NCBI RefSeq assembly: GCF_018614975.1
Contig: NZ_JAGGNR010000005.1
Location: forward strand, 146,695-210,694
Direction of reading: 5' to 3'
Length of the DNA: 64,000 nucleotides
Source: Paenibacillus polymyxa
GTDB taxonomy: Bacteria > Bacillota > Bacilli > Paenibacillales > Paenibacillaceae
Below, piece by piece: positions 1 to 64,000 of the stretch. Under the pieces are notes generated by a model, which searched no databases, was not told the origin of the DNA, and saw only the letters and a program-made list of their open reading frames with translations. The position numbers and the translations under genes were made by a program. Every line of letters begins with the position of its first letter. The first letter of the stretch is position 1.

Positions 1-710
1 ATGACGGTTCCGTCCTGATCGATGATTAATGTATTCGCATAGTCAGCAGGTAGCATATTTTTAATGATCTGACTGATCGCTGATTCTTTGATATCAATCG
101 CAATCATGGCCTTACTGTCTTGTCCAGACGATTGAAACGGGTAACTATGGACATAGGAAATTAGAGGACTCATGTTGCTCTGTTCCCGTGATTCGATATA
201 AGCATCCTGAGGCACCATGCGAGTCTTCATCCATAAGGAGCTTTCTGGAGTCTCTTTCATCGCAGCAATCCAATCCGTCTTATGATCCATACTCGAAGGC
301 GTGTCCTCATAGAGCATCAGTCCATATACAGATGAGACGATGAAGTGGTTCTTCGTATCGTACACATGAATAGCTTCAATGAGATCGGAATAATTTTGCA
401 CCATATTTTTGAGGAACTGTTCGATGTCCAGGATTTTGCTATGGTTTCCTTTTAAGCTATCTAAATCGATACTTGCGGCGTTACCGAGTGCCAGGGACAG
501 ATAGACCTGATTCACCTTCTGGATCACAGAGCTTTCAATATAATTGACAGTACTTTTCAGCGAAAGTTGATTATTGATTCGGATCTCTTTGCTGTATTGA
601 TGGGAGAAGAAGAGGTATAGAATGGAGCCGAAAAGAAGCGCAATGACAAGAACGACAGCAAGGTAGGAAAGAACCATCTTGGATCTCACAGACTGAAATG
701 GCTTAAGCAT
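1..710 (-). CDS. Membrane-anchored sensor protein, N-terminal part (partial)
   Basis: The gene starts at an ATG at 710 on the minus strand and runs off the left edge, leaving about 236 residues. A basic N-terminus is followed by one strong membrane helix (about residues 13-36, SYLAVVLVIALLFGSILYL) and then an extracellular-looking domain with no second helix inside the window. This layout fits Cache-type sensors that head either YesS-like membrane AraC regulators or YesM-like histidine kinases, both abundant in Paenibacillus. The part that would decide between them (HTH or kinase) lies outside the window. It is divergent from the S-layer gene that begins near 1074. Confidence 0.6.
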   Translation of the reverse strand, partial: MLKPFQSVRSKMVLSYLAVVLVIALLFGSILYLFFSHQYSKEIRINNQLSLKSTVNYIESSVIQKVNQVYLSLALGNAASIDLDSLKGNHSKILDIEQFLKNMVQNYSDLIEAIHVYDTKNHFIVSSVYGLMLYEDTPSSMDHKTDWIAAMKETPESSLWMKTRMVPQDAYIESREQSNMSPLISYVHSYPFQSSGQDSKAMIAIDIKESAISQIIKNMLPADYANTLIIDQDGTV

Positions 711-1073
711 TCTTTTTCCCCCTTCGTTTCTCGTGTCTAAACAACTTCATCATTATATAGCAGGCCGAGGACTAGAAATCATGTTGATCGAAATTTAACA
801 AACTCCATCTCCACATTTTACACTATTTTAATAAAGCGTTTACATAAAAGGATATTATAATTAACGAAAGTAGTATCTCCTCTATTTTTTGAGGGCAGAA
901 AATCATCGGAACGTACGATTTTGATATAAAACGGAATTTGTTCTATAGATGCGAAATGCTCCCTAATGCTAAAGTAACGGCAGATCAGACATCTGTATAG
1001 AGACTTTCTTACTCATTTGCTGACGCAGAAGCAAAAAATAATTTACCATAATGGGAGCGTGTATTTGCAAGCC
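711..1073. other. Divergent intergenic region
   Basis: About 360 bases separate the truncated sensor gene (minus) and the S-layer protein gene (plus). The stretch is AT-rich and should carry both promoters. I could not assign a convincing -35/-10 pair to either gene, and I see no small gene with a ribosome site. Confidence 0.5.
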
Positions 1074-3785
1074 ATGAGAAAACCACTTAAAAAGTCACTG
1101 GCACTACTTCTAATGTTGTCTATGGTAGGTCCGACGTTTGCAGAGAAGAGTTTTGCAGCCGATCAGAAGATTCAGTTCTCTGATATTAAGGGACACTGGG
1201 CGGAAGCAAACATTCAAGCTTGGGGCGATGAAGGATTGATTCGAGGCTATCTGGATCGTTCATTCAAACCGAACACGTATATTACCAGAGCAGAATTTAT
1301 GAATTTGGTAAACGGTGCTTTTGGATATTCCGGACAAGCTAAAATTACCTTTAACGATGTGTCTGCGAGTGCATGGTATTACGAAGCAATTTCTATTGCA
1401 AATGCGAATGGATATATAGATGGATACACCGATGGCACCATGAAGCCACAAGATCCGATTACACGTCAGGAAGCAGCTAAAGTGATTGCCGGTATTCTAA
1501 ATTTGGAATTGAATGAAACAGCAGCGAATGTCTTTAGCGATTCATCGTCTATTGCAGCTTGGAGCAAGGGAGCTGTAGGTGGAGCGGCAGCAGCGAAAAT
1601 TATCGCTGGTTATGCAGATGGAAGCTTCAAACCGCTTAATTCAATTACTCGTGCCGAAGCCGTGTCTGCGCTCGTTAAGGCGGTGGAAACAGATGCTACT
1701 ACAGCTGCCAAACCAGCTAAGCCAAAAGGAACCGCATCCGTACTGAATGTTAATCCCCCAGCAGATGAAGCTCGTTTATCTGCCGTGAAGCACGGAGCCA
1801 ATGCCGGAGACGACACCTTGAAAAATATTGCGGAAACCAATCCGTTCATTGATATTTTGGACGGTTTTGATCAAGTATGGTCCATGAACCAAGCGGACTG
1901 GAGAGATGGAACAGCGGCAACCAAAATTGGAGCTGACGGAAAAAATGCAAAGTATGGAGATGGACCGTCCCCATATTATGACGGCTTTAAGAATGATCCA
2001 ACCGTAGCCGTCGCTGATCAGAAAACATATGCAAATGAAGAGATCCGAGACAAAGCGACTTGGGAAGCCAATATCCAATATGTAGAAAAGGTCACGCAAA
2101 ACCGCACGGCTGAAGAGGCTTTGGCAGCGTACTATGATGACCAAAGAGATAAGATCTATAGCGTGATGGAGGGCTTGGGTCCGTTGGCTAACACGTATGT
2201 AGATATTATCAAGCCAAAGACAAACGTTGAACGAACGGTGGACGAGATGAATGTGGTATTGACCGAGGAAACAGTGGAAGATGAAAGCCAAGGTATTGGA
2301 GATTGGGAAGCAAAGACGGAACTTTCAGACTTGATCTCTTTAGTTGATCTGGTTCGATTCAAAATTCCTGCCTCATCTAATCCCTCTAAGTATTTCTACT
2401 CTTCCCCTAGACCGTGGAGAATGAATTCCAATGGAGAAGTGAAAGAGGTGGTTGACAGCAAAGGACTGCCTGTGTGGGCAACCTTGGGCGAAGGTGAGAA
2501 AAAAGAAGTACCTTTGGCTTCAGGCGGCACCAAATCAACTGGCGAAAAACATTACCAGCAATACGAAACCAACGTTAAGCTTATTCCTGCATTAAGTTAT
2601 GTCAAACGAATCGCTGAAGATGGAAGAGGAAAAGATGGCGGATTTCCGAGCGGACATACAAGCGCAGCCTACTTATCCGTATTTCCTTTGGCATACGCTA
2701 CGCCAGAACGATTCGCTGAATTGTTAACGAGAGCAGCTCAGCTGGGTGAGAATCGCATCGTAGCAGGGATGCACTCACCACTTGATGTTATAGGAGGCAG
2801 AATACAATCCACAGCCATGGCTGCATATGCACTTAATCAGGCTGATAACAGAGAAGTGTTAGAGAAGGGCTATGAGAATGCAGGAGAAGTATTTGGAGCT
2901 GCAGCCAAGGATAAAAAGTTGAGTCTGTATGAGTATGCACACACCGTAACAGAGGATTACACGTTCAAGAGTGCTTACGATGAACGCAAATGGGAAGATC
3001 ATGATGCCAATAAAGCCTTCTATAGAGAAAAGATGACGTATGGTCTGCCACAAACGGGAACCAAAGGTTTGGCTCCAGTTGTACCGCAAGGAGCAGAAGC
3101 CCTGTTAGAAACACGTCAACCGTATTTAACAGATGAACAACGCAGACAAGTATTGTATACAACATCCATTGACTCTGGATATCCTGTACTGGATGAATCC
3201 AAGGGCTGGGGTAGAATTGATCTGGTGACGGCTGCGGATGGATACGGGGCATTCTTGAACAATGTAACTGTGGATATGGACGCTTCCAAAGGGCGCTTCA
3301 ATGCAGAAGACTGGTGGAGAAATGATATCACCGGTAATGGAATGCTCACGAAAAAGGGAACAGGAACTCTTACATTGACGGGAAAAAATAGCTACACTGG
3401 CGGAACCTTACTGCAAGCAGGAACGCTGGTAGCCGAATCTGCAACGGCTTTTGGTACAGGTGATCTGTATGTAGAAAATGGAACAGTTGTTGTGAATGTC
3501 GATGGAGCACTCAACTTAAATAGAAACTTTACCATGGATAATGGTACGTTGGAATTGGTCATGGATGATGACAGCAGTCAGCTGAATGTCGGCAGAAAGC
3601 TCTATATTGATGGAGGAAGTCTCAATCTGGACTTGTCCAACTATAAAATCGAAGGTTCCAAAGATATTACGTTAATCACGGCGAATGGAATTACAGGTGA
3701 GTTCGACAGTGTAACGGCAGATGGTTATGACGTGACTGTCACGTACGAAAAGGGCCGCGTCATTGCACATGTTGTAGCCAAATAA
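1074..3785 (+). CDS. S-layer-anchored PAP2 acid phosphatase with C-terminal autotransporter-type beta repeats
   Basis: About 903 residues. A signal peptide (MRKPLKKSLALLLMLSMVG, cleavage near AEKSFAA) is followed by three SLH repeats (about residues 35-210) for binding to cell-wall polymer. The central part carries the class A acid phosphatase/PAP2 signature: GGFPSGHTSAAY near residue 525 and a GENRIVAGMHSPLD block near 565, which supply the catalytic histidines and phosphate-binding residues. The C-terminus (from about residue 750) has the motif GTLTLTGKNSYTGGT typical of autotransporter-associated beta repeats, unusual in a Gram-positive protein. It probably dephosphorylates substrates at the cell surface. 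The start is uncertain: an in-frame TTG at 1017 would add 19 residues, but the ATG at 1074 begins exactly at the signal peptide. Confidence 0.85.
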   Translation: MRKPLKKSLALLLMLSMVGPTFAEKSFAADQKIQFSDIKGHWAEANIQAWGDEGLIRGYLDRSFKPNTYITRAEFMNLVNGAFGYSGQAKITFNDVSASAWYYEAISIANANGYIDGYTDGTMKPQDPITRQEAAKVIAGILNLELNETAANVFSDSSSIAAWSKGAVGGAAAAKIIAGYADGSFKPLNSITRAEAVSALVKAVETDATTAAKPAKPKGTASVLNVNPPADEARLSAVKHGANAGDDTLKNIAETNPFIDILDGFDQVWSMNQADWRDGTAATKIGADGKNAKYGDGPSPYYDGFKNDPTVAVADQKTYANEEIRDKATWEANIQYVEKVTQNRTAEEALAAYYDDQRDKIYSVMEGLGPLANTYVDIIKPKTNVERTVDEMNVVLTEETVEDESQGIGDWEAKTELSDLISLVDLVRFKIPASSNPSKYFYSSPRPWRMNSNGEVKEVVDSKGLPVWATLGEGEKKEVPLASGGTKSTGEKHYQQYETNVKLIPALSYVKRIAEDGRGKDGGFPSGHTSAAYLSVFPLAYATPERFAELLTRAAQLGENRIVAGMHSPLDVIGGRIQSTAMAAYALNQADNREVLEKGYENAGEVFGAAAKDKKLSLYEYAHTVTEDYTFKSAYDERKWEDHDANKAFYREKMTYGLPQTGTKGLAPVVPQGAEALLETRQPYLTDEQRRQVLYTTSIDSGYPVLDESKGWGRIDLVTAADGYGAFLNNVTVDMDASKGRFNAEDWWRNDITGNGMLTKKGTGTLTLTGKNSYTGGTLLQAGTLVAESATAFGTGDLYVENGTVVVNVDGALNLNRNFTMDNGTLELVMDDDSSQLNVGRKLYIDGGSLNLDLSNYKIEGSKDITLITANGITGEFDSVTADGYDVTVTYEKGRVIAHVVAK

Positions 3786-3821
3786 GTGACGCAATTATCC
3801 GTTATGTAAAGTGAACTGAAG

Positions 3822-3864
3822 AATGTTACACATGCAACTTCAATGACAGAATAACATTCCGATC
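3822..3864 (-). repeat. Partial copy of the TTACAC-ended intergenic repeat
   Basis: A block reading ttacac, then atgacagaataacattc, then cgatc matches the end of the dispersed element seen complete at 44785, 46022 and 57177. Similarity stops before the internal hairpin part, so this looks like a remnant end. Confidence 0.4.
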
Positions 3865-3894
3865 ATTCTTCGCAATACAAGAGTAGTATATAGA

Positions 3895-3932
3895 AAAGGG
3901 CCGAAACTACAACGTAGTTTCAGCCCTTTTTT
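3895..3932 (+). terminator. Rho-independent terminator after the S-layer protein gene
   Basis: A 13-base arm beginning gggccgaaac pairs, with one mismatch, across a 3-base loop with a matching arm ending in gccc, followed by six T. It ends the + strand gene at 3785 and could also serve the convergent gene at 4014. Confidence 0.85.
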
Positions 3933-4013
3933 ACGTGACTAAGAGACACGCAAGATATAGTTAATGAAAGTCCAGCCATCTAAGTTCAATAATATGGAGG
4001 GGCCAAGCATAAG

Positions 4014-4901
4014 TTATTCACCAGTATGGGTACCAGATGTACGACGTGTATTCCCTTCCATCTCCGTAGAGACTTGCTTCGTTGGTTCCAGATCCGTATG
4101 TCCTGCGTAGGGGCGATCACTGCGAGAGCGGGTTCCGGTAACTCCAAAACCTGTAGTGAATAGAATCAGCTGTAATCCAAGGGCATAGGGCGCAGCAACA
4201 AGTCCAATCAGATGGAGCAAGCAGCATAGCGCGATCAGCAAGGAGAGCATTTTGGTTACTGTACCTGGTGTATCCCGGCGTGGGCTGGCCCAGAGCAGGT
4301 AACCATATATTATGGTGATCATTAGAGAAACTGCTCGAATCCATGGCAACATGCTCTCCCATGAGTCTACAGGCACATCCAACATCCGTTGACGAAATAC
4401 CAGATCTGTAACCAGAAACCCTGTAGCCGCCAATGCGGCTGGTTCGGCTACGGGCCGAAGGATGGTCCAGACCGCTGTGCCCCAATGATCTGCATGCGTA
4501 TCCCGGCTGAGTTCATCCGATAATACGGTGCATTCTCGTTCCAGTGCTCTGTGCATGAGTCCGAGTTTGGCAGGGTCATGTTCCTTGATACAGTCACGAA
4601 TCTGATCCTGCAGTTGAGTGGATAGGTAAGATGCGGCTTTGCAGGCTAACATTGCTGTGATCAGATCATTATGTTCGTGTTCCGACCGTTCATAATTCCG
4701 ATTTTCCTGGATGCTAAGTTGTCCCAAGAGGGCTGTACTTATGTATAATGTATCTCGTATCCTTCTCATTCGCCTTTCGTGGCTACGGCGAACTTCAGTG
4801 GCAGACCATATGTATATCCCCAGAAGCACAGCCATGACGCCAAACAGCACAGCCACAGCGCCTGGGCGCGATGTTAGATCTTCAATCCAGCGTTGAAACA
4901 C
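4014..4901 (-). CDS. Multi-pass membrane protein of unknown function
   Basis: 295 residues from a GTG start at 4901, which has a GGAGGAA ribosome site seven bases upstream. One membrane helix lies near residues 15-32. A long soluble helical segment (about 40-150) follows, then two or three hydrophobic helices between about 150 and 255, and a polar tail rich in Thr and Arg. I recognise no catalytic motif. The gene is divergent from the acetyltransferase at 5013, separated by about 110 bases. The helical domain between membrane segments could be a sensor or scaffold, but nothing in the sequence shows which. Confidence 0.6.
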   Translation of the reverse strand: MFQRWIEDLTSRPGAVAVLFGVMAVLLGIYIWSATEVRRSHERRMRRIRDTLYISTALLGQLSIQENRNYERSEHEHNDLITAMLACKAASYLSTQLQDQIRDCIKEHDPAKLGLMHRALERECTVLSDELSRDTHADHWGTAVWTILRPVAEPAALAATGFLVTDLVFRQRMLDVPVDSWESMLPWIRAVSLMITIIYGYLLWASPRRDTPGTVTKMLSLLIALCCLLHLIGLVAAPYALGLQLILFTTGFGVTGTRSRSDRPYAGHTDLEPTKQVSTEMEGNTRRTSGTHTGE

Positions 4902-5012
4902 ACTTGTTCCTCCTTTGCAGCAACTTCACGTATCATGAAACACGCTTCACGTAAGCTTTCTCTCACTATTACACAGGAATTAGATGAATTCAAGCAGAAA
5001 GGGGCACAATTC

Positions 5013-5426
5013 ATGGATCATGTGAATATTGAACACACACCACCCGCAGCATTGGAGTATCTTGCCCTGCGGCAGATTGCCGGCCTTAGTCCAATGAGCA
5101 GGGAGGGGGCTGAGATTGGACTACCGAATAGCCTGTTTGCCGTATGTCTGCGTGAAGAGGATATGCTGATAGGCATGGGGCGAGTGATTGGAGATGGAGG
5201 TTGTTTCTTTCAGGTCGTCGATATTGCTGTACACCCGGATGTTCAGGGAATGGGGTATGGAAAACTGATCATGAGCGAGATTATGAATTATCTGCGTGAA
5301 GCAGTACCTGCCCGTGGTTTGGTCAGTCTACTGGCGGATGTTCCCGCTGATCGGCTGTATGCTCAATTTGGATTTGAATACACCAGCCCAAAATCGGAGG
5401 GTATGTGGTGGAGGCAGGGAGACTAG
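5013..5426 (+). CDS. GNAT family N-acetyltransferase
   Basis: 137 residues from an ATG preceded by AAAGGGG at 4998-5004. The open frame extends upstream, but without a ribosome site. The GNAT core is clear: VVDIAVHPDVQGMGYGKLIM contains the motif A acetyl-CoA pyrophosphate loop (Q-x-x-G-x-G/A), and RLYAQFGFEYT is the usual C-terminal block before the last strand. It transfers an acetyl group from acetyl-CoA to an amine. The substrate cannot be deduced. A strong terminator follows at 5454. Confidence 0.8.
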   Translation: MDHVNIEHTPPAALEYLALRQIAGLSPMSREGAEIGLPNSLFAVCLREEDMLIGMGRVIGDGGCFFQVVDIAVHPDVQGMGYGKLIMSEIMNYLREAVPARGLVSLLADVPADRLYAQFGFEYTSPKSEGMWWRQGD

Positions 5427-5453
5427 TGAACTAGTTAAATAACATATTCGGCG

Positions 5454-5481
5454 AACCTTTGGATAAATCCAAAGGTTTTTT
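5454..5481 (+). terminator. Rho-independent terminator after the GNAT gene
   Basis: A perfect 10-bp stem (aacctttgga / tccaaaggtt) with a 4-base loop is followed by a T run. Confidence 0.9.
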
Positions 5482-5584
5482 GCTTTACAACCATTTATTT
5501 ACAGGTATAATGTGAATTAAAACCAATTTACGATTTACAAATTACGATATACGGTTGCACTCGTGAAGAATGGAGGAAATGAAT

Positions 5585-5962
5585 ATGTACAATGACCAGA
5601 AAGCTCAGTTTAACCAGATGGTGGAACGATCTGTGGAGCAGGCGAACAAAAATCTTTCGGGAGCGAAGGGAGTTGTTTCCGTTCGATTAAGTCAGGAAGA
5701 GATTGATATCATTGATCAGCTTGTATTTCTTGAACTTGCCAAAAACCGTTCTGATGCGACTGCAATGTTGATTAGGGAAGGTATACGAACCCATCAGACC
5801 TTATTGAACGAGATACGCGAGTATACGGCTGAACTGGAACGGGTAAAAGCCAAGATACAACAGACCATTCGAGATTCAGGTTTGGTTACGCGTCTGCATC
5901 GTACGAGTGATGATGAATCTGTTACGTACGAGGGAGAGGTGCGTGAAAAAGATGAAAAATGA
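5585..5962 (+). CDS. Ribbon-helix-helix family DNA-binding protein
   Basis: 125 residues. Three in-frame ATGs lie close together; the one at 5585 is six bases past GGAGGAA (5572-5578) and is preferred over 5570 and 5579. The segment VVSVRLSQEEIDIIDQLV and what follows, through SDATAMLIREGI, has the strand-helix-helix pattern of CopG/Arc-type repressors. The C-terminal third is a coiled-coil-like helix (ELERVKAKIQQ). It overlaps the MFS gene, so it probably binds DNA as a dimer and regulates this two-gene operon. Confidence 0.65.
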   Translation: MYNDQKAQFNQMVERSVEQANKNLSGAKGVVSVRLSQEEIDIIDQLVFLELAKNRSDATAMLIREGIRTHQTLLNEIREYTAELERVKAKIQQTIRDSGLVTRLHRTSDDESVTYEGEVREKDEK

Positions 5963-7223
5963 AGTTCGCAGCGACAGCTATCGAGCGGTTTTGCGCCTTC
6001 CTTCTTTTGTTGTGCTTCTTGTTGGCAGATTGGTTTCGGGTGCAGGACAGATTTTATTTTCTATGGCGACGATGTGGTATATCCTTCAATTAACAGAGTC
6101 GGCACTTGCTGCCGCACTGATTCCGATGTTGCCGTACTTGATCTATGCATTTTTGGGCATTCCCCTGGCTACGATCAGTGATCGCCTGCCGAAAAAGCAG
6201 CTTTTGATCTGGACAGATATATTGCGTGCAGGCATAGCTTGCATATTGGCGCTTTTGTTCATGACAGGATCCATGCTTCCGTGGCATATTTACGCAGCCA
6301 ATCTGCTCATTGCAATCCTTGGTTTTTTGTTCAATCCGGCAACCCAAACAGTCATCCCCGCTATTTTGCCAGAGCCTACCAAACAATTAGCTCCAGCATA
6401 TGCACTACTGAACTCTTCCTCCAAAACGATTGAATTACTTGGATACGCCATGGGGGGGATATTGATCGCGCTCATCTCCGTTCAGTCCATCCTGTTCATC
6501 TATGCCGTTACATTTCTGCTGTCCGCCATATCCATTTTCTTTATCCGCATCCCTGTAACCAAAGTAGTGAAACAAAAAGGAGTCTCCGGTTTTGTTAAAG
6601 ATAGCATGCAGGGGATTACATTCCTGTTTTCCCGTAAAATTTTGGCCTGCTGCATTATCTTTGGAGCTATTATCAATTTTGCGGGTGCGCCACTGCACAT
6701 TTTCACGCCGATTTTTGCCAATATGGTGCTGCAAGCCGGACCACAAGGCTACGGTCTGCTTCAGTCAGCCTTTGCCGCTGGCAGTATTGCAGGCTCTCTG
6801 CTCAGTGGCAAATATGCCAAACGACTCTCACTCGCTCACTGGTTTTTGATCAGTTATCTCATCTCAGGCACAAGTTTGCTGCTCATGCCGATGTTTCCTA
6901 ACCTGTATATCGCGATTGCGTGTTCATTTTTGTTGATGATGGGACTTGCTCTGGTGAATGTGCCATTGGTTACCTCCATTCTTCTATCCACTCCGGAAGA
7001 AAAAAGAGGACGTGTTATGAACAGTATGGGTGTCTTGATGAGTGGCATTAGTAATCCGCTTGGGTTGTTACTGGGAGGGTGGTTCATTGAAACCTACAAC
7101 CCTTCATGGGTGTACATGGGGATTGGTACATTTGTTATTTGTATGGGCATGGCAAGCCTGTTTGTCCGACCTTTCCGTGAGGAACGTAGCAAGCGTACCC
7201 AGCAACAAACGACCTCGATGTAG
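5952..7223 (+). CDS. MFS transporter (DHA3/macrolide-efflux type)
   Basis: About 423 residues with some 11-12 hydrophobic helices. The A-like motif between helices 2 and 3 reads GIPLATISDRLPKKQLL, as in drug efflux MFS proteins related to MefA and NreB. The ATG at 5952 overlaps the end of the upstream repressor-like gene by 11 bases; a GTG at 5943 is an alternative start. The gene directly precedes the lanthipeptide cluster, which has no ABC transporter of its own, so export of that peptide is a possible role. That link rests on position alone. Export of toxic small molecules is the default family function. Confidence 0.8.
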   Translation: MKNEVRSDSYRAVLRLPSFVVLLVGRLVSGAGQILFSMATMWYILQLTESALAAALIPMLPYLIYAFLGIPLATISDRLPKKQLLIWTDILRAGIACILALLFMTGSMLPWHIYAANLLIAILGFLFNPATQTVIPAILPEPTKQLAPAYALLNSSSKTIELLGYAMGGILIALISVQSILFIYAVTFLLSAISIFFIRIPVTKVVKQKGVSGFVKDSMQGITFLFSRKILACCIIFGAIINFAGAPLHIFTPIFANMVLQAGPQGYGLLQSAFAAGSIAGSLLSGKYAKRLSLAHWFLISYLISGTSLLLMPMFPNLYIAIACSFLLMMGLALVNVPLVTSILLSTPEEKRGRVMNSMGVLMSGISNPLGLLLGGWFIETYNPSWVYMGIGTFVICMGMASLFVRPFREERSKRTQQQTTSM

Positions 7224-7377
7224 TTTGGAATTTGGTGTCATATTGCGCCTCTTTTTAGTCCAAAGAAACATATCATTTGACATGATCAGGTGAGATAAAT
7301 GGATTTGATAAATAATTTATGTAAAATAATTCAATTAAAAAGAAGGAATATCAAAATTTATGTAGAATTTGGTTTAT

Positions 7378-7640
7378 TAAGAGGGGGAGACAAATGGGAG
7401 GTAATATATCATGGAAAACAAGGAAATTTTATCTGTACAGGATTTGATGGCGCTAGAGGTTGAAGAAGATAACAACATGTTTGAAGAAACAAGCTTGTGT
7501 ACAGTGTGCAGCTGGACTAGCTCACAAACAATCGTTGTTGAGAGCTAGGAACTTCTTTACACGCTCTATTCACTGAATCATTTGAAAGATAAGTCTTTGA
7601 TTTTCGCGCATTACTAAAATAATTGTACCTCCCCCTCTTA
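7378..7640. repeat. 12-bp perfect inverted repeat bracketing the lanthipeptide precursor gene
   Basis: Left arm 7378-7389 (taagagggggag) and right arm 7629-7640 (ctccccctctta) are exact reverse complements about 240 bases apart. The left arm sits just before the precursor ribosome site, the right arm just before that of the synthetase. No T run follows, so it is not a simple terminator. It could pair in the mRNA and affect translation of either gene. Confidence 0.45.
7411..7548 (+). CDS. Lanthipeptide precursor peptide (class III/IV type)
   Basis: 45 residues from an ATG with GGGAGG upstream at 7396-7402. The leader contains EILSVQDLMALEVEED, an amphipathic helix of the kind recognised by LanKC/LanL synthetases. 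The core-like C-terminus is rich in Ser, Thr and Cys: T27, S28, C30, T31, C33, S34, T36, S37, S38, T40, S45. No classic labionin spacing (Ser-x2-Ser-x3-Cys) fits: both Cys lie early, with only T27, S28 and T31 before them and most hydroxy residues after. Rings may therefore close toward the C-terminus, or only one or two may form. The synthetase gene follows after 118 bases. Leader removal is probably done by the S9 peptidase at 12634. Confidence 0.8.
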   Translation: MENKEILSVQDLMALEVEEDNNMFEETSLCTVCSWTSSQTIVVES

Positions 7641-7666
7641 CTTTATCCAAAAAGGAGTGATTCTCA

Positions 7667-10411
7667 TTGAAATTCGCAAGCGTAACGCCCAAGAAGGACG
7701 CCTTTGAGAACGCTTTGGAACATATAATCCGGGAACTTCCCCAATCCATCCAATGGTCGAATGACGGCCATTGGATTTGTTTTAGACCGGAGGAATTAAG
7801 GCTTCCCGCACAAGGCTGGAAAATCCATTTATCGGTTATTCCTGTGGAAGGAGCTGAATTGCTGCGACGCATTGCACCTGTTCTCACAGAAAATGATGTG
7901 CAATGGAAAGTAGTGAGCAGTGGGCTGAAACTGATTGAAACATCTAACGGTTCGATACCTCTCCCTCAGACTGGGAAGTGTGTTACCATCTACGCACGAG
8001 ACGAAGAGCAATTCCTTAAGTTACTTGAGCTAATGCATTCATATACAAGCGATCTGAAAGGACCAGCTATTCCGACAGATCGGGCATACCTCGGTAGCCA
8101 GTGTGTATTTTATCGTTATGGTGCATTCACTGATCGTTTCTATTACGACCGTTATTCGGGTGCAAAAGTGTATGCCATCCAGAATCCAGAAGGTAAGCTG
8201 GAGGAGGATCGAAGAACACCTGGCAGGTATAAACCGGAGTGGGTGAATGAACCTGAGGAGTTACTGCGGATTCAGGCGATGGAGAAGAATCGGGCTGCTT
8301 CTCGTTATTCCGATTCCAATAACAATGAATTTGGTATACGAAATATTCGTGTGAGACGTGTGCTCAAGAAGTCCGGTAAGGGAGGAGTATTTCTCATCTC
8401 TGGCACATCCTATGAACAGGCTGTCATGAAAGAAGCGGTCTACCGCATGCGTGTAGACGGTGGCGGGCGCTCTGCTCATAACTATTTGGATAATGAATAT
8501 CGCGTGCTTGATCTGATGAAGGATACGGGGGTTACCCCAAGGCCGCTTGATCTGTTTAGTACTGAAAATAACCGCTATCTGATCCTGGAGTATTTTGAAA
8601 GCATCAGCTTGCGTGAATATATCCATCGCAGACATGTAGCCGCAGATTACAACCGGGCGGATATGCATCGGATGGGTATACATATTCTCGATATGGTGCA
8701 GCAATGTCACGATAAAGGAATTGTGATCAATGATCTGACGCCCAACAATATTGTTGTGCTGACGGACGGAAGTGTACGCCTGATTGATCTTGAACTGGCT
8801 TATGTCAGAAGTGATGAGAGTCAGGCCGATCCATTGACCGGTCATACTCCGGGCTATGTACCACGGGGACGTGAGCACAGCAGGCGATCCAGTTATGCGG
8901 ATGATCTGTATGCGCTGGGAGGCGTCTTCTATTACATGGCTTCATCCATCGACCCCTATCTGAAATATCGCCAATCCCACCTGGAAGCTGCACAGGCTTA
9001 TCTGGATCATCAGAGTAATACACAGCTTCGTGGCTTGGGAAGTCTGGGCATCGAGATCATGTCTGGCGGATATGGGGAGTTATCAGAAATTCGTGAAACA
9101 CTGGTTGCATTGCTGGAGCAGCAAGAGGTCAATTCAGGAGGAAGCAGGGATGTAATAGAGAAGGACACATCAGGCATGGAGGCAAAGGAAGTACTCCGTC
9201 AGGCCGAGTGTATGGTAAACACACTGTATACTTCTCTTGATTTTAATAACCCTTTGCAGCTGTTCCCGGAAAACAGCATGAGCAAGATGTTTCATCCGGC
9301 GAATTTCAACTTTGGCTGGACAGGGATGATCTTTGGTTTTAATCAGCTTGGTCAGATTACACAAAACAGACAATACCATCAATATGCACGTGAAGTATTG
9401 GAATGGATTTTGACGAATCACCGTTACGTTCCAGATGAGACACCTGTAGCATTATACTTTGGATATGGTGCTGTTCCCTGGGCAATGGCAGAGACGGCTG
9501 AACGAATAAATGATCCATCGTTGCTTCGACGTGCAGAGGATCTGGCATTGGAAATCACCCGACATGAGCCAGTGCAGACCAATATTAGCCATGGAGCGGC
9601 GGGGTTGGGATTGATGCTGCTTGAGATATACCGTATTGGAGGCCGCCCTGAACTTCTGGCAAGAGCAGAGGAACTGGGTGTTTATATTTTGGAACAAGAA
9701 GAGCAGACAGATGAATCATTGAGTTTGTGGAGAGTGAAAGATAAATCGGACAAAAAAGGCCATCATTCCCTTGGATTTTCTCATGGCATCGCAGGTATCG
9801 GATATTATCTGCTTGCCTTGGCGGAGCGTACAGGAAAGGAAGCGTACTATTCTGCTGTGAAGCGAATTGTAGATACACTTGATCGTACGAGTCATGGAGG
9901 ACAGAATGGCGTGAGTCTGTGGCCTGCATCGCCGGAAAAACCGGATACACTTTGGGTGCATTGGTGTAATGGATCGGCGGGTATTGGTCGATTTCTAATG
10001 GCAGCGGCTGATATTTTGCAAGATCCCCTCTGTACCAGACTTGGACTTCAAGCAGCGGATGCAGTGGCACAGGCAACGGTATTTGCTTCTTTTGGGCAGT
10101 GTCACGGAATTGCAGGCAATGGAGATTTTCTACTTTTGGCCAACCGCAGGTTCCCAGGCAGGTATGAAACCAAACTAGCGGAGTACACGCGGAGCTTGCA
10201 TGTATTGCGAAGTGATCAACAGAAAGACATATGGATGTGGCCTCTGGAGGACATGGAGTCCTTCTCCCCGGATTATATGACCGGTTATATGGGGATCTAT
10301 ACATTCCTGCTACGCCGGTTTTATCCGTCTGTTGCATCCGAACCACTGGTTTATTCAGGTTTCGATTATAACAGGGAGGGGAGAGCGTATGATGCTAACG
10401 TCCATATCTGA
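7667..10411 (+). CDS. Lanthipeptide synthetase (lyase-kinase-cyclase; LanL/LanKC)
   Basis: 914 residues from a TTG start with AAAAGGAGTGA eight bases upstream. The N-terminal part (about 1-210, with GWKIHLS and GSQCVFYRYGAF) matches the phospho-Ser/Thr lyase domain. A kinase-like domain follows, with NDLTPNN (Asp356) and an IDLEL block (Asp374) in place of the usual DFG. The C-terminal LanC-like cyclase (from about 520) has SHGAAG and SHGIAG repeats, then WCNGSAG (Cys767) and QCHGIAGN (Cys812, His813). Those three residues are the cyclase zinc ligands. They are kept in class IV LanL but usually lost in class III LanKC, so I favour class IV. It would phosphorylate Ser/Thr of the precursor, eliminate phosphate and form thioethers. 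Confidence 0.9.
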   Translation: MKFASVTPKKDAFENALEHIIRELPQSIQWSNDGHWICFRPEELRLPAQGWKIHLSVIPVEGAELLRRIAPVLTENDVQWKVVSSGLKLIETSNGSIPLPQTGKCVTIYARDEEQFLKLLELMHSYTSDLKGPAIPTDRAYLGSQCVFYRYGAFTDRFYYDRYSGAKVYAIQNPEGKLEEDRRTPGRYKPEWVNEPEELLRIQAMEKNRAASRYSDSNNNEFGIRNIRVRRVLKKSGKGGVFLISGTSYEQAVMKEAVYRMRVDGGGRSAHNYLDNEYRVLDLMKDTGVTPRPLDLFSTENNRYLILEYFESISLREYIHRRHVAADYNRADMHRMGIHILDMVQQCHDKGIVINDLTPNNIVVLTDGSVRLIDLELAYVRSDESQADPLTGHTPGYVPRGREHSRRSSYADDLYALGGVFYYMASSIDPYLKYRQSHLEAAQAYLDHQSNTQLRGLGSLGIEIMSGGYGELSEIRETLVALLEQQEVNSGGSRDVIEKDTSGMEAKEVLRQAECMVNTLYTSLDFNNPLQLFPENSMSKMFHPANFNFGWTGMIFGFNQLGQITQNRQYHQYAREVLEWILTNHRYVPDETPVALYFGYGAVPWAMAETAERINDPSLLRRAEDLALEITRHEPVQTNISHGAAGLGLMLLEIYRIGGRPELLARAEELGVYILEQEEQTDESLSLWRVKDKSDKKGHHSLGFSHGIAGIGYYLLALAERTGKEAYYSAVKRIVDTLDRTSHGGQNGVSLWPASPEKPDTLWVHWCNGSAGIGRFLMAAADILQDPLCTRLGLQAADAVAQATVFASFGQCHGIAGNGDFLLLANRRFPGRYETKLAEYTRSLHVLRSDQQKDIWMWPLEDMESFSPDYMTGYMGIYTFLLRRFYPSVASEPLVYSGFDYNREGRAYDANVHI

Positions 10412-11189
10412 TATCCTGCCACAATGCCAGCACGAATCGGGGAAGACGGGGGATCGCTATTATGCAGTTGGACCTGGAAACGACGAAACCCTATCTTCAT
10501 TCATGCTAATTGATCAGGGTGAAGGGCAGTATACATTGGATTTATGGAGTGAAGCACATTCCAATCCTTATTGGGAAGATCGGATGTCATCCGTTTTGGA
10601 TACAATCACATGGTCCTCTCTATATGCAACTGCTCCTGCTTCATTTCCGTGGGAGAAGCTTGGATACCGGGTAGATGTTCTTGCCCATCGGTATCGGTTT
10701 TTCGGCAAGTTGAAGGACGTTCCCGTGCCGGCTATGCCTAATGAAGACGCGGTTTGGATGTCTGCGGAGGGGCAGGAGGATTCCCTTGCACACTTGCTTC
10801 AGGCCAGTGATCCTACCTGTCCAGGTTGGGAAGCTGCTCGTCAAGCTATCGGAGATATATATCAGGGTGTATATGGCGAGTTGCTGAAAGGTTCCGGGCT
10901 TGTGAAACTGGAGGCAAGGAAGATCGGGGGCTGCCTGTTAAGCGATGAATTTGGCAGTGTACTCCTTGCTCATATATTCACAATACCAGAAGCGAAACGT
11001 CAAGGATGGGCCCGATGGCTTGCTGCATATGGTCTCCATCGGTGCAGTTCCGATCCGAATCAGCGGATTAAAGCTTCACTGGATGCAAACAACCGGGGCA
11101 GTTATCAATTGATGACGGCACTGAATTTACAACAGGTACCTGAACTTATACACGTATGCCACATCACGAAAGAGAGTGAGCTTTCATGA
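10389..11189 (+). CDS. GNAT-like acyltransferase in the lanthipeptide cluster
   Basis: About 266 residues. The ATG at 10389 lies inside the last codons of the synthetase gene (23-base overlap) behind AGGGAGGGGAG; ATG 10392 is equally possible. The C-terminal third has a GNAT-type motif: VLLAHIFTIPEAKRQGWARW resembles beta4 plus the acetyl-CoA loop, and KASLDANNRGSYQLM the final block. The N-terminal part is not recognisable. Tight coupling to the synthetase suggests acylation of the peptide, for example at the N-terminus. The next gene overlaps by four bases (ATGA). Confidence 0.6.
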   Translation: MMLTSISDILPQCQHESGKTGDRYYAVGPGNDETLSSFMLIDQGEGQYTLDLWSEAHSNPYWEDRMSSVLDTITWSSLYATAPASFPWEKLGYRVDVLAHRYRFFGKLKDVPVPAMPNEDAVWMSAEGQEDSLAHLLQASDPTCPGWEAARQAIGDIYQGVYGELLKGSGLVKLEARKIGGCLLSDEFGSVLLAHIFTIPEAKRQGWARWLAAYGLHRCSSDPNQRIKASLDANNRGSYQLMTALNLQQVPELIHVCHITKESELS

Positions 11190-12652
11190 TACCTGTCTCA
11201 CTGGAAAGTACGGATTATCATGATCTGAGAAGTAAATGGTTTCGTGTGAGTCATGAACCTGGATTGTTTGTTGTTGAAGGGACATCAGATGCGGTGAAGC
11301 ATGAAATTCACAAACTGAAAACGCATTGGCAGGATATGGTTATACAAATCGCGGTTGGTGATCCGTATGCTACTCTCCCGCTGATCTATCAACTAAGTCC
11401 AGTTCAGCCAATAGATGATCTTGTGGCATGTAAAAATGCGTTATTGAGATTCCAAAGATCAGGATGGACGCCTGGCAATAGGAAATGGGTTCTGATTGAA
11501 GTATCTTCCTACCTTCACCCTGCAGATCTGGGAGCCATCCACTATATCCTGTATCGACAGAAGCTAAGGGGAGTAAGTGTAGTGCTTTTTTTTCATCGCT
11601 ATCCAACCATGGCGAGTCATCCTGAGGACATACCCAAACTTCCGGTATCCCTTGTCAGGGATACGCCCGATCAGACCCGACGTTTGTTGGAAGAACAGCT
11701 ACAAATGGTAAGCAAGGATAAAGGGAAGGAAAAAGAGGCAGCATTGGCGCTCTACAATAGGCTGGCCTGGGTTTTGTTGTCCAAATCGGCTGATTCGGCC
11801 CGCTACAGGTCCTGTTTTCATTTTTTTGACCATAATTCGTTATTTCAACGTCTGTCAGTGACACAGCAGGCAGTACTCTGGTTTGAGCTGGGGCAGCTGT
11901 TGACCAAAAACGGGAAGCAGTATGCCGAAGCGCGACACTGTTATTCGAAAGCTCGGGAAATCCTTGTCGATGAAGAACTAACGGAAACGTATCGTACTGG
12001 GAAATGGGCTGCGCTTGATAATGGTGAAGCATTAATTGAGATGCAGGAGGGCAATGTAGAACGTGCAATTACGTTGGAGCAACAGGCGGGCCAGCGTATA
12101 CACCAGCTTCCTGATGGACCTGATAAGCAAGTTTTTCAGATTCAGACGTTACTAAACATTGCGGGCTTGCAGCTCCGGGCGGATCACTATGAAGAGGCAG
12201 GTAAGACGTTGCTGGCTGCGGAGAAGTTATGTGTTGATGCGTATGGTGATTGGCTGGGGCATGTACTGCAATTAAAAATGGTATTACATCAACAGCTTGG
12301 TGAGCAGGAGCAGGAATATGAACTGTTGATTCAATTATTACGTATGAAGACAAACACTATCCATTCGAAACTGCTTGGTCGTGCGGTGGAAATCGCTGGA
12401 GCGCTGATTACTCAAGGATCAGAGGAACGGGCATCCCGGGTGTACCGTCTATTGATGATGGGGCTGCCGGCTGCCAGTCTGCCACAGATCAGATTGATAC
12501 GGGAAACATTAGGCAGACTGGGGACCGTTATGCCCCTAGATGCATACACGCAGGACCAGTATATTGATAAACTGAAATCGCAATTGGAGGGATGGGAGCA
12601 GTTAAAGTACTGGAATGAGAGGAGGAAATCCGGTTGGGCTATCCATTCCTGA
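11186..12652 (+). CDS. TPR-repeat protein with degenerate ATPase-like N-terminus
   Basis: 488 residues. The N-terminal 170 residues have the feel of a STAND/AAA ATPase (KWVLIEVSSYLHPADLGAIH resembles a Walker B/sensor region), but I see no Walker A GxxxxGK. From about residue 200 the protein is helical, with TPR-like pairs (ALYNRLAWVLLSK, YAEARHCYSKAREIL, ALLNIAGLQL-type segments). There is no C-terminal HTH, so it is not a complete LuxR/MalT-type regulator. It is translationally coupled to the genes on both sides, which suggests a scaffold or partner for the maturation enzymes. No specific function can be shown. Confidence 0.55.
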   Translation: MIPVSLESTDYHDLRSKWFRVSHEPGLFVVEGTSDAVKHEIHKLKTHWQDMVIQIAVGDPYATLPLIYQLSPVQPIDDLVACKNALLRFQRSGWTPGNRKWVLIEVSSYLHPADLGAIHYILYRQKLRGVSVVLFFHRYPTMASHPEDIPKLPVSLVRDTPDQTRRLLEEQLQMVSKDKGKEKEAALALYNRLAWVLLSKSADSARYRSCFHFFDHNSLFQRLSVTQQAVLWFELGQLLTKNGKQYAEARHCYSKAREILVDEELTETYRTGKWAALDNGEALIEMQEGNVERAITLEQQAGQRIHQLPDGPDKQVFQIQTLLNIAGLQLRADHYEEAGKTLLAAEKLCVDAYGDWLGHVLQLKMVLHQQLGEQEQEYELLIQLLRMKTNTIHSKLLGRAVEIAGALITQGSEERASRVYRLLMMGLPAASLPQIRLIRETLGRLGTVMPLDAYTQDQYIDKLKSQLEGWEQLKYWNERRKSGWAIHS

Positions 12653-14391
12653 CACGAATGAGTGTGAGTAAGGAACGAACAAGTATGCTCTTGGGCTATG
12701 ATGACAATACATGTGAATGGTGCACTCTTGATGATACAGGCCGCATGGATAGCCGTCAGAGCCTTTCTGAACATGGGACAGAGTCAGATCAGCACACGCA
12801 GCATATTCAGTTTATGGGCAGGAACCGTGTTCTGGTGATCACACAGAACAAGTCGGGGAAATGGCTTCATATATACGAGAATGAGAAGCAAGTAATTCTG
12901 GTCCAAAGCCTATTTGTGAAGTTTCCATTTCCTGTGATGAAGGCCGCTTGGCAAGAGGAGAAATTACTCCTGCTATTTTCCATTAGACATCGTTCAGGAA
13001 CTGTCCGTATAGGTCTTTATGATCCAGAAAAGGATGAGGCACGATGGGTTACTCCTGATCTGGATAATCCGCAATTTGTATTATGGTCTGCGTCAACACG
13101 AGAGGTTGGCGTAAACGTTGGTGGATTTGGAAGAGTGTATTCGTATTCCGAAGATATCCTTCCATCATCCGAAATCCCCTATACGGAATATGTCTACCCT
13201 GTGATGGATAAGCAGGGTGATCTGGTAGCGGTATCGATTCCTGTGGAAGGTGGCTTCCAGCCTGGATGGATCAGGCAAGGAGAGGAGCTGGTACATGTAT
13301 GTTCAAGGGATAGCGAACCCTTCTCTGAACTGATTAGAATGCAACTCGATCCACATCAGCAGCTCGTCCTCTGTGAAGGGATCACCTCTGGCAGATGGCA
13401 ATATGTTCAATATACATTGGACAGAGAGAAGAGGTATGAGCTGTATGATTATCCTGGAATCTTGACACAGGCGGTGCTCAGCAGGGACAGGCAGGGATTG
13501 ATCGGAAAATATGAATCTATCATACGTCCTCCAGTGCCGGGGATATATCGGTTTTCGGAACAAACGCGTACGATTACCCGTTTCCCGGTTGAGCGAGATG
13601 AGAGAATTGGCAAGCATCCTGACGAGGAACCCGATGTAATCTATGGATGGGTTCCTTATGGGCATGACATGATTCCGTACATGGACATACATCCGGAGGG
13701 TGCAGAACAGGTGGTCATCTATCTTCATGGCGGGCCTCATAATTGCCTGTTTGACAGCTTTAGTCCGGTCATCAGCGGATTATATCAGGCAGGAGTGCGG
13801 GTTATCGGGCTGAACTATCCTGGTAGTTCAGGGTTCGGCACGGATTACAGGATGCGCATTCAGAATGATTGGGGCGGCGTGGATGCAGATGTCATCCAAT
13901 TCATGCGGGAGCAGATGTTATCTTCCTATTCAAACGTATCTCTCTATGGAGTGAGTTATGGGGCTTATCTTGCATTGCTGGTAGCGGGTAAAAGTCCGGC
14001 GCTATGGAGTACTGTGGTTGCCTGTGCACCGTTTACGGATCTGGAAGGACTGTACGCAGGCGGAGGAGCGAAGCTGAGATCATTCTTGCAAACGGAAATT
14101 GGTGAGCTTTTGCATGATCAATCTGCCCTGCGGGATAGAAGCCCAACAGCTCATGTATCCGGGCTTAGTGAGGTGGATATTCAACTCATTCACGGACAGG
14201 CTGATCAATTGTGTCCTGTAGAGCAGACAGAGAGGTTATATCGGGACATTATGGAAAACAAGCGATTGTCTGGAGCTGTAAGCAGGATTGAGCTTCATAT
14301 TGTACAGGATATGGCGCATGAGGCTTATTCGGAGCGAATCTGGGCGCAGAAGGCTGTTGATTTTCTAACCAGCAGTAGCGTATCCACGTAA
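12634..14391 (+). CDS. S9 family prolyl-oligopeptidase-like peptidase (probable leader peptidase)
   Basis: 585 residues from a TTG behind GGAGG, overlapping the preceding gene by 19 bases; an ATG at 12658 is the alternative. The N-terminal part is a beta-propeller-like region. The C-terminal alpha/beta-hydrolase domain has GVSYGAY (nucleophile Ser441), HGQADQL (Asp524) and DMAHEAY (His562). No signal peptide is visible, so it works in the cytoplasm. In class III lanthipeptide clusters, prolyl oligopeptidases such as FlaP and AplP cut the leader from the modified peptide, and the same role is likely here. It is the last gene of the cluster, followed by a terminator. Confidence 0.8.
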   Translation: MGYPFLTRMSVSKERTSMLLGYDDNTCEWCTLDDTGRMDSRQSLSEHGTESDQHTQHIQFMGRNRVLVITQNKSGKWLHIYENEKQVILVQSLFVKFPFPVMKAAWQEEKLLLLFSIRHRSGTVRIGLYDPEKDEARWVTPDLDNPQFVLWSASTREVGVNVGGFGRVYSYSEDILPSSEIPYTEYVYPVMDKQGDLVAVSIPVEGGFQPGWIRQGEELVHVCSRDSEPFSELIRMQLDPHQQLVLCEGITSGRWQYVQYTLDREKRYELYDYPGILTQAVLSRDRQGLIGKYESIIRPPVPGIYRFSEQTRTITRFPVERDERIGKHPDEEPDVIYGWVPYGHDMIPYMDIHPEGAEQVVIYLHGGPHNCLFDSFSPVISGLYQAGVRVIGLNYPGSSGFGTDYRMRIQNDWGGVDADVIQFMREQMLSSYSNVSLYGVSYGAYLALLVAGKSPALWSTVVACAPFTDLEGLYAGGGAKLRSFLQTEIGELLHDQSALRDRSPTAHVSGLSEVDIQLIHGQADQLCPVEQTERLYRDIMENKRLSGAVSRIELHIVQDMAHEAYSERIWAQKAVDFLTSSSVST

Positions 14392-14410
14392 GATAAATAC
14401 GTGATGTTGA

Positions 14411-14431
14411 AGCCGCAAATGCGGCTTTTTT
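14411..14431 (+). terminator. Rho-independent terminator ending the lanthipeptide cluster
   Basis: Stem agccgca/tgcggct with a 2-base loop, then a T run. Confidence 0.85.
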
Positions 14432-14654
14432 GGCGATGGTTAAGGTAATGATATGGAAAGGAAAAGCGATTGGGGAAGTGTTGTTCGTGGTCTGGTGCAT
14501 AGTTGGAGAGGTTAAGCGAATGAACATTAACGTTTACAAGATGTCACATCCGGTTTAAGATGGCGTGAGCCGTTTAAGGTATATAACAATAGGATTAAGT
14601 ATTAAAATAACGGTAAGTTGATGAGATGATATCTACAGAAAAGAGGGAATTCAT

Positions 14655-15287
14655 ATGAAAGTAGCCATTTTTGGAGCAACCGGAGCGATTGGTAAGATGA
14701 TACTGTGGGAGCTGATGGATCGTGGGCATGAAGTGACAGCGGTGGTGCGTGACCCTTCGAAGGTTGAGATGGTTCATGAGCGTTTGCGTGTAGAACAGGG
14801 AGATCTGCTTAACCCGGATCAGGTTGCTGATTTTGCAGCGGGTCAGGAAGCGGTTGTGAGTGCATATGGACCGAAGTTCGGTGGAGAAGAAGAGATGCTG
14901 GAAGTGACACGTTCGTTAATCGAGGGTGTGCGCCGGGCAAAAGCAGGACGTCTGGTTGTAGTTGGTGGAGCGGGAAGTTTGCTAACCGATTCCGGTGAGA
15001 TGCTGATGGATACGCCAGGATTCCCGGAAGAAGTCAAACCACTGGCGAAAGCCCATGCAGATGCATATGACCTGATTGAAGCATCGGGTATTCACTGGAC
15101 CTACATGAGCCCTGCTGCGACAATCACAACAGGACGTCGTACAGGCCAGTTCCGGGTTGGCATGAACCGTGTGATTACGGATGATATCGGAGAAAGCTCG
15201 ATTTCGGTTGGTGATTTTGCAGCGGCATTGGTGGACGAACTGGACGATCCGCAATTTATCCAAGCGCGGTTTACGGTAGGTTATTAA
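14655..15287 (+). CDS. NAD(P)-binding SDR-type oxidoreductase (atypical SDR)
   Basis: 210 residues with an N-terminal Rossmann signature, KVAIFGATGAIGKM (GxxGxxG). The rest resembles the atypical SDR/NmrA-like family (YwnB-type): VVRDPSKVE after beta 2, VVVGGAGSLL in the middle and IHWTYMSPAA near the substrate site. Such proteins are flavin or quinone reductases or redox sensors. Substrate unknown. AAAAGAGGG precedes the ATG. It stands alone, with about 200 bases before the next gene. Confidence 0.75.
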   Translation: MKVAIFGATGAIGKMILWELMDRGHEVTAVVRDPSKVEMVHERLRVEQGDLLNPDQVADFAAGQEAVVSAYGPKFGGEEEMLEVTRSLIEGVRRAKAGRLVVVGGAGSLLTDSGEMLMDTPGFPEEVKPLAKAHADAYDLIEASGIHWTYMSPAATITTGRRTGQFRVGMNRVITDDIGESSISVGDFAAALVDELDDPQFIQARFTVGY

Positions 15288-15484
15288 GCGTAGACAGGTT
15301 TTGGAAGGCTGAATTTTAAGATTTCGTAAACGTGATCGATAGAGCTTCCAATGATGCATGGAGCGCATCGTGGTAACTATATGAGGTAAAGGGAAGATAT
15401 AGATAGACATATAGGATACAGCGTTTAGGTGCGAAGTTGTTGCTTTTGGGTATGAGAAGAGCTTGTCACGGGGAGGGATGAACG

Positions 15485-17163
15485 TTGTTTATCGTAACCG
15501 CTGAACAGATGAGAGCTGTGGATGAACATACCATTCATCAGCTCGGTATTCCTGCTGCGAGTCTGATGGAGAATGCAGGCCGCGCCATAGCTGAGGAAGT
15601 CATCAAGCTGTGCCGGGAAGTGCAGGCAGAAGGCTGCTTGTGGATTCGGGGCAGCTTGGCTATTGCAGCAAGACAGAAGCGAGGCGGGCACACACCGGGC
15701 CCGGTGATCGGCAAGGTTATGGTGGCGACATCATCGCCGATCCGGCGCTGGTGATGGAGCGCCCGGGAGATCAGCAGTGGTACATGCTGATCGGCAAGGG
15801 CAATAATGGCGGCGATGGGCTGGTGGCCGCGCGCCATTTGGTTGAAGCAGGGCTTGGCGTGACATTGGTCTACGCCGATGGCCCAGGTGCACTGCGGGGC
15901 GAAGCCGCAGTGCAACGGGATGCCGCCGCGCAGCTTGGCATCCCCGCTCTTGTCCACGGGCGCGAAGCCGTGGACTTCAGCCGGTGCACAGGCATCGTGG
16001 ATGCGCTGCTGGGCACCGGGTCACGGGGGGCGCCGCGCGGAGCTTACGCGGCGCTGATTAAGGCGGCGAACGACAGCGGCAAGCCGATCGTGTCCGCCGA
16101 TGTGCCAAGCGGGCTGGACGCCGACACGGGAGAGGTGTACGAGCCCTGCATTCAAGCCCGGGTGACCGTATGCCTCGCGCTGCTCAAGCGCGGGCTGGTG
16201 CAGTACCCGGGCGCTTCTGCCGCGGGGCGCATTGTGGTGCGCGCCATCGGCATTCCCGCGCGGCTTGCGCCAGAGCATGGCCCCTCGGTCCGTCTGCTGA
16301 CGGACGAGGTGCTGCGCGGTGCGCTGCGCGTGGATACAGGCCGCCTCCGGGCACCGGACGGCCACAAGGGCACCTACGGCCACGTGTTACTGGCCGCAGG
16401 AAGTCTGCCGATGAGCGGCGCTGGCCTGCTCTCGGCCAAAGCCGCGCTGCGCGCAGGCTGCGGGCTCGCCACATGGGCGCTGCCCGCGGCACTGCTGCCG
16501 TATGTCATCGGCACCGTGCCCGAGCTCATGCTTGCTGCCGCCTCCGATGGCGACAGCGGCGAATGGAACGCGGCTTCCGCCGACGCCGTGCTGCGTCTCG
16601 CGGAGAGCCGCGACGTGCTCGCGACCGGCCCGGGCCTCGGCCGCTTCCAGGGCGACACAGACTGGCTGCGCCGTCTGTGGCAACAATCGGATCGTCCGCT
16701 CGTCATCGACGCGGACGCCCTTAACATGCTGGCAGACGCTGGCCCACATGGGCCTCGCGACTGGGGCCAGCGAAGTGCGGCGACAATCCTGACGCCGCAC
16801 CCTGGCGAGATGGGTCGACTGCTGGGCATGTCGACCCAAGAGGTGCAGCGTGACCGCATTGGACACGCTGCAAAATACGCCCGCGAGCAGGGCGTGACCC
16901 TTGTGCTCAAGGGAGCACGAACGGTCATCGCAACGCTAACCGGCGAGGCGTACATCAACACCACCGGGCACGCCGGTATGGCAACTGGCGGTGCCGGAGA
17001 CGTATTGACCGGCATCATCGCCGGTCTGCTTGCCCAAGGGCTCAGCGCGGAGCAAGCCGCCGCGTTCGGCGTATATCTCCATGGACAGGCCGCCGAACGA
17101 GCAGCCCTGCTGCGTGGTGACCCCTCGTCCCTGCTGGCCGGAGACATCATCGATGCACTGTGA
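15485..17163 (+). pseudogene. nnr: Bifunctional NAD(P)H-hydrate epimerase/dehydratase, broken by a frameshift
   Basis: The first part (TTG at 15485 behind GGGAGGG; TAEQMRAVDEHTI, SLMENAGRAIAEEV) is the start of the YjeF_N/NnrE epimerase domain. The frame is lost between about 15620 and 15740 and continues one frame over from GKGNNGGDGLVAARHL to the end at 17163. That second part contains the rest of NnrE (DVPSGLDADTG) and the complete NnrD dehydratase (GHAGMATGGAGDVL, TPHPGEMGRL). Together they would repair damaged NAD(P)H hydrates. The break lies where base composition jumps to very GC-rich and stays so until 17160. It may be a real mutation or an error in a hard-to-read GC-rich tract; all other motifs look intact. 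Confidence 0.75.
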
Positions 17164-17320
17164 GGACGGGACAATTAGTGGTCCAATAAGGTTTGCTCAG
17201 TTCGTTAAACGTTTGGATCTGAAACGCTAATGCCTTGTTATCAACTTTCGTGTCTGGTTACCGACTTGCGCGTGTTTTGGGAACAATGATTAGATGAAAT
17301 AACGAGGATTAGCTATTGAA

Positions 17321-17360
17321 AAGGGGAGCCCTGTCATGATTCATGACGGAGGCTCCCCTT
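17321..17360. terminator. Palindromic terminator between nnr and the chemoreceptor gene
   Basis: Strong stem aaggggagcc ... ggctcccctt with an inner gtcatga/tcatgac stem. It lies between convergent genes and can end transcription on either strand. Confidence 0.7.
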
Positions 17361-17417
17361 TATTTGCTTGGTTGTTCATCCTGCCTGCTTCGGGTCTGAA
17401 TTATCCCTGCATCCTGC

Positions 17418-19070
17418 CTACAGCCGGAAACGAAGCAGTTCCTGATGCATCTCTGTACTGATATCACGCAATGACTTCACCTTAATACTTGCATCAGCGA
17501 AGGAACGTTGTTGTTCCGACGTGGAGGCGGTAATCTCTTCACTGCTGGCAGCCGACTGCTCGGTGATGGCACTGATATTTTCGATGGCCTGTTGCACCTG
17601 TGTACTGAGTTCATTGGAGTGTTGCATGTCCTCAGCAAGCTGATGGATGCCGGTACTAATGCGCTCCACACTTTCTCGAATGGCGGAGAAGGATTCACGA
17701 GTCTGGCTGGTGGCTTGTTCCTGTTCGCCGAATAACTGCATGCTTTGCGCTACAGAGTTCTTCACCTTGTCCATGGAGGTTGTGATCTCGCCCACAGCCG
17801 CATAGATATGTTTGACCGATTTTGCAGATTGTTCGGCGAGTTTATTCACCTCGCCCGCAACAACAGCGAAGCCACGTCCGGCTTCTCCAGCGCGAGCAGC
17901 CTCTATGGAGGCATTTAACGAGAGCATGGTTGTTTGTTTGGCAATCTCCGATACATATGCCGTCATCGTCGTGATTCGAACCGCACTTTCTTCCAGTTCT
18001 CGCACCGTTTGTTCCACCTCGGACATCGCCATGCGATTCACTTCGGCCAGACGGAGTTGCTCTGCTACAGCCTTATTGCCTTCCTCAACGGTAGTTAATA
18101 CTTCACGACCATCGATTACCGATTGGGAAGTGGCCTCCAGATTGCTATTGAAGGTAGACTGCATCTTGTCCACAACCATTACTGTTTCACTCAGATCCTC
18201 GGCAATCTTTTGACTGCCAATCGAGAGTTCCTCCGTGGTGCGGGATACTTGCTGCACAATCGCTTGGGCCGTATCATTGCCGCGGTCAATATCTTGCGCC
18301 ATTAGATCAACACGATGACCCGCCGCACCAATCGATTGAATAATACCGCGGATATTATGAGTCATGATCCCGAAGGAGCGACTCAGGTCATCGAGTTCAT
18401 CTTTGCCCCGAGCTTCCGGTAATTGTCCGGTCAGGTCACCGTCCGCAATTTGTCCCGCGGCGTCTTTGAGTGTACGAATACGCCGGGCAATTTGGCGTGA
18501 AGTATACATATTAAACAGCATCACGGCGACGAGCAATACGATGGCTCCACCGAGAGCGACTTGCCACGTTTGCTGGATATCCTGTTCCAAATCGACGGTG
18601 TATTGATCATAACGATCCCGAGTTATCTCATCTAACGAATAGATATCATTCTGTATGCCCCGAACCCGAGTGCTGTAACGTTTCGCTTCCGCACTTTTCA
18701 TCGCGCTCATCGCTTCGGTGGCTCCCTCGTTGAGAGCTTGTAATTTAGTATCGATGGACTGTATAAGTTGCAACTGCTGATCCGTTTCCAGTAATCCGTC
18801 CGTAAGCTCCTGAATCATCGTTTGACCTTCATCCAGCAAGCGAAGCACGGCGTCCTGGTTTCCTGCTGTCATGGAGAACGAATAGACGTCCAGTGCCTGC
18901 TGGGTCTGAATCTGATTGGCATTCAGTTCACTCACCTTGAGCATGGCAGGTACCAGATTTTGATTTTTGGCATTCATACCGAGCAATTGCATGATGATAT
19001 AAGCTACCAGCGCAAGACATAGTAGTAGTGAAATTAGAGCATTAAGTATCAGTTTTCCCTGTAGTTTCAT
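17418..19070 (-). CDS. Methyl-accepting chemotaxis protein
   Basis: 550 residues. A first membrane helix (about 8-30) is followed by a helical-bundle extracellular domain (about 31-170), a second helix (about 172-190), a HAMP domain ([20 protein letters not shown]) and a long cytoplasmic signalling coiled coil. The hairpin tip contains [19 protein letters not shown], typical of the kinase-contact region. It senses a ligand and controls CheA. AGGAGG precedes the ATG at 19070. It lies 26 bases behind a BMP-type binding lipoprotein, so the receptor may read that protein rather than a free ligand. Confidence 0.9.
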
Positions 19071-19096
19071 GTGCGTACCTCCTCGTATCCGATGGG

Positions 19097-20104
19097 TTAT
19101 TGATCAAGCGTAATTTTGATTTGACCGGAAGAGATCTTTGCCTTCAGATCTTCGAAGGTTTGCTGTTGTTCATCACTGAGCGTGATATTATGTAGAGCAG
19201 TCAGACCCACGGCGTTCTCCGCCAGCCCCTCCACGATTTCCTTTTGAGGGAAGGTATGATTGTTTTGAATAAACGTGTTAACGGCATTATAGATAGAGAC
19301 ATCCACATTTTTTAGCATGGACGTAAGAATGGCTTTCTCTGCCAAAAAGAATTGATCGGTATCTACACCGATGGCGTATTTCCCTAATTTCTGAATCTCC
19401 GTCAGTGCGCCTACGCCTGTGAGACCGGCAGCTACGTAGATCACGTCAGCGCCCTTTTCCTGAATCATCTGTGCAGCCAGTTGTTCACCGAGCTTGGCAT
19501 TACCGAAGTCCCCTGCGTAGACAGCATCAACGGTTGCGTCCGGCTTGACAGCCAGAACACCTTGTTTAAAGCCCTGTTCGAAATTACGAAGGACAGCTAT
19601 CTCCATTCCACCAAGAAAGCCCACATGATCTTCCGTTGAAGCCATAGCGGCAATAACACCTGCCAGATAACTTCCTTCTTCCGCCCGGAATGAAATGGAG
19701 GCAATGTTAGGCAGTTCGGACTGACTGTCAATCATGAGGAACTGCTGGTCAGGATACTTGGTTGCAACTTTCTCCATATCCGCTTGGACCGTATCGCTCA
19801 GGCCGATAATCAGATCGAATTTGGCTTCCGCAAATTCCTCAAATGCAGCTTCAGTAGATCCATTTTCGCCCGGTTCACGATAGTCAAAGACAATGCTTTT
19901 CTCATTTCTGGCCTGAACCAGTCCATCAAAAGCAGCATCATTAAAAGAGCGATCACCCAGACCCACTTCCGTAAGCACGATTCCGACCTTTGTTCTTGTG
20001 TCTGTTCCCGTTGTTGTATTATTGGCTGAACATGCCCCCAGGATCAGTACCGTCAGCATCATCATTAGTGTGAGACCCGCGCGTCTGTTCTTGTTTGTTT
20101 TCAT
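19097..20104 (-). CDS. BMP/PnrA family substrate-binding lipoprotein
   Basis: About 335 residues. The ATG at 20104 has GAGGG nine bases upstream; an earlier in-frame ATG at 20119 lacks a site. A signal peptide ends in the lipobox LGAC, so the protein is lipid-anchored outside the membrane. Family marks are [22 protein letters not shown] and [19 protein letters not shown], as in BMP (PnrA-like) nucleoside-binding proteins. No permease or ATPase genes follow; the only partner is the chemoreceptor downstream. That suggests binding for sensing rather than uptake, although an ABC transporter could be elsewhere. Confidence 0.85.
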
Positions 20105-20311
20105 GTGTGGTACCCTCATTTCTATAGTCGCTTTTTACTGATTTCCCTTTATCTATATCGGTCAGAAAGGCACTGTGATTTATGGTATGTAGTGAGAATT
20201 TACGAAAAAATAAGTATTTTTCATGAATTACACATTAGTTTTACATTTATCTGGTTAAAAGGATGCGTGAATAACAACAGTATGTTGTTTACTGACGTTA
20301 AAAGTCGAAAA

Positions 20312-20350
20312 AACACAACAGCGATGACATGAATCATCTCTGTTGTGTCT
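20312..20350. terminator. Imperfect hairpin between BMP gene promoter region and ggt remnant
   Basis: The arms acacaaca.. and ..tgttgtgt pair over about 15 bases with a mismatch, loop around catgaa. A-rich on one side and T-containing on the other. It lies just downstream of the ggt remnant's position and within the ~300-base gap 20105-20409, where I see nothing else but AT-rich promoter-like sequence. Confidence 0.45.
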
Positions 20351-20409
20351 TTGAATAAGATCCTATACGGATCATAGGAGGATTATGGCTGTATAGAAAT
20401 TACGCGAGT

Positions 20410-21001
20410 TTACCAAGCCGCGATCGAGCCGTCGGCTCGCGTTTCCGTACCCCGCATAATACGCCATTGTCCGGGTTGCACCAGATGATCTGACCGCCTC
20501 CAAACTGGGATGGATCAAGCGCCACTTGAATATCATGCCCTTAGCGGGCGAGTGCCTGTGCAATGTGCTGTGCTCAGCTCAGCCCGCCGGTGAGCCAGGC
20601 ACCGTCACCGGAACAACTCCAAGCTTCGGCATCTCCGTATGGCCTGCCGCTTGAAGCGCCTCAATGGATATGCCCTGAGGCGCAGGGCCGCTGGCATTCA
20701 GGCCATGCAGTTTGCCCTCGGTCCACACGAGGGCAAAAGCATTGCCTCCAATGCCATTGGACGTTGGCTCCAGCACCGTGAGTGCTGCCGCAGTTGCAAT
20801 GGCGGCATCGATGGCATTGCCGCCTCTTTTCAAAACATCCAGCCCGGCTTGTGCAGCCAGTGGCTGTGACGTGGCGACCATGCCTTGCTTGGCATACACA
20901 GGCACGCGGTAAGAGGGGTACGGTTGGTAGAGTGGATCGAAGTTTATCAGGTTGTTCAGCTCCTTGTCGCTAGATGTCAGCTTCCGGCATAACCGGATCA
21001 T
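20410..21001 (-). pseudogene. ggt: Gamma-glutamyltransferase remnant with large internal deletion
   Basis: The N-terminal part from ATG 21001 (about 140 residues) is a clear gamma-glutamyltransferase start: MVATSQPLAAQAGLDVLKRG, NAIDAAIATAAALTVLEP, NGIGGNAFALV. It stops shortly after PVTVPGSPAG at 20579. Downstream on the same strand, in other frames, are pieces of the C-terminal end: HDIQVALDPSQFGGGQIIW, then after a further shift GTETRADGSIAAW and a stop at 20410. The central part, with the autoprocessing Thr and most of the small subunit, is missing. A deletion of about 1 kb plus frameshift and stop codon therefore inactivated the gene. Confidence 0.8.
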
Positions 21002-21071
21002 ACTCCTACCCCTCTTCGCAACCGGACAACCGATATCCTGTCACACCTGCCAAATCCAACCTGACATCAAC

Positions 21072-21971
21072 CTAAGTCGTTACCATATCGCCGCCATTGA
21101 CATGAATGCATTCACCTGTGACGTAGGATGAATCGCGGGAAGCGAGATAAACGTAGGCTGCCGCCAATTCGTAAGGCTGACCAGCCCGACCCATGGGCGT
21201 ATCTGTTCCAAATACCTGTACATCCTCCGCGGAGAAACTGGCAGGGATGAGCGGTGTCCAGATGGGTCCCGGGGCGACGGAATTCACACGGATTCCCTGT
21301 GCAGCGAGCGATTGGGCGAGTACACGAGTCAGCGATATGACGGCTCCTTTGGTAGAAGAGTAATCGATCAGTTGGGTATTGCCTTTATATGCCGTAATGG
21401 AAGCTGTATTGATGATGGAGGCACCTCTGCACAGATGGGGGAGAGCGGCCTGAATCAGAAAGAAATAGGCGAACACATTTGTCTGAAAGGTGTGATACAG
21501 CTGTTCTTCTGTAATATCAACGATGCTTGGCTGCACATACTGTACGCCATGATTGTTGACCAGAATATCAATCTTCCCATAGGTTTCCATGGTTGTGCGA
21601 ATGACAGCTTCACAGTTTTTCTTTAAGCGGAGATCAATCTCAATTAAGAGACAGCGCTGTCCCAGTTCTTCGATCCGTTCACGAGTCCTTTCGGCATCTG
21701 TCCGTTCATATAGATAAGCAATGACGATATCCGCACCTTCCTTGGCAAAAGCGATGGCGGCCGCCCGGCCGATTCCACTGTCACCACCCGTAATAATGGC
21801 AACTTTACCTTGGAGTTTGCAGCTGCCGATATAGGCAGGATCTTCACTGATCGGTTCAGGCACCATCAGGGTTTCCAGACCGGGTTGCTGGTCCTGATGC
21901 TGGGGTGGAAATGCCAACTTCTGCTCCTTGCATACCGTTCTCTCACCATAAAAAGGATAAACAGGATTCAT
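21072..21971 (-). CDS. Short-chain dehydrogenase/reductase (GSP39/YhdF-like)
   Basis: 299 residues. A long N-terminal extension of about 55 residues (PPQHQDQQPG) is typical of the stress-induced bacillary SDRs YdaD/YhdF. The fold marks follow: TGGDSGIGRA cofactor loop, NNHG strand motif, and the catalytic set Ser (NTASITAY), Tyr and Lys (DYSSTKGA). It ends in the usual ECIHVNGGDMVTT tail. It reduces or oxidises a carbonyl or alcohol with NAD(P)H; substrate unknown. It is divergent from the FosB-like gene at 22127. Confidence 0.85.
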   Translation of the reverse strand: MNPVYPFYGERTVCKEQKLAFPPQHQDQQPGLETLMVPEPISEDPAYIGSCKLQGKVAIITGGDSGIGRAAAIAFAKEGADIVIAYLYERTDAERTRERIEELGQRCLLIEIDLRLKKNCEAVIRTTMETYGKIDILVNNHGVQYVQPSIVDITEEQLYHTFQTNVFAYFFLIQAALPHLCRGASIINTASITAYKGNTQLIDYSSTKGAVISLTRVLAQSLAAQGIRVNSVAPGPIWTPLIPASFSAEDVQVFGTDTPMGRAGQPYELAAAYVYLASRDSSYVTGECIHVNGGDMVTT

Positions 21972-22126
21972 TCGCTTTACATCCTCCTCGAACGTTCATT
22001 GATACGGATAACCTATGCATTCGCCCAGAAGAAGGTGCGGGAGGAAGCAGCAGAGCGGTTGTTTTTTGCACAGAATATACCATAATAAGGATAGGTCCTT
22101 AAATCGATGGAGGTGTCAGGAGCCAC

Positions 22127-22546
22127 ATGAATATTCAAGGAATTAATCATTTGTGCTTTTCCGTATCCAATCTGGAGCGGGCCATTACCTTTTATGAGCA
22201 GGCTCTCGGTGCCCGAATTCAGGTGAAAGGACGCAAACTGGCTTATTTTGAGCTGGCCGGTCTGTGGATTGCCCTGAATCAGGAGGATGTTATTCGCAAC
22301 TATACGGAACGAACCTATACCCATATTGCATTTACCGTTACAGAAGAGGAGTTCGACGAGTCTGTGCAGCAGCTGCGAGCAGCCGGGGCTGACATTCTTC
22401 CCGGAAGGCCAAGAGATCCGCGGGATGCATTATCTGTTTATTTTACCGATCCGGATGGTCATCTGTTCGAACTGCATACAGGTACGATGAAGCAAAGGCT
22501 GAATTATTATCGCGAAGACAAAGCTCATATGACCTTTTATACGTGA
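22127..22546 (+). CDS. fosB: FosB-like metallothiol transferase (fosfomycin resistance)
   Basis: 139 residues, the usual FosB length. Vicinal-oxygen-chelate fold with INHLCFSVSNLERAITFYE at the start (His7 metal ligand), HIAFTV (second His) and DPDGHLFELHTGT with the metal Glu near the end. FosB opens fosfomycin with bacillithiol or cysteine using a divalent metal in the cytoplasm. GGAGGTGTCAGGAGC precedes the ATG. It is a stand-alone gene. The match is good along the full length, but other glyoxalase-fold transferases look similar. Confidence 0.85.
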   Translation: MNIQGINHLCFSVSNLERAITFYEQALGARIQVKGRKLAYFELAGLWIALNQEDVIRNYTERTYTHIAFTVTEEEFDESVQQLRAAGADILPGRPRDPRDALSVYFTDPDGHLFELHTGTMKQRLNYYREDKAHMTFYT

Positions 22547-22677
22547 GTTTCATGTGCAAGTGGAGGTAAATGGTAATTAACGTATTTAAAGTCATTGCAA
22601 TTATCCGTACAATACATCTTAGGTTCGCTGAAGTGTACACGGTATGTTCGGCTGCCAAACCATATGCACAAGGAGAG

Positions 22678-22878
22678 ATGGACGTGGATAATAAAAGATT
22701 CAAGCCTCGGATTGTTGCGAGCGGGTTGTCTATGGCCATTGTCATGTTGTTTTCATTGTACAATGGACATCTTCAAAATTCAGGGGAAGCTCTTCAGTCC
22801 CGTATATCCTTGGGCCACTCGTCATATAAGCAAATAACGGTGCACCCGCTTGATCTGAATGATCCTATTCCTGAATAG
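22678..22878 (+). CDS. Small secreted peptide, candidate signalling pro-peptide
   Basis: 66 residues from an ATG right after AAGGAGAG. The open frame reaches further upstream, but only this start has a ribosome site. A basic N-terminus (DNKRFKPR) is followed by one hydrophobic segment (IVASGLSMAIVMLFSLY) and a polar C-terminal tail ending in HPLDLNDPIPE. That is the layout of Phr/PapR/NprX-type export-and-reimport signals. It lies tail-to-tail, 25 bases from the HTH-TPR regulator at 22904, which belongs to the kind of protein that binds such peptides. The pairing is inferred from position and layout; the convergent orientation is less common than the same-strand order. Confidence 0.55.
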   Translation: MDVDNKRFKPRIVASGLSMAIVMLFSLYNGHLQNSGEALQSRISLGHSSYKQITVHPLDLNDPIPE

Positions 22879-22903
22879 TTGTTAGGAGAAGATGGGGGCC
22901 GTT

Positions 22904-24160
22904 TTATTTGATATAGGCTTTATATTCGTCATAGCTCATCTTCTGTTCTTGTCCGCTAAGCAATAGAAGTTTGTGGCTAATGTCAGCCTCACGATCTGCA
23001 TGAATGCGTTTAAGCAGATCGTAACTCATTCGAAGGAAGTAATAGCCTTCATTGGTGTTGTCTTTCTCATGAAATACAATGCCGAGAAGACGATATAGTT
23101 TTGCACGGAGCATGCCTTCATCTCGTTGATCCAGCAGTTGAAGAGCTTCTTTGATGGCTGTTTCGGCCAGTAAAAGTTGCCGTTCTTCGAGATAAATTTT
23201 GCTGATTTCCTCTAATATAGAAGCCTTCTTGTGAGGCAGATTGCGTGTGTCGTAGATATCGGCGCATTCTGCCAGCAAGGGAAGGGCTTCTTTTTTTTGT
23301 CCCATATGAAGTTGAATGACAGCCAGATTGTGAAGAGCAAGTACATAGGATTTACTATTGGCCTGTTTATATGAATCTACCGATTTCTTGGTCCAGTCAT
23401 AACTTAAGAGTAAGTGTCCGTCCTGTTCGGACATATAATAGGCCTTGCCCAAACCTAGCGTAATCTCGCCATATAACTCCGGTTGCCCGGTCAATTGGGC
23501 TTCTTTTTCGGCCTTGAGATAATAATCCAGTCCCTTATCCACGTTACCGAGCCGCAAATGGGTTGTTCCGAGAAAGGTTAACGAACGGATATGTTTATCT
23601 TGCAGATGTTTGAGTTTGCTGCTGTACGTATAGGACTGTTCGTAGTATTTTCGGGCAGCGTGAAACAGTTCTGCATGAAATGCAGCTCTTCCCATTTCCA
23701 GGTAATAGTCGACAATGCGCTCCCGGTCTCCTGTTCGGGTGACTGTAAAAGCGGCAGTTTCCCCATCATCCAGAGCTTGGCGGTAATCGCCAAGCCTATT
23801 GTGGCTTCGCATGATGAGCAGATAGGCTTCCGTTTGATCCAGTGCATCTTCCGTCAGAGTCAGAACTTTGTGAGCCATACGAATACAGGCAGGATCATTC
23901 TGCTCAGCATAGTAGGCTTTGGCTTTGTCCAGGACAGCTTCACCAATATCGGTGTCTGTTGTCGCACTTCCTCCCAAGAAGTACTCCATTGGTGTATTGA
24001 GTCTTCTAGCAATGATTTTCAACATACGCTGAGAGGGAACGGCTCTGCCTTTTTCGATGAGGCTGATGTAAGAGCGTGTCATGTCCTCACCTGCCAGTTG
24101 TTTCTGAGACAGTCCAAGTTGCTCCCGGATTTCCCGAATTTTGGGTCCGATCATGATCAT
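22904..24160 (-). CDS. HTH-XRE/TPR transcriptional regulator (RRNPP-like)
   Basis: 418 residues. The N-terminal 60 residues form an XRE-type helix-turn-helix (IREIREQLGLSQKQLAG ... SYISLIEKGRAVPS). The remainder, from about residue 75, is helix pairs of TPR type (ALHNLAVIQLHMGQKKEAL, LRLGNVDKGLDYYLKAEKEA). This is the build of PlcR, NprR and related quorum sensors. It is transcribed away from the VSARA-repeat precursor, with about 180 bases shared between the two starts, so it is the likely regulator of the operon at 24344. An adjacent small secreted peptide (22678) is a candidate ligand. A purely stress- or growth-phase-related role is possible. Confidence 0.8.
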   Translation of the reverse strand: MIMIGPKIREIREQLGLSQKQLAGEDMTRSYISLIEKGRAVPSQRMLKIIARRLNTPMEYFLGGSATTDTDIGEAVLDKAKAYYAEQNDPACIRMAHKVLTLTEDALDQTEAYLLIMRSHNRLGDYRQALDDGETAAFTVTRTGDRERIVDYYLEMGRAAFHAELFHAARKYYEQSYTYSSKLKHLQDKHIRSLTFLGTTHLRLGNVDKGLDYYLKAEKEAQLTGQPELYGEITLGLGKAYYMSEQDGHLLLSYDWTKKSVDSYKQANSKSYVLALHNLAVIQLHMGQKKEALPLLAECADIYDTRNLPHKKASILEEISKIYLEERQLLLAETAIKEALQLLDQRDEGMLRAKLYRLLGIVFHEKDNTNEGYYFLRMSYDLLKRIHADREADISHKLLLLSGQEQKMSYDEYKAYIK

Positions 24161-24281
24161 TCACCGTCCCTTGATTTAGTTTGTAATTACGTTGTGAAAT
24201 TGTGAGTTGTATATTGAATGCTTGGAGTTGGCATCAGTAAGGGGTAAGGCATGCGAGAAATCCATTTACCTCCTTTTACAG

Positions 24282-24310
24282 TTTCATTCCAAATTGGGAG
24301 ATTATAGAAT
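24282..24310 (+). promoter_or_regulatory. Candidate promoter of the VSARA-repeat operon
   Basis: TTTCAT and TAGAAT are separated by 17 bases, and TAGAAT ends 33 bases before the precursor ATG. The -35 is weak, as expected for an activated promoter next to a regulator gene. I found no clear palindromic operator. Confidence 0.4.
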
Positions 24311-24343
24311 GATAGTATCCAAGACGAAAGGAGGAATAAATCA

Positions 24344-24580
24344 ATGGTCATTAAAGCGACTCCCATTACATTGGAACAATTGAAGAACAAAGAGTTGGAA
24401 GCAGTACAATCGGAAGTGAACGTGCTGGGCGAAACACGTGAAGTTAGTGCTCGTGCAGTATCGGCTCGCGCAGTATCGGCTCGCGCAGTATCGGCTCGCG
24501 CAGTATCGGCTCGTGCGGTATCGGCTCGTGCAGTATCGGCTCGTGCAGTATCGGCTCGTGCAGTATCGGCTCGTGCATAA
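24344..24580 (+). CDS. Repeat precursor peptide: leader plus nine VSARA pentapeptides (new RiPP precursor candidate)
   Basis: 78 residues from an ATG with AAAGGAGG ten bases upstream. Residues 1-33 look like a leader (TPITLEQLKNKELEAVQSEV, helical, charged, ending GETRE). Residues 34-78 are nine exact tandem copies of Val-Ser-Ala-Arg-Ala up to the stop. Only Arg and Ser in each unit carry reactive side chains. The DNA units are 15 bp; the first differs (gttagtgctcgtgca), and the others vary only at Arg and Ala wobble positions. It heads a long operon with an arginase-fold enzyme, acyl-transfer genes and peptidases. I infer a ribosomal peptide whose Arg become Orn and are then acylated, and which is cut into repeat units. 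Confidence 0.8.
   Translation: MVIKATPITLEQLKNKELEAVQSEVNVLGETREVSARAVSARAVSARAVSARAVSARAVSARAVSARAVSARAVSARA
24443..24577 (+). repeat. Nine tandem 15-bp units encoding VSARA
   Basis: Unit 1 is gttagtgctcgtgca; units 2-4 are gtatcggctcgcgca; unit 5 is gtatcggctcgtgcg; units 6-9 are gtatcggctcgtgca. Blocks of identical units point to recent expansion by slippage or unequal exchange. Copy number may vary between strains. Confidence 0.95.
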
Positions 24581-24696
24581 TCCCTTGTATCTACTATGGC
24601 ATTATGGTTAGTCCAATAGATGAGAGCTTCGGATGAAGCTCTCTCCCTATATTGAGAGTGCTCCGTATGATGGGTATAACGAGGTGTCCTGAACCG

Positions 24697-25704
24697 ATGC
24701 ATATCAAGCAAATATGGTCATACATTCCCAAGTTCGTCGTTCCTGTCCGGGAGTTGAACGAACATCTGGGACTCAAACAAGCCCAGACCAAAGTGTTAGA
24801 GAAAATTCACGGTCTGAAACAGGTTCCGCAAGACAAAGACGGTGATCTGACTAAGCTGTTAGGACGTGTGCTCGCCCAGGTGGTAAACAGTCCGACGGTT
24901 GTTCCATCTTCCATCAAGTATATCATTTATTGCCACACAATTCAGGAAAATTTCCCCTTTCCAATGAAGGTATTGCAAGGTCTGAAGCAGGCTTACGATA
25001 TGCATCATGCCATAGCGTTTTCACTGACACAGCAGAACTGTGCCTCGGGTCTGATTGCGCTGGATGTTGCTGCAACATTGCTGCCCTCTTTGGAAGAGGA
25101 TGATCATATTTTAATCGTAACAGGCGAAAAAACATTCAGTCCCATTGTACAGCTCATCCCCAATACAACCGTTATGGGCGAAGCTGCGGCCGCCATACTG
25201 GTTGGTAAATCCGGGCCGGGAAGCAGGATGATGGGGCTTACGAACGTAACCCTTGGAAAATTCTGCAACGTGCTGACAGGTGATCCCGAGACGCTCAAGG
25301 AATTTCAGGAAATCTATACACCCCAGCTCTGTGATGTCATTCACGAGGCAATCGATGGGGCGGGCCTGACGTTGGAGGATATCCGTTATATTGTCCCGCA
25401 CAATGTGAATCTGTCTTCCTGGAAAAAGGTTGCTGCACGATTGTCCTATCCATTGGACCGTGTGTACACATCCAATGTGGGAGAAATCGGGCACTGCTTC
25501 TGTTCCGATCCCTATATCAATCTGAAAGAGATTTCAGATCAGGGGCTTTTGCAGAAGGACGACTACTATTTGCTTGTCACGGTTGGGCTGGGAGCAACAT
25601 TCAGCGTGGCGGTGATGCAGTTCGCAGAAGAACGAGGTGATGAGATTGACCGCACTGTTGACCGGATTTTCGAGAAAGCTGAAGCAGGCGCTTACAGGTC
25701 ATGA
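24697..25704 (+). CDS. KASIII-like ketoacyl synthase, active-site Cys present (first of four)
   Basis: About 335 residues from the ATG at 24697, chosen because MHIKQIWSYIPKFVVP is the normal FabH-type start; the frame is open from a TTG at 24652. Active-site residues: Cys115 in TQQNCASG, His235 in VPHNVN, and His266 in EIGHCFCSD, where FabH has Asn. Such enzymes condense or transfer acyl groups held on a carrier protein or CoA. The Cys-His-His set recalls chain-elongating KAS I/II and some acyl-transferring KASIII relatives. It follows the repeat precursor and overlaps the ATP-grasp gene, so it belongs to the same operon. Confidence 0.8.
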   Translation: MHIKQIWSYIPKFVVPVRELNEHLGLKQAQTKVLEKIHGLKQVPQDKDGDLTKLLGRVLAQVVNSPTVVPSSIKYIIYCHTIQENFPFPMKVLQGLKQAYDMHHAIAFSLTQQNCASGLIALDVAATLLPSLEEDDHILIVTGEKTFSPIVQLIPNTTVMGEAAAAILVGKSGPGSRMMGLTNVTLGKFCNVLTGDPETLKEFQEIYTPQLCDVIHEAIDGAGLTLEDIRYIVPHNVNLSSWKKVAARLSYPLDRVYTSNVGEIGHCFCSDPYINLKEISDQGLLQKDDYYLLVTVGLGATFSVAVMQFAEERGDEIDRTVDRIFEKAEAGAYRS

Positions 25705-27034
25705 TGAAGCTGTTTTTATTTATATAAACAATTTTGAAGTCGAAGAATACTGGAATGAGCAGGGGGTACTGAAGTTGCCTTCCCTGAGTGTTGGTTCGGG
25801 TGCTGACGTTGTAAACCGGATGGAGGAGCTGGGGATTTTTCTGGCAGGTGAACAGGATGTCGTATTGCTCAAGGAGCTGCCGGATTCCGGGTTTATAGCA
25901 GATGCACAGGCCATCGGTTTTGGTCAATCACGTTTAATTGCTACTGAATATAATGAACCGGGCTTGAACATTACAGCTAACATCCTGCATTGTCAGCGTA
26001 CGCTGGACAGGCTGCGTGAACTTGCAGACAGACAGGATATACAGGCTTATCTGGTTCCCTTCGGAGCCTCGGATCATGAAGAAGAACTAGCCCAACGCAC
26101 GGGTATTCCTCTTGCCGTACCTCCGGCTGACATTTTCCGCAAAGTCAATGATAAGGGCTATTCCCGAAGGCTTAATGCCGAACTGGGTATCCGTCAGATT
26201 CCTGGCTGTGAGTGTTACTCTCTGGAGGAACTTACGTCCGGATTTGAACGTATGAAATCCGTGCTGGAACAGGGCGGGCGTATTGTCATGAAGGATTCGA
26301 TGGGCGTCTCGGGCAAGGGAATCACCGTTATTGCAGATGAAGCCCGTTTCCACAAATGCATGAAATTACTGGAGAAACAGGCAAGCAAGAATGGGACAAG
26401 AGTCGTTAATTATGTGCTGGAGCAGTGGATGAACAAGACATGTGATCTGAATTACCAGATTTTAGTTTATCGAAGTGGTGAGGTTGAATTTCTTGGTGTG
26501 AAGGAATCCCTGGTCGAACAGGGTGTTCATCAGGGGCATCTCATGCCACCACATCTTGGTGATTCGCAGATCGCGGTAATCCGGGATGCTGCGTTGCAAA
26601 TAGGTGCTGCGCTCCATCGGGACGGATACTACGGTGTAGCCGGTATCGATGCCATTCTGGATGAGGACGGAAGTGTGTGGCCTAATCTGGAGATCAATGC
26701 ACGGTTTAACATGTCGACGTATCAGACTGAGATCCAGAACCAGTGGATTCCTGAGGGGATGTTAGCTTTGGCCAAAAAATATACACTTCGTTTGAATCAC
26801 CGCCTGGATTATGGAAAGTTAAGGTCAACACTTGGTCCGCTGTTATTTGATCCACTGAAGGGCGAGGGGATACTTATCAACAATTTTGCAACGGTCAATG
26901 CGGCCTTCAAAGGTGAAGATCGTGTGTTCTCTGGTCGTCTCTATGGTGTCATTATTGCTCATTCGGCTGAGCAGCTACGGGCGACGGATGCTGCGGTTGA
27001 AGCCAAGCTATCATTCATAAACGAGGTGAAGTAG
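25640..27034 (+). CDS. ATP-grasp ligase, BtrJ-like (amino acid to carrier protein)
   Basis: About 464 residues from ATG 25640 (GTG 25637 in frame just before), overlapping the upstream gene by 65 bases. ATP-grasp marks are KDSMGVSGKGITVI (glycine-rich nucleotide loop), VLEQWMNK, and the metal-binding end VWPNLEINARFN. Size and neighbours match BtrJ of butirosin biosynthesis, which ligates L-glutamate to the carrier BtrI using ATP. The next two genes are the matching decarboxylase and carrier. Which amino acid is loaded here cannot be read from the sequence. It is cytoplasmic, and a start unit for the acyl part of the product is the likely output. Confidence 0.75.
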   Translation: MRLTALLTGFSRKLKQALTGHDEAVFIYINNFEVEEYWNEQGVLKLPSLSVGSGADVVNRMEELGIFLAGEQDVVLLKELPDSGFIADAQAIGFGQSRLIATEYNEPGLNITANILHCQRTLDRLRELADRQDIQAYLVPFGASDHEEELAQRTGIPLAVPPADIFRKVNDKGYSRRLNAELGIRQIPGCECYSLEELTSGFERMKSVLEQGGRIVMKDSMGVSGKGITVIADEARFHKCMKLLEKQASKNGTRVVNYVLEQWMNKTCDLNYQILVYRSGEVEFLGVKESLVEQGVHQGHLMPPHLGDSQIAVIRDAALQIGAALHRDGYYGVAGIDAILDEDGSVWPNLEINARFNMSTYQTEIQNQWIPEGMLALAKKYTLRLNHRLDYGKLRSTLGPLLFDPLKGEGILINNFATVNAAFKGEDRVFSGRLYGVIIAHSAEQLRATDAAVEAKLSFINEVK

Positions 27035-28324
27035 ATGTCTGGAGATTATCAGATTCAAGGGCTTGCGATTTCGGCCATCGCTGCACGATTCGGCACACCA
27101 TTATACGTCTATGACGCTGAGGTATTAGAGCGAGTATATGAAGAACTTCGCAGTCTGCTGACTCCAAAGGTGGAACTGTTCTACTCATTAAAGGCGAATC
27201 CCAATATTTCAATTGTTCACCTGCTTCAGGGGCTTGGAGCTCAGGCAGAGGTCTGTTCCATGGCCGAATTACATACCGCACTACAGGCGGGTACGAAGCC
27301 GGATCGTATAATCTTCCTCGGACCAGGCAAGACCGACGCGGAGATAACCGCATGCATTCGTCATGGCATCTACGCAATCGTCTGTGAATCGTTTCAGGAG
27401 CTTAACCGCATTGAAGCCATTGCAGCTGAAGAGGGACGGATTGTCCCCGTGGCACTGAGAATCAATCCTTCTTTTGCTGTGAAGGGATCACGGCTCACGA
27501 TGGGTGGCAAACCACGCCAGTTTGGCATGGATGAGGATACTGTGATGCAGGGGCGACAGCAATTGGAACGATGCTCACATGTGGATATTATCGGTCTGCA
27601 TGTATACATGGGGACCCGTATGCTTGACGTGGAACCTATTGTGGAGAACACACGTCACATTCTGGAGCTTGCCGAACGGCTGGAGGAGCAACTGGGTATT
27701 CGGCTGCAGATGGTAGATGTGGGCGGTGGTCTCGGAGTTCCGTATTACGAGGGAGAACAGCCACTGTCTGTGAGCGTCCTGTCTGCACAATTGAACCCTT
27801 TGTTCGAACAATTCAAGGAAAAGCATCCTGACATCAGACTGTTCATGGAACTGGGAAGGTATCTGGTGGGAACCAGTGGGATGCTGGTTAGCCGAGCCTT
27901 ATATGTCAAGGAGTCGTATGGAGAGACGTTTGTCGTGACTGATGGTGGTACCAATTGTCATATGGCTGCGGTCGGAATCGGCTCGTATGTAAAGCGTAAT
28001 TTCCCGATTGCATCTTTGTCACGTTACGGAGAATCCCCGGTTGCAGAGTTTAATATTACTGGCCCTTTGTGTACCCCGAATGATGTTATTGGCAAAAAAG
28101 TAAACCTGCCTCCCGTTGCACAAGGGGATTTAATTGGTGTATTTCATTCCGGTGCCTACGGCCCTACTGCTTCACCGACCCATTTTCTCAGTCATGGAAG
28201 TCCGGCTGAAGTGATGATTAGTGGTGGAGAAGCCCATCTGATTCGGGAAAGGGATACTCCCGAAGATCTACTGGGCAAACAGCGTTTGATCCCTGTTTCA
28301 CATTCCGCAGTAACCAACAGATGA
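27035..28324 (+). CDS. PLP-dependent decarboxylase of the ornithine/DAP decarboxylase fold, BtrK-like
   Basis: 429 residues; its ATG immediately follows the stop of the ATP-grasp gene. Fold-type III PLP enzyme: YSLKANPN with the PLP Lys53, glycine-rich VDVGGGLGVPY, MELGRYLVG, and GPLCTPND with the active-site Cys346. The family covers free DAP, ornithine and arginine decarboxylases, but the setting between an ATP-grasp ligase and a carrier is that of BtrK, which decarboxylates glutamyl-S-BtrI to 4-aminobutyryl-S-BtrI. I therefore infer decarboxylation of a carrier-bound amino acid, leaving an omega-amino acyl thioester. Action on the free amino acid is the alternative. Confidence 0.8.
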   Translation: MSGDYQIQGLAISAIAARFGTPLYVYDAEVLERVYEELRSLLTPKVELFYSLKANPNISIVHLLQGLGAQAEVCSMAELHTALQAGTKPDRIIFLGPGKTDAEITACIRHGIYAIVCESFQELNRIEAIAAEEGRIVPVALRINPSFAVKGSRLTMGGKPRQFGMDEDTVMQGRQQLERCSHVDIIGLHVYMGTRMLDVEPIVENTRHILELAERLEEQLGIRLQMVDVGGGLGVPYYEGEQPLSVSVLSAQLNPLFEQFKEKHPDIRLFMELGRYLVGTSGMLVSRALYVKESYGETFVVTDGGTNCHMAAVGIGSYVKRNFPIASLSRYGESPVAEFNITGPLCTPNDVIGKKVNLPPVAQGDLIGVFHSGAYGPTASPTHFLSHGSPAEVMISGGEAHLIRERDTPEDLLGKQRLIPVSHSAVTNR

Positions 28325-28330
28325 GGAGAG

Positions 28331-28600
28331 ATGATGATCATGACAACCGCAGTATTGCTTGAAGAAATCAAAGGTGCCCTTGCTGAAGTGTTGAATATGG
28401 AAGAGAACCAGGCTGTTACATGGGACACATCCTTATTTGATGAGCTTCATCTGGATTCAACGTCTGTTCTGGAACTATTGATGACGTTGGAAGACCGTAT
28501 TGACGGGCTGGAGATCGACCCGGATGAACTGGAGCCAGATGTATTTAACACAGTGGGTTCGCTAGCTGTATATATCGAAAAGCAACTCGTTGCTGCCTGA
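28331..28600 (+). CDS. Acyl/peptidyl carrier protein (BtrI-like)
   Basis: Up to 89 residues; ATGs at 28331, 28334 and 28340 are all possible behind GAGGAG. The phosphopantetheine attachment site is ELHLDSTSVLELL (Ser43 of the longest form). The acidic helical protein ends in AVYIEKQLVAA. It holds the acyl chain as a thioester, and a phosphopantetheinyl transferase at 39489 in the same operon can convert it to the holo form. Its stop overlaps the start of the next gene (TGATG). Confidence 0.85.
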   Translation: MMIMTTAVLLEEIKGALAEVLNMEENQAVTWDTSLFDELHLDSTSVLELLMTLEDRIDGLEIDPDELEPDVFNTVGSLAVYIEKQLVAA

Positions 28601-29472
28601 TGGCGGCGCCTGTTACCATCCGGGACATGAAGGTCAGGCTGTTTACGGACAAGCAGCCTCCGTTTGAACATCCGGAGTTGTTAAGATTTCACAGTGATTT
28701 GTTGGCGGGGTCCCCCGTGGTACCCCGGTTTCATCTGCTGGAGGGTCGTTATAACAATGCCTATCATGATATGAGTGTACTACTGCTCGAAGAGTCGGGG
28801 CTGGATCAGATCATGGGAGACGTGGATGTTCTCCTGCTGGCCTACCATTTTCCCAATATTCGTCCAGATATCTCCATCGTCAACTATCTGATGGACCGTT
28901 ATCAGGCACAGTTCCTGAGCTTTGCCGTGAACGATATGGGATTCGGGGCACCGTTCGCGGCACTCCATATGCTCCAGCATTATCTGAACAGTGGCAACTA
29001 CGATCGGGGAATGCTGCTTGTGCTTGATCAGACGTCTCTTCCCTACGAGACGGAAGATGTGGGCGAGATTGTAGAACCTGACACGGGAGCTGTTCTGTTC
29101 CTGGATCGGTTGGCAGAAGGCGGTTCATCCCTTGTCGGTGTGGAGATACAATATGCCGAGAGTTCGATAGCCGAGACAGCAGAACTGCTGCTGGACAGGC
29201 TTTGTGTTCAGGTGTCCGTCAATCTGGCTCAGATCAGGCTTCTTGTCCATCCGCTGTTGGAGCAGGAAGTGTCCGGTACTGAATGGTTTCATGCTACAGG
29301 CTGGCAAGGGAGTTACGATCCTGCCCACTGGAGCGCTGCACCATTCTTTGGTCTGAAGCAACTTCTTGAAGATCGGTGCACAGGTGAATACATATGTCTG
29401 ATGCACCTGGAGCCAGATGACAAGTTTATCTATGCACTTCTCATTCATACAGGCGGATACGAAGAGCTGTAA
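28600..29472 (+). CDS. Degenerate KASIII-like protein without active-site Cys
   Basis: 290 residues. The overall pattern is a thiolase fold (DVDVLLLAYHFPN; DTGAVLFLDRL; IRLLVHPLLEQ where KAS has its HxxN region). At the nucleophile position it reads VNDMGFGAPFAAL instead of the usual NCAS, so there is no Cys, and the second active-site His block is also lost. It probably does not catalyse condensation itself. It sits between the carrier and an intact KASIII (29492), like the KS-beta/chain-length factor in type II polyketide systems, so a partner role is plausible. Confidence 0.65.
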   Translation: MAAPVTIRDMKVRLFTDKQPPFEHPELLRFHSDLLAGSPVVPRFHLLEGRYNNAYHDMSVLLLEESGLDQIMGDVDVLLLAYHFPNIRPDISIVNYLMDRYQAQFLSFAVNDMGFGAPFAALHMLQHYLNSGNYDRGMLLVLDQTSLPYETEDVGEIVEPDTGAVLFLDRLAEGGSSLVGVEIQYAESSIAETAELLLDRLCVQVSVNLAQIRLLVHPLLEQEVSGTEWFHATGWQGSYDPAHWSAAPFFGLKQLLEDRCTGEYICLMHLEPDDKFIYALLIHTGGYEEL

Positions 29473-29491
29473 TCAGGAGGAGGGAAACGTG

Positions 29492-30439
29492 ATGGGGCTG
29501 GGTATAGTGGATATCGGTGTATATTTGCCTGATCAGATCGAAGAGCCTGAGGTTATCCTCGAATCCTTGGGACTGGGTAAAGGTGAGCTTCAATTGCTGC
29601 GCAGATATCATCGTCTGAACGGTGTTCCCGTTACCCCTCCGGGTCAGCATCTGGATAATTCTATCGTTCGCGCGATCGGACAGCTTGTTGACAGACAACC
29701 CTTGCCTGCCATTGACCTTGTGCTCTATGCCCATTCTGCACATGTACAAGCACCAGGGGATTATAGGCCCTTGCAGCGGGCTCTGAGTGAATATGGGCTT
29801 GAGCATATCCCCTTCTATAGTATTTCACAGATGAACTGTGCGTCCTCGATAGCCGCTCTTCAATGGCTTGAACGAATCTCCCGTACACAGCCTGATATTC
29901 GTAATGTTTTATTGGTATGTGCCGATCAGTTTAATTTCATGCCACCCGACTGGAGATATATTCGAAAGTCTACGATTCTGGGTGACTCGGCTGTTGCCAT
30001 GCTTCTATCCAGAAACCATGGTCAGCACGTCTTACAGGCTGCTCATGTTCTTCGGGATACGAGGTTCCATACTGGATATTATGCGGAAGTGGAGGAGATG
30101 ACGTCATTTAACAAGCTGTATGTGGATCATATCATTCGAGGCATGGAAGAGCTGCTGTCAGCAGAGGGCCTGACACTTCATGATGTAGATCATATCTTTC
30201 CCCACAACGTCAATTGGACTACATGGAAGGAGTTTTCAAAGCGTACAGGCGTGGATCAAAAACAAATTTACCTGGATAATATCCCGCGGATTGGACATAC
30301 CTTCTCCACGGATGCGTTCATCAATCTAAGCTCCGGGCTAGAGAATGAATGGGTGCATAAGGGGGAGAGGTCCGTACTGGTCAGCATTGGGCTGGGCAGT
30401 TTTTTTGGTTTTGCGTTAATTGAGCATGGAGATTGTTGA
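29492..30439 (+). CDS. KASIII-like ketoacyl synthase, active-site Cys present (third of four)
   Basis: 315 residues from ATG 29492 with AGGAGGAGGG upstream. It begins in the normal FabH way (GLGIVDIGVYLPDQI). Active site: Cys116 in QMNCASS, His238 in FPHNVNW, and His269 in RIGHTFSTD where FabH has Asn. The same Asn-to-His change occurs in the first KASIII (24697), so the two are close relatives. It probably extends or transfers the chain on the operon's carrier protein, perhaps together with the Cys-less neighbour upstream. Confidence 0.8.
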   Translation: MGLGIVDIGVYLPDQIEEPEVILESLGLGKGELQLLRRYHRLNGVPVTPPGQHLDNSIVRAIGQLVDRQPLPAIDLVLYAHSAHVQAPGDYRPLQRALSEYGLEHIPFYSISQMNCASSIAALQWLERISRTQPDIRNVLLVCADQFNFMPPDWRYIRKSTILGDSAVAMLLSRNHGQHVLQAAHVLRDTRFHTGYYAEVEEMTSFNKLYVDHIIRGMEELLSAEGLTLHDVDHIFPHNVNWTTWKEFSKRTGVDQKQIYLDNIPRIGHTFSTDAFINLSSGLENEWVHKGERSVLVSIGLGSFFGFALIEHGDC

Positions 30440-30464
30440 TCATGAGTCAAGAGGAGGAGTGCAT

Positions 30465-31199
30465 ATGTCAGTCTTGAATGCTGATGAGGTAGGCACTGTG
30501 CCGGTTGGTGCAGAGGCCGCAGGTCGTCCGGTACCAACTGTAACAGATCTGCTGGAAGCAGCAATGTTGCGTTTGGATACCCGTCCCGTGTTGCTATGCC
30601 AAGGGGGGATAATACTGGCGACACCTGAACTCGTGAAAAGTGGGCCATGGATATGTCATGCAGAGACAGGCCGTATCTACGAATGGAAACAGGTACGTGC
30701 GGATCGGGTGGAAGATCGGATGATGGAGCCTTCAGGTCTTTTACTCTACCGAATATCGGAACTTCGGAATGAAGATGTGGCATTTTTTGAAAGACAAGAT
30801 GATGTAACAGGTAATATAGCTGATCTCCGAAATCGGTTGCTTTATTTCCGTACTGAACTGTGTAGCGCAGGATTGGAGCAAGTGCGTAATCATCTATCCA
30901 GTCGCAACTCAGGGGGGCAATCCACACTTCAGCATCAACTGGTCAAGGGCATGATTGCTGATATTTTGACTGTACTATATATGGCTGAAACTATTCAGTC
31001 GGATGAATTCGTATTAGAGCAATCAGGCATTTCGGAGGCTCGTACAAGCACATGGGTTCATCAAGAACTGGATGAGGCCTTCCGTCAATTGCAGCGTCTT
31101 GGAGGAGGATTTGGCTATTTGCGACATGCGATCTCGGCTTACGTGTATGTAGGTCAAATGGTCAAAAATATGCTGCTCATTCCGAAGGAGGCCTTCTGA
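30465..31199 (+). CDS. Acyl-CoA dehydrogenase-like protein, truncated and lacking catalytic motif
   Basis: 244 residues from ATG 30465 with GAGGAGG upstream. The C-terminal half resembles the last helical domain of acyl-CoA dehydrogenases (LQHQLVKGMIADILTVLYMAE; LQRLGGGFGYLRHAISAYV, like the LGGxGY segment). The N-terminal half is not recognisable, and the catalytic Glu motif is absent. Its stop overlaps the start of a full-length acyl-CoA dehydrogenase gene. I infer a subunit or structural partner of that enzyme. Confidence 0.55.
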   Translation: MSVLNADEVGTVPVGAEAAGRPVPTVTDLLEAAMLRLDTRPVLLCQGGIILATPELVKSGPWICHAETGRIYEWKQVRADRVEDRMMEPSGLLLYRISELRNEDVAFFERQDDVTGNIADLRNRLLYFRTELCSAGLEQVRNHLSSRNSGGQSTLQHQLVKGMIADILTVLYMAETIQSDEFVLEQSGISEARTSTWVHQELDEAFRQLQRLGGGFGYLRHAISAYVYVGQMVKNMLLIPKEAF

Positions 31200-32356
31200 T
31201 GATTACACGATCTACCATTGCTGTTTTTGAGCAGGAAATGAAACAATATGCCACGGATTTACGTGATATTGGCCTGGTTATTGACCGTGAACCTGAGCGT
31301 ATAGCTGATTTTACACATCTGGCATCTATGCGAACCATCAATCGCATGATGATCCCGCCGGAATATGGCGGTGAACCGATCGTCACTGTAGGTCAGGAAC
31401 GATATTATGGTCTTTCCTGTCTGGAAAGAGTTATCGCGATTGAGGAGCTGTCAGCAGGAGATGCCGGTGTATTTCTCGGGAGCCCGGGTCCATCGATGTC
31501 CAGTGTAATCATATCAGCACTGGCTGACTCACAACAGAAGGAGCGGTACTATTCTCATTTTCTCAAGGGACCCGCGTGGTCATTCTTCGCTCTTACTGAA
31601 CCGGAAAAAGGCTCGGATGCTACTGGTATTGGCACACGAATTTCGCGGAACAAGGAAGGTGAACTGAACCTTGACGGACAGAAGTTCTATATCGGTAATG
31701 GTAGTCGTGCCAGCATCGGACTGGTATTTGCCCAGACCAATCGTACGCCTCTCGGCATACAGATCGCGCTGGTAGACACGTCTGTGCAGGGATTTAGTGC
31801 CATACCTCTGGATACGATGGGGGTTAGAGGTGTGCAATTGAGTCATCTCACGTTGGATGGTTTTCCGCTGGCTGAGGAAGATATCATTGGGCGTCATCTC
31901 AGTCCAACCAAGCGCGGATTATGGGGCGCGCTTCAGACCTTTCATCGTATGCGGCCTGGTGTCGCTGCACTTGCGCTTGGAGTCGCACGGGCAGCATATG
32001 ATTATGTGAAGGAGCATAGGTCCGTTTTCTCGGAGAGGGAGAAGGTGGAGTTAGAGCGACTGGAGATGCGTCTGCATTCACTCCGTAGTATGATTCGCAG
32101 CGCAGCGGCGGAGATTGATGCGGATGTGCAAAAAGGGTATCTGGCTTCCCTGAGCAAAATTCGTGCTGGAGCACTGGCTGAGGAGGCCACGGAACTGGCG
32201 CTTGACCTGATGGGACCTGGTTCCATGATTGACCATCCTTTATTGAATAAATGGTATCGGGATGCGCGTGCTTTCGAATTCATGGAAGGAACTACCTCCA
32301 TTCAGAAGATCAACGTTTTCCAAGCCTATGCCAATGGAAAAATGAAGCATGCCTGA
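31199..32356 (+). CDS. Acyl-CoA dehydrogenase family flavoprotein
   Basis: 385 residues. Full family pattern: MIPPEYGGEP, FFALTEPEKGSDATG (FAD/substrate loop), FYIGNGSRA, and the C-terminal FEFMEGTTSIQKIN with the catalytic base Glu in the EGT motif. It oxidises the alpha-beta bond of an acyl thioester using FAD. In carrier-protein pathways related enzymes act on acyl-S-carrier substrates (for example prolyl-S-PCP oxidases). Here the likely substrate is the amino-acyl chain on the operon's carrier. Overlapping start and stop codons tie it to both neighbours. Confidence 0.8.
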   Translation: MITRSTIAVFEQEMKQYATDLRDIGLVIDREPERIADFTHLASMRTINRMMIPPEYGGEPIVTVGQERYYGLSCLERVIAIEELSAGDAGVFLGSPGPSMSSVIISALADSQQKERYYSHFLKGPAWSFFALTEPEKGSDATGIGTRISRNKEGELNLDGQKFYIGNGSRASIGLVFAQTNRTPLGIQIALVDTSVQGFSAIPLDTMGVRGVQLSHLTLDGFPLAEEDIIGRHLSPTKRGLWGALQTFHRMRPGVAALALGVARAAYDYVKEHRSVFSEREKVELERLEMRLHSLRSMIRSAAAEIDADVQKGYLASLSKIRAGALAEEATELALDLMGPGSMIDHPLLNKWYRDARAFEFMEGTTSIQKINVFQAYANGKMKHA

Positions 32357-33302
32357 TACGCTGAATAACCCTCGTGAGATATCTGTCTATGTTAATCATA
32401 TCTGTTGGGTTACGGCCGAAGATCACTTGTATACCACGGACATGCTCGATGTGGAAGATTACTATTACTTATCTCCGCACATATATATGGAAGAGAACTA
32501 TTATGACAGATCTACTGTACGAACCCGCTCTTTGCGATCTGATGATCAACGGGTAACTGCTGGTGATCTTGCGCTAGTTGTCATGGAACCTTTGGCTTCT
32601 GGTACAAGTGAGCGCTGGGATCTGCTGATTCTGGCTCAGACCTATCCTGAACGTTACGCCATGAATCCACCTTTGGCCCGAATTCTGGAGTCTACCTCCT
32701 GGAAGGTGGACTATCCACTGGCACTTTCCCATATGGGACCACTCGCTGCTACGGAAGGAATGCAGGCTGCAGCATGGACACTAGGGAGAGAGGAACGGGG
32801 GATGTTTGTTCTGACGGAACAACGTGTGATTGAAGAGCACGAATCTCCCGGAGTTCTGTCTGATATGGCTGTTGCCCTGGAGTTAAACAGTCAGTCCGGT
32901 GCGCTTGCCGTGAATTATATAGGAAAGAGAACGGTTGACGATATCGAAGGGAGTGTTATGGCTTCAGAGATTATATCCATTATAGATGAGTTCATGGATG
33001 CTGGTCAGACGGAGACTATTCTTCTTCAATCCCGTTTACGTAGACACATAATCCCTTATTTTAAGCCAGGCATGTCCTTGATCAAGTCAGTCTACCACGT
33101 GCCTGAAACCATCGATTACCAGAGTGGCGACGTGTGGATACAGCTTGCTGAACAATTACAGAACGGAAACATAAAGGTAGATGATCGTGTTCTATTGATA
33201 TCCTGGGATGGCGAACGGCTGTTATCAGCCTGCTGTGTACATGTAGTACATATGCCTGTCCTGAGTCGTCTCACACTACATCAGGAAGTGAAGACATCAT
33301 GA
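32349..33302 (+). CDS. Second degenerate KASIII-like protein without active-site Cys
   Basis: 317 residues, overlapping the dehydrogenase gene by eight bases. The thiolase-type layout is weak but visible (LLILAQTYPERYAMN; LALSHMGPLAATEGMQAAAW at the nucleophile elbow; MFVLTEQRVIE; ALELNSQSGALAVNY; DDRVLLISWDGERLLSACCV near the end). The Cys of the NCAS motif is replaced (HMGPLAA), and the His blocks are not found. A non-catalytic partner for one of the intact KASIII proteins is the best guess. It could also bind the peptide or carrier. Confidence 0.55.
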   Translation: MPDTLNNPREISVYVNHICWVTAEDHLYTTDMLDVEDYYYLSPHIYMEENYYDRSTVRTRSLRSDDQRVTAGDLALVVMEPLASGTSERWDLLILAQTYPERYAMNPPLARILESTSWKVDYPLALSHMGPLAATEGMQAAAWTLGREERGMFVLTEQRVIEEHESPGVLSDMAVALELNSQSGALAVNYIGKRTVDDIEGSVMASEIISIIDEFMDAGQTETILLQSRLRRHIIPYFKPGMSLIKSVYHVPETIDYQSGDVWIQLAEQLQNGNIKVDDRVLLISWDGERLLSACCVHVVHMPVLSRLTLHQEVKTS

Positions 33303-33315
33303 ATGGAGGAGGGGA

Positions 33316-34701
33316 TTGAATTTGAAAGGTCTGGATTACACTTCGGGATCGGTGAACCGGCTGTTAATCCGCACTGCAATACCGATGCTGCTTGCTTCTT
33401 TGGTTAACGTAACAACGCAGCTGGTCAATGTTTTTTTTATGGGTCATACCAGTCAGACCGTGTTATATGTGCTATCACTGTATATTCCCATTTCCTTTAT
33501 CATGATTGCACTTGTGGAAGCCATGCAATTGTCGGTTCAGGTTGCTGTCTCACGGAGCAGAGCGGAGGGTTCGCGGGCTTTTACTTCGCTACTTGGGCAT
33601 ATGCTGGGCAGCGCAGCTATTTTTTCAATTGTTGCTGGCGGTGTGGTTATGCTGGTGTCGCCACTTCTCTCCTGGTTTTATGCCGTCCCTATGGATGTAA
33701 GGCCCTTGTTTACCGTTTATGTGGCGGGCATGATGGCAGCAGGTGTGCCCGCTGTGCTCGCAGCGGTGGGTGGTGCTGCACTACGTGGGTTGGGCCGGGC
33801 TCAAGCGGCAGCGTGGAATTCCGTAGGTACGGCATCGCTCAACATTATGCTGGTGTACTGGTTCGTTTCGGTGGCTGGAATGGAATTGAAGGGAATTGTA
33901 TACGCCAATCTTATTTCTTCAACACTCTCTTTGCTCATAAGCCTCCTGATTCTGATATTGAGGAAGGAGTTCGTGTATGAACGGATAACATTTGTGTGGA
34001 AACATCTCATTGCACTTCAGCAGGTAGGTATTCCCGTATTTATTTCGTACTGTCTTATCTTTTTGAGTACTTTCTTTTTCAACAAAATCGTCAGTCGATT
34101 TGGGGAAGGGGTAGTTGCTGGATTCGGAGTTGGATACCGAATACAGACGATGGCTATACTGCCTGGAATCGTTATTGGATCGGCTATCGGGATCATGATT
34201 AATCATAATCTCAAAGAGGCTCATCGACCGCGTGCATACGAGAGCTATCGCAGAGGCCTGGTACAGTCATTCATTCTTTATGCCGTAATTGCCGTATCCA
34301 TCTGGGCATGGCGGGAACCGTTGACAGCTTTCCTGATTGCGGACCCCGTATCCCGTGCAGAAGCGGCCCGATATCTGGCAGTGGTTTCCCTTTCCTATCT
34401 GACCATGGGTCCTATGATGACGACGCTGCTTACCATGGAACAGAGCGGACGCGGCTATCAGGCCCTGCTTATGAATGCTGCATATTTTCTGCTTATTATT
34501 GTTGCAGGGTGGGGGCTGACACGAATCTTTGATCATGTGGGATACTTCTATGGCGTCATTGCTTTTGTTAATGCAGCGAGTTTATTATGCATCTTACCCG
34601 TGATCAGGCTGTTCAAAAAGGACTATACAGATTCATCCGGGCATAAACCAACTGACGTGGATGAGCAGGAGGGTCTAGCTGCTCAGAGTTATTCGACATA
34701 G
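33316..34701 (+). CDS. MATE family multidrug/metabolite exporter
   Basis: 461 residues from a TTG with GGAGG six bases upstream. About twelve hydrophobic helices in two similar halves, with the MATE start pattern (RLLIRTAIPMLLASLVN; FFMGHTSQTVL; QVAVSRSRAEGS). MATE proteins export organic cations using H+ or Na+ gradients. It is the only transporter in the operon, so it probably exports the finished product, which is expected to be cationic if ornithine or omega-amino groups remain. Confidence 0.85.
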   Translation: MNLKGLDYTSGSVNRLLIRTAIPMLLASLVNVTTQLVNVFFMGHTSQTVLYVLSLYIPISFIMIALVEAMQLSVQVAVSRSRAEGSRAFTSLLGHMLGSAAIFSIVAGGVVMLVSPLLSWFYAVPMDVRPLFTVYVAGMMAAGVPAVLAAVGGAALRGLGRAQAAAWNSVGTASLNIMLVYWFVSVAGMELKGIVYANLISSTLSLLISLLILILRKEFVYERITFVWKHLIALQQVGIPVFISYCLIFLSTFFFNKIVSRFGEGVVAGFGVGYRIQTMAILPGIVIGSAIGIMINHNLKEAHRPRAYESYRRGLVQSFILYAVIAVSIWAWREPLTAFLIADPVSRAEAARYLAVVSLSYLTMGPMMTTLLTMEQSGRGYQALLMNAAYFLLIIVAGWGLTRIFDHVGYFYGVIAFVNAASLLCILPVIRLFKKDYTDSSGHKPTDVDEQEGLAAQSYST

Positions 34702-34734
34702 ATATAACCAATATCAAATAGAGGAGGTCTCTTT

Positions 34735-35868
34735 ATGAAAGCTCCGGAACCTGCATACCTGGTACGCCGCATCGGTGATACGTTGATTGCAGCCGATGAG
34801 ACGTTCAGCCAGTTCTATCAGATTGAACCCGCTGAAGAACTGGAGCCTCGTCCCATTCCACGGTTGGATGGCGTCGCTCCTCCAGTTGTCCCTTTTTTTT
34901 CACTGGAACCCCTGGTTAGTCACGATTCACCGCATCTCTATATGCTGGGTATTCCCTATTCGGGAGGTTCAGGTATGGAGGGATCAAATGTTGCCGGATT
35001 TGAGCAATCTCTTCGGGCCGAATCATGGAAAAAGGTAATGTATCCAGCTCTGACGCAATCCCGCATATCAGGACTATATGACATTGGCAGTGGCCAGAGA
35101 TTACTTGAATCAGTAATGATGCAGGATTTGGGTACTTGCCAAACAGATGAGTCGGATTTTTCCTACTCGAAGGGTCTTAACTCAGCTCTGGTACATACCG
35201 AAAGGGAAGAGGCACTACTGTGCTGCATTGGTGGAGATCATTCCATTACGTATTCCATCCTGAAATCCATATTGAGTCGAACAAGCGCAAGAATCATACT
35301 CGTCCAGTTTGATGCCCACCATGATTGCGGGGTGGATGCTATTCATCAGAATGAGATGCATCATGCCAATTTTGTGAGGCATCTACTGACGGAGGACGGT
35401 ATCGCCGCAGTCGTGCAGATTGGTCTGCGCGGCCTTCGTTCTGTAGATCAGATGTACAAACATCCCAAATTGGTTCAGATTCCTGCAGAACAGATGACCC
35501 CGGAACGAGTGCGGACAACCCTGCTTGATATACAGCACAAGTTTCAGGCGGAAGCGGCCTATTTATCGTTTGACTTAGATTGTCTTGATCCTGGGAGTTT
35601 TCCTTATGTTGATTTTCCTATCAGTGGAGGCCCCTCATGGTTTAACACCCGAAACTGTGTGGTCGCAGCGCTGGAATCCTCCTTGTCCTACGTGGGCTTT
35701 GATATGGTGGAAGGGCAGGAAGCAGAATCGGATGAACGCATTCCGGGGCAATATGAGATGGCCCTCAGAATGCTTACGTATATGATGGATGGCATGCACC
35801 GAAATTACCTTCGACACCGAAAAGGTGCTCTTAGAGTTTCTCAAGCCTTGGAGGGGACACATAGATGA
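34735..35868 (+). CDS. Arginase-fold ureohydrolase, probable peptide arginase
   Basis: 377 residues from ATG 34735 with GAGGAGG. All manganese motifs of the ureohydrolase family are present: GGDHS (Asp168, His169), DAHHD (Asp193, His195, Asp197) and SFDLDCLDP (Asp280, Asp282). It is longer than free arginases, with about 70 extra N-terminal residues. In the landornamide pathway the homologue OspR turns arginine residues inside a ribosomal peptide into ornithine and urea. This operon begins with a peptide holding nine arginines in its repeats, so I infer Arg to Orn conversion on VSARA. Agmatinase or free arginase activity is the alternative. Confidence 0.8.
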   Translation: MKAPEPAYLVRRIGDTLIAADETFSQFYQIEPAEELEPRPIPRLDGVAPPVVPFFSLEPLVSHDSPHLYMLGIPYSGGSGMEGSNVAGFEQSLRAESWKKVMYPALTQSRISGLYDIGSGQRLLESVMMQDLGTCQTDESDFSYSKGLNSALVHTEREEALLCCIGGDHSITYSILKSILSRTSARIILVQFDAHHDCGVDAIHQNEMHHANFVRHLLTEDGIAAVVQIGLRGLRSVDQMYKHPKLVQIPAEQMTPERVRTTLLDIQHKFQAEAAYLSFDLDCLDPGSFPYVDFPISGGPSWFNTRNCVVAALESSLSYVGFDMVEGQEAESDERIPGQYEMALRMLTYMMDGMHRNYLRHRKGALRVSQALEGTHR

Positions 35869-36842
35869 TGAACTTTAGATCTTTGTATCATATGTACCGT
35901 GAACAGGTCAGAGATGAACTTCATAGGGAGCGGCAGGATGGCATTCATTTGGGGTCCTTTTATGCACTGATGAACATTATCAAGGAGATGGCTCCGCTTA
36001 AGCCGAAGCAGTCTCCCGAGTCTATCTGGATGGACTATCTCGCATTTCTTCGTACGATTAATGAGCACAAGAAAAGCCCCTACTCGTTTATGGAGTGGGA
36101 TGAGGTAGAGGGGCGGGAACATCTGCAGGCAACGTTGCGTGAAGGTGGTGCATTATTAACCTGGCATTACGGGTTCGTGAGGCACAATATGATTACAATC
36201 GGTCAGGAAATACGTGCAGGCCACATGCCTGTCAAGCTCCCGTTTTATCTGATCGCCGAGCAGGAAACAGTCGAACAAGAGAAAAAGCTGTCCGGCTGGG
36301 AGGCCATCCGCAAGTATGCAGGTGCGGAACTGCTCAATGCGGAGGATGAGATGATTGGCATCAGGCTGTATTCCCATTTGCGGAAAGGTGGATCATTCAG
36401 TCTTTTTGTAGATGGACAGACCGGATTCAATACGGATAACCATGCTGTTGAACTACCTTTTCTAAGTTCGAAAATTCGCACGCGAAGTGGTATTTTTCGT
36501 ATTTTGGCCAAAACACAAAAGCCAGTATGTGTATACTTTATGACCCTTACAGAGGACTTTCGTTCCAAGATCGTTTTTCTGCCACCGGTTGTATTGGATC
36601 AGGATATTCAGGATTCTGCTGATAGGATATACGAGCCATTTCGCGAGCAACTGTTAAGCCAGCCAGCATTGTGGCGTTTCTGGGACAGGCATCACCAGCA
36701 GGTCATTCACTGGCAAGATGATGAAACGTCAATTACTGATGAAGCAGTCGGCCGTGTGGACTGGATTTCCAAGCCACTTGATGGTTTTGGACAGCTCGGT
36801 CTGAACACGGACAGTGGGGTAATCTATAATATCAGTTCGTAG
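35865..36842 (+). CDS. LpxL/LPLAT-like acyltransferase with altered active-site motif
   Basis: 325 residues, overlapping the arginase gene by four bases. It resembles the lysophospholipid/lipid A late acyltransferase fold: GGALLTWHYGFVRHNM at the position of the HxxxxD/E motif, and FVDGQTGFNTDNHAVELPFL with RSGIFRILAKTQKPVCVYF, like the second LpxL block. The usual acidic residue five positions after the His is not there (HYGFVR), so catalysis may differ. No membrane helix is obvious. Placed right after the arginase, it is a good candidate for moving the carrier-bound acyl chain onto the new ornithine amines, as GNAT enzymes do in selidamides. That role is inferred. Confidence 0.55.
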   Translation: MMNFRSLYHMYREQVRDELHRERQDGIHLGSFYALMNIIKEMAPLKPKQSPESIWMDYLAFLRTINEHKKSPYSFMEWDEVEGREHLQATLREGGALLTWHYGFVRHNMITIGQEIRAGHMPVKLPFYLIAEQETVEQEKKLSGWEAIRKYAGAELLNAEDEMIGIRLYSHLRKGGSFSLFVDGQTGFNTDNHAVELPFLSSKIRTRSGIFRILAKTQKPVCVYFMTLTEDFRSKIVFLPPVVLDQDIQDSADRIYEPFREQLLSQPALWRFWDRHHQQVIHWQDDETSITDEAVGRVDWISKPLDGFGQLGLNTDSGVIYNISS

Positions 36843-36867
36843 ATGGAAATGAGAGGAGGGGCGTAAG

Positions 36868-38226
36868 ATGCAGTCTTTTATTACTGAGAGGCGTAACAAT
36901 ATGTCGGTGCATGTGCTGCCAACAAACCAATATGCCAATGATTACGTGCAGATTAATCTGATTAATGCACAGCAAAACATACCCTCAGCAATATTTATCA
37001 TGATCGTCCGTTTGTTAATAAACAGTTGTCGTCGCTTTCCATCGAACAGGCTGCTCCAGCAACAGTTATGGTCCCTGTATGGTGCAGAACTGACCTGTCG
37101 TTTTGATTACAAAGGCGATACTCAGATTGCCTCGATCACGATGCGCATACCTCGTATAACAGAAGATAAGTTAATAACTGGAACACAGATGGAAACCATA
37201 CATAGCGCTTTGCAATTACTCGCAGGTTTGTTGTATGACCCAGCGGTTGATGATCATGGCATGTTCGAAGAGATGCAAGTAAAGGATGAAATGGCTTGGA
37301 CTGAACATCATATCGCGCATGCGGGAACGGATTGGGACAAGGTGGTGCAGAGCCGTTGTCTGGAATGGATGGGATATGAAGGGCAGAACCGCCAATTGGC
37401 TCTGGATGAACTACGGAATTGTGTCATGTCTCATGAGTTGTGTCGGCACTATCAGGCATTGATTCACATTCCGATCCATGTTCATGTTCTTGGCGATATT
37501 CATCCTGGACGAATTATGGATCTGATCTGGGAACAATTTGGATATGGGAACAGGGACGTGTTCAAACGCTGTTGTTCGGAGAGAGAATTAGAACTACACC
37601 CAATCAACACACAATATCCAGGAGAGGAAGAAGTAGAGGGACGACAAGGTAATCCTGCCAAGCAGCGGGAGGCTGAAGCCATGATGATGGAACTGTTGGA
37701 CATTCACCAGTGCAAGATCAATGTTACTTATCGTACAGGTATTCGATATGGCTCTGCTTTATATCCGGCTTTGTTTGTATTCCATACCTTATTTGGAGCG
37801 ACACCCGCATCCCGGTTGCAGGTTGAATTACGTGAACGATCCCAGTTGGTATATCAAGTTACCAGCACACTGGATGATTTTCGGGAAACGCTTCACATTA
37901 CAACGGGCACCAGCAGTGCTAACGTGACGGATGTTCTCGAAGGAATCGATATGGAATGGAAAAGAATCTGTGACGGAGATGTATCCGAGAGGGAGTTATA
38001 TACCGCTGTACAGAATGTGATGCATTATGTTCAGGTCGGATTCGATCTGCCACATCAGGTCATTACCAATCATATGGATCGGGTGTTGAGCGAAAGTCAG
38101 ATGACGACTGTACAATTCCTTAAAGAAATAGCAGAAGTAACTCCTGAAAGGGTGGCTTTCGTTGCTACCGAGTTGAGGAAAGAAGTCACATGGATTCTGT
38201 ACCCTGAGAGTGAATATTCCGCATAG
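36868..38226 (+). CDS. M16 peptidase-like subunit without zinc motif (YmfF/AlbE-type)
   Basis: 452 residues from ATG 36868 behind GAGGAGGGG. The fold pattern follows M16B peptidases (QIASITMRIPRIT; FHTLFGATPASRLQVELRERSQLVYQVTSTLDD; DLPHQVITNHMDRVL), but the N-terminal HxxEH zinc-binding motif is absent. In Bacillus, YmfF pairs with the active YmfH, and in subtilosin biosynthesis AlbE pairs with AlbF. The next gene here is the active partner. The two probably form a cytoplasmic heterodimer that cuts the modified repeat peptide. Confidence 0.8.
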   Translation: MQSFITERRNNMSVHVLPTNQYANDYVQINLINAQQNIPSAIFIMIVRLLINSCRRFPSNRLLQQQLWSLYGAELTCRFDYKGDTQIASITMRIPRITEDKLITGTQMETIHSALQLLAGLLYDPAVDDHGMFEEMQVKDEMAWTEHHIAHAGTDWDKVVQSRCLEWMGYEGQNRQLALDELRNCVMSHELCRHYQALIHIPIHVHVLGDIHPGRIMDLIWEQFGYGNRDVFKRCCSERELELHPINTQYPGEEEVEGRQGNPAKQREAEAMMMELLDIHQCKINVTYRTGIRYGSALYPALFVFHTLFGATPASRLQVELRERSQLVYQVTSTLDDFRETLHITTGTSSANVTDVLEGIDMEWKRICDGDVSERELYTAVQNVMHYVQVGFDLPHQVITNHMDRVLSESQMTTVQFLKEIAEVTPERVAFVATELRKEVTWILYPESEYSA

Positions 38227-38241
38227 TACAGGAGGGGAATT

Positions 38242-39459
38242 ATGAATAGTACCACATTAAATTCATGTGTCTGCAAGCGTTTATCCAACGGCCTGAACGT
38301 GAGCATACTGCCACAACCCAAATATAGTCATGCATTTGTATCCTGTTCTGTACCCTATGGGTCCATTCACGATATTACGCTTGCGGGTACGGCACATTTT
38401 CTCGAACACATGATGTTTTACAATCCCGATGGTCAGTCCGTCAAATCACTTCTTCATGCCGAAGGGGCCTCAACGTCGGCGCTGACGCGTTATGATGTAA
38501 CGACGTACCAACTTGCTTGTACAGGTAATCTAAGGAACAGCCTTCAACTTTTTATGAACATGATTGCAACCCCCTATTTCACGAAAAAAAACATTGAGCG
38601 TGAGCGGGCGGCGATTCATCAGGAACTGGAAATGTACAAGGATCAACCCTCCTGGCTGGCTCTTCAGCAATTGTTGCAAATGATGTATGGTAACGACCAT
38701 CCAATCACACTGGATGTTGCGGGCACACCGGAGAGTATAGCCGACATTACCGTAGAATGGCTAAGCAATGCCTATGCAAGTCATTATGCGGCTTCTCGAT
38801 TGTCTGTGGCAGTAGTGGGTCCTGTTGAACCGACGGAGATATTCGAATGGTTAGAGAACTTTTCGATGGATCAACCCAAGATCATGTCCCATACTCCAAT
38901 CATTCAGCCGTTGCAGGAGCAGGACGAGACTTATAAGGAAATGAATGGTGGATCTTCAATACCTCTTGTCCGGTTTGGCTTTCAGGAAGAGAGACCGATT
39001 ACGCGAATGGAGACTCAGGTTGCAACCATGATTGGTATCGAAGCCCTTCTGGGAGAGACTTCAACCTTCTTCACAGAGAGTGTGAAGTCAGGTTTGCTCG
39101 GGAAAGGGAGTCATTGGGATCACTATTACAGGCAGGAATTTGCTTTCTCCAATGTCTGTGGGTATTCCGTTAATCCCGTTGAATTACATCAACGAGTTAA
39201 GGAAGAATGCAGTCGTATTCAGGACCGTATGCTCTCTTCCGAAGATATACATTATGCTCGGATGAAGTGGATCAGTAATCACTATGCAGATATGGATTCA
39301 TTGAAAAAACGTTGCATGCACATCTCTGAATATGGCGTTATCGGGCTGGATTACATGCAAATGAGCGAATGTGCTATGAAACTGACGGAGGAAGAGATTG
39401 GACTTCACCTAAAACGTATAGCGAAACCGGGTCATCTGAGGATGTCCGTTGTTCGTTGA
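38242..39459 (+). CDS. M16B zinc metallopeptidase (YmfH/AlbF-type, active subunit)
   Basis: 405 residues. The zinc motif HFLEH (His52, Glu55, His56) is followed by the distal Glu region ERAAIHQELEMYKD, and the C-terminal M16 domain is present (SFFTESVKSG-like segment, YRQEFAFSNVCGYS). These enzymes close like a clam around peptides and cut inside them, which suits a precursor of 78 residues. It lies 15 bases behind its inactive partner gene. It is likely to release the repeat units or remove the leader. Confidence 0.85.
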   Translation: MNSTTLNSCVCKRLSNGLNVSILPQPKYSHAFVSCSVPYGSIHDITLAGTAHFLEHMMFYNPDGQSVKSLLHAEGASTSALTRYDVTTYQLACTGNLRNSLQLFMNMIATPYFTKKNIERERAAIHQELEMYKDQPSWLALQQLLQMMYGNDHPITLDVAGTPESIADITVEWLSNAYASHYAASRLSVAVVGPVEPTEIFEWLENFSMDQPKIMSHTPIIQPLQEQDETYKEMNGGSSIPLVRFGFQEERPITRMETQVATMIGIEALLGETSTFFTESVKSGLLGKGSHWDHYYRQEFAFSNVCGYSVNPVELHQRVKEECSRIQDRMLSSEDIHYARMKWISNHYADMDSLKKRCMHISEYGVIGLDYMQMSECAMKLTEEEIGLHLKRIAKPGHLRMSVVR

Positions 39460-39488
39460 GCAAGAAGAGTAGGAAGAGGAGTGACCTT

Positions 39489-40286
39489 ATGAAACCTGCA
39501 GTTACAGGGTGGAAGGAATCTGCTGCGGTTCAGTTTGCGGCAAATGAAGTACATATCTGGATACAGCCTCTTCCGCACAAGGGAGAGGGCTTTTTGTCAA
39601 GGTTGGATATAGACACCTGTGTACTGAGCCAGGATGAAATTAAACGTGTACAGAGAAAACAGAAACAATCCATGTATGATGCTCAGAAGCTGGTTATATC
39701 GCGTACATTTCTGAGAGAAGTACTAGCGATGTACACGGGTCAATCAGCGTCAGATATTCATATTGAATATGGGGATTCAGGCAAACCCTATGTTCAGAGC
39801 GGACCACAGTTTAACCTTTCTCATACCGAAGGGTGTTGTGTACTGGCATTAGCGGCTCATACAGAGCTGGGAATTGATCTTGAGCATGTACGTCCGTTGC
39901 TGCGGATGAGCGCGGTAATCAGGCGATTTTTGACGGAAGATGAGAAGTGTTATGTACTGGATCACAGGGAGGAGGAACAGGTAACGATCCAGCGTGTTTG
40001 GCAAGTTCTCACACAAAAAGAGGCTTGGATTAAGGCGTGTGGTCAATCTCTGTCCGGACAGTGGCGAAAACTGAATACGATGGGAGAAGGGTTAGATGGG
40101 CATCACGTTGTGGAACGGGAAGGGCAACATTATAATTTGCAGTCTTTGAACGTAGGTCCGAATTATTCCGCCACCTTATGCACTACAGGGAAGACAAGAC
40201 CACTTGTACGCTGGATGAATGTTGCTGATGATAAACAAAGCAAAGAGGAAATTAAAAAAAATATAACTCACATATCTATTGTCTAA
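39489..40286 (+). CDS. 4'-phosphopantetheinyl transferase (Sfp type)
   Basis: 265 residues from ATG 39489 with GGAGTGACC upstream; the frame is open before it but overlaps the peptidase gene. Sfp-family marks: SGKPYVQSGPQFNLSHTEG, GIDLEHV (magnesium-binding GxDxE), and WQVLTQKEAWIKACG (WxxKEA). It attaches phosphopantetheine from CoA to the Ser of the carrier protein at 28331. A dedicated transferase in the operon argues that carrier-bound chemistry is central to the product. Confidence 0.9.
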   Translation: MKPAVTGWKESAAVQFAANEVHIWIQPLPHKGEGFLSRLDIDTCVLSQDEIKRVQRKQKQSMYDAQKLVISRTFLREVLAMYTGQSASDIHIEYGDSGKPYVQSGPQFNLSHTEGCCVLALAAHTELGIDLEHVRPLLRMSAVIRRFLTEDEKCYVLDHREEEQVTIQRVWQVLTQKEAWIKACGQSLSGQWRKLNTMGEGLDGHHVVEREGQHYNLQSLNVGPNYSATLCTTGKTRPLVRWMNVADDKQSKEEIKKNITHISIV

Positions 40287-40306
40287 ACATTGGCATTACC
40301 TATAAT
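40279..40306 (+). promoter_or_regulatory. Promoter in front of the S9 peptidase gene
   Basis: TTGTCT (40279-40284) and a perfect TATAAT (40301-40306) are 16 bases apart, 65 bases before the ATG at 40372. The peptidase can therefore be transcribed apart from the upstream operon. Confidence 0.55.
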
Positions 40307-40371
40307 ATGGACAAATGGTACCTTAATTTACCAATGTTAAATTCGTTGGTTCAATTCCAAGGAGGTTTGTC

Positions 40372-42183
40372 ATGATTCAGTTTCCCAAACCGGATGTCGA
40401 GCAATATTTTCAGACGTACCGTATTTCACATTTTGCCGTATCGGCAGACGAGAAACGTTTGTTCATGGACAGTAATCTGAACGGTCAGCCGAATATTTGG
40501 GCGATGGATTTGCCTGGAGGATACCCATATCCTTTAACGTACTTGAATCAGAGCAGTCAATTTATCAAAGCAGACCCGCAAGGACGTCATCTTCTTACCG
40601 CGTTTGATCAGGATGGGGATGAGAACTATCATCTGTATGCACTTCCACCTGAGGGTGGTGTTCCACTGCCTGTGGTTCCTGCGGAACCCAATGATCGCTG
40701 TTATTTCGCTGAGTTGTCCGAGGATGGACAACGTCTCTATTATGTCACCAGCGCGGGTAATCCGAATTATCTGAATTCACGCCGCATTGATCTGGAGACA
40801 GGGGAAGATGAGCTGTTATACAGTGGAGAAGAGGTTACGAGCAGCCTGGTGGCTGTAAGTCCTGACGAGAAGAGTTGTGTTATTTTAAAAATGTACTCCA
40901 ATACCTATCAGACCGCGCATCTGTATCGGAACAATGAAGAAATGGTGATTCTGCCAGCTTCAGAACGTCATAGTCAGGTTTCCGATCTGATTTTTGCAGA
41001 TGACAATCGTCTTCTGTTCATTACCAATGATGACTCCGCATACGCCTATGTGGCTGAGTACCGTATCGATACCCGCGAATTCCGTTCATTGTGCAGAATC
41101 GAAGGGGAAGATGTGGAGTTTATCCGCTGGCATCAGGCTTCTGAGACCTTATATTTCTGGACACTTACAGGGCCGGAGAATCGTATGTACGTATTGGGCA
41201 AATATACCGATGAGCCTCGGCGCATAGAGATGCCACTGGATACGATAGAGCAGGTGAATGTTACGAAGGCTGGCAATGTGTATATTCTCGGACGTGGAGC
41301 GATCCAGCCGCATAATATTTATCGCAAAATAGCAGGTGCTGAGTCCTGGGAGCCGCTGACCGCCAATCGGGTAACGGGGCTTGACCCAAGTGATCTCGTG
41401 TACCCTGACGTTATTCGGTATAACGCCTACGACGGACTGGAGATTGAAGCTCTCTTGTTCAAAGCAAAGCCAGAGCAGGCCAATGGTTACACCGTATTTT
41501 GGCCTCATGGTGGGCCGCAAGCATCCGAAGCAAAGTTTTTTCGGCCGATGTTCCAGATGATGCTCGCTCAGGGCTATCATATTTTTGCACCGAACTTCCG
41601 GGGCAGTACCGGATATGGTGCGGAATTCGTCAAGATGGTTGAGCGTGATTGGGGTGAGGGCCCAAGGCTGGACTGTGTTGCCGGGATCAACTGGTTGTTT
41701 GATCAGGGAATTACCTCGCCAGAGCGGTTGTTTGTGGTAGGGGGAAGTTATGGGGGATATATGACTCTGTTATTGGCAGGTCGCCATCCGGAGCTGTTCC
41801 GGGCTGCGGTCGATATTTTTGGGCCAAGTAACCTGTTCACATTCCTGGAATCCGTACCGGAAGACTGGAAGCCGATGATGGATAAATGGCTAGGTGATCC
41901 GGTCCGTGACCGCGAACGTTTAACGAAGGATTCACCGATTACGTATCTCGATCAGATGGTTAACCCAATGCTGGTCATTCAGGGTGCTAATGATCCAAGG
42001 GTCGTGAAGGCCGAATCCGATCAGATCGTGGCTGCGCTTCAGTCCAAGGGAATTGATGTGGAATACATCGTTCTGGAAGATGAGGGTCATGGCTTCTCCA
42101 GAAAAACAAATGAGATTCTCGTGTACCGCCGGATGCTGGAGTTTTTGCAGAAACATCAGGAGGCACCCGTCGCACAAGCTTAA
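40372..42183 (+). CDS. S9 family acylaminoacyl/prolyl-oligopeptidase
   Basis: 603 residues behind a strong AAGGAGG. The N-terminal beta-propeller (to about 340) has TolB/DPP-like strands (DENYHLYALPPEGG; YYVTSAGNPNY). The alpha/beta-hydrolase domain has the full triad: Ser459 in VGGSYGGY, Asp541 in GANDPR and His573 in EGHGFSR. No signal peptide, so cytoplasmic. Such enzymes cut short peptides. It has its own promoter and is followed by a terminator, so it may be a general peptidase or a final trimming enzyme for the repeat peptide. The second reading rests only on its place directly after the operon. Confidence 0.85.
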   Translation: MIQFPKPDVEQYFQTYRISHFAVSADEKRLFMDSNLNGQPNIWAMDLPGGYPYPLTYLNQSSQFIKADPQGRHLLTAFDQDGDENYHLYALPPEGGVPLPVVPAEPNDRCYFAELSEDGQRLYYVTSAGNPNYLNSRRIDLETGEDELLYSGEEVTSSLVAVSPDEKSCVILKMYSNTYQTAHLYRNNEEMVILPASERHSQVSDLIFADDNRLLFITNDDSAYAYVAEYRIDTREFRSLCRIEGEDVEFIRWHQASETLYFWTLTGPENRMYVLGKYTDEPRRIEMPLDTIEQVNVTKAGNVYILGRGAIQPHNIYRKIAGAESWEPLTANRVTGLDPSDLVYPDVIRYNAYDGLEIEALLFKAKPEQANGYTVFWPHGGPQASEAKFFRPMFQMMLAQGYHIFAPNFRGSTGYGAEFVKMVERDWGEGPRLDCVAGINWLFDQGITSPERLFVVGGSYGGYMTLLLAGRHPELFRAAVDIFGPSNLFTFLESVPEDWKPMMDKWLGDPVRDRERLTKDSPITYLDQMVNPMLVIQGANDPRVVKAESDQIVAALQSKGIDVEYIVLEDEGHGFSRKTNEILVYRRMLEFLQKHQEAPVAQA

Positions 42184-42226
42184 GTTGAGAGATTCCATCG
42201 TTGACTGAAATATAGTGAAATAACAA

Positions 42227-42262
42227 AAATCGCCAGAGATCATCTTGATCTTTGGCGGTTTT
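42227..42262 (+). terminator. Rho-independent terminator after the S9 peptidase gene
   Basis: A long stem (aaatcgccagagatca / tgatctttggcggttt, with G-T pairs) around a tct loop, ending in a short T run. It marks the end of the + strand block that starts at 24344. Confidence 0.85.
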
Positions 42263-42366
42263 ATGCGTGTGCCCTGATGATGGGCGACATATATGGAACG
42301 TTACATACGTTAGTTTGGAAGGCCGCTATCCATTGAGCGACCTGTCCAAATCTGCTAACTAATCTA

Positions 42367-43401
42367 CTAATCCAGCAATGCGACAATCGAATCGATGGAC
42401 TGCTGCGCCCACTGTGCAAAAGGCAGGTCGGCTGCCCACGTCACTTGTCCAGTGGCTTTGGCTTCCCCCCACCACAAGATACGTTGATAGAGCAGATGCA
42501 TGCTGAGACGTGTACGGAAGTGTTGGCATTTCTCCTCATCTGCTGCACATACCAGATCCCGGTAGCAGTGAAGGAACTGTGCGGCCAGTTCTGGTTGACC
42601 CTCACGAACATACCTGGTGGATATTTTGGTTAGGTCGGCTGTGCCGTCTCCGAAATAGGCGGTTGTAAAATCGAACAGACCACTAATCTGCCACCCTGAA
42701 GAACGGTCATTCGAATTTTGAATCAGAATATTCTCGACCTTGAAGTCTCCCATGACAAAACAAGGAACAGCTTTGGACCGAAATGCCGGTTCAGCATTCT
42801 TGAATTGCTCGTCCACCCACTGAACATCTTCATCCGTAATCACCGAGTACTGTTCAGCATCATGTAACCAGTGACGAATGGTTCCGTACAACCAGTCCAG
42901 ATAATCGCCTGCAAAGGAAACAATCTGCTGCGCTATAGGGTCATATTCCCCGGCATCAGGCACCTTCCAGCGGTGCAGTTCAGCTAAAGTATGGGCAAAC
43001 ATACAGGCGATCTCTTCCTGATCTTGCTGTGACAGTGAAGCCTGGAATGCTGGATCATGCAGATGATTCCCGGGCAGGCGCGGCATTATGGCATAACTCC
43101 AGCCTAGCAGATGGGTATCCTCATGTAATAAATATGGATCAGGGACAGGAATGGACGTATGTTTCGCCAGTTGTTCTACAAAGAACTTTTCTTCCTGTAA
43201 CTGTCCTGCATATAAAGGATTGCCTTTCAGAATATACTCTCCACGGGAAGAGCGAATGAGCAGGGTCTGCCCCATAACCCCTTTATCCGTTCGTCGATAC
43301 TCTTCAAGGGTTCCCAGGTCAAGCTCATTCAGTGCATCCTGCAATGGAGCTGCGGCCACTTCGCCAAGTTGATTGGAACCAAAATATATACGGGTTGTCA
43401 T
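42367..43401 (-). CDS. Aminoglycoside phosphotransferase (APH)-family kinase-like protein
   Basis: 344 residues behind GGAGGG. APH fold: ILKGNPLYAG near the N-terminal lobe, VMGDFKVENILI as the catalytic loop (Asp and Asn kept, the usual preceding His is Gly) and GLFDFTTAYFGD as the metal-binding loop. Members phosphorylate antibiotics, sugars or other alcohols. The substrate is unknown, and the His-to-Gly change advises against calling it a resistance enzyme. It follows the SUKH-TPR gene by 21 bases on the same strand. Confidence 0.75.
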   Translation of the reverse strand: MTTRIYFGSNQLGEVAAAPLQDALNELDLGTLEEYRRTDKGVMGQTLLIRSSRGEYILKGNPLYAGQLQEEKFFVEQLAKHTSIPVPDPYLLHEDTHLLGWSYAIMPRLPGNHLHDPAFQASLSQQDQEEIACMFAHTLAELHRWKVPDAGEYDPIAQQIVSFAGDYLDWLYGTIRHWLHDAEQYSVITDEDVQWVDEQFKNAEPAFRSKAVPCFVMGDFKVENILIQNSNDRSSGWQISGLFDFTTAYFGDGTADLTKISTRYVREGQPELAAQFLHCYRDLVCAADEEKCQHFRTRLSMHLLYQRILWWGEAKATGQVTWAADLPFAQWAQQSIDSIVALLD

Positions 43402-43422
43402 ATGGCCGGACCCTCCTGGATT

Positions 43423-44397
43423 TTAGTCCTCATTCTCTTCGTCAGACAGGTCATACGTATCCTCATCAACCAATCCACGGATGAAAGCTTCAAAATTCGG
43501 TGCAAGATATGTAATATCATAATCATTTTCCTGATCCACATGAACTACACAGGGTTCGCCTTCAGGACCACAGAAGCGATAATCCAGCATAACGACATCA
43601 TGACCAGCGGATGGACAATCACAGATCACAATCCCCAGATCGGGGTATCCCCAATCTTCGATCATGAATCGACTTCCCAGTTCACCAGCGAGTGCGTATA
43701 TTTTATCGTGTCCGATTCCCATTATGCTTGAAATGGCTATGTGATCCTCAGCCAAGGAAGTCGCTTCTTTGGTAGGAAATACAGTGAGTGCAGGGATACC
43801 GCCATTCTGCGTATTCATCAGATGAATATAGGAAGCGGGCAGCTTGTAACCCAGTTCTTGCTCAATCGACACAATTTCTGCTTCGTCAAAGGGAGCCGAT
43901 ACATGGTTGTCCCGTGCATAATCACTCTGCTTCCAGAACGTTGCAGGATCATAAGTTCCTGAAGCAGCTCTTAGATGGTTCTGTGCCCCGCTCTGCTCGA
44001 ATACGGCAAGCTCCTCTTCATGACGCTGGCGATCTCGACGCATCTTGTCCGCTTCGGGACGAATCTGACGAAGGAATTCCAAGGTAGATTCATCGTGCGG
44101 CATGAGTTCGTCCGCTCTCTCAAAAGCCAAAAGTGCTTGTTCATAGTTGGCGATATAACAGTAGGCGTACCCCAAGCGGTATTGCCAGAGCGGGTCGTTT
44201 GCCCCTTGCTCCTGGACAGACAACAAATGTTGAACGGCTTCGCGGTAACGTGCGTCATTGTTATAGGCTCTGGCGAGTTGACCAATCAGATCATAATCCC
44301 GCTCCGATTCAGGAATACGTTCAATATGTTCAATAATGAGACTGTATTGGTCCTGCTCATGCCACAAGTTGATTTGTTCCAGCAGTTCTCTTTCCAT
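43423..44397 (-). CDS. TPR plus SMI1/KNR4 (SUKH) domain protein
   Basis: 324 residues. The N-terminal 115 residues hold TPR-like repeats (LWQYRLGYAYCYIANYEQALLAFERADEL). A charged linker follows, then a C-terminal SUKH domain (about 165-310: SIEQELGYKLPASYIHLMN, TQNGGIP, FMIEDWGYPDLGIVICD). SUKH proteins often act as immunity proteins against contact-dependent toxins, and others are general binding modules. I see no toxin gene nearby, so immunity is only a possibility. It is co-transcribed with the APH-like gene. Confidence 0.75.
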   Translation of the reverse strand: MERELLEQINLWHEQDQYSLIIEHIERIPESERDYDLIGQLARAYNNDARYREAVQHLLSVQEQGANDPLWQYRLGYAYCYIANYEQALLAFERADELMPHDESTLEFLRQIRPEADKMRRDRQRHEEELAVFEQSGAQNHLRAASGTYDPATFWKQSDYARDNHVSAPFDEAEIVSIEQELGYKLPASYIHLMNTQNGGIPALTVFPTKEATSLAEDHIAISSIMGIGHDKIYALAGELGSRFMIEDWGYPDLGIVICDCPSAGHDVVMLDYRFCGPEGEPCVVHVDQENDYDITYLAPNFEAFIRGLVDEDTYDLSDEENED

Positions 44398-44469
44398 GAA
44401 TAGGCCTCACTTCCGTAGGAGGGGTATGTATCTCTTCCATTATATAATAAGTGTGGAGTGTGAGGTGAG

Positions 44470-44631
44470 ATGGATATAGGAATCACAAGAGTTGAAAAGA
44501 ATATATTTAGTCAGTTACTGTTCAAAGTGCTGGCACTTGCAGTCAAAAATAATGCTGAATTTGTTCGTAGTCTGGATGAATCTATCATTGAGAATGATTT
44601 TTCAGATATTATCTTGAATTTATTAGATTAA
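44470..44631 (+). CDS. Small hypothetical protein
   Basis: 53 residues from ATG 44470 with GAGGTGAG directly upstream. Start MDIGITRVEKNIF, then a hydrophobic helix (SQLLFKVLALAV) and an acidic C-terminus (ENDFSDIILNLLD). No family recognised. It is divergent from the SUKH gene and followed by a strong terminator at 44691, which supports it being a real transcript. Confidence 0.4.
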   Translation: MDIGITRVEKNIFSQLLFKVLALAVKNNAEFVRSLDESIIENDFSDIILNLLD

Positions 44632-44690
44632 GAAATATCTCTATTAAATTATAATAGCTCAACGCTGATATGATGTTGTACATACGAATT

Positions 44691-44745
44691 AAACAACACT
44701 CCCTGAACTTAGGCGTAATAGCCACAGTTTCAGGGAGTGTTGTTT
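44691..44745. terminator. Strong terminator upstream of the repeat element
   Basis: Long stem aaacaacactccctgaac / gtttcagggagtgttgtt with an 18-base loop, then T run on the + strand and A run on the other side. It ends the small gene at 44470. Confidence 0.8.
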
Positions 44746-44784
44746 TTATTTATAGTTTATGTGATTCAAACGATATATTGAACT

Positions 44785-44941
44785 AATCATTTACACAAAA
44801 CGGAGAGGACAGAAAGAACTTGAAAAAGCGCAGCGTTCGCCTTTATCACCGGATTTTCCCTTGAGAAAGGGAATCAAAAAAATCTGGGGATAACAGCGAT
44901 TGGAAAGTTGTTCTGTCATCGTAGTGTCGGTGTAAATGATT
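44785..44941 (+). repeat. Dispersed intergenic element, copy A (MITE-like, short form)
   Basis: The ends are a perfect 12-bp inverted repeat, aatcatttacac / gtgtaaatgatt. Inside are the shared blocks gaggacagaaa, cgcctttatcaccggatttt, gggaatcaaaaaaatctggg and gataacagcgat. It lacks about 45 bases present in copies B (46022) and C (57177). No coding potential. It lies just downstream of nrdB. Confidence 0.8.
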
Positions 44942-44970
44942 TTCAGTTTAATTCATTATGAGAATCTTTA

Positions 44971-46002
44971 TCACAAATCGTCAAATCCGTTATCGTCGCC
45001 AACTTTACCGTAGTTACGGGATTTGGCTTCGAAAAAGTCGGTTTTGGTTGAGTTTAATGCTTCGTCTGAGAATGGTTTGATCCAAGGCATGCAGTTTACA
45101 TCCACACCTTCATATGCTTTTTCCATACCCATCAGACGCAGACGTTTGTTGGCGATGTACTTGATGTAGTCTTCCAACTCGTTCAGGTCAATGCCACGTA
45201 CGTTGCTGAGCGTGTAGTGTGCCCAGTTGGTTTCGAGCTCAACAGCACGATGGATTGTTTTGTATACGTAGTCCATGTTCTCAGGTGTGTTCAGTTCAGG
45301 GAAGTCTACCAGCAACTGTTTGTACACTTCAGCAAAGAAGTAACAGTGTTGGTTTTCATCGCGCTGGATATACGAGATCATCTGGCTGGTTGCCATCATT
45401 TTCTGGTCACGGGCCAGGTTGTAGAAGAAGGCAAACGTACTATAGAAGAAGATACCTTCGAGTACCAGATCCGCTACCATAGCCTGGAAGAACGTCTGTG
45501 GAGATGGCTCGTCCCGGAAGTTCTGATAGATATCAGCAATGAAACGGTTACGGTCAAGCAGGACTGGATCATGTTTCCAGTATTCAAAAATTTCCTTCTG
45601 CTCCTGGTCGCCTACGATGGAGGATAGGACATAGGAATACGATTGATTGTGTATAACTTCCTGTTGTCCGATGATCGCCGAGATCGCTTCCAGCGAGGAA
45701 TCAGTGAAATAGCGTTTCACGTCTCCGACAAACATGGTCTGCATGGAGTCCAGTACCGCAAGCAGAGAGATGTTCACTTTGAATGTACGCTGTTCTTCCG
45801 GGTCCAATTGGGCAAATTGGGAAGCGTCCTTGGACATTGGGATTTCATCCGCGATCCAGTGGTTGAGCAGCAGTACTTTGTACAACTTGTACATGTGAGG
45901 CATACGAATATCGTTCCAGTTCAGGATACCGGAGCATTCACCTTCAATAATACGGGTCGATTGGTTAGGGGCTTCGGTGTTGAAAATTTTCTGTACTTGC
46001 AT
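44971..46002 (-). CDS. nrdB: Ribonucleoside-diphosphate reductase, beta (radical) subunit
   Basis: 343 residues behind AAGGAG. Diiron and radical residues are in place: GQQEVIHNQSYSY (Glu, His and the radical Tyr four residues on), LVLEGIFFYS (Glu) and RDENQHCYF (Glu, His). The tail SRNYGKVGDDNGFDDL is the usual acidic C-terminus that docks to the alpha subunit. It makes the tyrosyl radical needed to reduce ribonucleotides. It is separated from nrdA by 387 bases with a terminator and a repeat element, unusual for a stoichiometric pair, so it may have its own promoter. Confidence 0.93.
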   Translation of the reverse strand: MQVQKIFNTEAPNQSTRIIEGECSGILNWNDIRMPHMYKLYKVLLLNHWIADEIPMSKDASQFAQLDPEEQRTFKVNISLLAVLDSMQTMFVGDVKRYFTDSSLEAISAIIGQQEVIHNQSYSYVLSSIVGDQEQKEIFEYWKHDPVLLDRNRFIADIYQNFRDEPSPQTFFQAMVADLVLEGIFFYSTFAFFYNLARDQKMMATSQMISYIQRDENQHCYFFAEVYKQLLVDFPELNTPENMDYVYKTIHRAVELETNWAHYTLSNVRGIDLNELEDYIKYIANKRLRLMGMEKAYEGVDVNCMPWIKPFSDEALNSTKTDFFEAKSRNYGKVGDDNGFDDL

Positions 46003-46021
46003 AGTCCGTTCACTCCTTGAA

Positions 46022-46219
46022 TGAATTTACACTGTATAACTACGATGACAGAATAACCTTACGATCGCTGTTATCCCCTGATTTTTTGAAACCCTCTTTC
46101 AAAGGGAAAAATCCGGTGATAAAGGCGAAGCATATGCTTCCGATGCAGCTTTCTTTCAGAAAGCTTTTAGCTCCGCTTCTTCAGCTTTTTTCTGTCCTCT
46201 TCGTTATCGTGTAATCATT
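46022..46219 (-). repeat. Dispersed intergenic element, copy B (full form, minus orientation)
   Basis: Reads on the minus strand as ttacac-gataacgaagaggacagaa through to cagtgtaaa. It contains the internal hairpins gctttctgaaagaaagc and gaagcatatgcttc, missing in copy A, and is nearly identical to copy C at 57177. It lies between nrdA and nrdB. Confidence 0.85.
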
Positions 46220-46295
46220 AATTCTTTTATATATTAGGGTTGTATAATGTGGCATCTATATCAACATCTTGCGATGCTGTGATCGTGTTTTAGGC

Positions 46296-46346
46296 AAAAA
46301 AGAACCAGGGCAACGCCATTTTGCAATCAAAACAGAATGCCCTGGT
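46296..46346 (-). terminator. Terminator after nrdA
   Basis: Stem accagggca / tgccctggt, read on the minus strand and followed by a U run (aaaaaa on +). It separates nrdA from nrdB. Confidence 0.75.
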
Positions 46347-46389
46347 GGTCATCGTGGATCTAGTCAATCTTCTCTATAACGGATAAAAC

Positions 46390-48723
46390 TTAGCTTGCGC
46401 AAGAATCGCATTCTTCAATGGTTAATGCCCGGCTACGAACGTAATACGTCGATTTCATGCCGGCTCTCCAGGCGTGCAAGTGCAGTTCCAGGAATTCCGT
46501 TGCTTTGATATCCGGACGAACATACAGGTTGAAGCTCTGTCCCTGATCGACGTGGCGCTGACGCGCAGCAGCCATATTGATGGAAGCATGTTGATCGACC
46601 ATGAATGCCGTTTTGTAATACCAGATCGTTTTTTCGGACAGATCAGGTGCCGGATTGGCAATCTTGTATGTTGTTTTCTCTTCATAAGACAACAGCTCAT
46701 AGAGCGGATCAATGCTGGCTGTTGAACCTGCAATGATGGATGTGGAACCGTTAGGCGCAATGGCGAACAACCAGGCATTACGTACACCGTTTTGTCGTAC
46801 TTCAGCTTGCAATTCTTTCCATTGTTCGGTTGTCACGAACTCGCCTACGCGCTCACCTGACGTGTACTCGCGTTGGTCGAAGTAGTGGCCGCTTTCCCAA
46901 TCGGAACCTTTGAATTTAGGATAATGTCCTTTTTCTTTGGACAGCTCCATGCTGGCTTTCACAAGCAGGTAGTTAATTTTTTCGTACAGATTATCGTTAT
47001 AGGTTACCGCTTCATCAGACTCCCAGCGAATGCCTTCGAGGGCAAGCAAGTGGTGAAGTCCGAATGTTCCCAGACCGACTGCACGATATTGGCTGTTGGT
47101 GTATTGGGCTTGCAGCACTTCGATGTTGTTAATGTCTATAACATTGTCCAGCATACGTACCTGAATCGGTACCAGACGCTCCAGTACATTGTGAGGCACG
47201 GCACGTGCCAAGTGAATGGAGTTCAGGTTGCAGACAACGAAATCGCCAGGTACTTTGGAAATCACGATGCGAGTCTGTCCATCTTTAGTTACGAGTTCTT
47301 CCTTTTCTACCACAGTGGCAGATTGGTTCTGCATGATCTCGGTACAAAGGTTGGATGAGTAGACCATACCGTGTGCACGATTCGGGTTCGCACGGTTAAC
47401 GGTATCCCGGTAGAACATGTACGGTGTACCTGTTTCGAGTTGGGATTTCATCACACGTTTCATAATATCAATCGCTTGAACGGTGATACGGGACAATAAC
47501 GGGTGGTTAACTGCTTCTTCGTATTTATCACGGAATGCACCTTCGCCAAAGGACTCATCGTAGAAATCTTCCAGTCCGAGCGGACGACCGTTCTCGTCTT
47601 TCCAGCCCATCACTTTCTTCGTTTCGTGCGGGCAGAACAAGCTCCATTCGCCACGGCTCGCTACCCGTTCCATGAACAAGTCAGGCAGACAGATCCCGTG
47701 GAATACATCATGGGCACGCATCCGTTCGTCACCGTTGTTCAGTTTCAGATCGAGGAAGGCCAGAATGTCTTTGTGGAAGACATCCAGATATACGGCAATG
47801 GCACCTTTACGTGTACCAAGCTGGTCTACGCTGACCGCTGTATTGTTTAGTTGGCGAATCCAAGGGATTACACCGGAACTTGTGTTTTTGTGTCCACGGA
47901 TATCCGATCCGCGTGCTCTGACTTTACCGAGGTAAACACCGATGCCGCCGCCCATTTTGCTCAGACGTGCTACATCTGTATTGGAATCGAAGATACCTTC
48001 AAGTGAATCGTCCACGGTATCAATGAAGCAGCTTGAGAGCTGTCCAGCTACTTTTTTACCCGCATTGGACATCGTAGGTGTAGCTGCTGTCATATACATG
48101 TTGCTCATCGCCCAGTAAGCTTCCTTAACGAGATCCATACGTTTCTCAGCAGGCTCCTGATGCATCAGGTACATCGCGATAACCATATAACGCTCTTGAG
48201 GCAACTCCATCACTTTTCCGTCAAAATCGTGAGCGAGGTAACGTTCTGCCAGTGTGAGCAAGCCGATATAATCGAAGAGGAGATCGTTGCGGTAATCAAT
48301 GCATTCAGCAAGTTCGTCGATCTGTTCTTTGGTGTAACACTCCAGCAATTCTTCACGGTAGATGCCTTTTTTCACGAGATCTACAAGAAGAGGATGGAAT
48401 GCACCATAAGGCTCTTCCGGGTAAGATTTGTATCTGCGGTTGGTAGCCGCTTTTTTGTACAGGGAAGTGAGCAGGGAACGTGCCGCTGCAAATTTCCAGT
48501 TAGGCTCCTCTTTGGTTACCAGTTCCAGTGCGCTCATCATAAAAGCGTTGCTGATTTCGTCTCCGGTAACTTCATCACGGCGGAGCTTGCTATTTACCCC
48601 GCGTACCAGACGTTCCTTGTCGAGCATGTCCAGTCCTTCCAGAATACGGTCGGCATATACCGAGATGCGCATATCATCAAAGGCAAGCTGGCGGTTGTTC
48701 GGCTTGGTCACAACTTGTGGCAT
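46390..48723 (-). CDS. nrdA: Ribonucleoside-diphosphate reductase, alpha (catalytic) subunit
   Basis: About 777 residues. The ATG at 48723 (MPQVVTKPNNRQ) has GAGGAA six bases upstream and is preferred to an ATG at 48744. An N-terminal ATP-cone-like region is followed by the barrel with NLCTEIMQNQSA (active-site Cys of the finger loop region), LSSCFIDTVDDSLEGI, SMGGGIGVYLG-type segments and PNGSTSIIAGSTASIDPLY. It ends with the redox pair CDSCAS. It reduces NDPs together with NrdB. Expression is set by a long leader with NrdR sites (see 48913-49264). Confidence 0.93.
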   Translation of the reverse strand: MPQVVTKPNNRQLAFDDMRISVYADRILEGLDMLDKERLVRGVNSKLRRDEVTGDEISNAFMMSALELVTKEEPNWKFAAARSLLTSLYKKAATNRRYKSYPEEPYGAFHPLLVDLVKKGIYREELLECYTKEQIDELAECIDYRNDLLFDYIGLLTLAERYLAHDFDGKVMELPQERYMVIAMYLMHQEPAEKRMDLVKEAYWAMSNMYMTAATPTMSNAGKKVAGQLSSCFIDTVDDSLEGIFDSNTDVARLSKMGGGIGVYLGKVRARGSDIRGHKNTSSGVIPWIRQLNNTAVSVDQLGTRKGAIAVYLDVFHKDILAFLDLKLNNGDERMRAHDVFHGICLPDLFMERVASRGEWSLFCPHETKKVMGWKDENGRPLGLEDFYDESFGEGAFRDKYEEAVNHPLLSRITVQAIDIMKRVMKSQLETGTPYMFYRDTVNRANPNRAHGMVYSSNLCTEIMQNQSATVVEKEELVTKDGQTRIVISKVPGDFVVCNLNSIHLARAVPHNVLERLVPIQVRMLDNVIDINNIEVLQAQYTNSQYRAVGLGTFGLHHLLALEGIRWESDEAVTYNDNLYEKINYLLVKASMELSKEKGHYPKFKGSDWESGHYFDQREYTSGERVGEFVTTEQWKELQAEVRQNGVRNAWLFAIAPNGSTSIIAGSTASIDPLYELLSYEEKTTYKIANPAPDLSEKTIWYYKTAFMVDQHASINMAAARQRHVDQGQSFNLYVRPDIKATEFLELHLHAWRAGMKSTYYVRSRALTIEECDSCAS

Positions 48724-48912
48724 GAATATTCCTCGCTTTCGCATGTTTAAGAGATAAATTGGAGAAATTCTTTATATAAAGAATTGAGTGTCTTCTTACG
48801 GTGAGAAAAAGCAATAGGTTACGTTTTGCGGACTGAAACGGCGGTGACAAGTTCAGGTCTTAAATCGCTCAACTTGAGGTGCACAAAGCAGCACAATGCA
48901 GAACATGCTCAT

Positions 48913-48948
48913 ATAAAAAGCATTCTCCCGCCTCGCGGCTGAAAATGC
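48913..48948 (-). terminator. Intrinsic terminator inside the nrdA leader (attenuator)
   Basis: On the minus strand: gcattttc / gagaatgc arms enclosing an inner ccgc/gcgg stem, followed by UUUUU (aaaaa at 48915-48919). It lies about 190 bases before the nrdA start, so transcription must read through it. Confidence 0.75.
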
Positions 48949-49212
48949 CCATGGATGCTCTGGCTTCCTTACTGTCTTGGAGGTTCAGGATATCGACAGA
49001 AAAGAGTGCTTATGTAAGCTTTTGTCTATATGCAGATGTGCCTGTAGTTTGAGGATACCGGATGCAGTCCAAATAGCCCCGTTAACCTCCGTGTCAACTC
49101 TGTTTCGAGAAAGCGATTTACACCTACAGGGACGTGCCTTTGGAGGTGATTTCATCCTGTTTTTCGCGAGATTGCAGAAGGTGACTATTAGAAGCGGAGA
49201 AATCTAGTGTTA

Positions 49213-49257
49213 CTACATTTTGTAGCTGTCAACATACTGTAACCCAACATATTGTGT
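49213..49257 (-). promoter_or_regulatory. Tandem NrdR boxes
   Basis: Two near-palindromes, ctacaaaatgtag (49213-49225) and acacaatatgttg (49245-49257) on the minus strand, match the NrdR box consensus. Their centres are 32 bases apart, about three helical turns, as usual for NrdR operators. Confidence 0.75.
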
Positions 49258-49264
49258 TTGTAAA
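49236..49264 (-). promoter_or_regulatory. nrdA promoter
   Basis: On the minus strand TTTACA (49264-49259) and TACAGT (49241-49236) are 17 bases apart. One NrdR box lies in the spacer and the other over the expected start site, so bound NrdR would block transcription. Confidence 0.6.
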
Positions 49265-49497
49265 GTGGGCGGAACCAGTAAAACGTAATTCCGAGTATAC
49301 CATTTAAGCCAGGAATCCGCAAAGGAAAAGGACTGGAAGATTTGAAGATTTATCAAAAAAAAATTTTGAACAATTTGAATGACGTCTTCACGTCAGTTTG
49401 AATTGGAACGCATTCAACTGGTAGAATAAAAATAGTCAAAAATCGACTAAAATCAGCGGCAGCGGTTGTTCACGGGGCCCAGAGGAGGCGGAGCAAA

Positions 49498-49824
49498 ATG
49501 GCAATAGCAGAAGTGACTGTAATCCCAATCGGAACGGGTACAACCAGTCTAAGCAGTTATGTGGCGGACATGCAAAAGGTATTGGAACATCAACGGGGCA
49601 TTACATATCAGTTAACTTCGATGAGCACCATTATTGAGGGACCGCTTAACGAGATCTTTACAGCAATTGCGGCTCTGCATGAAGCGCCGTTTTTGTCAGG
49701 AGCTCAGCGTGTTTCCACATCCGTCAAAATTGACGACCGTCGTGATAAACCGGATGCCTCAAGTATACAGAAGTTACAATCGGTTCAGGATAAACTGACG
49801 TCACTTCAGGCAAGACCCAATTAA
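49498..49824 (+). CDS. Thiamine-binding (MTH1187/YkoF-type, UPF0045) protein
   Basis: 108 residues behind AGGAGGCGGAG. The pattern VTVIPIGTGTTSLSSYVADM ... TYQLTSMSTIIEGPLNEIF ... VSTSVKIDDRRDKP is typical of the MTH1187/UPF0045 family, a small ferredoxin-like fold found to bind thiamine-type ligands in some members. It is probably a cytoplasmic binding protein. It is a stand-alone gene followed by a terminator. Confidence 0.75.
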   Translation: MAIAEVTVIPIGTGTTSLSSYVADMQKVLEHQRGITYQLTSMSTIIEGPLNEIFTAIAALHEAPFLSGAQRVSTSVKIDDRRDKPDASSIQKLQSVQDKLTSLQARPN

Positions 49825-49863
49825 TTCCTAATGTAAATACTCTACATCCCTAAATCGAATGTC

Positions 49864-49897
49864 AAAAAGACCAGTTTTTTAAAGAGCTGGCCTTTTT
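49864..49897. terminator. Terminator between the thiamine-binding protein gene and the lipoprotein gene
   Basis: Stem aaaaagaccag / ctggccttttt with one mismatch; A- and T-rich ends allow use from both strands. Confidence 0.65.
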
Positions 49898-49918
49898 GTA
49901 TACTCATTTAAGATTAAA

Positions 49919-51043
49919 TTAATCTGCAACTACCAATGAGGCACCAATCAAAGTAGCGTTGGTGTAACCACCGCCAACATTTTCAAAAGAGAAGTTGGTA
50001 ATTGGAGCACCGGTAACCGTGGCATAATCACCGTCAAGCAAATCTCCGGTCGTTGCAGGATATAACGCTATAATATCGTTTCCGTTATCGTCCATGACAT
50101 GAACGATAGAGAAGGTTGCTCCGAGCGAGTTATCTTCCTCAACTGAAATCACTTCACCGCTGACTTGCACGAATTGATCATAATAGTTAGCCACATTTTT
50201 ATTCAGATGACGGGTTGTTACGTTGGTGTCAACGAGATCCTTCGCCTTTTTGCGGAGTTCTGCCGTGCTGGCAGGGAATACATCGCTATGCTTGCCAATG
50301 AAATCATATGAAGCCTGCTCCATAAAGGCTGTATCTTCCGTAATGTACGGAGTTAACTCATTAAAGAAATCGGCAGCTGATGCTGTGGCAGATGAATTTC
50401 CAGTCGTTGCAGTTTGCGCTGTTTGCTCTATAGGAGCAGTAATGCTTAGGGAATTCAGGATATCATCGATCTCGTCCTGATTATATGTATCCTTGGCATA
50501 GGTTAATGTCATGCTATAGAGTTCTGTATTGGTTGGAATCAGATATTGGACAAGAACAACATCTGTACCCGATGTGTGTTTATAGGACCCTTCCAAGACA
50601 CCAGCACGATATTCTTTATAAGGCTTGTTCGTGTAGCTGGTTTTTTTATAATCGGAAATGCCGATACTTGAACCGTTTTGTGTGTAATAATCAACTACAT
50701 TATTAGCGTATTCTTCAGGATTGATTGAACCGGTTGAGCTGGCCTCAATCGTCAGATTAATATTATCTGCAAATGTGGCTGATGAAGATTGGTCTGAAAA
50801 AGCAGCTTTAATGGATGGTACGTTCATTTGACTTGTATCTACGCTTTTCCAGGATTCAGGATATGCAAAAGAAAATCCTTCTCCACTATATGTAGTGTAT
50901 TTCGTAGCTTTTGCTTCTGTTGAGGCAGTTTCAGTTGCCTTGGATGCTTCGGACGTTTGGTTATTGGTTGTTGTGTTTGTTTCTGAATTACCACAAGCAC
51001 TAAGCAATGTGGCTAATGCCAAAATCGTAATAAGTTTCTTCAT
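49919..51043 (-). CDS. Lipoprotein with PsbP-like domain, function unknown
   Basis: 374 residues. A signal peptide ends in the lipobox LSAC, followed by a Thr/Asn/Ser-rich linker (about 20-55). A PsbP-like domain follows (YSGEGFSFAYPESWKSVD at its start, to about residue 210). A second linker (TATTGNSSATAS) leads to a C-terminal part with YYDQFVQVSGEVISVEEDN and DYATVTGAP, which looks like an OB-type beta domain (tRNA_anti-like). It is anchored outside the cell membrane. I recognise no enzyme motif. It lies alone, with its promoter region in the 320-base gap 51044-51365, where I see nothing else. Confidence 0.7.
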   Translation of the reverse strand: MKKLITILALATLLSACGNSETNTTTNNQTSEASKATETASTEAKATKYTTYSGEGFSFAYPESWKSVDTSQMNVPSIKAAFSDQSSSATFADNINLTIEASSTGSINPEEYANNVVDYYTQNGSSIGISDYKKTSYTNKPYKEYRAGVLEGSYKHTSGTDVVLVQYLIPTNTELYSMTLTYAKDTYNQDEIDDILNSLSITAPIEQTAQTATTGNSSATASAADFFNELTPYITEDTAFMEQASYDFIGKHSDVFPASTAELRKKAKDLVDTNVTTRHLNKNVANYYDQFVQVSGEVISVEEDNSLGATFSIVHVMDDNGNDIIALYPATTGDLLDGDYATVTGAPITNFSFENVGGGYTNATLIGASLVVAD

Positions 51044-51365
51044 TATGTCTAATTTCTCCTAATGTGCTTCCCATCGGTTGGGATTTTTTCTAAGGTCATC
51101 ATTTCGTTTGGGATAATCTAGTTTAGATGGTGAGCATGGAAACTCCTTTCTACTTTATTAGTAAAATAATAACATAAATAAAGATTTCAGTATTCATAAT
51201 TAAAACGTATTTGAACATAACAGTCCGACTTAACAACTAACCCTGTATGTATTTGCAATTAGCGAATAGTCGGTGGAAAAAACAGCCCATTTTTGACCTG
51301 AGCCCGGTCCCATGTGTGATTGGTGCATATAGTGAACTGTACCTCAAATCAAAGGAGGGGTTTAC

Positions 51366-51470
51366 ATGAGTGGAGTAGTAGGTGGATACGGCGGCGCATG
51401 GACATCGACTGGCGCGATCTTGGTTCTCTTTATCTTGTTGGTTATCATCTCTAAAGCATTCTTGATCTAA
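51366..51470 (+). CDS. YjcZ-like small membrane protein
   Basis: 34 residues behind AAAGGAGGGG. A short Gly-rich head (GVVGGYGGAW) is followed by one helix (ILVLFILLVIISKAFLI). This matches the YjcZ family of tiny, often spore-associated proteins of bacilli. It is the first of three related genes in a row. Confidence 0.8.
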   Translation: MSGVVGGYGGAWTSTGAILVLFILLVIISKAFLI

Positions 51471-51513
51471 TAAACCGCTTGGACCCTAATATATTTGTAA
51501 AGGAGGGTTCTGC

Positions 51514-51621
51514 ATGAGCAAAGTAGTTGAAGGCGTAGGATACGGCGGCTGGACATCGACTGGAGCAATCCTGGTTCTGTTCATTCTTCTCGTAATCATC
51601 ACTAAATCATTGTGGGTATAA
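51514..51621 (+). CDS. YjcZ-like small membrane protein, second copy
   Basis: 35 residues behind AAAGGAGGG. Head SKVVEGVGYGGW, then helix TSTGAILVLFILLVIITKSL. It differs from the copy at 51366 mainly in the head. A terminator follows. Confidence 0.8.
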   Translation: MSKVVEGVGYGGWTSTGAILVLFILLVIITKSLWV

Positions 51622-51630
51622 TATGGCGAG

Positions 51631-51660
51631 CTCTGCCGGGCAACCGGTGGGGTTTTTTTT
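51631..51660 (+). terminator. Terminator after the second YjcZ-like gene
   Basis: Stem ctctgccgg / ccggtgggg (with G-T pairs), loop gcaa, then eight T. Confidence 0.75.
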
Positions 51661-51884
51661 CTAGAGGACAAGCATGATGGAGAGCCAGGGAGATGAGATA
51701 GCTTGTGGTTGAACGGAAGAATTGGTGGATTTCAAGAAATGGAGGGACGGAGTATGCTTCGAAAATAGGGAAGGCACCTGATGGCTAAACGCCCATTTTG
51801 TCAAAATGAGGGCGATAGCCCGGTCCAGAGGTAGGCTGAATACATAGCTTAGGGGTGTAGGCAAATGTTAAGGAGGAATGAACA

Positions 51885-52184
51885 ATGAGCGAAGTAAAAC
51901 CAAACTCACCGAACGGACAGGGGCATGTATACAAACATATGGGAGGAAATGAACACATGTATGGATATCAATACACAGGTTACGATATGCACGGATATAA
52001 CTGCGGTACAATGCCAATGGGATACGGTTACGGACATCAGCCTAATCAAGCTCCGATGATGCATGGTTATCACCAGGGCTGTGGAGTATCCTATGGTCAT
52101 GGCGGTGGAAGCTGGGGTTCCATGGGTACGATCCTCGTACTGTTCATCTTGCTGGTCATCATCTCCAAAACGATGTTTATCTAA
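51885..52184 (+). CDS. YjcZ-like protein with His/Met/Tyr/Gly-rich extension
   Basis: 99 residues behind AAGGAGG. The last 25 residues (GSMGTILVLFILLVIISKTM) repeat the YjcZ helix of the two upstream genes almost exactly. The first 70 residues are rich in His, Met, Tyr and Gly with two Cys (MYGYQYTGYDMHGYNCGTM; HQPNQAPMMHGYHQGCG). Such composition suits metal binding or a spore-coat-like protein, but no defined motif is visible. A terminator follows at 52291. Confidence 0.75.
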   Translation: MSEVKPNSPNGQGHVYKHMGGNEHMYGYQYTGYDMHGYNCGTMPMGYGYGHQPNQAPMMHGYHQGCGVSYGHGGGSWGSMGTILVLFILLVIISKTMFI

Positions 52185-53163
52185 GTATTTGTGAGTGCAA
52201 GGAGGCTTTGCTGATCGTGGATCGTTACGATAGGTGCTCTAAATAAACTCTGAGTTCCAAATCGGGGCATAACGTATCTATGAGTTAGAAAGGGACAGTG
52301 TAGGATTTCATCCTGCGGTGTCCCTTTTTTTATTTCGGGAGTACTTTCTTTAACGAACTCCACAGACTCTATCCCATGAATTTCTGTCATTTCAAAAGTT
52401 TAACGAATCGTAGACATCTTATTATCTGAATCTGGGCATGCTTGGAGCCTATATTCATGAAGTGGCATGGATTAACGTGGCTGAGATTCGTTAGATTTTA
52501 CATAGTACAGAAATCCTCAATATAAGGTGTGCAGGATTCGTTAGCGTCTGGTGCAGTCAGTGGGAGAACGGAAAGGTTTTAAAAGCAGAGCGAAGACTTT
52601 TCTCAATGGTGGTGGGGCGATTGTCTGTAGATGTTGCTAAGTTGAATATGTAGACATGGATAAACACCCGGAACCCAATTCCGGGTGCTATGTGTATGTT
52701 TTCAATCTTCTCAAGAATAAGTGATATCCAAAACAACAAAAGCCCTACCTCTCTTTTGTCCTTGCGGCTCCGATGACCGCGCCAGTGTGAATGGGAACAT
52801 CTTGTGAAACTCTGTACTACCGGGTTATTGTGATTCAGGTTCTTCAATCTTCATAGGTTAATTGTGCTTAAATTCGCTGCGGTCGCAGCATGAAGAAAAT
52901 ATTCCGGGGTTTAAAGAAGACAGAAATCATATGAGGTTGTTAAATACAACTTTTATAGTATATCACAAGTTGTAACTTTCTGCAATAAAAAGGAAAGCGC
53001 GACCAGAGCAACATGTTTTCGGACTGTTTTTATGTTAGAAAGTGAAAGGTTAGTTTGAAAAGATACAGAAAATTTTTCAAACTATCTCTTCATAGGAGTA
53101 ATCCTCTTCAAAAGATTCTGCGTAGGTTATAATAAGAGGGAAGAAACAGAAAGGGGCCCTCGC
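52185..53163. other. Long gap without recognised gene
   Basis: About 980 bases between the third YjcZ-like gene and the ECF sigma gene. It holds a terminator (52291-52330) and a palindrome cacccggaa/ttccgggtg (52665-52687) without a T run. Open frames here are short, lack ribosome sites and resemble nothing. The last 100 bases should contain the sigma gene promoter. Confidence 0.5.
52291..52330 (+). terminator. Terminator after the YjcZ-like cluster
   Basis: Outer arms agggaca / tgtccct with inner gtagga/tcctgc pairing, followed by seven T. Confidence 0.8.
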
Positions 53164-53760
53164 ATGACTGAATCGATGGAGGACAGCAGGTTAATGCGGC
53201 AGATCGCGGAACGTGATGCCTCCGCACTGGAGCTTTTATATGACCGTTATGAGCGAGCGGTGTATTCTTTTGCCTACCGGATCGTTGGTGATCCCATGAC
53301 GGCAGAAGAGACCGTTCAGGAACTTTTTATGCGGGTCTGGAATAATGCTGAACGTTACGATGCCTCACAGGGGAAGCTGACCACATGGATGTTTGCGATT
53401 ACGCGTAACATTGCAGTGGACATGCTGAGGCGGAAATCAAAAGGGGCAGCGGCTACTTCAGTTGAACACGAGACACTGGCGGCTTATGCCGATGAAGATA
53501 CGAACACGGAAGAAGAAGTGCAGCGTAAATGGGAAGGTACCCGGATTAAAGAGGCGTTGTCCCAATTGAACGGTGATCAGCAACAAGTTATAGAATCGAT
53601 TTATTATGCGGGATTAACCCAGCAGGAAGTATCCAGCCGATTCGGGATTCCGCTGGGTACAGTAAAGAGCCGTGTCAGGCTTGCCATGCGACAGCTCCAA
53701 AAGTTGCTGGCCGATGCTGAATTGCATCCGGACGCGGGAAGGGAGGGCATACATCCATGA
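53164..53760 (+). CDS. ECF RNA polymerase sigma factor
   Basis: 198 residues. Region 2 (LYDRYERAVYSFAYRIVGD ... AEETVQELFMRVW) and region 4 (YYAGLTQQEVSSRFGIPLGT, VKSRVRLAMRQL) of ECF sigma factors are clear. It directs polymerase to a small set of promoters when released by its anti-sigma partner. The partner gene overlaps by four bases (ATGA), the usual sign of a sigma/anti-sigma pair. Closest by feel to SigK-like ECF factors paired with RskA proteins. Confidence 0.9.
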   Translation: MTESMEDSRLMRQIAERDASALELLYDRYERAVYSFAYRIVGDPMTAEETVQELFMRVWNNAERYDASQGKLTTWMFAITRNIAVDMLRRKSKGAAATSVEHETLAAYADEDTNTEEEVQRKWEGTRIKEALSQLNGDQQQVIESIYYAGLTQQEVSSRFGIPLGTVKSRVRLAMRQLQKLLADAELHPDAGREGIHP

Positions 53761-54740
53761 TAGAACGACATGAGGAGTGGTCTGATCTGGCACCGATGTA
53801 TGTGCTGGGCGGACTGGAAGCAGAGGAAGTGGCGGCGTTTGAAGCGCATATGGCAACTTGCGAACCTTGCCGCCAGGAGGTGAGGGAATTGCAGGAAGTG
53901 ACTGGCTTCCTGGCACTTGCGGCGGAACCTGTAGCACCGCCGCAAGGCATGCGAGCACGTGTGCTGGGCAACGTGCTCGAACATCTGCAGGAGAGCGCCG
54001 AGGCGAAGCCGGCGGCGCCTCCTGCAGAGCCTGAAGCACCCGTGGTGCTTCAGGAGGATCTTGCGCCGCAGCACAAACGTGCGGCGCAGCCCGGGCCAGG
54101 CTTGCCGCCGGTAACGGCGGTGCCTGCGGCCCGGGTGGAAGAGGCTGCCCAGGCACAGCCATGGCAGCCACAAGCACGCGCGCGTGCGCGCAGCAGCAGC
54201 GCCTGGCGCATAGCCAGTGCTGGCCTTGCGGCCGCGGCACTGTTGCTCGGCGTGTACACGGCGCAGCTGCAAAGCCAGATCGACTCGCTAACGCAGCAAG
54301 CGGCGGGCTCGTCGGCTACGCAAGAGCAGCTGGTGCAGGCACAGGCGCAGAATGCGCAGCTGCAAGAGCAGCTGGCATCAGCTCTGAAGCCTGCACAGGG
54401 CATGCAGACTGGCGAGGCAGTGAAGCTGAATCCTGCAACGCAGGACATTGTAGCTCAGGGTCTCGCAACCATCGTTATTGACAGCAAAGGCACTCACTTG
54501 GTTGTGCAGGCTGAGAACCTGCCAAACCTGGAAGGCAACGAGGCTTTTCAGGTCTGGTTGATCAAAGGAGATACCCCTCAGAATGCGGGCACTTTCCTTA
54601 GTCGTGACGGGACGGGAGCGGTATACTACACATTGGATTCGGCCAACGACTATGATACGGTTGCGATCACGCTTGAACCGGATGCAATGGGGGATGAGCC
54701 GCGCGGTACGATGATTCTGGCTGCCAAGATTAAAGGATAA
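53757..54740 (+). CDS. Anti-sigma factor, RskA-like, with zinc-binding N-terminus
   Basis: 327 residues. The N-terminal domain has EAHMATCEPCRQEV, the HxxxCxxC zinc motif of ZAS anti-sigma factors. An Ala/Pro/Gln-rich, GC-rich linker (about 70-145) leads to one membrane helix (WRIASAGLAAAALLLGVYTA). Outside are a coiled coil (AQNAQLQEQLAS) and an RskA-type C-terminal domain (FQVWLIKGDTPQNAGTFL ... DTVAITLEPDAMG). It holds the ECF factor at the membrane until a signal leads to its release. Confidence 0.88.
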   Translation: MIERHEEWSDLAPMYVLGGLEAEEVAAFEAHMATCEPCRQEVRELQEVTGFLALAAEPVAPPQGMRARVLGNVLEHLQESAEAKPAAPPAEPEAPVVLQEDLAPQHKRAAQPGPGLPPVTAVPAARVEEAAQAQPWQPQARARARSSSAWRIASAGLAAAALLLGVYTAQLQSQIDSLTQQAAGSSATQEQLVQAQAQNAQLQEQLASALKPAQGMQTGEAVKLNPATQDIVAQGLATIVIDSKGTHLVVQAENLPNLEGNEAFQVWLIKGDTPQNAGTFLSRDGTGAVYYTLDSANDYDTVAITLEPDAMGDEPRGTMILAAKIKG

Positions 54741-54757
54741 ATATAGGATATATCACC

Positions 54758-54788
54758 AAAGGCTGCTCCGTTGTGGAGCAGCCTTTTT
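54758..54788 (+). terminator. Terminator after the sigma/anti-sigma operon
   Basis: Perfect stem ggctgctcc / ggagcagcc with a gttgt loop and a T run. Confidence 0.9.
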
Positions 54789-54931
54789 GTGTTTCCAGTC
54801 CTGGTGCCTACCCACTTGGATTGTATTAATTTTTTTTGTCGGATTGACCGATAAACAAATAGAATGCAATACCCTTAATCTCCCCGTGTCTCAAGGGAGA
54901 ACTGGTTGCACATAGAGAGTGAGGGGTTCAG

Positions 54932-56443
54932 TTGGAAGCATACCGTTCATTTATCTTTCGCCTGATACGCAATTATCTGATCGGTTCACTGGCAGCTGTT
55001 TTTGTTGTCGGTACAGTAGTTATGGTATCTACTCTGCAAATACCAAATATTCAATTTGTTCGACTCATCTTCATTGTACTGATTTCACTCTTGTTCATGC
55101 TGGTTGCAGAATTAATTACGCTGTGGGTGCAGCTTGGCCCCATAAGACAATTTTTCACTTCCCAGCATCATGAGAGAGACGAATTGAACCACATGTATGA
55201 GAAAATTCATCGTTTCCCGGGACAGACCATATATCGGATCATGGGTCCGCACATGCTTGGCTTCTCACTTCCGGCAGCCGGATTAACAATATGGATGATA
55301 TCCACAGGGTGGCTTGAATTCCCTTACTTGTATATTGTCGTGGCCGCTGCGTGTGCCTTTCTGATTGCCATCATGCATGCGCTAATTGAATATTACCTAA
55401 CGGTACGGGCGATTAGACCTCTGTTACTTGAGATTCGTCATCGAGGTAAAGTCCAATACGGGATGGAACCTTCACTGGGAGGGCGCATCCTGGTATCGAT
55501 CCAGCGTAAATTTCAGCTAAGTACGGCACTGATTGGATTATTTCCGCTATTTCTATTTTTCCTTGCTACATATATCCGGCTTCAGTATATGGACAGTGAA
55601 TTTGCCAAAGAGTACATTCTGTGGGGAATTCTGATCGTTGTTCTGGGCGCGGGGTTTGCTCTGGTGGGAAGCTGGCTGTTGATTCGCGATGTTCGTGATC
55701 CGGTTGCTGAACTGACACATGAGATGAACCGAATTCAGGGGGGAGATCTTGGCAGACGAGCTCCGGATCTATATGCGGATGAGTTTTCGGCACTGATTTC
55801 TGGATTCAATATGATGATTAATCGGCTGGAGATGAGACAGGAACGCAATCGACAACTGTTGCAAAGTTATTTTTCTACACTGGCTGCTGCTTTAGATGCC
55901 CGAGATAAGTACACGGCAGGGCATTCCATGCGTGTGGCAGAGTATTCGCTGATGATTGGCAAGTTAAGCGGGATGAATGAGGAACAGGCGGATTTATTGT
56001 ACAAATCAGCCCTGCTTCATGATATCGGGAAAATCGGCATACCTGATGAGGTACTGCTGAAGGATGGAAAACTAAGTGATGAAGAATTCGCGATTATTCG
56101 CACACATCCCGTGCAGGGAGAGAGTATTTTGTTACAGATAGAGCCTATTGATGCCATGGCCGACTTTCTGCCAGGTGTACGATCTCACCATGAGAGATAT
56201 GATGGTAAAGGATACCCGGATGGGATGGCTGGTGATGATATTCCCCTTTTTGGCCGTATCATTGCGGTAGCGGATGCCTTTGATGCCATGACGTCTGATC
56301 GACCATACCGGAACGGGATGAGTCACGAGAAAGCGCTAACGATTTTGGAAGAAGGAAAAGGGACCCAATGGGACCCCTATTTTGCAGGCTTATTTATTGA
56401 TGAATGGAGACGAAAACAGCATCCTCAGAAACCATCGAAGTGA
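54932..56443 (+). CDS. Membrane HD-GYP domain protein (cyclic-di-GMP phosphodiesterase)
   Basis: 503 residues from a TTG behind GAGTGAGGGG. Six or so hydrophobic helices in the first 260 residues are followed by a HAMP domain (DVRDPVAELTHEMNRIQGGD) and a complete HD-GYP domain: ALLHDIGKIGIP (HD), RTHPVQGESIL, HHERYDGKGYPDG (GYP) and ADAFDAMTSDRPYR. All metal-binding residues are present, so it should hydrolyse cyclic-di-GMP in response to a membrane or outside signal. It is convergent with the PAP2 gene, four bases away. Confidence 0.9.
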   Translation: MEAYRSFIFRLIRNYLIGSLAAVFVVGTVVMVSTLQIPNIQFVRLIFIVLISLLFMLVAELITLWVQLGPIRQFFTSQHHERDELNHMYEKIHRFPGQTIYRIMGPHMLGFSLPAAGLTIWMISTGWLEFPYLYIVVAAACAFLIAIMHALIEYYLTVRAIRPLLLEIRHRGKVQYGMEPSLGGRILVSIQRKFQLSTALIGLFPLFLFFLATYIRLQYMDSEFAKEYILWGILIVVLGAGFALVGSWLLIRDVRDPVAELTHEMNRIQGGDLGRRAPDLYADEFSALISGFNMMINRLEMRQERNRQLLQSYFSTLAAALDARDKYTAGHSMRVAEYSLMIGKLSGMNEEQADLLYKSALLHDIGKIGIPDEVLLKDGKLSDEEFAIIRTHPVQGESILLQIEPIDAMADFLPGVRSHHERYDGKGYPDGMAGDDIPLFGRIIAVADAFDAMTSDRPYRNGMSHEKALTILEEGKGTQWDPYFAGLFIDEWRRKQHPQKPSK

Positions 56444-56447
56444 GGGA

Positions 56448-57101
56448 TCAGTTGATCCCCTCTGTCCACTTCGATTCTTTTCTGCGTCTCCGGTGTAGAG
56501 CGAGGCCTGTTATGATGGTGAGAACACATTCGCCGAGTATGACTGCACCCAAGGCGTCATAGATCACATGTTGTTTGATCAATAGCGTGGATACTATGAT
56601 GGTTGCTGCCCCGGCGGCCACCAAAATCTTGATGGGTTTGCGGATGCTTGGAACCGAGAGAACGGCACGCATAACGAGATAAGAGTGAAGAGAATGAATA
56701 CTTGGAAAACAATTATAAGGACGATCTTGGCTATAGAGCCATCCGAGAACAGATGCTCCCAGGCCTGTACCCGTCAGTTCCGGGCGCGGTACCATGGTCT
56801 GAAAGTTGAAGTAGATCAGATAACATATCCAGACACAGATATTCATGGATAACAAGACGCGGTAATACGTCAGGCGATCCTTGGCACACAGGTAAGCGAG
56901 CACACCGAATACAAACGGGTACCAGCCCAAATATGGAATGGACATGCCAGGCACGTAGGGAATAATCCGGTCGAGCGGTGAATCCAGTACTACGAACCCG
57001 CGTTCTGGACTATTAAGAATATCATAGAAGAGCCCCATGACAGCCAAAGACAGCATCAAACTCAATGACAGCCAATAGGATTTGTTTTTTAACAATTGCA
57101 C
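56448..57101 (-). CDS. PAP2-superfamily membrane phosphatase/phosphotransferase
   Basis: 217 residues with five or six membrane helices. PAP2 marks are RPYNCFPSIHSLHSYLV (P-S-x-H core) and IKQHVIYDALGA (second His and Asp). This spacing is typical of the inositol-phosphotransferase/AUR1-like branch and of undecaprenyl-PP phosphatase relatives. It acts on a lipid phosphate at the outer face of the membrane. Substrate unknown. It ends close to the convergent HD-GYP gene. Confidence 0.75.
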   Translation of the reverse strand: MQLLKNKSYWLSLSLMLSLAVMGLFYDILNSPERGFVVLDSPLDRIIPYVPGMSIPYLGWYPFVFGVLAYLCAKDRLTYYRVLLSMNICVWICYLIYFNFQTMVPRPELTGTGLGASVLGWLYSQDRPYNCFPSIHSLHSYLVMRAVLSVPSIRKPIKILVAAGAATIIVSTLLIKQHVIYDALGAVILGECVLTIITGLALHRRRRKESKWTEGIN

Positions 57102-57121
57102 AACACCTTACTCCTTTCATT

Positions 57122-57140
57122 CATGCTCCCTGGGAGCATG
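57122..57140. repeat. Palindrome upstream of the PAP2 gene
   Basis: catgctccc t gggagcatg is a perfect inverted repeat with a one-base centre, 21 bases before the PAP2 gene start on the minus strand. No T run. It may be an operator or a leader hairpin. Confidence 0.4.
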
Positions 57141-57176
57141 ACCCCAGCAAATAACTATATAAGTTGCACTATACAT

Positions 57177-57373
57177 TCATTCACACGAGAACGAAGAGGA
57201 CAGAAATAACCTGAAGAAGCGGAGCTAAAAGCTTTCTGGAAGAAAGCTGCATCGGAAGCATATGCTTCGCCTTTATCCACGGATTTTCCCTTTCAGTAAA
57301 GGGAATCGAAAAAATCTGGGATAACAGCGATCAGAAGGTTGTTCTGTCATCGGAGTGGCAAGTGTAATTATTC
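57177..57373 (+). repeat. Dispersed intergenic element, copy C (full form)
   Basis: Begins tcacacgagaacgaagagga and ends tggcaagtgtaa; nearly identical inside to copy B at 46022, including gctttctggaagaaagc and gaagcatatgcttc. It fills most of the 477-base gap between the PAP2 and sensor kinase genes. Confidence 0.85.
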
Positions 57374-57578
57374 TTTAGTTCAATCTATATAGTAGTTTAA
57401 ATTTAAACAACAATATATTCTACTACGACCAGCGCACAAATTGAATCCTGATTTGTGTATTTTTGTGTATTTTTTTGACGAAGAAGGAATGTCGAAGCTT
57501 CAATGGGCATGATATGATAGAGACACATACGGACGAAGGCACTTAGACCAGTAAAGTCGGTACAACAGGAGTGAGGGA

Positions 57579-58994
57579 ATGCAATTTTCAAAAATGTTCG
57601 TATTGAATATGGGGATGCTTATTACCATTGCATATCTTGCTAGTGTGTTCTATAAATATGTCTTAATACGTACCTCTTCCCGAGTGAAGCAGATCAGTTC
57701 AGTGCTTGTCCTTATATTTGCAGGTTGGATCAGTACGGTTTTTGGGTTTCAACTCACCGATGAAGTGGTCTTTGACCTCCGATATGTTCCTTTAATTGTT
57801 GCCGTTCTAACGTATAGACAACCCTATAGCGTGATCATCGTTGGTATTGGAATTGGGCTGTCGAGGCTGACTTTTGGCATCACGGATGCTACATTGGCGG
57901 CAGTACTTAACATGTCTATTTTGGGCGTGATATGTGCAGGTCTGAATATATGGATGAGACGCAGCAACTACAGGCTGATTATTAAAGGCATACTTGTTAC
58001 AGTTATCGTCAATGTGGTCAACTCTATAAACATTGCTATCGTTGGTGTGATCCCGGCTACATACTTCTTTTCACATATTATGCCTTATACACTCCCTACA
58101 GGCATTTTTCTGAGTCTTATTTTTGCATTTATTTTACGTGATTTTCAGAATGAACAGAATCGAATTTTGCTGATCCAGAGTACGAACCGGCTATTGTCTG
58201 TGCAAAAGGAAGAGTTACAGAAAGCCCAGATTGTACTGGAGGATCGAGCGAAACAATTGATGATTGCCTCACAGTACAAATCGGAATTTCTCGCCAATAT
58301 GTCTCATGAACTGCGTACACCGCTCAATAGTGTCATTAACTTTGCCCAGATGATCAGCGAGAATGCCGACACGATGGATCAGGAGGATATTGTACGTTTT
58401 GCCAATATGATCGACCACTCCGGGCAGGAGCTGCTCACGCTCATTAACGATATTCTGGATCTGTCCAAAGTGGAAGCGGGGCGGCTGGATATTGTACTGG
58501 AGGATATCAGTGTCGCACAGCTTACAGAAGATGCCATGAGCCACTTTCAGCTCGTTGCCGAGAAAAAGGGAATTCAGTTGGTTCTGAATAAAAAACAAGA
58601 ACTGCCCGAGACGCTCTGGTCTGATCCCCAGCGGGTACAACAGATTTTGCGGAATCTGATGTCCAATGCCATCAAGTTCACTCACCGGGGGAAGGTCACG
58701 CTGATCGTAAGCGCCAAGCAGATTAAGAATACAGGTATTCAGAATCGATGGCTTATTTTCTCCGTTCAGGATACAGGTATTGGCATTTCTGAGGACAAGC
58801 ATCATTCCATATTTGAAGCCTTTCAGCAGGCTGACGGGTCGATTAGTCGAAAATTTGGCGGTACCGGACTAGGCCTGTCGATCAGTCGGGATTTAGCGAG
58901 ATTACTGGGGGGATCGATTGAACTTGAGAGCACTGAAGGTAAAGGAAGCACCTTCCATCTCTATCTTCCGTTGGACCGTGAAAAAAGGAGTTGA
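57579..58994 (+). CDS. Membrane sensor histidine kinase
   Basis: 471 residues. Six or so membrane helices in the first 190 residues resemble the 5TM-LYT sensor domain. A coiled coil (about 195-235) leads to HisKA with the phosphorylated His in MSHELRTPLNSV. The ATPase domain has NLMSNAIKFT (N box), QDTGIGISED (G1) and KFGGTGLGLSIS (G2). It should phosphorylate a response regulator, but none is encoded next to it, so the partner is elsewhere. It is followed by an MFS gene on the same strand. Confidence 0.88.
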   Translation: MQFSKMFVLNMGMLITIAYLASVFYKYVLIRTSSRVKQISSVLVLIFAGWISTVFGFQLTDEVVFDLRYVPLIVAVLTYRQPYSVIIVGIGIGLSRLTFGITDATLAAVLNMSILGVICAGLNIWMRRSNYRLIIKGILVTVIVNVVNSINIAIVGVIPATYFFSHIMPYTLPTGIFLSLIFAFILRDFQNEQNRILLIQSTNRLLSVQKEELQKAQIVLEDRAKQLMIASQYKSEFLANMSHELRTPLNSVINFAQMISENADTMDQEDIVRFANMIDHSGQELLTLINDILDLSKVEAGRLDIVLEDISVAQLTEDAMSHFQLVAEKKGIQLVLNKKQELPETLWSDPQRVQQILRNLMSNAIKFTHRGKVTLIVSAKQIKNTGIQNRWLIFSVQDTGIGISEDKHHSIFEAFQQADGSISRKFGGTGLGLSISRDLARLLGGSIELESTEGKGSTFHLYLPLDREKRS

Positions 58995-59076
58995 CAACCT
59001 TCGCGCCGTGAGTAGAATTTGGGATGACAACTAGCATCGACCGGCTTTTGAGACCCGGTCTAAGGAGTGTATCCCC

Positions 59077-60360
59077 ATACAGAAGACGGTCAATGTTAAC
59101 CCTCCCCCGTCAGCAAGCAAACCACGGCGCAAGGGTTCGACACAACGCACAAATTTATCAATTGCAACATGGGAGGGTATACCGGCAATTATTTTACAGA
59201 CCTTGCTGGGAGGCCCGTTTTTAACCGGATTTCTGCTGTACCTTGGGGCCGGGTCGAGACATATCGGCTTTGTGCTCGCGATTACAACGTTCGTAAACAT
59301 TGCCCAGATCGGAGCAGCTTACTGGATGCAACGTATTCGCAGCCGTAAACGCATGCTGCTGCTGTTTGTGGGCACACATCGTATCTTGTGGAGTGCAACG
59401 GGACTGATTCCGTTTATATTTCCCAAAGAGTGGTGGGTAAGCGTATATATTGGCGTGTATACGGTTGCTTTTATATCAAATACCATCGGCGGCATGATCT
59501 GGACTTCACTAATTGGCGACATCGTACCTGCCAAGGTGAGAGGGCGTTATTTTGGAATTCGAAATACGATTCTGAATGCTCTTGGAAGCGTATGCTTGTT
59601 CGCAGGAGGTATAGTTTTGGACCGTTACCCCGGAGAAATGGGCTTTCTGATCCTGTTTATTCCGGTGTGGATCTGTGCTATTGCCAATACAGTCATCTAT
59701 TTCTTCTATCCGGACGTTCCCTTTGAACGTTCTACCGAAAAGGTTTTCTGGCGGATGTTTATCAAGCCGTTCCAGGATCGTTCTTTTCTTAAAGCAACGC
59801 TGTTCCTGGCTGTCTGGTTATTGATCCAGACCTTGATTGTTCCGCTCTATTCATATGTTATGTTGGATCTATTGAACATTAATTATCAGACCGTATCCCT
59901 GATTACGGTAGTCCAGACGCTGGTTATGATGGCCGGTTTCTATGTCTGGGGCAATCTGAATGCCAGATTCAGCAACAAAACCCTTTTATTTTGGACATTG
60001 CCAGTCATTGCACTCTCCTGTTTGTCGTGGGGTTTAATGTCGTTCATGCCCGTATTGATCGCACTATTTCTATCTCATATCTTCCTTGGGATCGGTGTGG
60101 GTGGATTCAATCAGCTGGCATTTAACTTTACGATTGGAGACACACCCAAAAGTGAAAGACCGATGTTTGTCGCTGTGTATTCGGCTCTGACCGGAGTAAC
60201 TTCGTTTCTTGGGCCGTTGTTGGGTGGCTGGCTGTATGAAAAGATGGAAACCTGGTCCGATGCGCTGGCCTGGATCTCAGCCTATGGATTTCAGGTGGGG
60301 GTTGGTGTCATGATGCTGATTCTTACGTTTACCCTTGGACGTCGTGTACTGTTAAAATAG
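59077..60360 (+). CDS. MFS transporter, start codon non-standard or lost
   Basis: About 427 residues if translation begins at an ATA codon (59077) nine bases after AAGGAG (59062-59067). No ATG, GTG or TTG occurs in frame between the stop just upstream and a TTG at 59203. The stretch before 59203 is clearly coding (NLSIATWEGIPAIILQTLLG is a normal first-helix region). About twelve membrane helices follow, with an MFS loop (GDIVPAKVRGRYFGIRN). Either a rare start is used, the start was mutated, or there is a sequence error. Substrate unknown. Confidence 0.7.
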   Translation: MQKTVNVNPPPSASKPRRKGSTQRTNLSIATWEGIPAIILQTLLGGPFLTGFLLYLGAGSRHIGFVLAITTFVNIAQIGAAYWMQRIRSRKRMLLLFVGTHRILWSATGLIPFIFPKEWWVSVYIGVYTVAFISNTIGGMIWTSLIGDIVPAKVRGRYFGIRNTILNALGSVCLFAGGIVLDRYPGEMGFLILFIPVWICAIANTVIYFFYPDVPFERSTEKVFWRMFIKPFQDRSFLKATLFLAVWLLIQTLIVPLYSYVMLDLLNINYQTVSLITVVQTLVMMAGFYVWGNLNARFSNKTLLFWTLPVIALSCLSWGLMSFMPVLIALFLSHIFLGIGVGGFNQLAFNFTIGDTPKSERPMFVAVYSALTGVTSFLGPLLGGWLYEKMETWSDALAWISAYGFQVGVGVMMLILTFTLGRRVLLK

Positions 60361-60410
60361 AAATGATATCGCATAACTTAACATAACGATGGCGAAGTGG
60401 AGGGATGTAA

Positions 60411-61091
60411 TTGAATCGTCTCGAACGGAAAGCCTTGGTGATTGGAGCCACTGGGCTTGTAGGCGAATTACTGGTTCATAATCTCTTGGAGCATTCGGCA
60501 TACAGCTTGGTTCGCGTTCTGGTTAGACGTCCACTTGAGCTGCAACATCCCAAACTGGAACAGCATGTGGTGGACTGGGAACAGCTGGAGAGCCAAGACC
60601 ACTTATTCGATGGAATCGATGACCTGTACTGTTGTTTGGGGACAACGATCAAAAAAGCAGGGAGTCAGGACAATTTCCGTCAGGTAGATTATCATTACCC
60701 GGTTCGTGCAGCTACCATTGCGAAGCAACATGGTGTATCACAGATGCTGGTGATCTCCTCCATGGGAGCGAGTGCAGATTCCCGGGTCTTTTACAGTCGA
60801 ACCAAAGGGGAAATGGAGGACGCATTGTCCGATATCGGTTTTCCGTCATTGCATATCTTTCGCCCTTCCTTAATTCTGGGAGATCGAAACGAGAAGTGGT
60901 TTGGTGAGCAGATGGCTGCCTATGCCATGAAGTTTCTGGATCGCTGGATGAAAGGCAGAGGGGACAAATACCGGGCGGTCCACGCCGCAACCATTGCACA
61001 GGCCATGACAAATATTGCGATGGTGCAAGCCAAGGGAAGCCATGTGTATTCAAATGAAGTCATTCATGTCCTTGGCGTGGACGGGGGCTAA
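60411..61091 (+). CDS. NAD(P)-binding oxidoreductase (atypical SDR)
   Basis: 226 residues from a TTG behind GTGGAGGG. Rossmann start ALVIGATGLVGELL; LYCCLGTTIKKAGSQDNFRQVDYHY, ISSMGAS and FYSRTKGEME match the family of uncharacterised SDR-like oxidoreductases related to eukaryotic TIP30/HTATIP2. It uses NAD(P)H; substrate unknown. Confidence 0.8.
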   Translation: MNRLERKALVIGATGLVGELLVHNLLEHSAYSLVRVLVRRPLELQHPKLEQHVVDWEQLESQDHLFDGIDDLYCCLGTTIKKAGSQDNFRQVDYHYPVRAATIAKQHGVSQMLVISSMGASADSRVFYSRTKGEMEDALSDIGFPSLHIFRPSLILGDRNEKWFGEQMAAYAMKFLDRWMKGRGDKYRAVHAATIAQAMTNIAMVQAKGSHVYSNEVIHVLGVDGG

Positions 61092-61239
61092 GAAACCTTT
61101 GAACGAGCTGTTTACTTCATGTGGCTAGGGAGGAGCGTTTCTCGCTCGAGGAAGATCGTGGTATAATAGGCAACAAAAATGAGTTCGAACCCTGACTCCA
61201 TGCGGCAGCAGGATAACGAACATGAAGGAGAACTCGTCC

Positions 61240-61614
61240 ATGAAAAAACCAATCTCTACCGATCAGGCGCCAGGCGCCATTGGTCCATACAGTCAAGCCG
61301 TTGATGCAGGCGATTTCATCTACACTTCCGGACAGCTTGGTCTGAATCCCCAAACAGGAGAGTTCGGCGCAGATGTACAGGAGCAGACACGTCTGTCCTT
61401 GAGCAATGTGAAGGCTATCCTTGAAGCAGCAGGCACAAGTATGGATAAAATCGTGAAAACGACGGTGTTCCTGAAGGACATGAATGATTTCGTTCCTGTG
61501 AATGAAGTGTATAGTACGTTCTTTGAACAGCCGTATCCTGCGCGCAGTGCAGTGGAAGTTGCTCGTTTGCCAAAAGATGCACTGGTGGAGATTGAGGTTA
61601 TTGCTCTTAAATAG
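61240..61614 (+). CDS. ridA: RidA family enamine/imine deaminase
   Basis: 124 residues from ATG 61240 with GAAGGAGA upstream; an in-frame ATG at 61222 lies before that site. It has the full RidA pattern: GPYSQAVDAGDFIYTSGQLG, NVKAILEAAGTSMDKIVKTT, and YPARSAVEVARLPKDALVEIEVIA with the conserved Arg that binds the substrate carboxylate. It hydrolyses reactive enamines from PLP enzymes. Confidence 0.92.
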   Translation: MKKPISTDQAPGAIGPYSQAVDAGDFIYTSGQLGLNPQTGEFGADVQEQTRLSLSNVKAILEAAGTSMDKIVKTTVFLKDMNDFVPVNEVYSTFFEQPYPARSAVEVARLPKDALVEIEVIALK

Positions 61615-61640
61615 GACAACCTTCATCGCTCCGGCATAAA

Positions 61641-61688
61641 GCAAAAAGCCGATTTCAGGTCGAATGACCAGAATCGGCTTTTTGCTTT
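61641..61688. terminator. Bidirectional terminator between ridA and the TspO-like gene
   Basis: Stem gcaaaaagccgatt / aatcggctttttgc. The A and T stretches serve both convergent genes. Confidence 0.9.
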
Positions 61689-61715
61689 ATGTTTATCCGT
61701 TATGTTGGAGGTCGC

Positions 61716-62474
61716 TTAATCACGATCCTGATTACGGGCGAAGAACAGCCATACCGCGTAGATGGCCAGTACGATCGCAATGATGATTGCCGTATAATAT
61801 ACGGAAGTGATATCCTTTTGTTTAAGTGCAATGGCGATATACGCCCATGTGAATACAAGTGGGTATATGCTATCGCGATAACGGAAGCTAACGAGTACAG
61901 CCAGCACCATACCCACAATCAGCATAATGATCGTCCAGGTCGGTTCGCTGATACCAAAACCATCCCAGCCAATTTTATATAACAGTACAGCTGCATTGAC
62001 AATCGTTGCCACGCTAATCCATCCCAGATAGATGCTGAATGGCAGCTTCACAAGCCAGATCTCAGCAGTGGTTGGAACCGTAATGGTACGTGTTTTTACA
62101 TACAACATGATCAAGGACAACAGAAGCAGTACAATAATCAGTAAAGCGAGACCAGTCTGCAAGTTTTGAAAAGCAAAAATCCAGGCTACGTTAAAGGCAC
62201 AGCTTGCCAGGAACCAATACCCGAGACGGGTGATGGAGTCCCTTTTCCACGAAGCAGGCACGAACTGATAGATTACAAACCCTGCCAGCAGCAGGTAGAT
62301 CAGTCCCCATATGGAGAAGGCATATCCCGCAGGTGTGAGTAGCACAGGATACATATCCGATACTTCCTTGTTGGTTCTGCCCCCGATCGGCAGAGCGTTG
62401 GAAAGGTAGTTCACGATAATTACAGCGATAAAACCAATGGCGTTTAACCACTTGTACGGATTGTTACGTGACAT
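61716..62474 (-). CDS. TspO/MBR-related membrane protein
   Basis: 252 residues with about seven membrane helices. The segment NALPIGGRTNKEVSDMYP followed by LLTPAGYAFSIWGLIYLLL is typical of the long TspO/MBR-related family found in bacilli. TspO proteins bind tetrapyrroles and other hydrophobic ligands, but the role of this longer branch is not known. GGAGG precedes the ATG. It is divergent from the transporter gene at 62699. Confidence 0.75.
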   Translation of the reverse strand: MSRNNPYKWLNAIGFIAVIIVNYLSNALPIGGRTNKEVSDMYPVLLTPAGYAFSIWGLIYLLLAGFVIYQFVPASWKRDSITRLGYWFLASCAFNVAWIFAFQNLQTGLALLIIVLLLLSLIMLYVKTRTITVPTTAEIWLVKLPFSIYLGWISVATIVNAAVLLYKIGWDGFGISEPTWTIIMLIVGMVLAVLVSFRYRDSIYPLVFTWAYIAIALKQKDITSVYYTAIIIAIVLAIYAVWLFFARNQDRD

Positions 62475-62698
62475 TGTGTTTCCTCCTTGGTTTAACGAAT
62501 GAATGAACCACGGGTCAGCCTACAATGAATATACCCAGTTCTTGCACATTCTAATAACAGCCGCAAAAAAATCACAAGTTGATCTTTCAGACCTTGTGCT
62601 CTGCCGCTACGTTGGAACGGTACTCTGTCCCAGTGTACGCGAAGCGAAGCAGAAATATGTCCATGCCCACGATGTCCCATTAGAAGTGGAGGAAGAGA

Positions 62699-63664
62699 AT
62701 GCTCACAAGAGAAACGATGGAGAAACAGCAAACCGGGTTCTATTTAGTTGCACTGTTCTTAGGGGCAGCGATAGGGCTGAGTAATCCAATATGGGGGAAT
62801 GTTTTACACTACACCGTGTCCGCGGTTCTTGCTGTTCTGTTATACAGCATGTTTGTACAGATTCCCTTTTTACAGTTAAAAGAGTCTTGGTCCAACCTTC
62901 GATTTATGGGGGCGCTACTGGTGGCTAATTTTATCGTTGTACCTATAGTTGTATGGTTGCTTACACTTGTCTTTCCCCAATCACCAGGCGTTCTGATCGG
63001 AGTCTATCTGGTACTGTTAACACCCTGTATTGATTACGTCATTGTGTTCACACAGCTCGGCAGGGGTGATGAGAAGTTGATGCTCGCCGCAACACCTCTT
63101 TTATTTGTTATACAAATGATCTTGTTGCCGTTTTATTTATGGCTATTGATGGGTACCGAGGTAGCGCAGATCATGCAGGTAGGGCCGTTTGTGGAGGCTT
63201 TTCTGTTCCTGATCGTTATTCCACTGCTGCTCGCTGTTGTTACACAAGTTTTCTCCAGAGGTAAAGTGAGCGGGGAGCGGGTCATGAATGCCACGGCATG
63301 GCTTCCGGTTCCGATGATGGCACTCGCGCTAATCGTGGTTGTCGCTTCCCAGATTGGCAAAGTCTACAATGATATGGCGATTATCGTGAACGTCATTCCG
63401 ATCTACGTTGCTTTTCTGATCATTATGCCTTGGTTATCTCGGATCATCGCCAATGGATTTCGATTAAATCCAGGTGCAGGGCGGGCGTTGATTTTCAGTT
63501 CAGCCACACGGAATTCGTTAGTTGTTCTGCCGCTAGCGCTGGCACTCCCGCCAGAATGGGCAACTATCGCTGCGGCTGTTATTGTTACACAGACGATGGT
63601 GGAGCTTGCAGGGGAATTAATCTACATTCGACTTGTACCTGCGGTGATTTTGCGGGATCGGTGA
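62699..63664 (+). CDS. ACR3/bile-acid-symporter fold (BASS) transporter
   Basis: 321 residues with ten hydrophobic helices. GGAGG lies seven bases before the ATG. The segment LTPCIDYVIVFTQLGRGDEKL with its membrane Cys and FSSATRNSLVVLPLALALP match the ACR3-type arsenite exporter branch of the BASS superfamily. No arsR, arsC or other arsenic gene is next to it, so arsenite export is likely by family but not shown by context. Confidence 0.75.
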   Translation: MLTRETMEKQQTGFYLVALFLGAAIGLSNPIWGNVLHYTVSAVLAVLLYSMFVQIPFLQLKESWSNLRFMGALLVANFIVVPIVVWLLTLVFPQSPGVLIGVYLVLLTPCIDYVIVFTQLGRGDEKLMLAATPLLFVIQMILLPFYLWLLMGTEVAQIMQVGPFVEAFLFLIVIPLLLAVVTQVFSRGKVSGERVMNATAWLPVPMMALALIVVVASQIGKVYNDMAIIVNVIPIYVAFLIIMPWLSRIIANGFRLNPGAGRALIFSSATRNSLVVLPLALALPPEWATIAAAVIVTQTMVELAGELIYIRLVPAVILRDR

Positions 63665-63736
63665 GCGTACTAGGGTGTATCTATGTTATGATCTAATATA
63701 ATGAATAAAACCATTTTTGGTAAATAAAAGGGGGTT

Positions 63737-63931
63737 ATGAGTATCCTTACTTACCGAAAGATCATGTTCTACCTGGATATTATACTTGTACCGTTCATCA
63801 TCATCTTTTTTTCCATAGCAGCTCATACAACGGGAAATAAAGTTTATTATCTCTACTTTGGTGTAGCTGTAGCCGCAATCTTTCGGAGCGTATCCTATCT
63901 TAGAAAAGAAAGAGCCAACAAGTCGTCATGA
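63737..63931 (+). CDS. Small two-helix membrane protein
   Basis: 64 residues from ATG 63737 behind AAAGGGGG. Two hydrophobic helices (FYLDIILVPFIIIFFSIA and VYYLYFGVAVAAIF) and a basic tail (LRKERANKSS). No family recognised. The tail suggests an N-in/C-in hairpin. Confidence 0.6.
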   Translation: MSILTYRKIMFYLDIILVPFIIIFFSIAAHTTGNKVYYLYFGVAVAAIFRSVSYLRKERANKSS

Positions 63932-64000
63932 TATAGGCTATTTTCTGTAAAAGTAAAATAAAAAGAGTACTTCCGATGGGTTGAACCGCTCCCTGTCAAG

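What the first reader, a model, noticed from the sequence alone, without database searches (positions are those of the whole stretch)
24344..40286. Hybrid operon: repeat RiPP precursor plus carrier-protein acyl machinery
Seen: one + strand run of overlapping or tightly spaced genes combines a nine-repeat peptide (VSARA), an ATP-grasp ligase, a PLP decarboxylase, a carrier protein, four KASIII-fold proteins, two acyl-CoA-dehydrogenase-type proteins, a MATE exporter, an arginase-fold enzyme, an LpxL-like acyltransferase, an M16 pair and a phosphopantetheinyl transferase. Known: each family has a role in separate pathways (butirosin side chain, landornamide ornithines, subtilosin-type M16 pairs). 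Inference: the genes together make an ornithine-rich ribosomal peptide decorated with an amino-acyl or fatty-acyl group. I know of no described pathway with this set.
Basis: partly seen in the sequence, partly recalled or inferred. Interest (0 to 1): 0.95.

Follow-up and report, generated by a model that had tools for sequence, protein, structure and literature searches.

The report
Arginase-primed acylated repeat-peptide gene cluster
A run of 16 genes in Paenibacillus pairs a tiny repeat peptide with enzymes predicted to turn each repeat's arginine into ornithine and then likely to attach a purpose-built acyl group to it; three relatives without the arginase gene carry lysine in that very spot, which points to a new family of acylated ribosomal peptides.

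Summary
A 78-residue precursor with nine VSARA units leads a tight 16-gene run (24344-40286). Twenty of the 74 other genomes searched in the genus carry the same cluster in the same order, each with a precursor; distant relatives add five more full clusters and ten reduced ones (precursor, M50-like protease, arginase or not, LpxL-like acyltransferase, MFS exporter). All 36 loci have a precursor.

The key result is a natural swap. In 31 of 31 loci with the arginase gene, precursors end in Arg-Ala or Arg-Cys. Of five loci without it, three end in Lys-Ala or Lys-Cys, and none has Arg in the core as I set its border. What is conserved is thus a side-chain primary amine. The acyltransferase, the only modifying enzyme found in all 36 loci, has an LpxM-like predicted fold and most likely acylates that amine. 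In full clusters a BtrK-like decarboxylase, ATP-grasp ligase, carrier protein, KASIII-type proteins and an acyl-CoA dehydrogenase would build a dedicated acyl group. RRNPP-type (peptide quorum-sensing) regulators adjoin several clusters.

No chemistry was measured; the swap rests on three independent switches, one imperfect.

The parts
22904..24160 (-). Divergent HTH + TPR regulator (RRNPP-like architecture)
   Evidence: HTH_3 and TPR_12 in Pfam; beside the precursor in all 20 relatives of the genus
24344..24580 (+). Precursor peptide: short leader plus nine VSARA units
   Evidence: translation; same place in 20 of 20 relatives
24622..24643 (+). Stem-loop between precursor and enzyme genes (possible attenuator or mRNA stability element)
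   Evidence: 9-bp stem GAGAGCTTC/GAAGCTCTC; same kind of hairpin in 9 of 11 relatives folded, different in L048 and L049; no terminator-like site
24652..25704 (+). KASIII-type condensing enzyme or acyltransferase, active-type (C130, H250, H281); an in-frame ATG further in may be the true start
   Evidence: PF08541/PF08545; residues invariant in 23 of 23 aligned
25637..27034 (+). ATP-grasp ligase, predicted to load an amino acid onto the carrier protein
   Evidence: PF18604, PF02222
27035..28324 (+). PLP decarboxylase, nearest solved relative BtrK
   Evidence: BtrK 311 bits vs 200 for the best DAP decarboxylase
28331..28600 (+). Acyl/peptidyl carrier protein
   Evidence: PF00550, LDSTS site
28600..29472 (+). 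KASIII-fold protein, no Cys in the stretch that looks like the active-site segment; predicted partner subunit
29417..30439 (+). KASIII-type enzyme, active-type (C141, H263, H294)
   Evidence: C and second H in 22 of 22, H263 in 21 of 22 aligned; FabH Asn replaced by His
30420..31199 (+). Possible half acyl-CoA dehydrogenase (C-terminal domain like)
   Evidence: weak profile match E 0.0014 to the C-terminal part of 4u83; hhalign to 31199-32356 failed
31199..32356 (+). Acyl-CoA dehydrogenase family enzyme with EGT motif
   Evidence: PF00441/PF02770/PF02771; E363-G364-T365 invariant in 11 aligned
32349..33302 (+).
   Evidence: in the window and 25 other full clusters; no fold confirmed
33316..34701 (+). 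MATE exporter
   Evidence: PF01554
34735..35868 (+). PF00491 arginase, predicted to act on the Arg of each repeat
   Evidence: metal-site motifs GGDHS, DAHxD, DxD invariant
35865..36842 (+). LpxL/LpxM-fold acyltransferase, predicted to acylate the Orn/Lys side chain
36868..38226 (+). M16B protease, YmfF-like subunit
   Evidence: NF047422, 189 bits, under its cut-off of 285
38242..39459 (+). M16B protease, YmfH-like subunit with HFLEH zinc motif
   Evidence: NF047421, 230 bits, under its cut-off of 250; sequence
39369..40286 (+). Phosphopantetheinyl transferase for the carrier protein
   Evidence: PF01648
40372..42183 (+). S9 peptidase; membership doubtful
   Evidence: 85 nt downstream but no match in L045 and L050, which have the cluster

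Best explanation
This is a gene cluster for a multi-copy ribosomal peptide (RiPP) whose one basic residue per repeat is predicted to be exposed as a primary amine (Arg to Orn by the arginase, or Lys directly) and then likely acylated by the LpxL-like acyltransferase. Steps. Shown by sequence: the precursor, its uniform repeats, the conserved enzyme set, and the match between arginase gene and core residue. Inferred: (1) the HTH-TPR regulator controls a promoter ahead of the precursor; (2) enzymes bind the short leader motif (xPIxxxxL); (3) the arginase removes urea from every core Arg, leaving Orn; (4) a separate line loads an amino acid, probably glutamate through its gamma-carboxyl, on the carrier protein (ATP-grasp), decarboxylates it there (BtrK-like step, giving a GABA-type thioester), and extends or transfers and desaturates it with the KASIII-type proteins and the dehydrogenase; (5) the LpxM-fold enzyme moves this acyl group onto the Orn or Lys side-chain nitrogen; (6) the M16B pair cuts off the leader and separates the repeats, giving pentapeptides that end in Orn(acyl)-Ala; (7) the MATE protein exports them. 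In the reduced clusters an M50-like protease and an MFS exporter would stand in for steps 6 and 7, and the acyl donor would come from ordinary metabolism.
Against: No product, mass or enzyme assay. The 36 loci are heavily related: the tree needs only three changes of the arginase state, sign test p 0.25 (the core state was entered by hand). L111 and L112 (no arginase, no core Arg) do not end in Lys-Ala/Cys; all five of their cores contain Lys, but in only two of the four L111 cores does Lys stand right before Cys, so the target residue in that branch is unclear. The leader/core border is my own placing. The acyltransferase has Hx4R (Hx5R in L111 and L112) where the family motif recalled from the literature is Hx4D/E, so its chemistry could be altered. 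The nature of the acyl group rests on family resemblance; the KASIII proteins have Cys-His-His rather than FabH's Cys-His-Asn, the first His of the second one is Tyr in L129, and no ketoreductase or dehydratase matched in the run. The branch that unites the acyltransferases of full clusters has support 92/92, below the starred level. The acyltransferase frame is broken in L049.
Confidence: 0.66

Rival explanations
1. The acyl group goes elsewhere on the peptide: onto the Cys thiol (S-acyl) or onto the new N-terminus after cleavage, and Orn/Lys serves another role such as charge or recognition.
For: Cys follows the basic residue in the eight reduced clusters with arginase and in L073, L128, L129; in L111/L112 Cys is kept where Lys moves about. 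N-terminal acylation is known in lipoavitides and goadvionins (PMC13060382 passages).
Against: Ala replaces Cys in Paenibacillus, L074 and L108. Arg is already charged, so a switch between Arg plus arginase and Lys makes sense mainly if a primary amine is needed.
Confidence: 0.15
2. The peptide is a quorum-sensing pheromone of an RRNPP receptor, and acylation by this route makes the signal; the cluster is a signalling system rather than an antibiotic pathway.
For: HTH-TPR protein beside the precursor in Paenibacillus and L073; RNPP_C regulator in L106, Rgg_C regulators in L110, L125, L126, L127; M50-like proteases with HExxH in all ten reduced loci recall Eep, the protease that matures SHP precursors (PMC12445099 passages; that Eep is an M50 enzyme is recalled); pentapeptide units.
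Against: L130 and L131 have TetR-type regulators instead, and the neighbours that I scanned in L108 and L109 are not RRNPP (not every ORF there was scanned); Rgg/SHP systems also switch on RiPP clusters such as streptide (PMC12445099), so the regulator need not sense this peptide; the nine acyl-module genes are a heavy outfit for a signal.
Confidence: 0.3
3. The repeat peptide is a sacrificial scaffold: many copies of an Orn/Lys acceptor are acylated, then proteases release a small acyl-ornithine metabolite, and the sequence around it does not matter.
For: In Paenibacillus units only Arg, followed by Ala in 190 of 191 cases, is fixed; the other positions drift among small residues and Glu within one precursor; MATE exporter and, in 18 of 20 relatives of the genus, an S9 peptidase nearby.
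Against: Reduced clusters have one to three units with distinct sequences, such as KITVIRC kept in four genomes; S9 is missing in two of 20 relatives.
Confidence: 0.12
4. Two pathways share an operon: the carrier-protein genes make a free small molecule and the peptide is modified only by arginase and acyltransferase with ordinary fatty acyl donors.
For: Reduced clusters do without the module; L075 and L076 have part of the module with no match to arginase or acyltransferase in the held stretch and no short ORF with repeats.
Against: In 26 of 26 full clusters module and precursor stay in one tight run across distant Bacillota, and the acyltransferases of full clusters need one change of state on the tree.
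Confidence: 0.15

Closest known systems
Selidamides (phaeornamide, kamptornamide) and nostolysamides
   Same: RiPPs with acylated Orn or Lys side chains (PMC12703449 section 4, PMC13060382 passages)
   Different: Their acyltransferase is a GNAT; the Orn-forming peptide arginases described there are pfam12640. Here an LpxM-fold protein, a PF00491 arginase, a short multi-copy precursor, and no GNAT match in the run
Enteropeptins (KgrD arginase)
   Same: PF00491 arginase that makes Orn in a RiPP (PMC12703449 section 4)
   Different: Enteropeptins carry a thiomorpholine made before the arginase acts and an N-methylated Orn; no radical enzyme or methyltransferase match in the run
Lipoavitides, goadvionins, microvionin
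   Same: RiPPs joined to an acyl group; KASIII-built acyl in lipoavitides (recalled, not read)
   Different: [quoted passage not shown] no lanthionine synthetase match here
Butirosin side-chain genes btrI, btrJ, btrK
   Same: Carrier protein, ATP-grasp and a decarboxylase nearest to BtrK; BtrI/J/K take part in making and transferring the aminobutyryl moiety of butirosin (PMC11405602 passages), step chemistry recalled
   Different: Butirosin adds the unit to an aminoglycoside; here KASIII-type proteins and a dehydrogenase are added and a peptide is the likely acceptor
Paenithopeptins (PttP1/PttP2)
   Same: YmfF/YmfH-type M16B pair as leader protease in Paenibacillus (PMC8960859 passages)
   Different: Class III lanthipeptides; no lanthionine synthetase match here
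Rgg/SHP and other RRNPP systems
   Same: Short precursor, M50-like protease and RNPP or Rgg regulator in several reduced clusters
   Different: RRNPP pheromones are taken to be short and unmodified (PMC12998947, start of abstract in the listing); here arginase and acyltransferase are added

Membership tests
RiPP pathway in general | genetically linked precursor gene with leader and core next to modifying enzymes | tested here: met
   36 of 36 loci; shared leader motif
RiPP pathway in general | modified core peptide found in the producer | not testable with these tools
   needs mass spectrometry
Selidamides | GNAT acyltransferase in the cluster | tested here: not met
   no GNAT match among the proteins of the run
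Selidamides | acylated Orn/Lys side chain | not testable with these tools
   inferred only
Peptide arginase family pfam12640 (OspR) | pfam12640 match with its motifs | tested here: not met
   34735-35868 matches PF00491 only at E <= 0.001
Ureohydrolases PF00491 | PF00491 match and six metal-binding residues (assignment recalled) | tested here: met
   112.5 bits; H169, D193, H195, D197, D280, D282 invariant
LpxL/LpxM acyltransferases | LPLAT fold | tested here: met
   [not shown]
LpxL/LpxM acyltransferases | Hx4D/E catalytic motif (recalled) | tested here: not met
   H101 and R106 invariant in the wide alignment, so Hx4R (one extra residue between them in L111 and L112)
FabH (KASIII) | Cys-His-Asn triad (recalled) | tested here: not met
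   Cys-His-His in both active-type proteins
BtrI/BtrJ/BtrK unit | decarboxylase nearest to BtrK, with carrier protein and ATP-grasp gene adjacent | tested here: met
   and gene order
BtrI/BtrJ/BtrK unit | glutamyl-carrier substrate | not testable with these tools
   needs in vitro loading
Lipoavitides / class III lanthipeptides | lanthionine synthetase (LanKC) | tested here: not met
   no kinase or LanC match among the 16 gene products of the run
YmfF/YmfH-type M16B protease pair | one subunit with HxxEH, one without, adjacent genes | tested here: met
   PF00675 and HFLEH in 38242-39459, PF05193 only in 36868-38226; both below the NCBIfam equivalog cut-offs
RRNPP quorum-sensing system | HTH-TPR type receptor gene next to a secreted-peptide gene | tested here: inconclusive
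   receptor-like genes beside the window cluster, 20 relatives, L073, L106, L110, L125-L127; not in L130, L131 (TetR) nor among the neighbours scanned in L108, L109; the precursors show no evident signal sequence (by eye)
RRNPP quorum-sensing system | receptor binds the mature peptide | not testable with these tools
   no binding assay

The most novel reading that the evidence does not exclude
A new RiPP class in which the ribosome supplies rows of near-identical amine acceptors and a free-standing, amino-acid-primed carrier-protein line builds a nitrogen-bearing (GABA-started, KASIII-extended, desaturated) acyl unit that an LpxM-fold enzyme installs on each Orn or Lys; the resulting acylated pentapeptides act as modified peptide signals or antibiotics under an RRNPP receptor. 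It would join lipid-A-type acyltransferases with ribosomal peptides, with Arg-plus-arginase and Lys as interchangeable routes to the same amine.
Probability: 0.28. Interest if true: 0.92.

Novelty: new variant of a known kind. Interest (0 to 1): 0.8.

Why it matters
If right, a lipid-A-type acyltransferase fold has been recruited to modify ribosomal peptides, independently of the GNATs in the acylated RiPPs that I found described, and a whole carrier-protein pathway serves one amine on a five-residue unit. The arginase/lysine swap gives a rule, readable from sequence alone, that predicts which residue is modified. The reduced clusters make the chemistry testable in E. coli with three genes. 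The recurring RRNPP-type regulators raise the question whether peptide pheromones can be acylated.

Tried and rejected
Arginase as supplier of free ornithine for the PLP decarboxylase: rejected, because eight reduced clusters have the arginase without the decarboxylase and three full clusters have the decarboxylase without the arginase.

Precursor as chance low-complexity ORF: rejected, since it lies at the same place with the same leader in 20 of 20 relatives of the genus and with a related leader in distant genera.

KASIII fold for 32349-33302: not confirmed (hhalign probability 9.9%; no PDB profile match). Acyl-CoA dehydrogenase kinship of 30420-31199: hhalign to its neighbour failed; only a weak PDB profile match. 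Profile search of the acyltransferase against PDB sequences found nothing; only the fold search did. hhalign of 28600-29472 with KASIII failed; its model succeeded.

A terminator or promoter by consensus scan around the precursor: none found.

Five clusters with a 43-45% identical decarboxylase (L052-L056) and four with 38-40% (L057-L060) hold an ATP-grasp match as well, but of the other module enzymes at most KASIII (L052), and are other gene sets. Protein search with the wide acyltransferase alignment gave 11 proteins without genomic context; they were not used in the counts. Protein search with the precursor gave 7 proteins, called hypothetical or uncharacterized where named.

Literature: ten searches over open-licence PubMed Central; among the papers listed (top rows only) no title or abstract start describes this gene set. 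Subscription papers are not covered, so absence from print is not shown. Papers: PMC12703449, outline, section 4 and a term search; PMC13060382, PMC11405602, PMC7425212, PMC9765709, PMC12445099, PMC8960859, passages only; PMC12998947, listing only. Recalled, from no call: Hx4D/E motif, FabH triad, arginase metal ligands, BtrJ chemistry, lipoavitide KASIII, Eep being M50, role of the EGT glutamate, pairing of active and inactive subunits as in PqsBC.

Dropped rows: L045 and L051 (several shortened frames) were left out of the residue counts but kept in the precursor counts; L128 is also not (L129 stands for it). L107 lies on a contig of the same length as that of L074 and is taken as the same genome, not counted twice; L061-L072 lie on contigs of the same lengths as Paenibacillus loci already held and are not counted. 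One search did not list L111 and L112, whose precursors do not end in Lys/Arg-Ala/Cys: 38 of 43 precursors in the 36 loci do.

Full report

Conservation. A search of 75 genomes of the genus, the window's own included, with the decarboxylase gave strong orthologues (66% identity or more) in 20 genomes besides the window's own. All 20 loci hold matches in the same order from the HTH-TPR regulator through the PPTase, and each has a precursor with the leader M..KATPITLEQLK and 5 to 21 core Arg. Two of them (L045, L051) have several shortened frames. The S9 peptidase is missing in L045 and L050, so it is not counted as part.

Distant relatives. A scan of named genomes with the KASIII alignment brought Bacillus sp. 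RO2 (L073), with the full enzyme set, and Polycladospora coralii (L074), with the full set less the arginase. Searches with the acyltransferase alignment hit 22 of 394 genomes of the family, 16 of 398 of the class, 3 of 398 of the phylum, 20 of 392 of the order (the groups overlap) and 7 of 200 in the family of G751; four narrower searches gave nothing new. The loci outside the genus hit in these genome searches were fetched: full clusters L108, L128, L129, the Polycladospora locus again, and reduced ones L106, L109, L110, L111, L112, L125, L126, L127, L130, L131. All ten reduced loci hold the acyltransferase, an HExxH protease of M50 type and an MFS exporter, and eight of ten the arginase (Pfam, where the M50 matches are weak, 16.8 to 28.4 bits). 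Counting the window and its 20 relatives, that is 26 full and 10 reduced loci, and all 36 have a precursor.

The swap. In 31 loci the arginase gene is present, and all their precursors end in Arg-Ala or Arg-Cys. In five it is absent. L074 has 28 Lys and no Arg in its core. L128 and L129 end in Cys-Lys-Cys or Gly-Lys-Cys where L073, their sister on the acyltransferase tree, ends in Ile-Arg-Cys. L111 and L112 have no core Arg and have Lys in all five cores, but not in the terminal pair. The five genomes show no arginase of the cluster type elsewhere: best 45-68 bits against 472-546 bits. An Arg near the leader/core border remains in the Lys-type precursors; I count it as leader, because the Arg-type precursors have one there too. 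The simplest reading is that a primary amine on the core residue is needed. Statistically this rests on three independent switches (sign test p 0.25, with the core state entered by hand), so the strength lies in the residue-level match rather than in numbers.

The acyl module. The decarboxylase is nearest to BtrK (311 bits against 200 for the next family). With the ATP-grasp and carrier-protein genes adjacent, the parallel with the butirosin side chain suggests gamma-glutamyl loading and decarboxylation on the carrier; this is inference. Both active-type KASIII proteins carry Cys-His-His instead of Cys-His-Asn. The module travels as a block with the peptide genes in 26 of 26 full clusters, and the acyltransferases of full clusters need one change of state on the tree (branch support 92/92). 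Two gammaproteobacterial bins (L075, L076) hold part of the module (decarboxylase, KASIII and dehydrogenase matches, and a carrier-protein match in L075) with AMP-binding (adenylation) enzymes; no match to arginase or acyltransferase was found in the held stretches and no short ORF with repeats, so the block can be used elsewhere.

Proteases, export, control. The M16 pair is YmfF/YmfH-like, the type shown to remove RiPP leaders in Paenibacillus (PMC8960859). RRNPP-type regulators stand beside the window cluster and its relatives, L073, L106, L110, L125, L126, L127; L130 and L131 have TetR-type genes instead. This may mean cell-density control or that the peptide is itself a signal.

Verdict. 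It is a new variant of acylated RiPPs: arginase and acyltransferase belong to other families than those of the selidamides.

Noticed in passing
L075 1279-10897, L076 4192-14039: Gammaproteobacterial bins carry decarboxylase, KASIII-like and dehydrogenase genes of the module (carrier-protein match in L075) together with AMP-binding enzymes; no arginase or LpxL-like match and no repeat-bearing short ORF found in the held stretch.
   Followed up: partly
L111 8734-9360: Four paralogous short precursors in a row, Cys-rich and without core Arg, ahead of an M50-like protease, the acyltransferase and an exporter.
   Followed up: partly
L130 10762-11787, L131 8005-9033: Reduced clusters with tandem precursors (NVIRCVIRC) carry an extra 341-342 aa protein next to the acyltransferase (no Pfam or NCBIfam match for the L130 copy); by eye it looks methyltransferase-like.
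   Followed up: partly
L073 4738-5139, L129 18505-18906: PPTase genes of the short ACPS type (Pfam ACPS) upstream of the precursor, where Paenibacillus has its PPTase at the far end.
   Followed up: partly
L049 (G065), acyltransferase gene: The acyltransferase reading frame is split in this genome while the precursor is intact; real loss or assembly error is unknown.
   Followed up: no
L052 (G017): A different cluster with KASIII, ATP-grasp (35% identity) and a 44% identical decarboxylase in the same genus.
   Followed up: no
L060 (own genome, another contig): A second, distant decarboxylase and ATP-grasp pair (38% and 25% identity) in the window's own genome.
   Followed up: no
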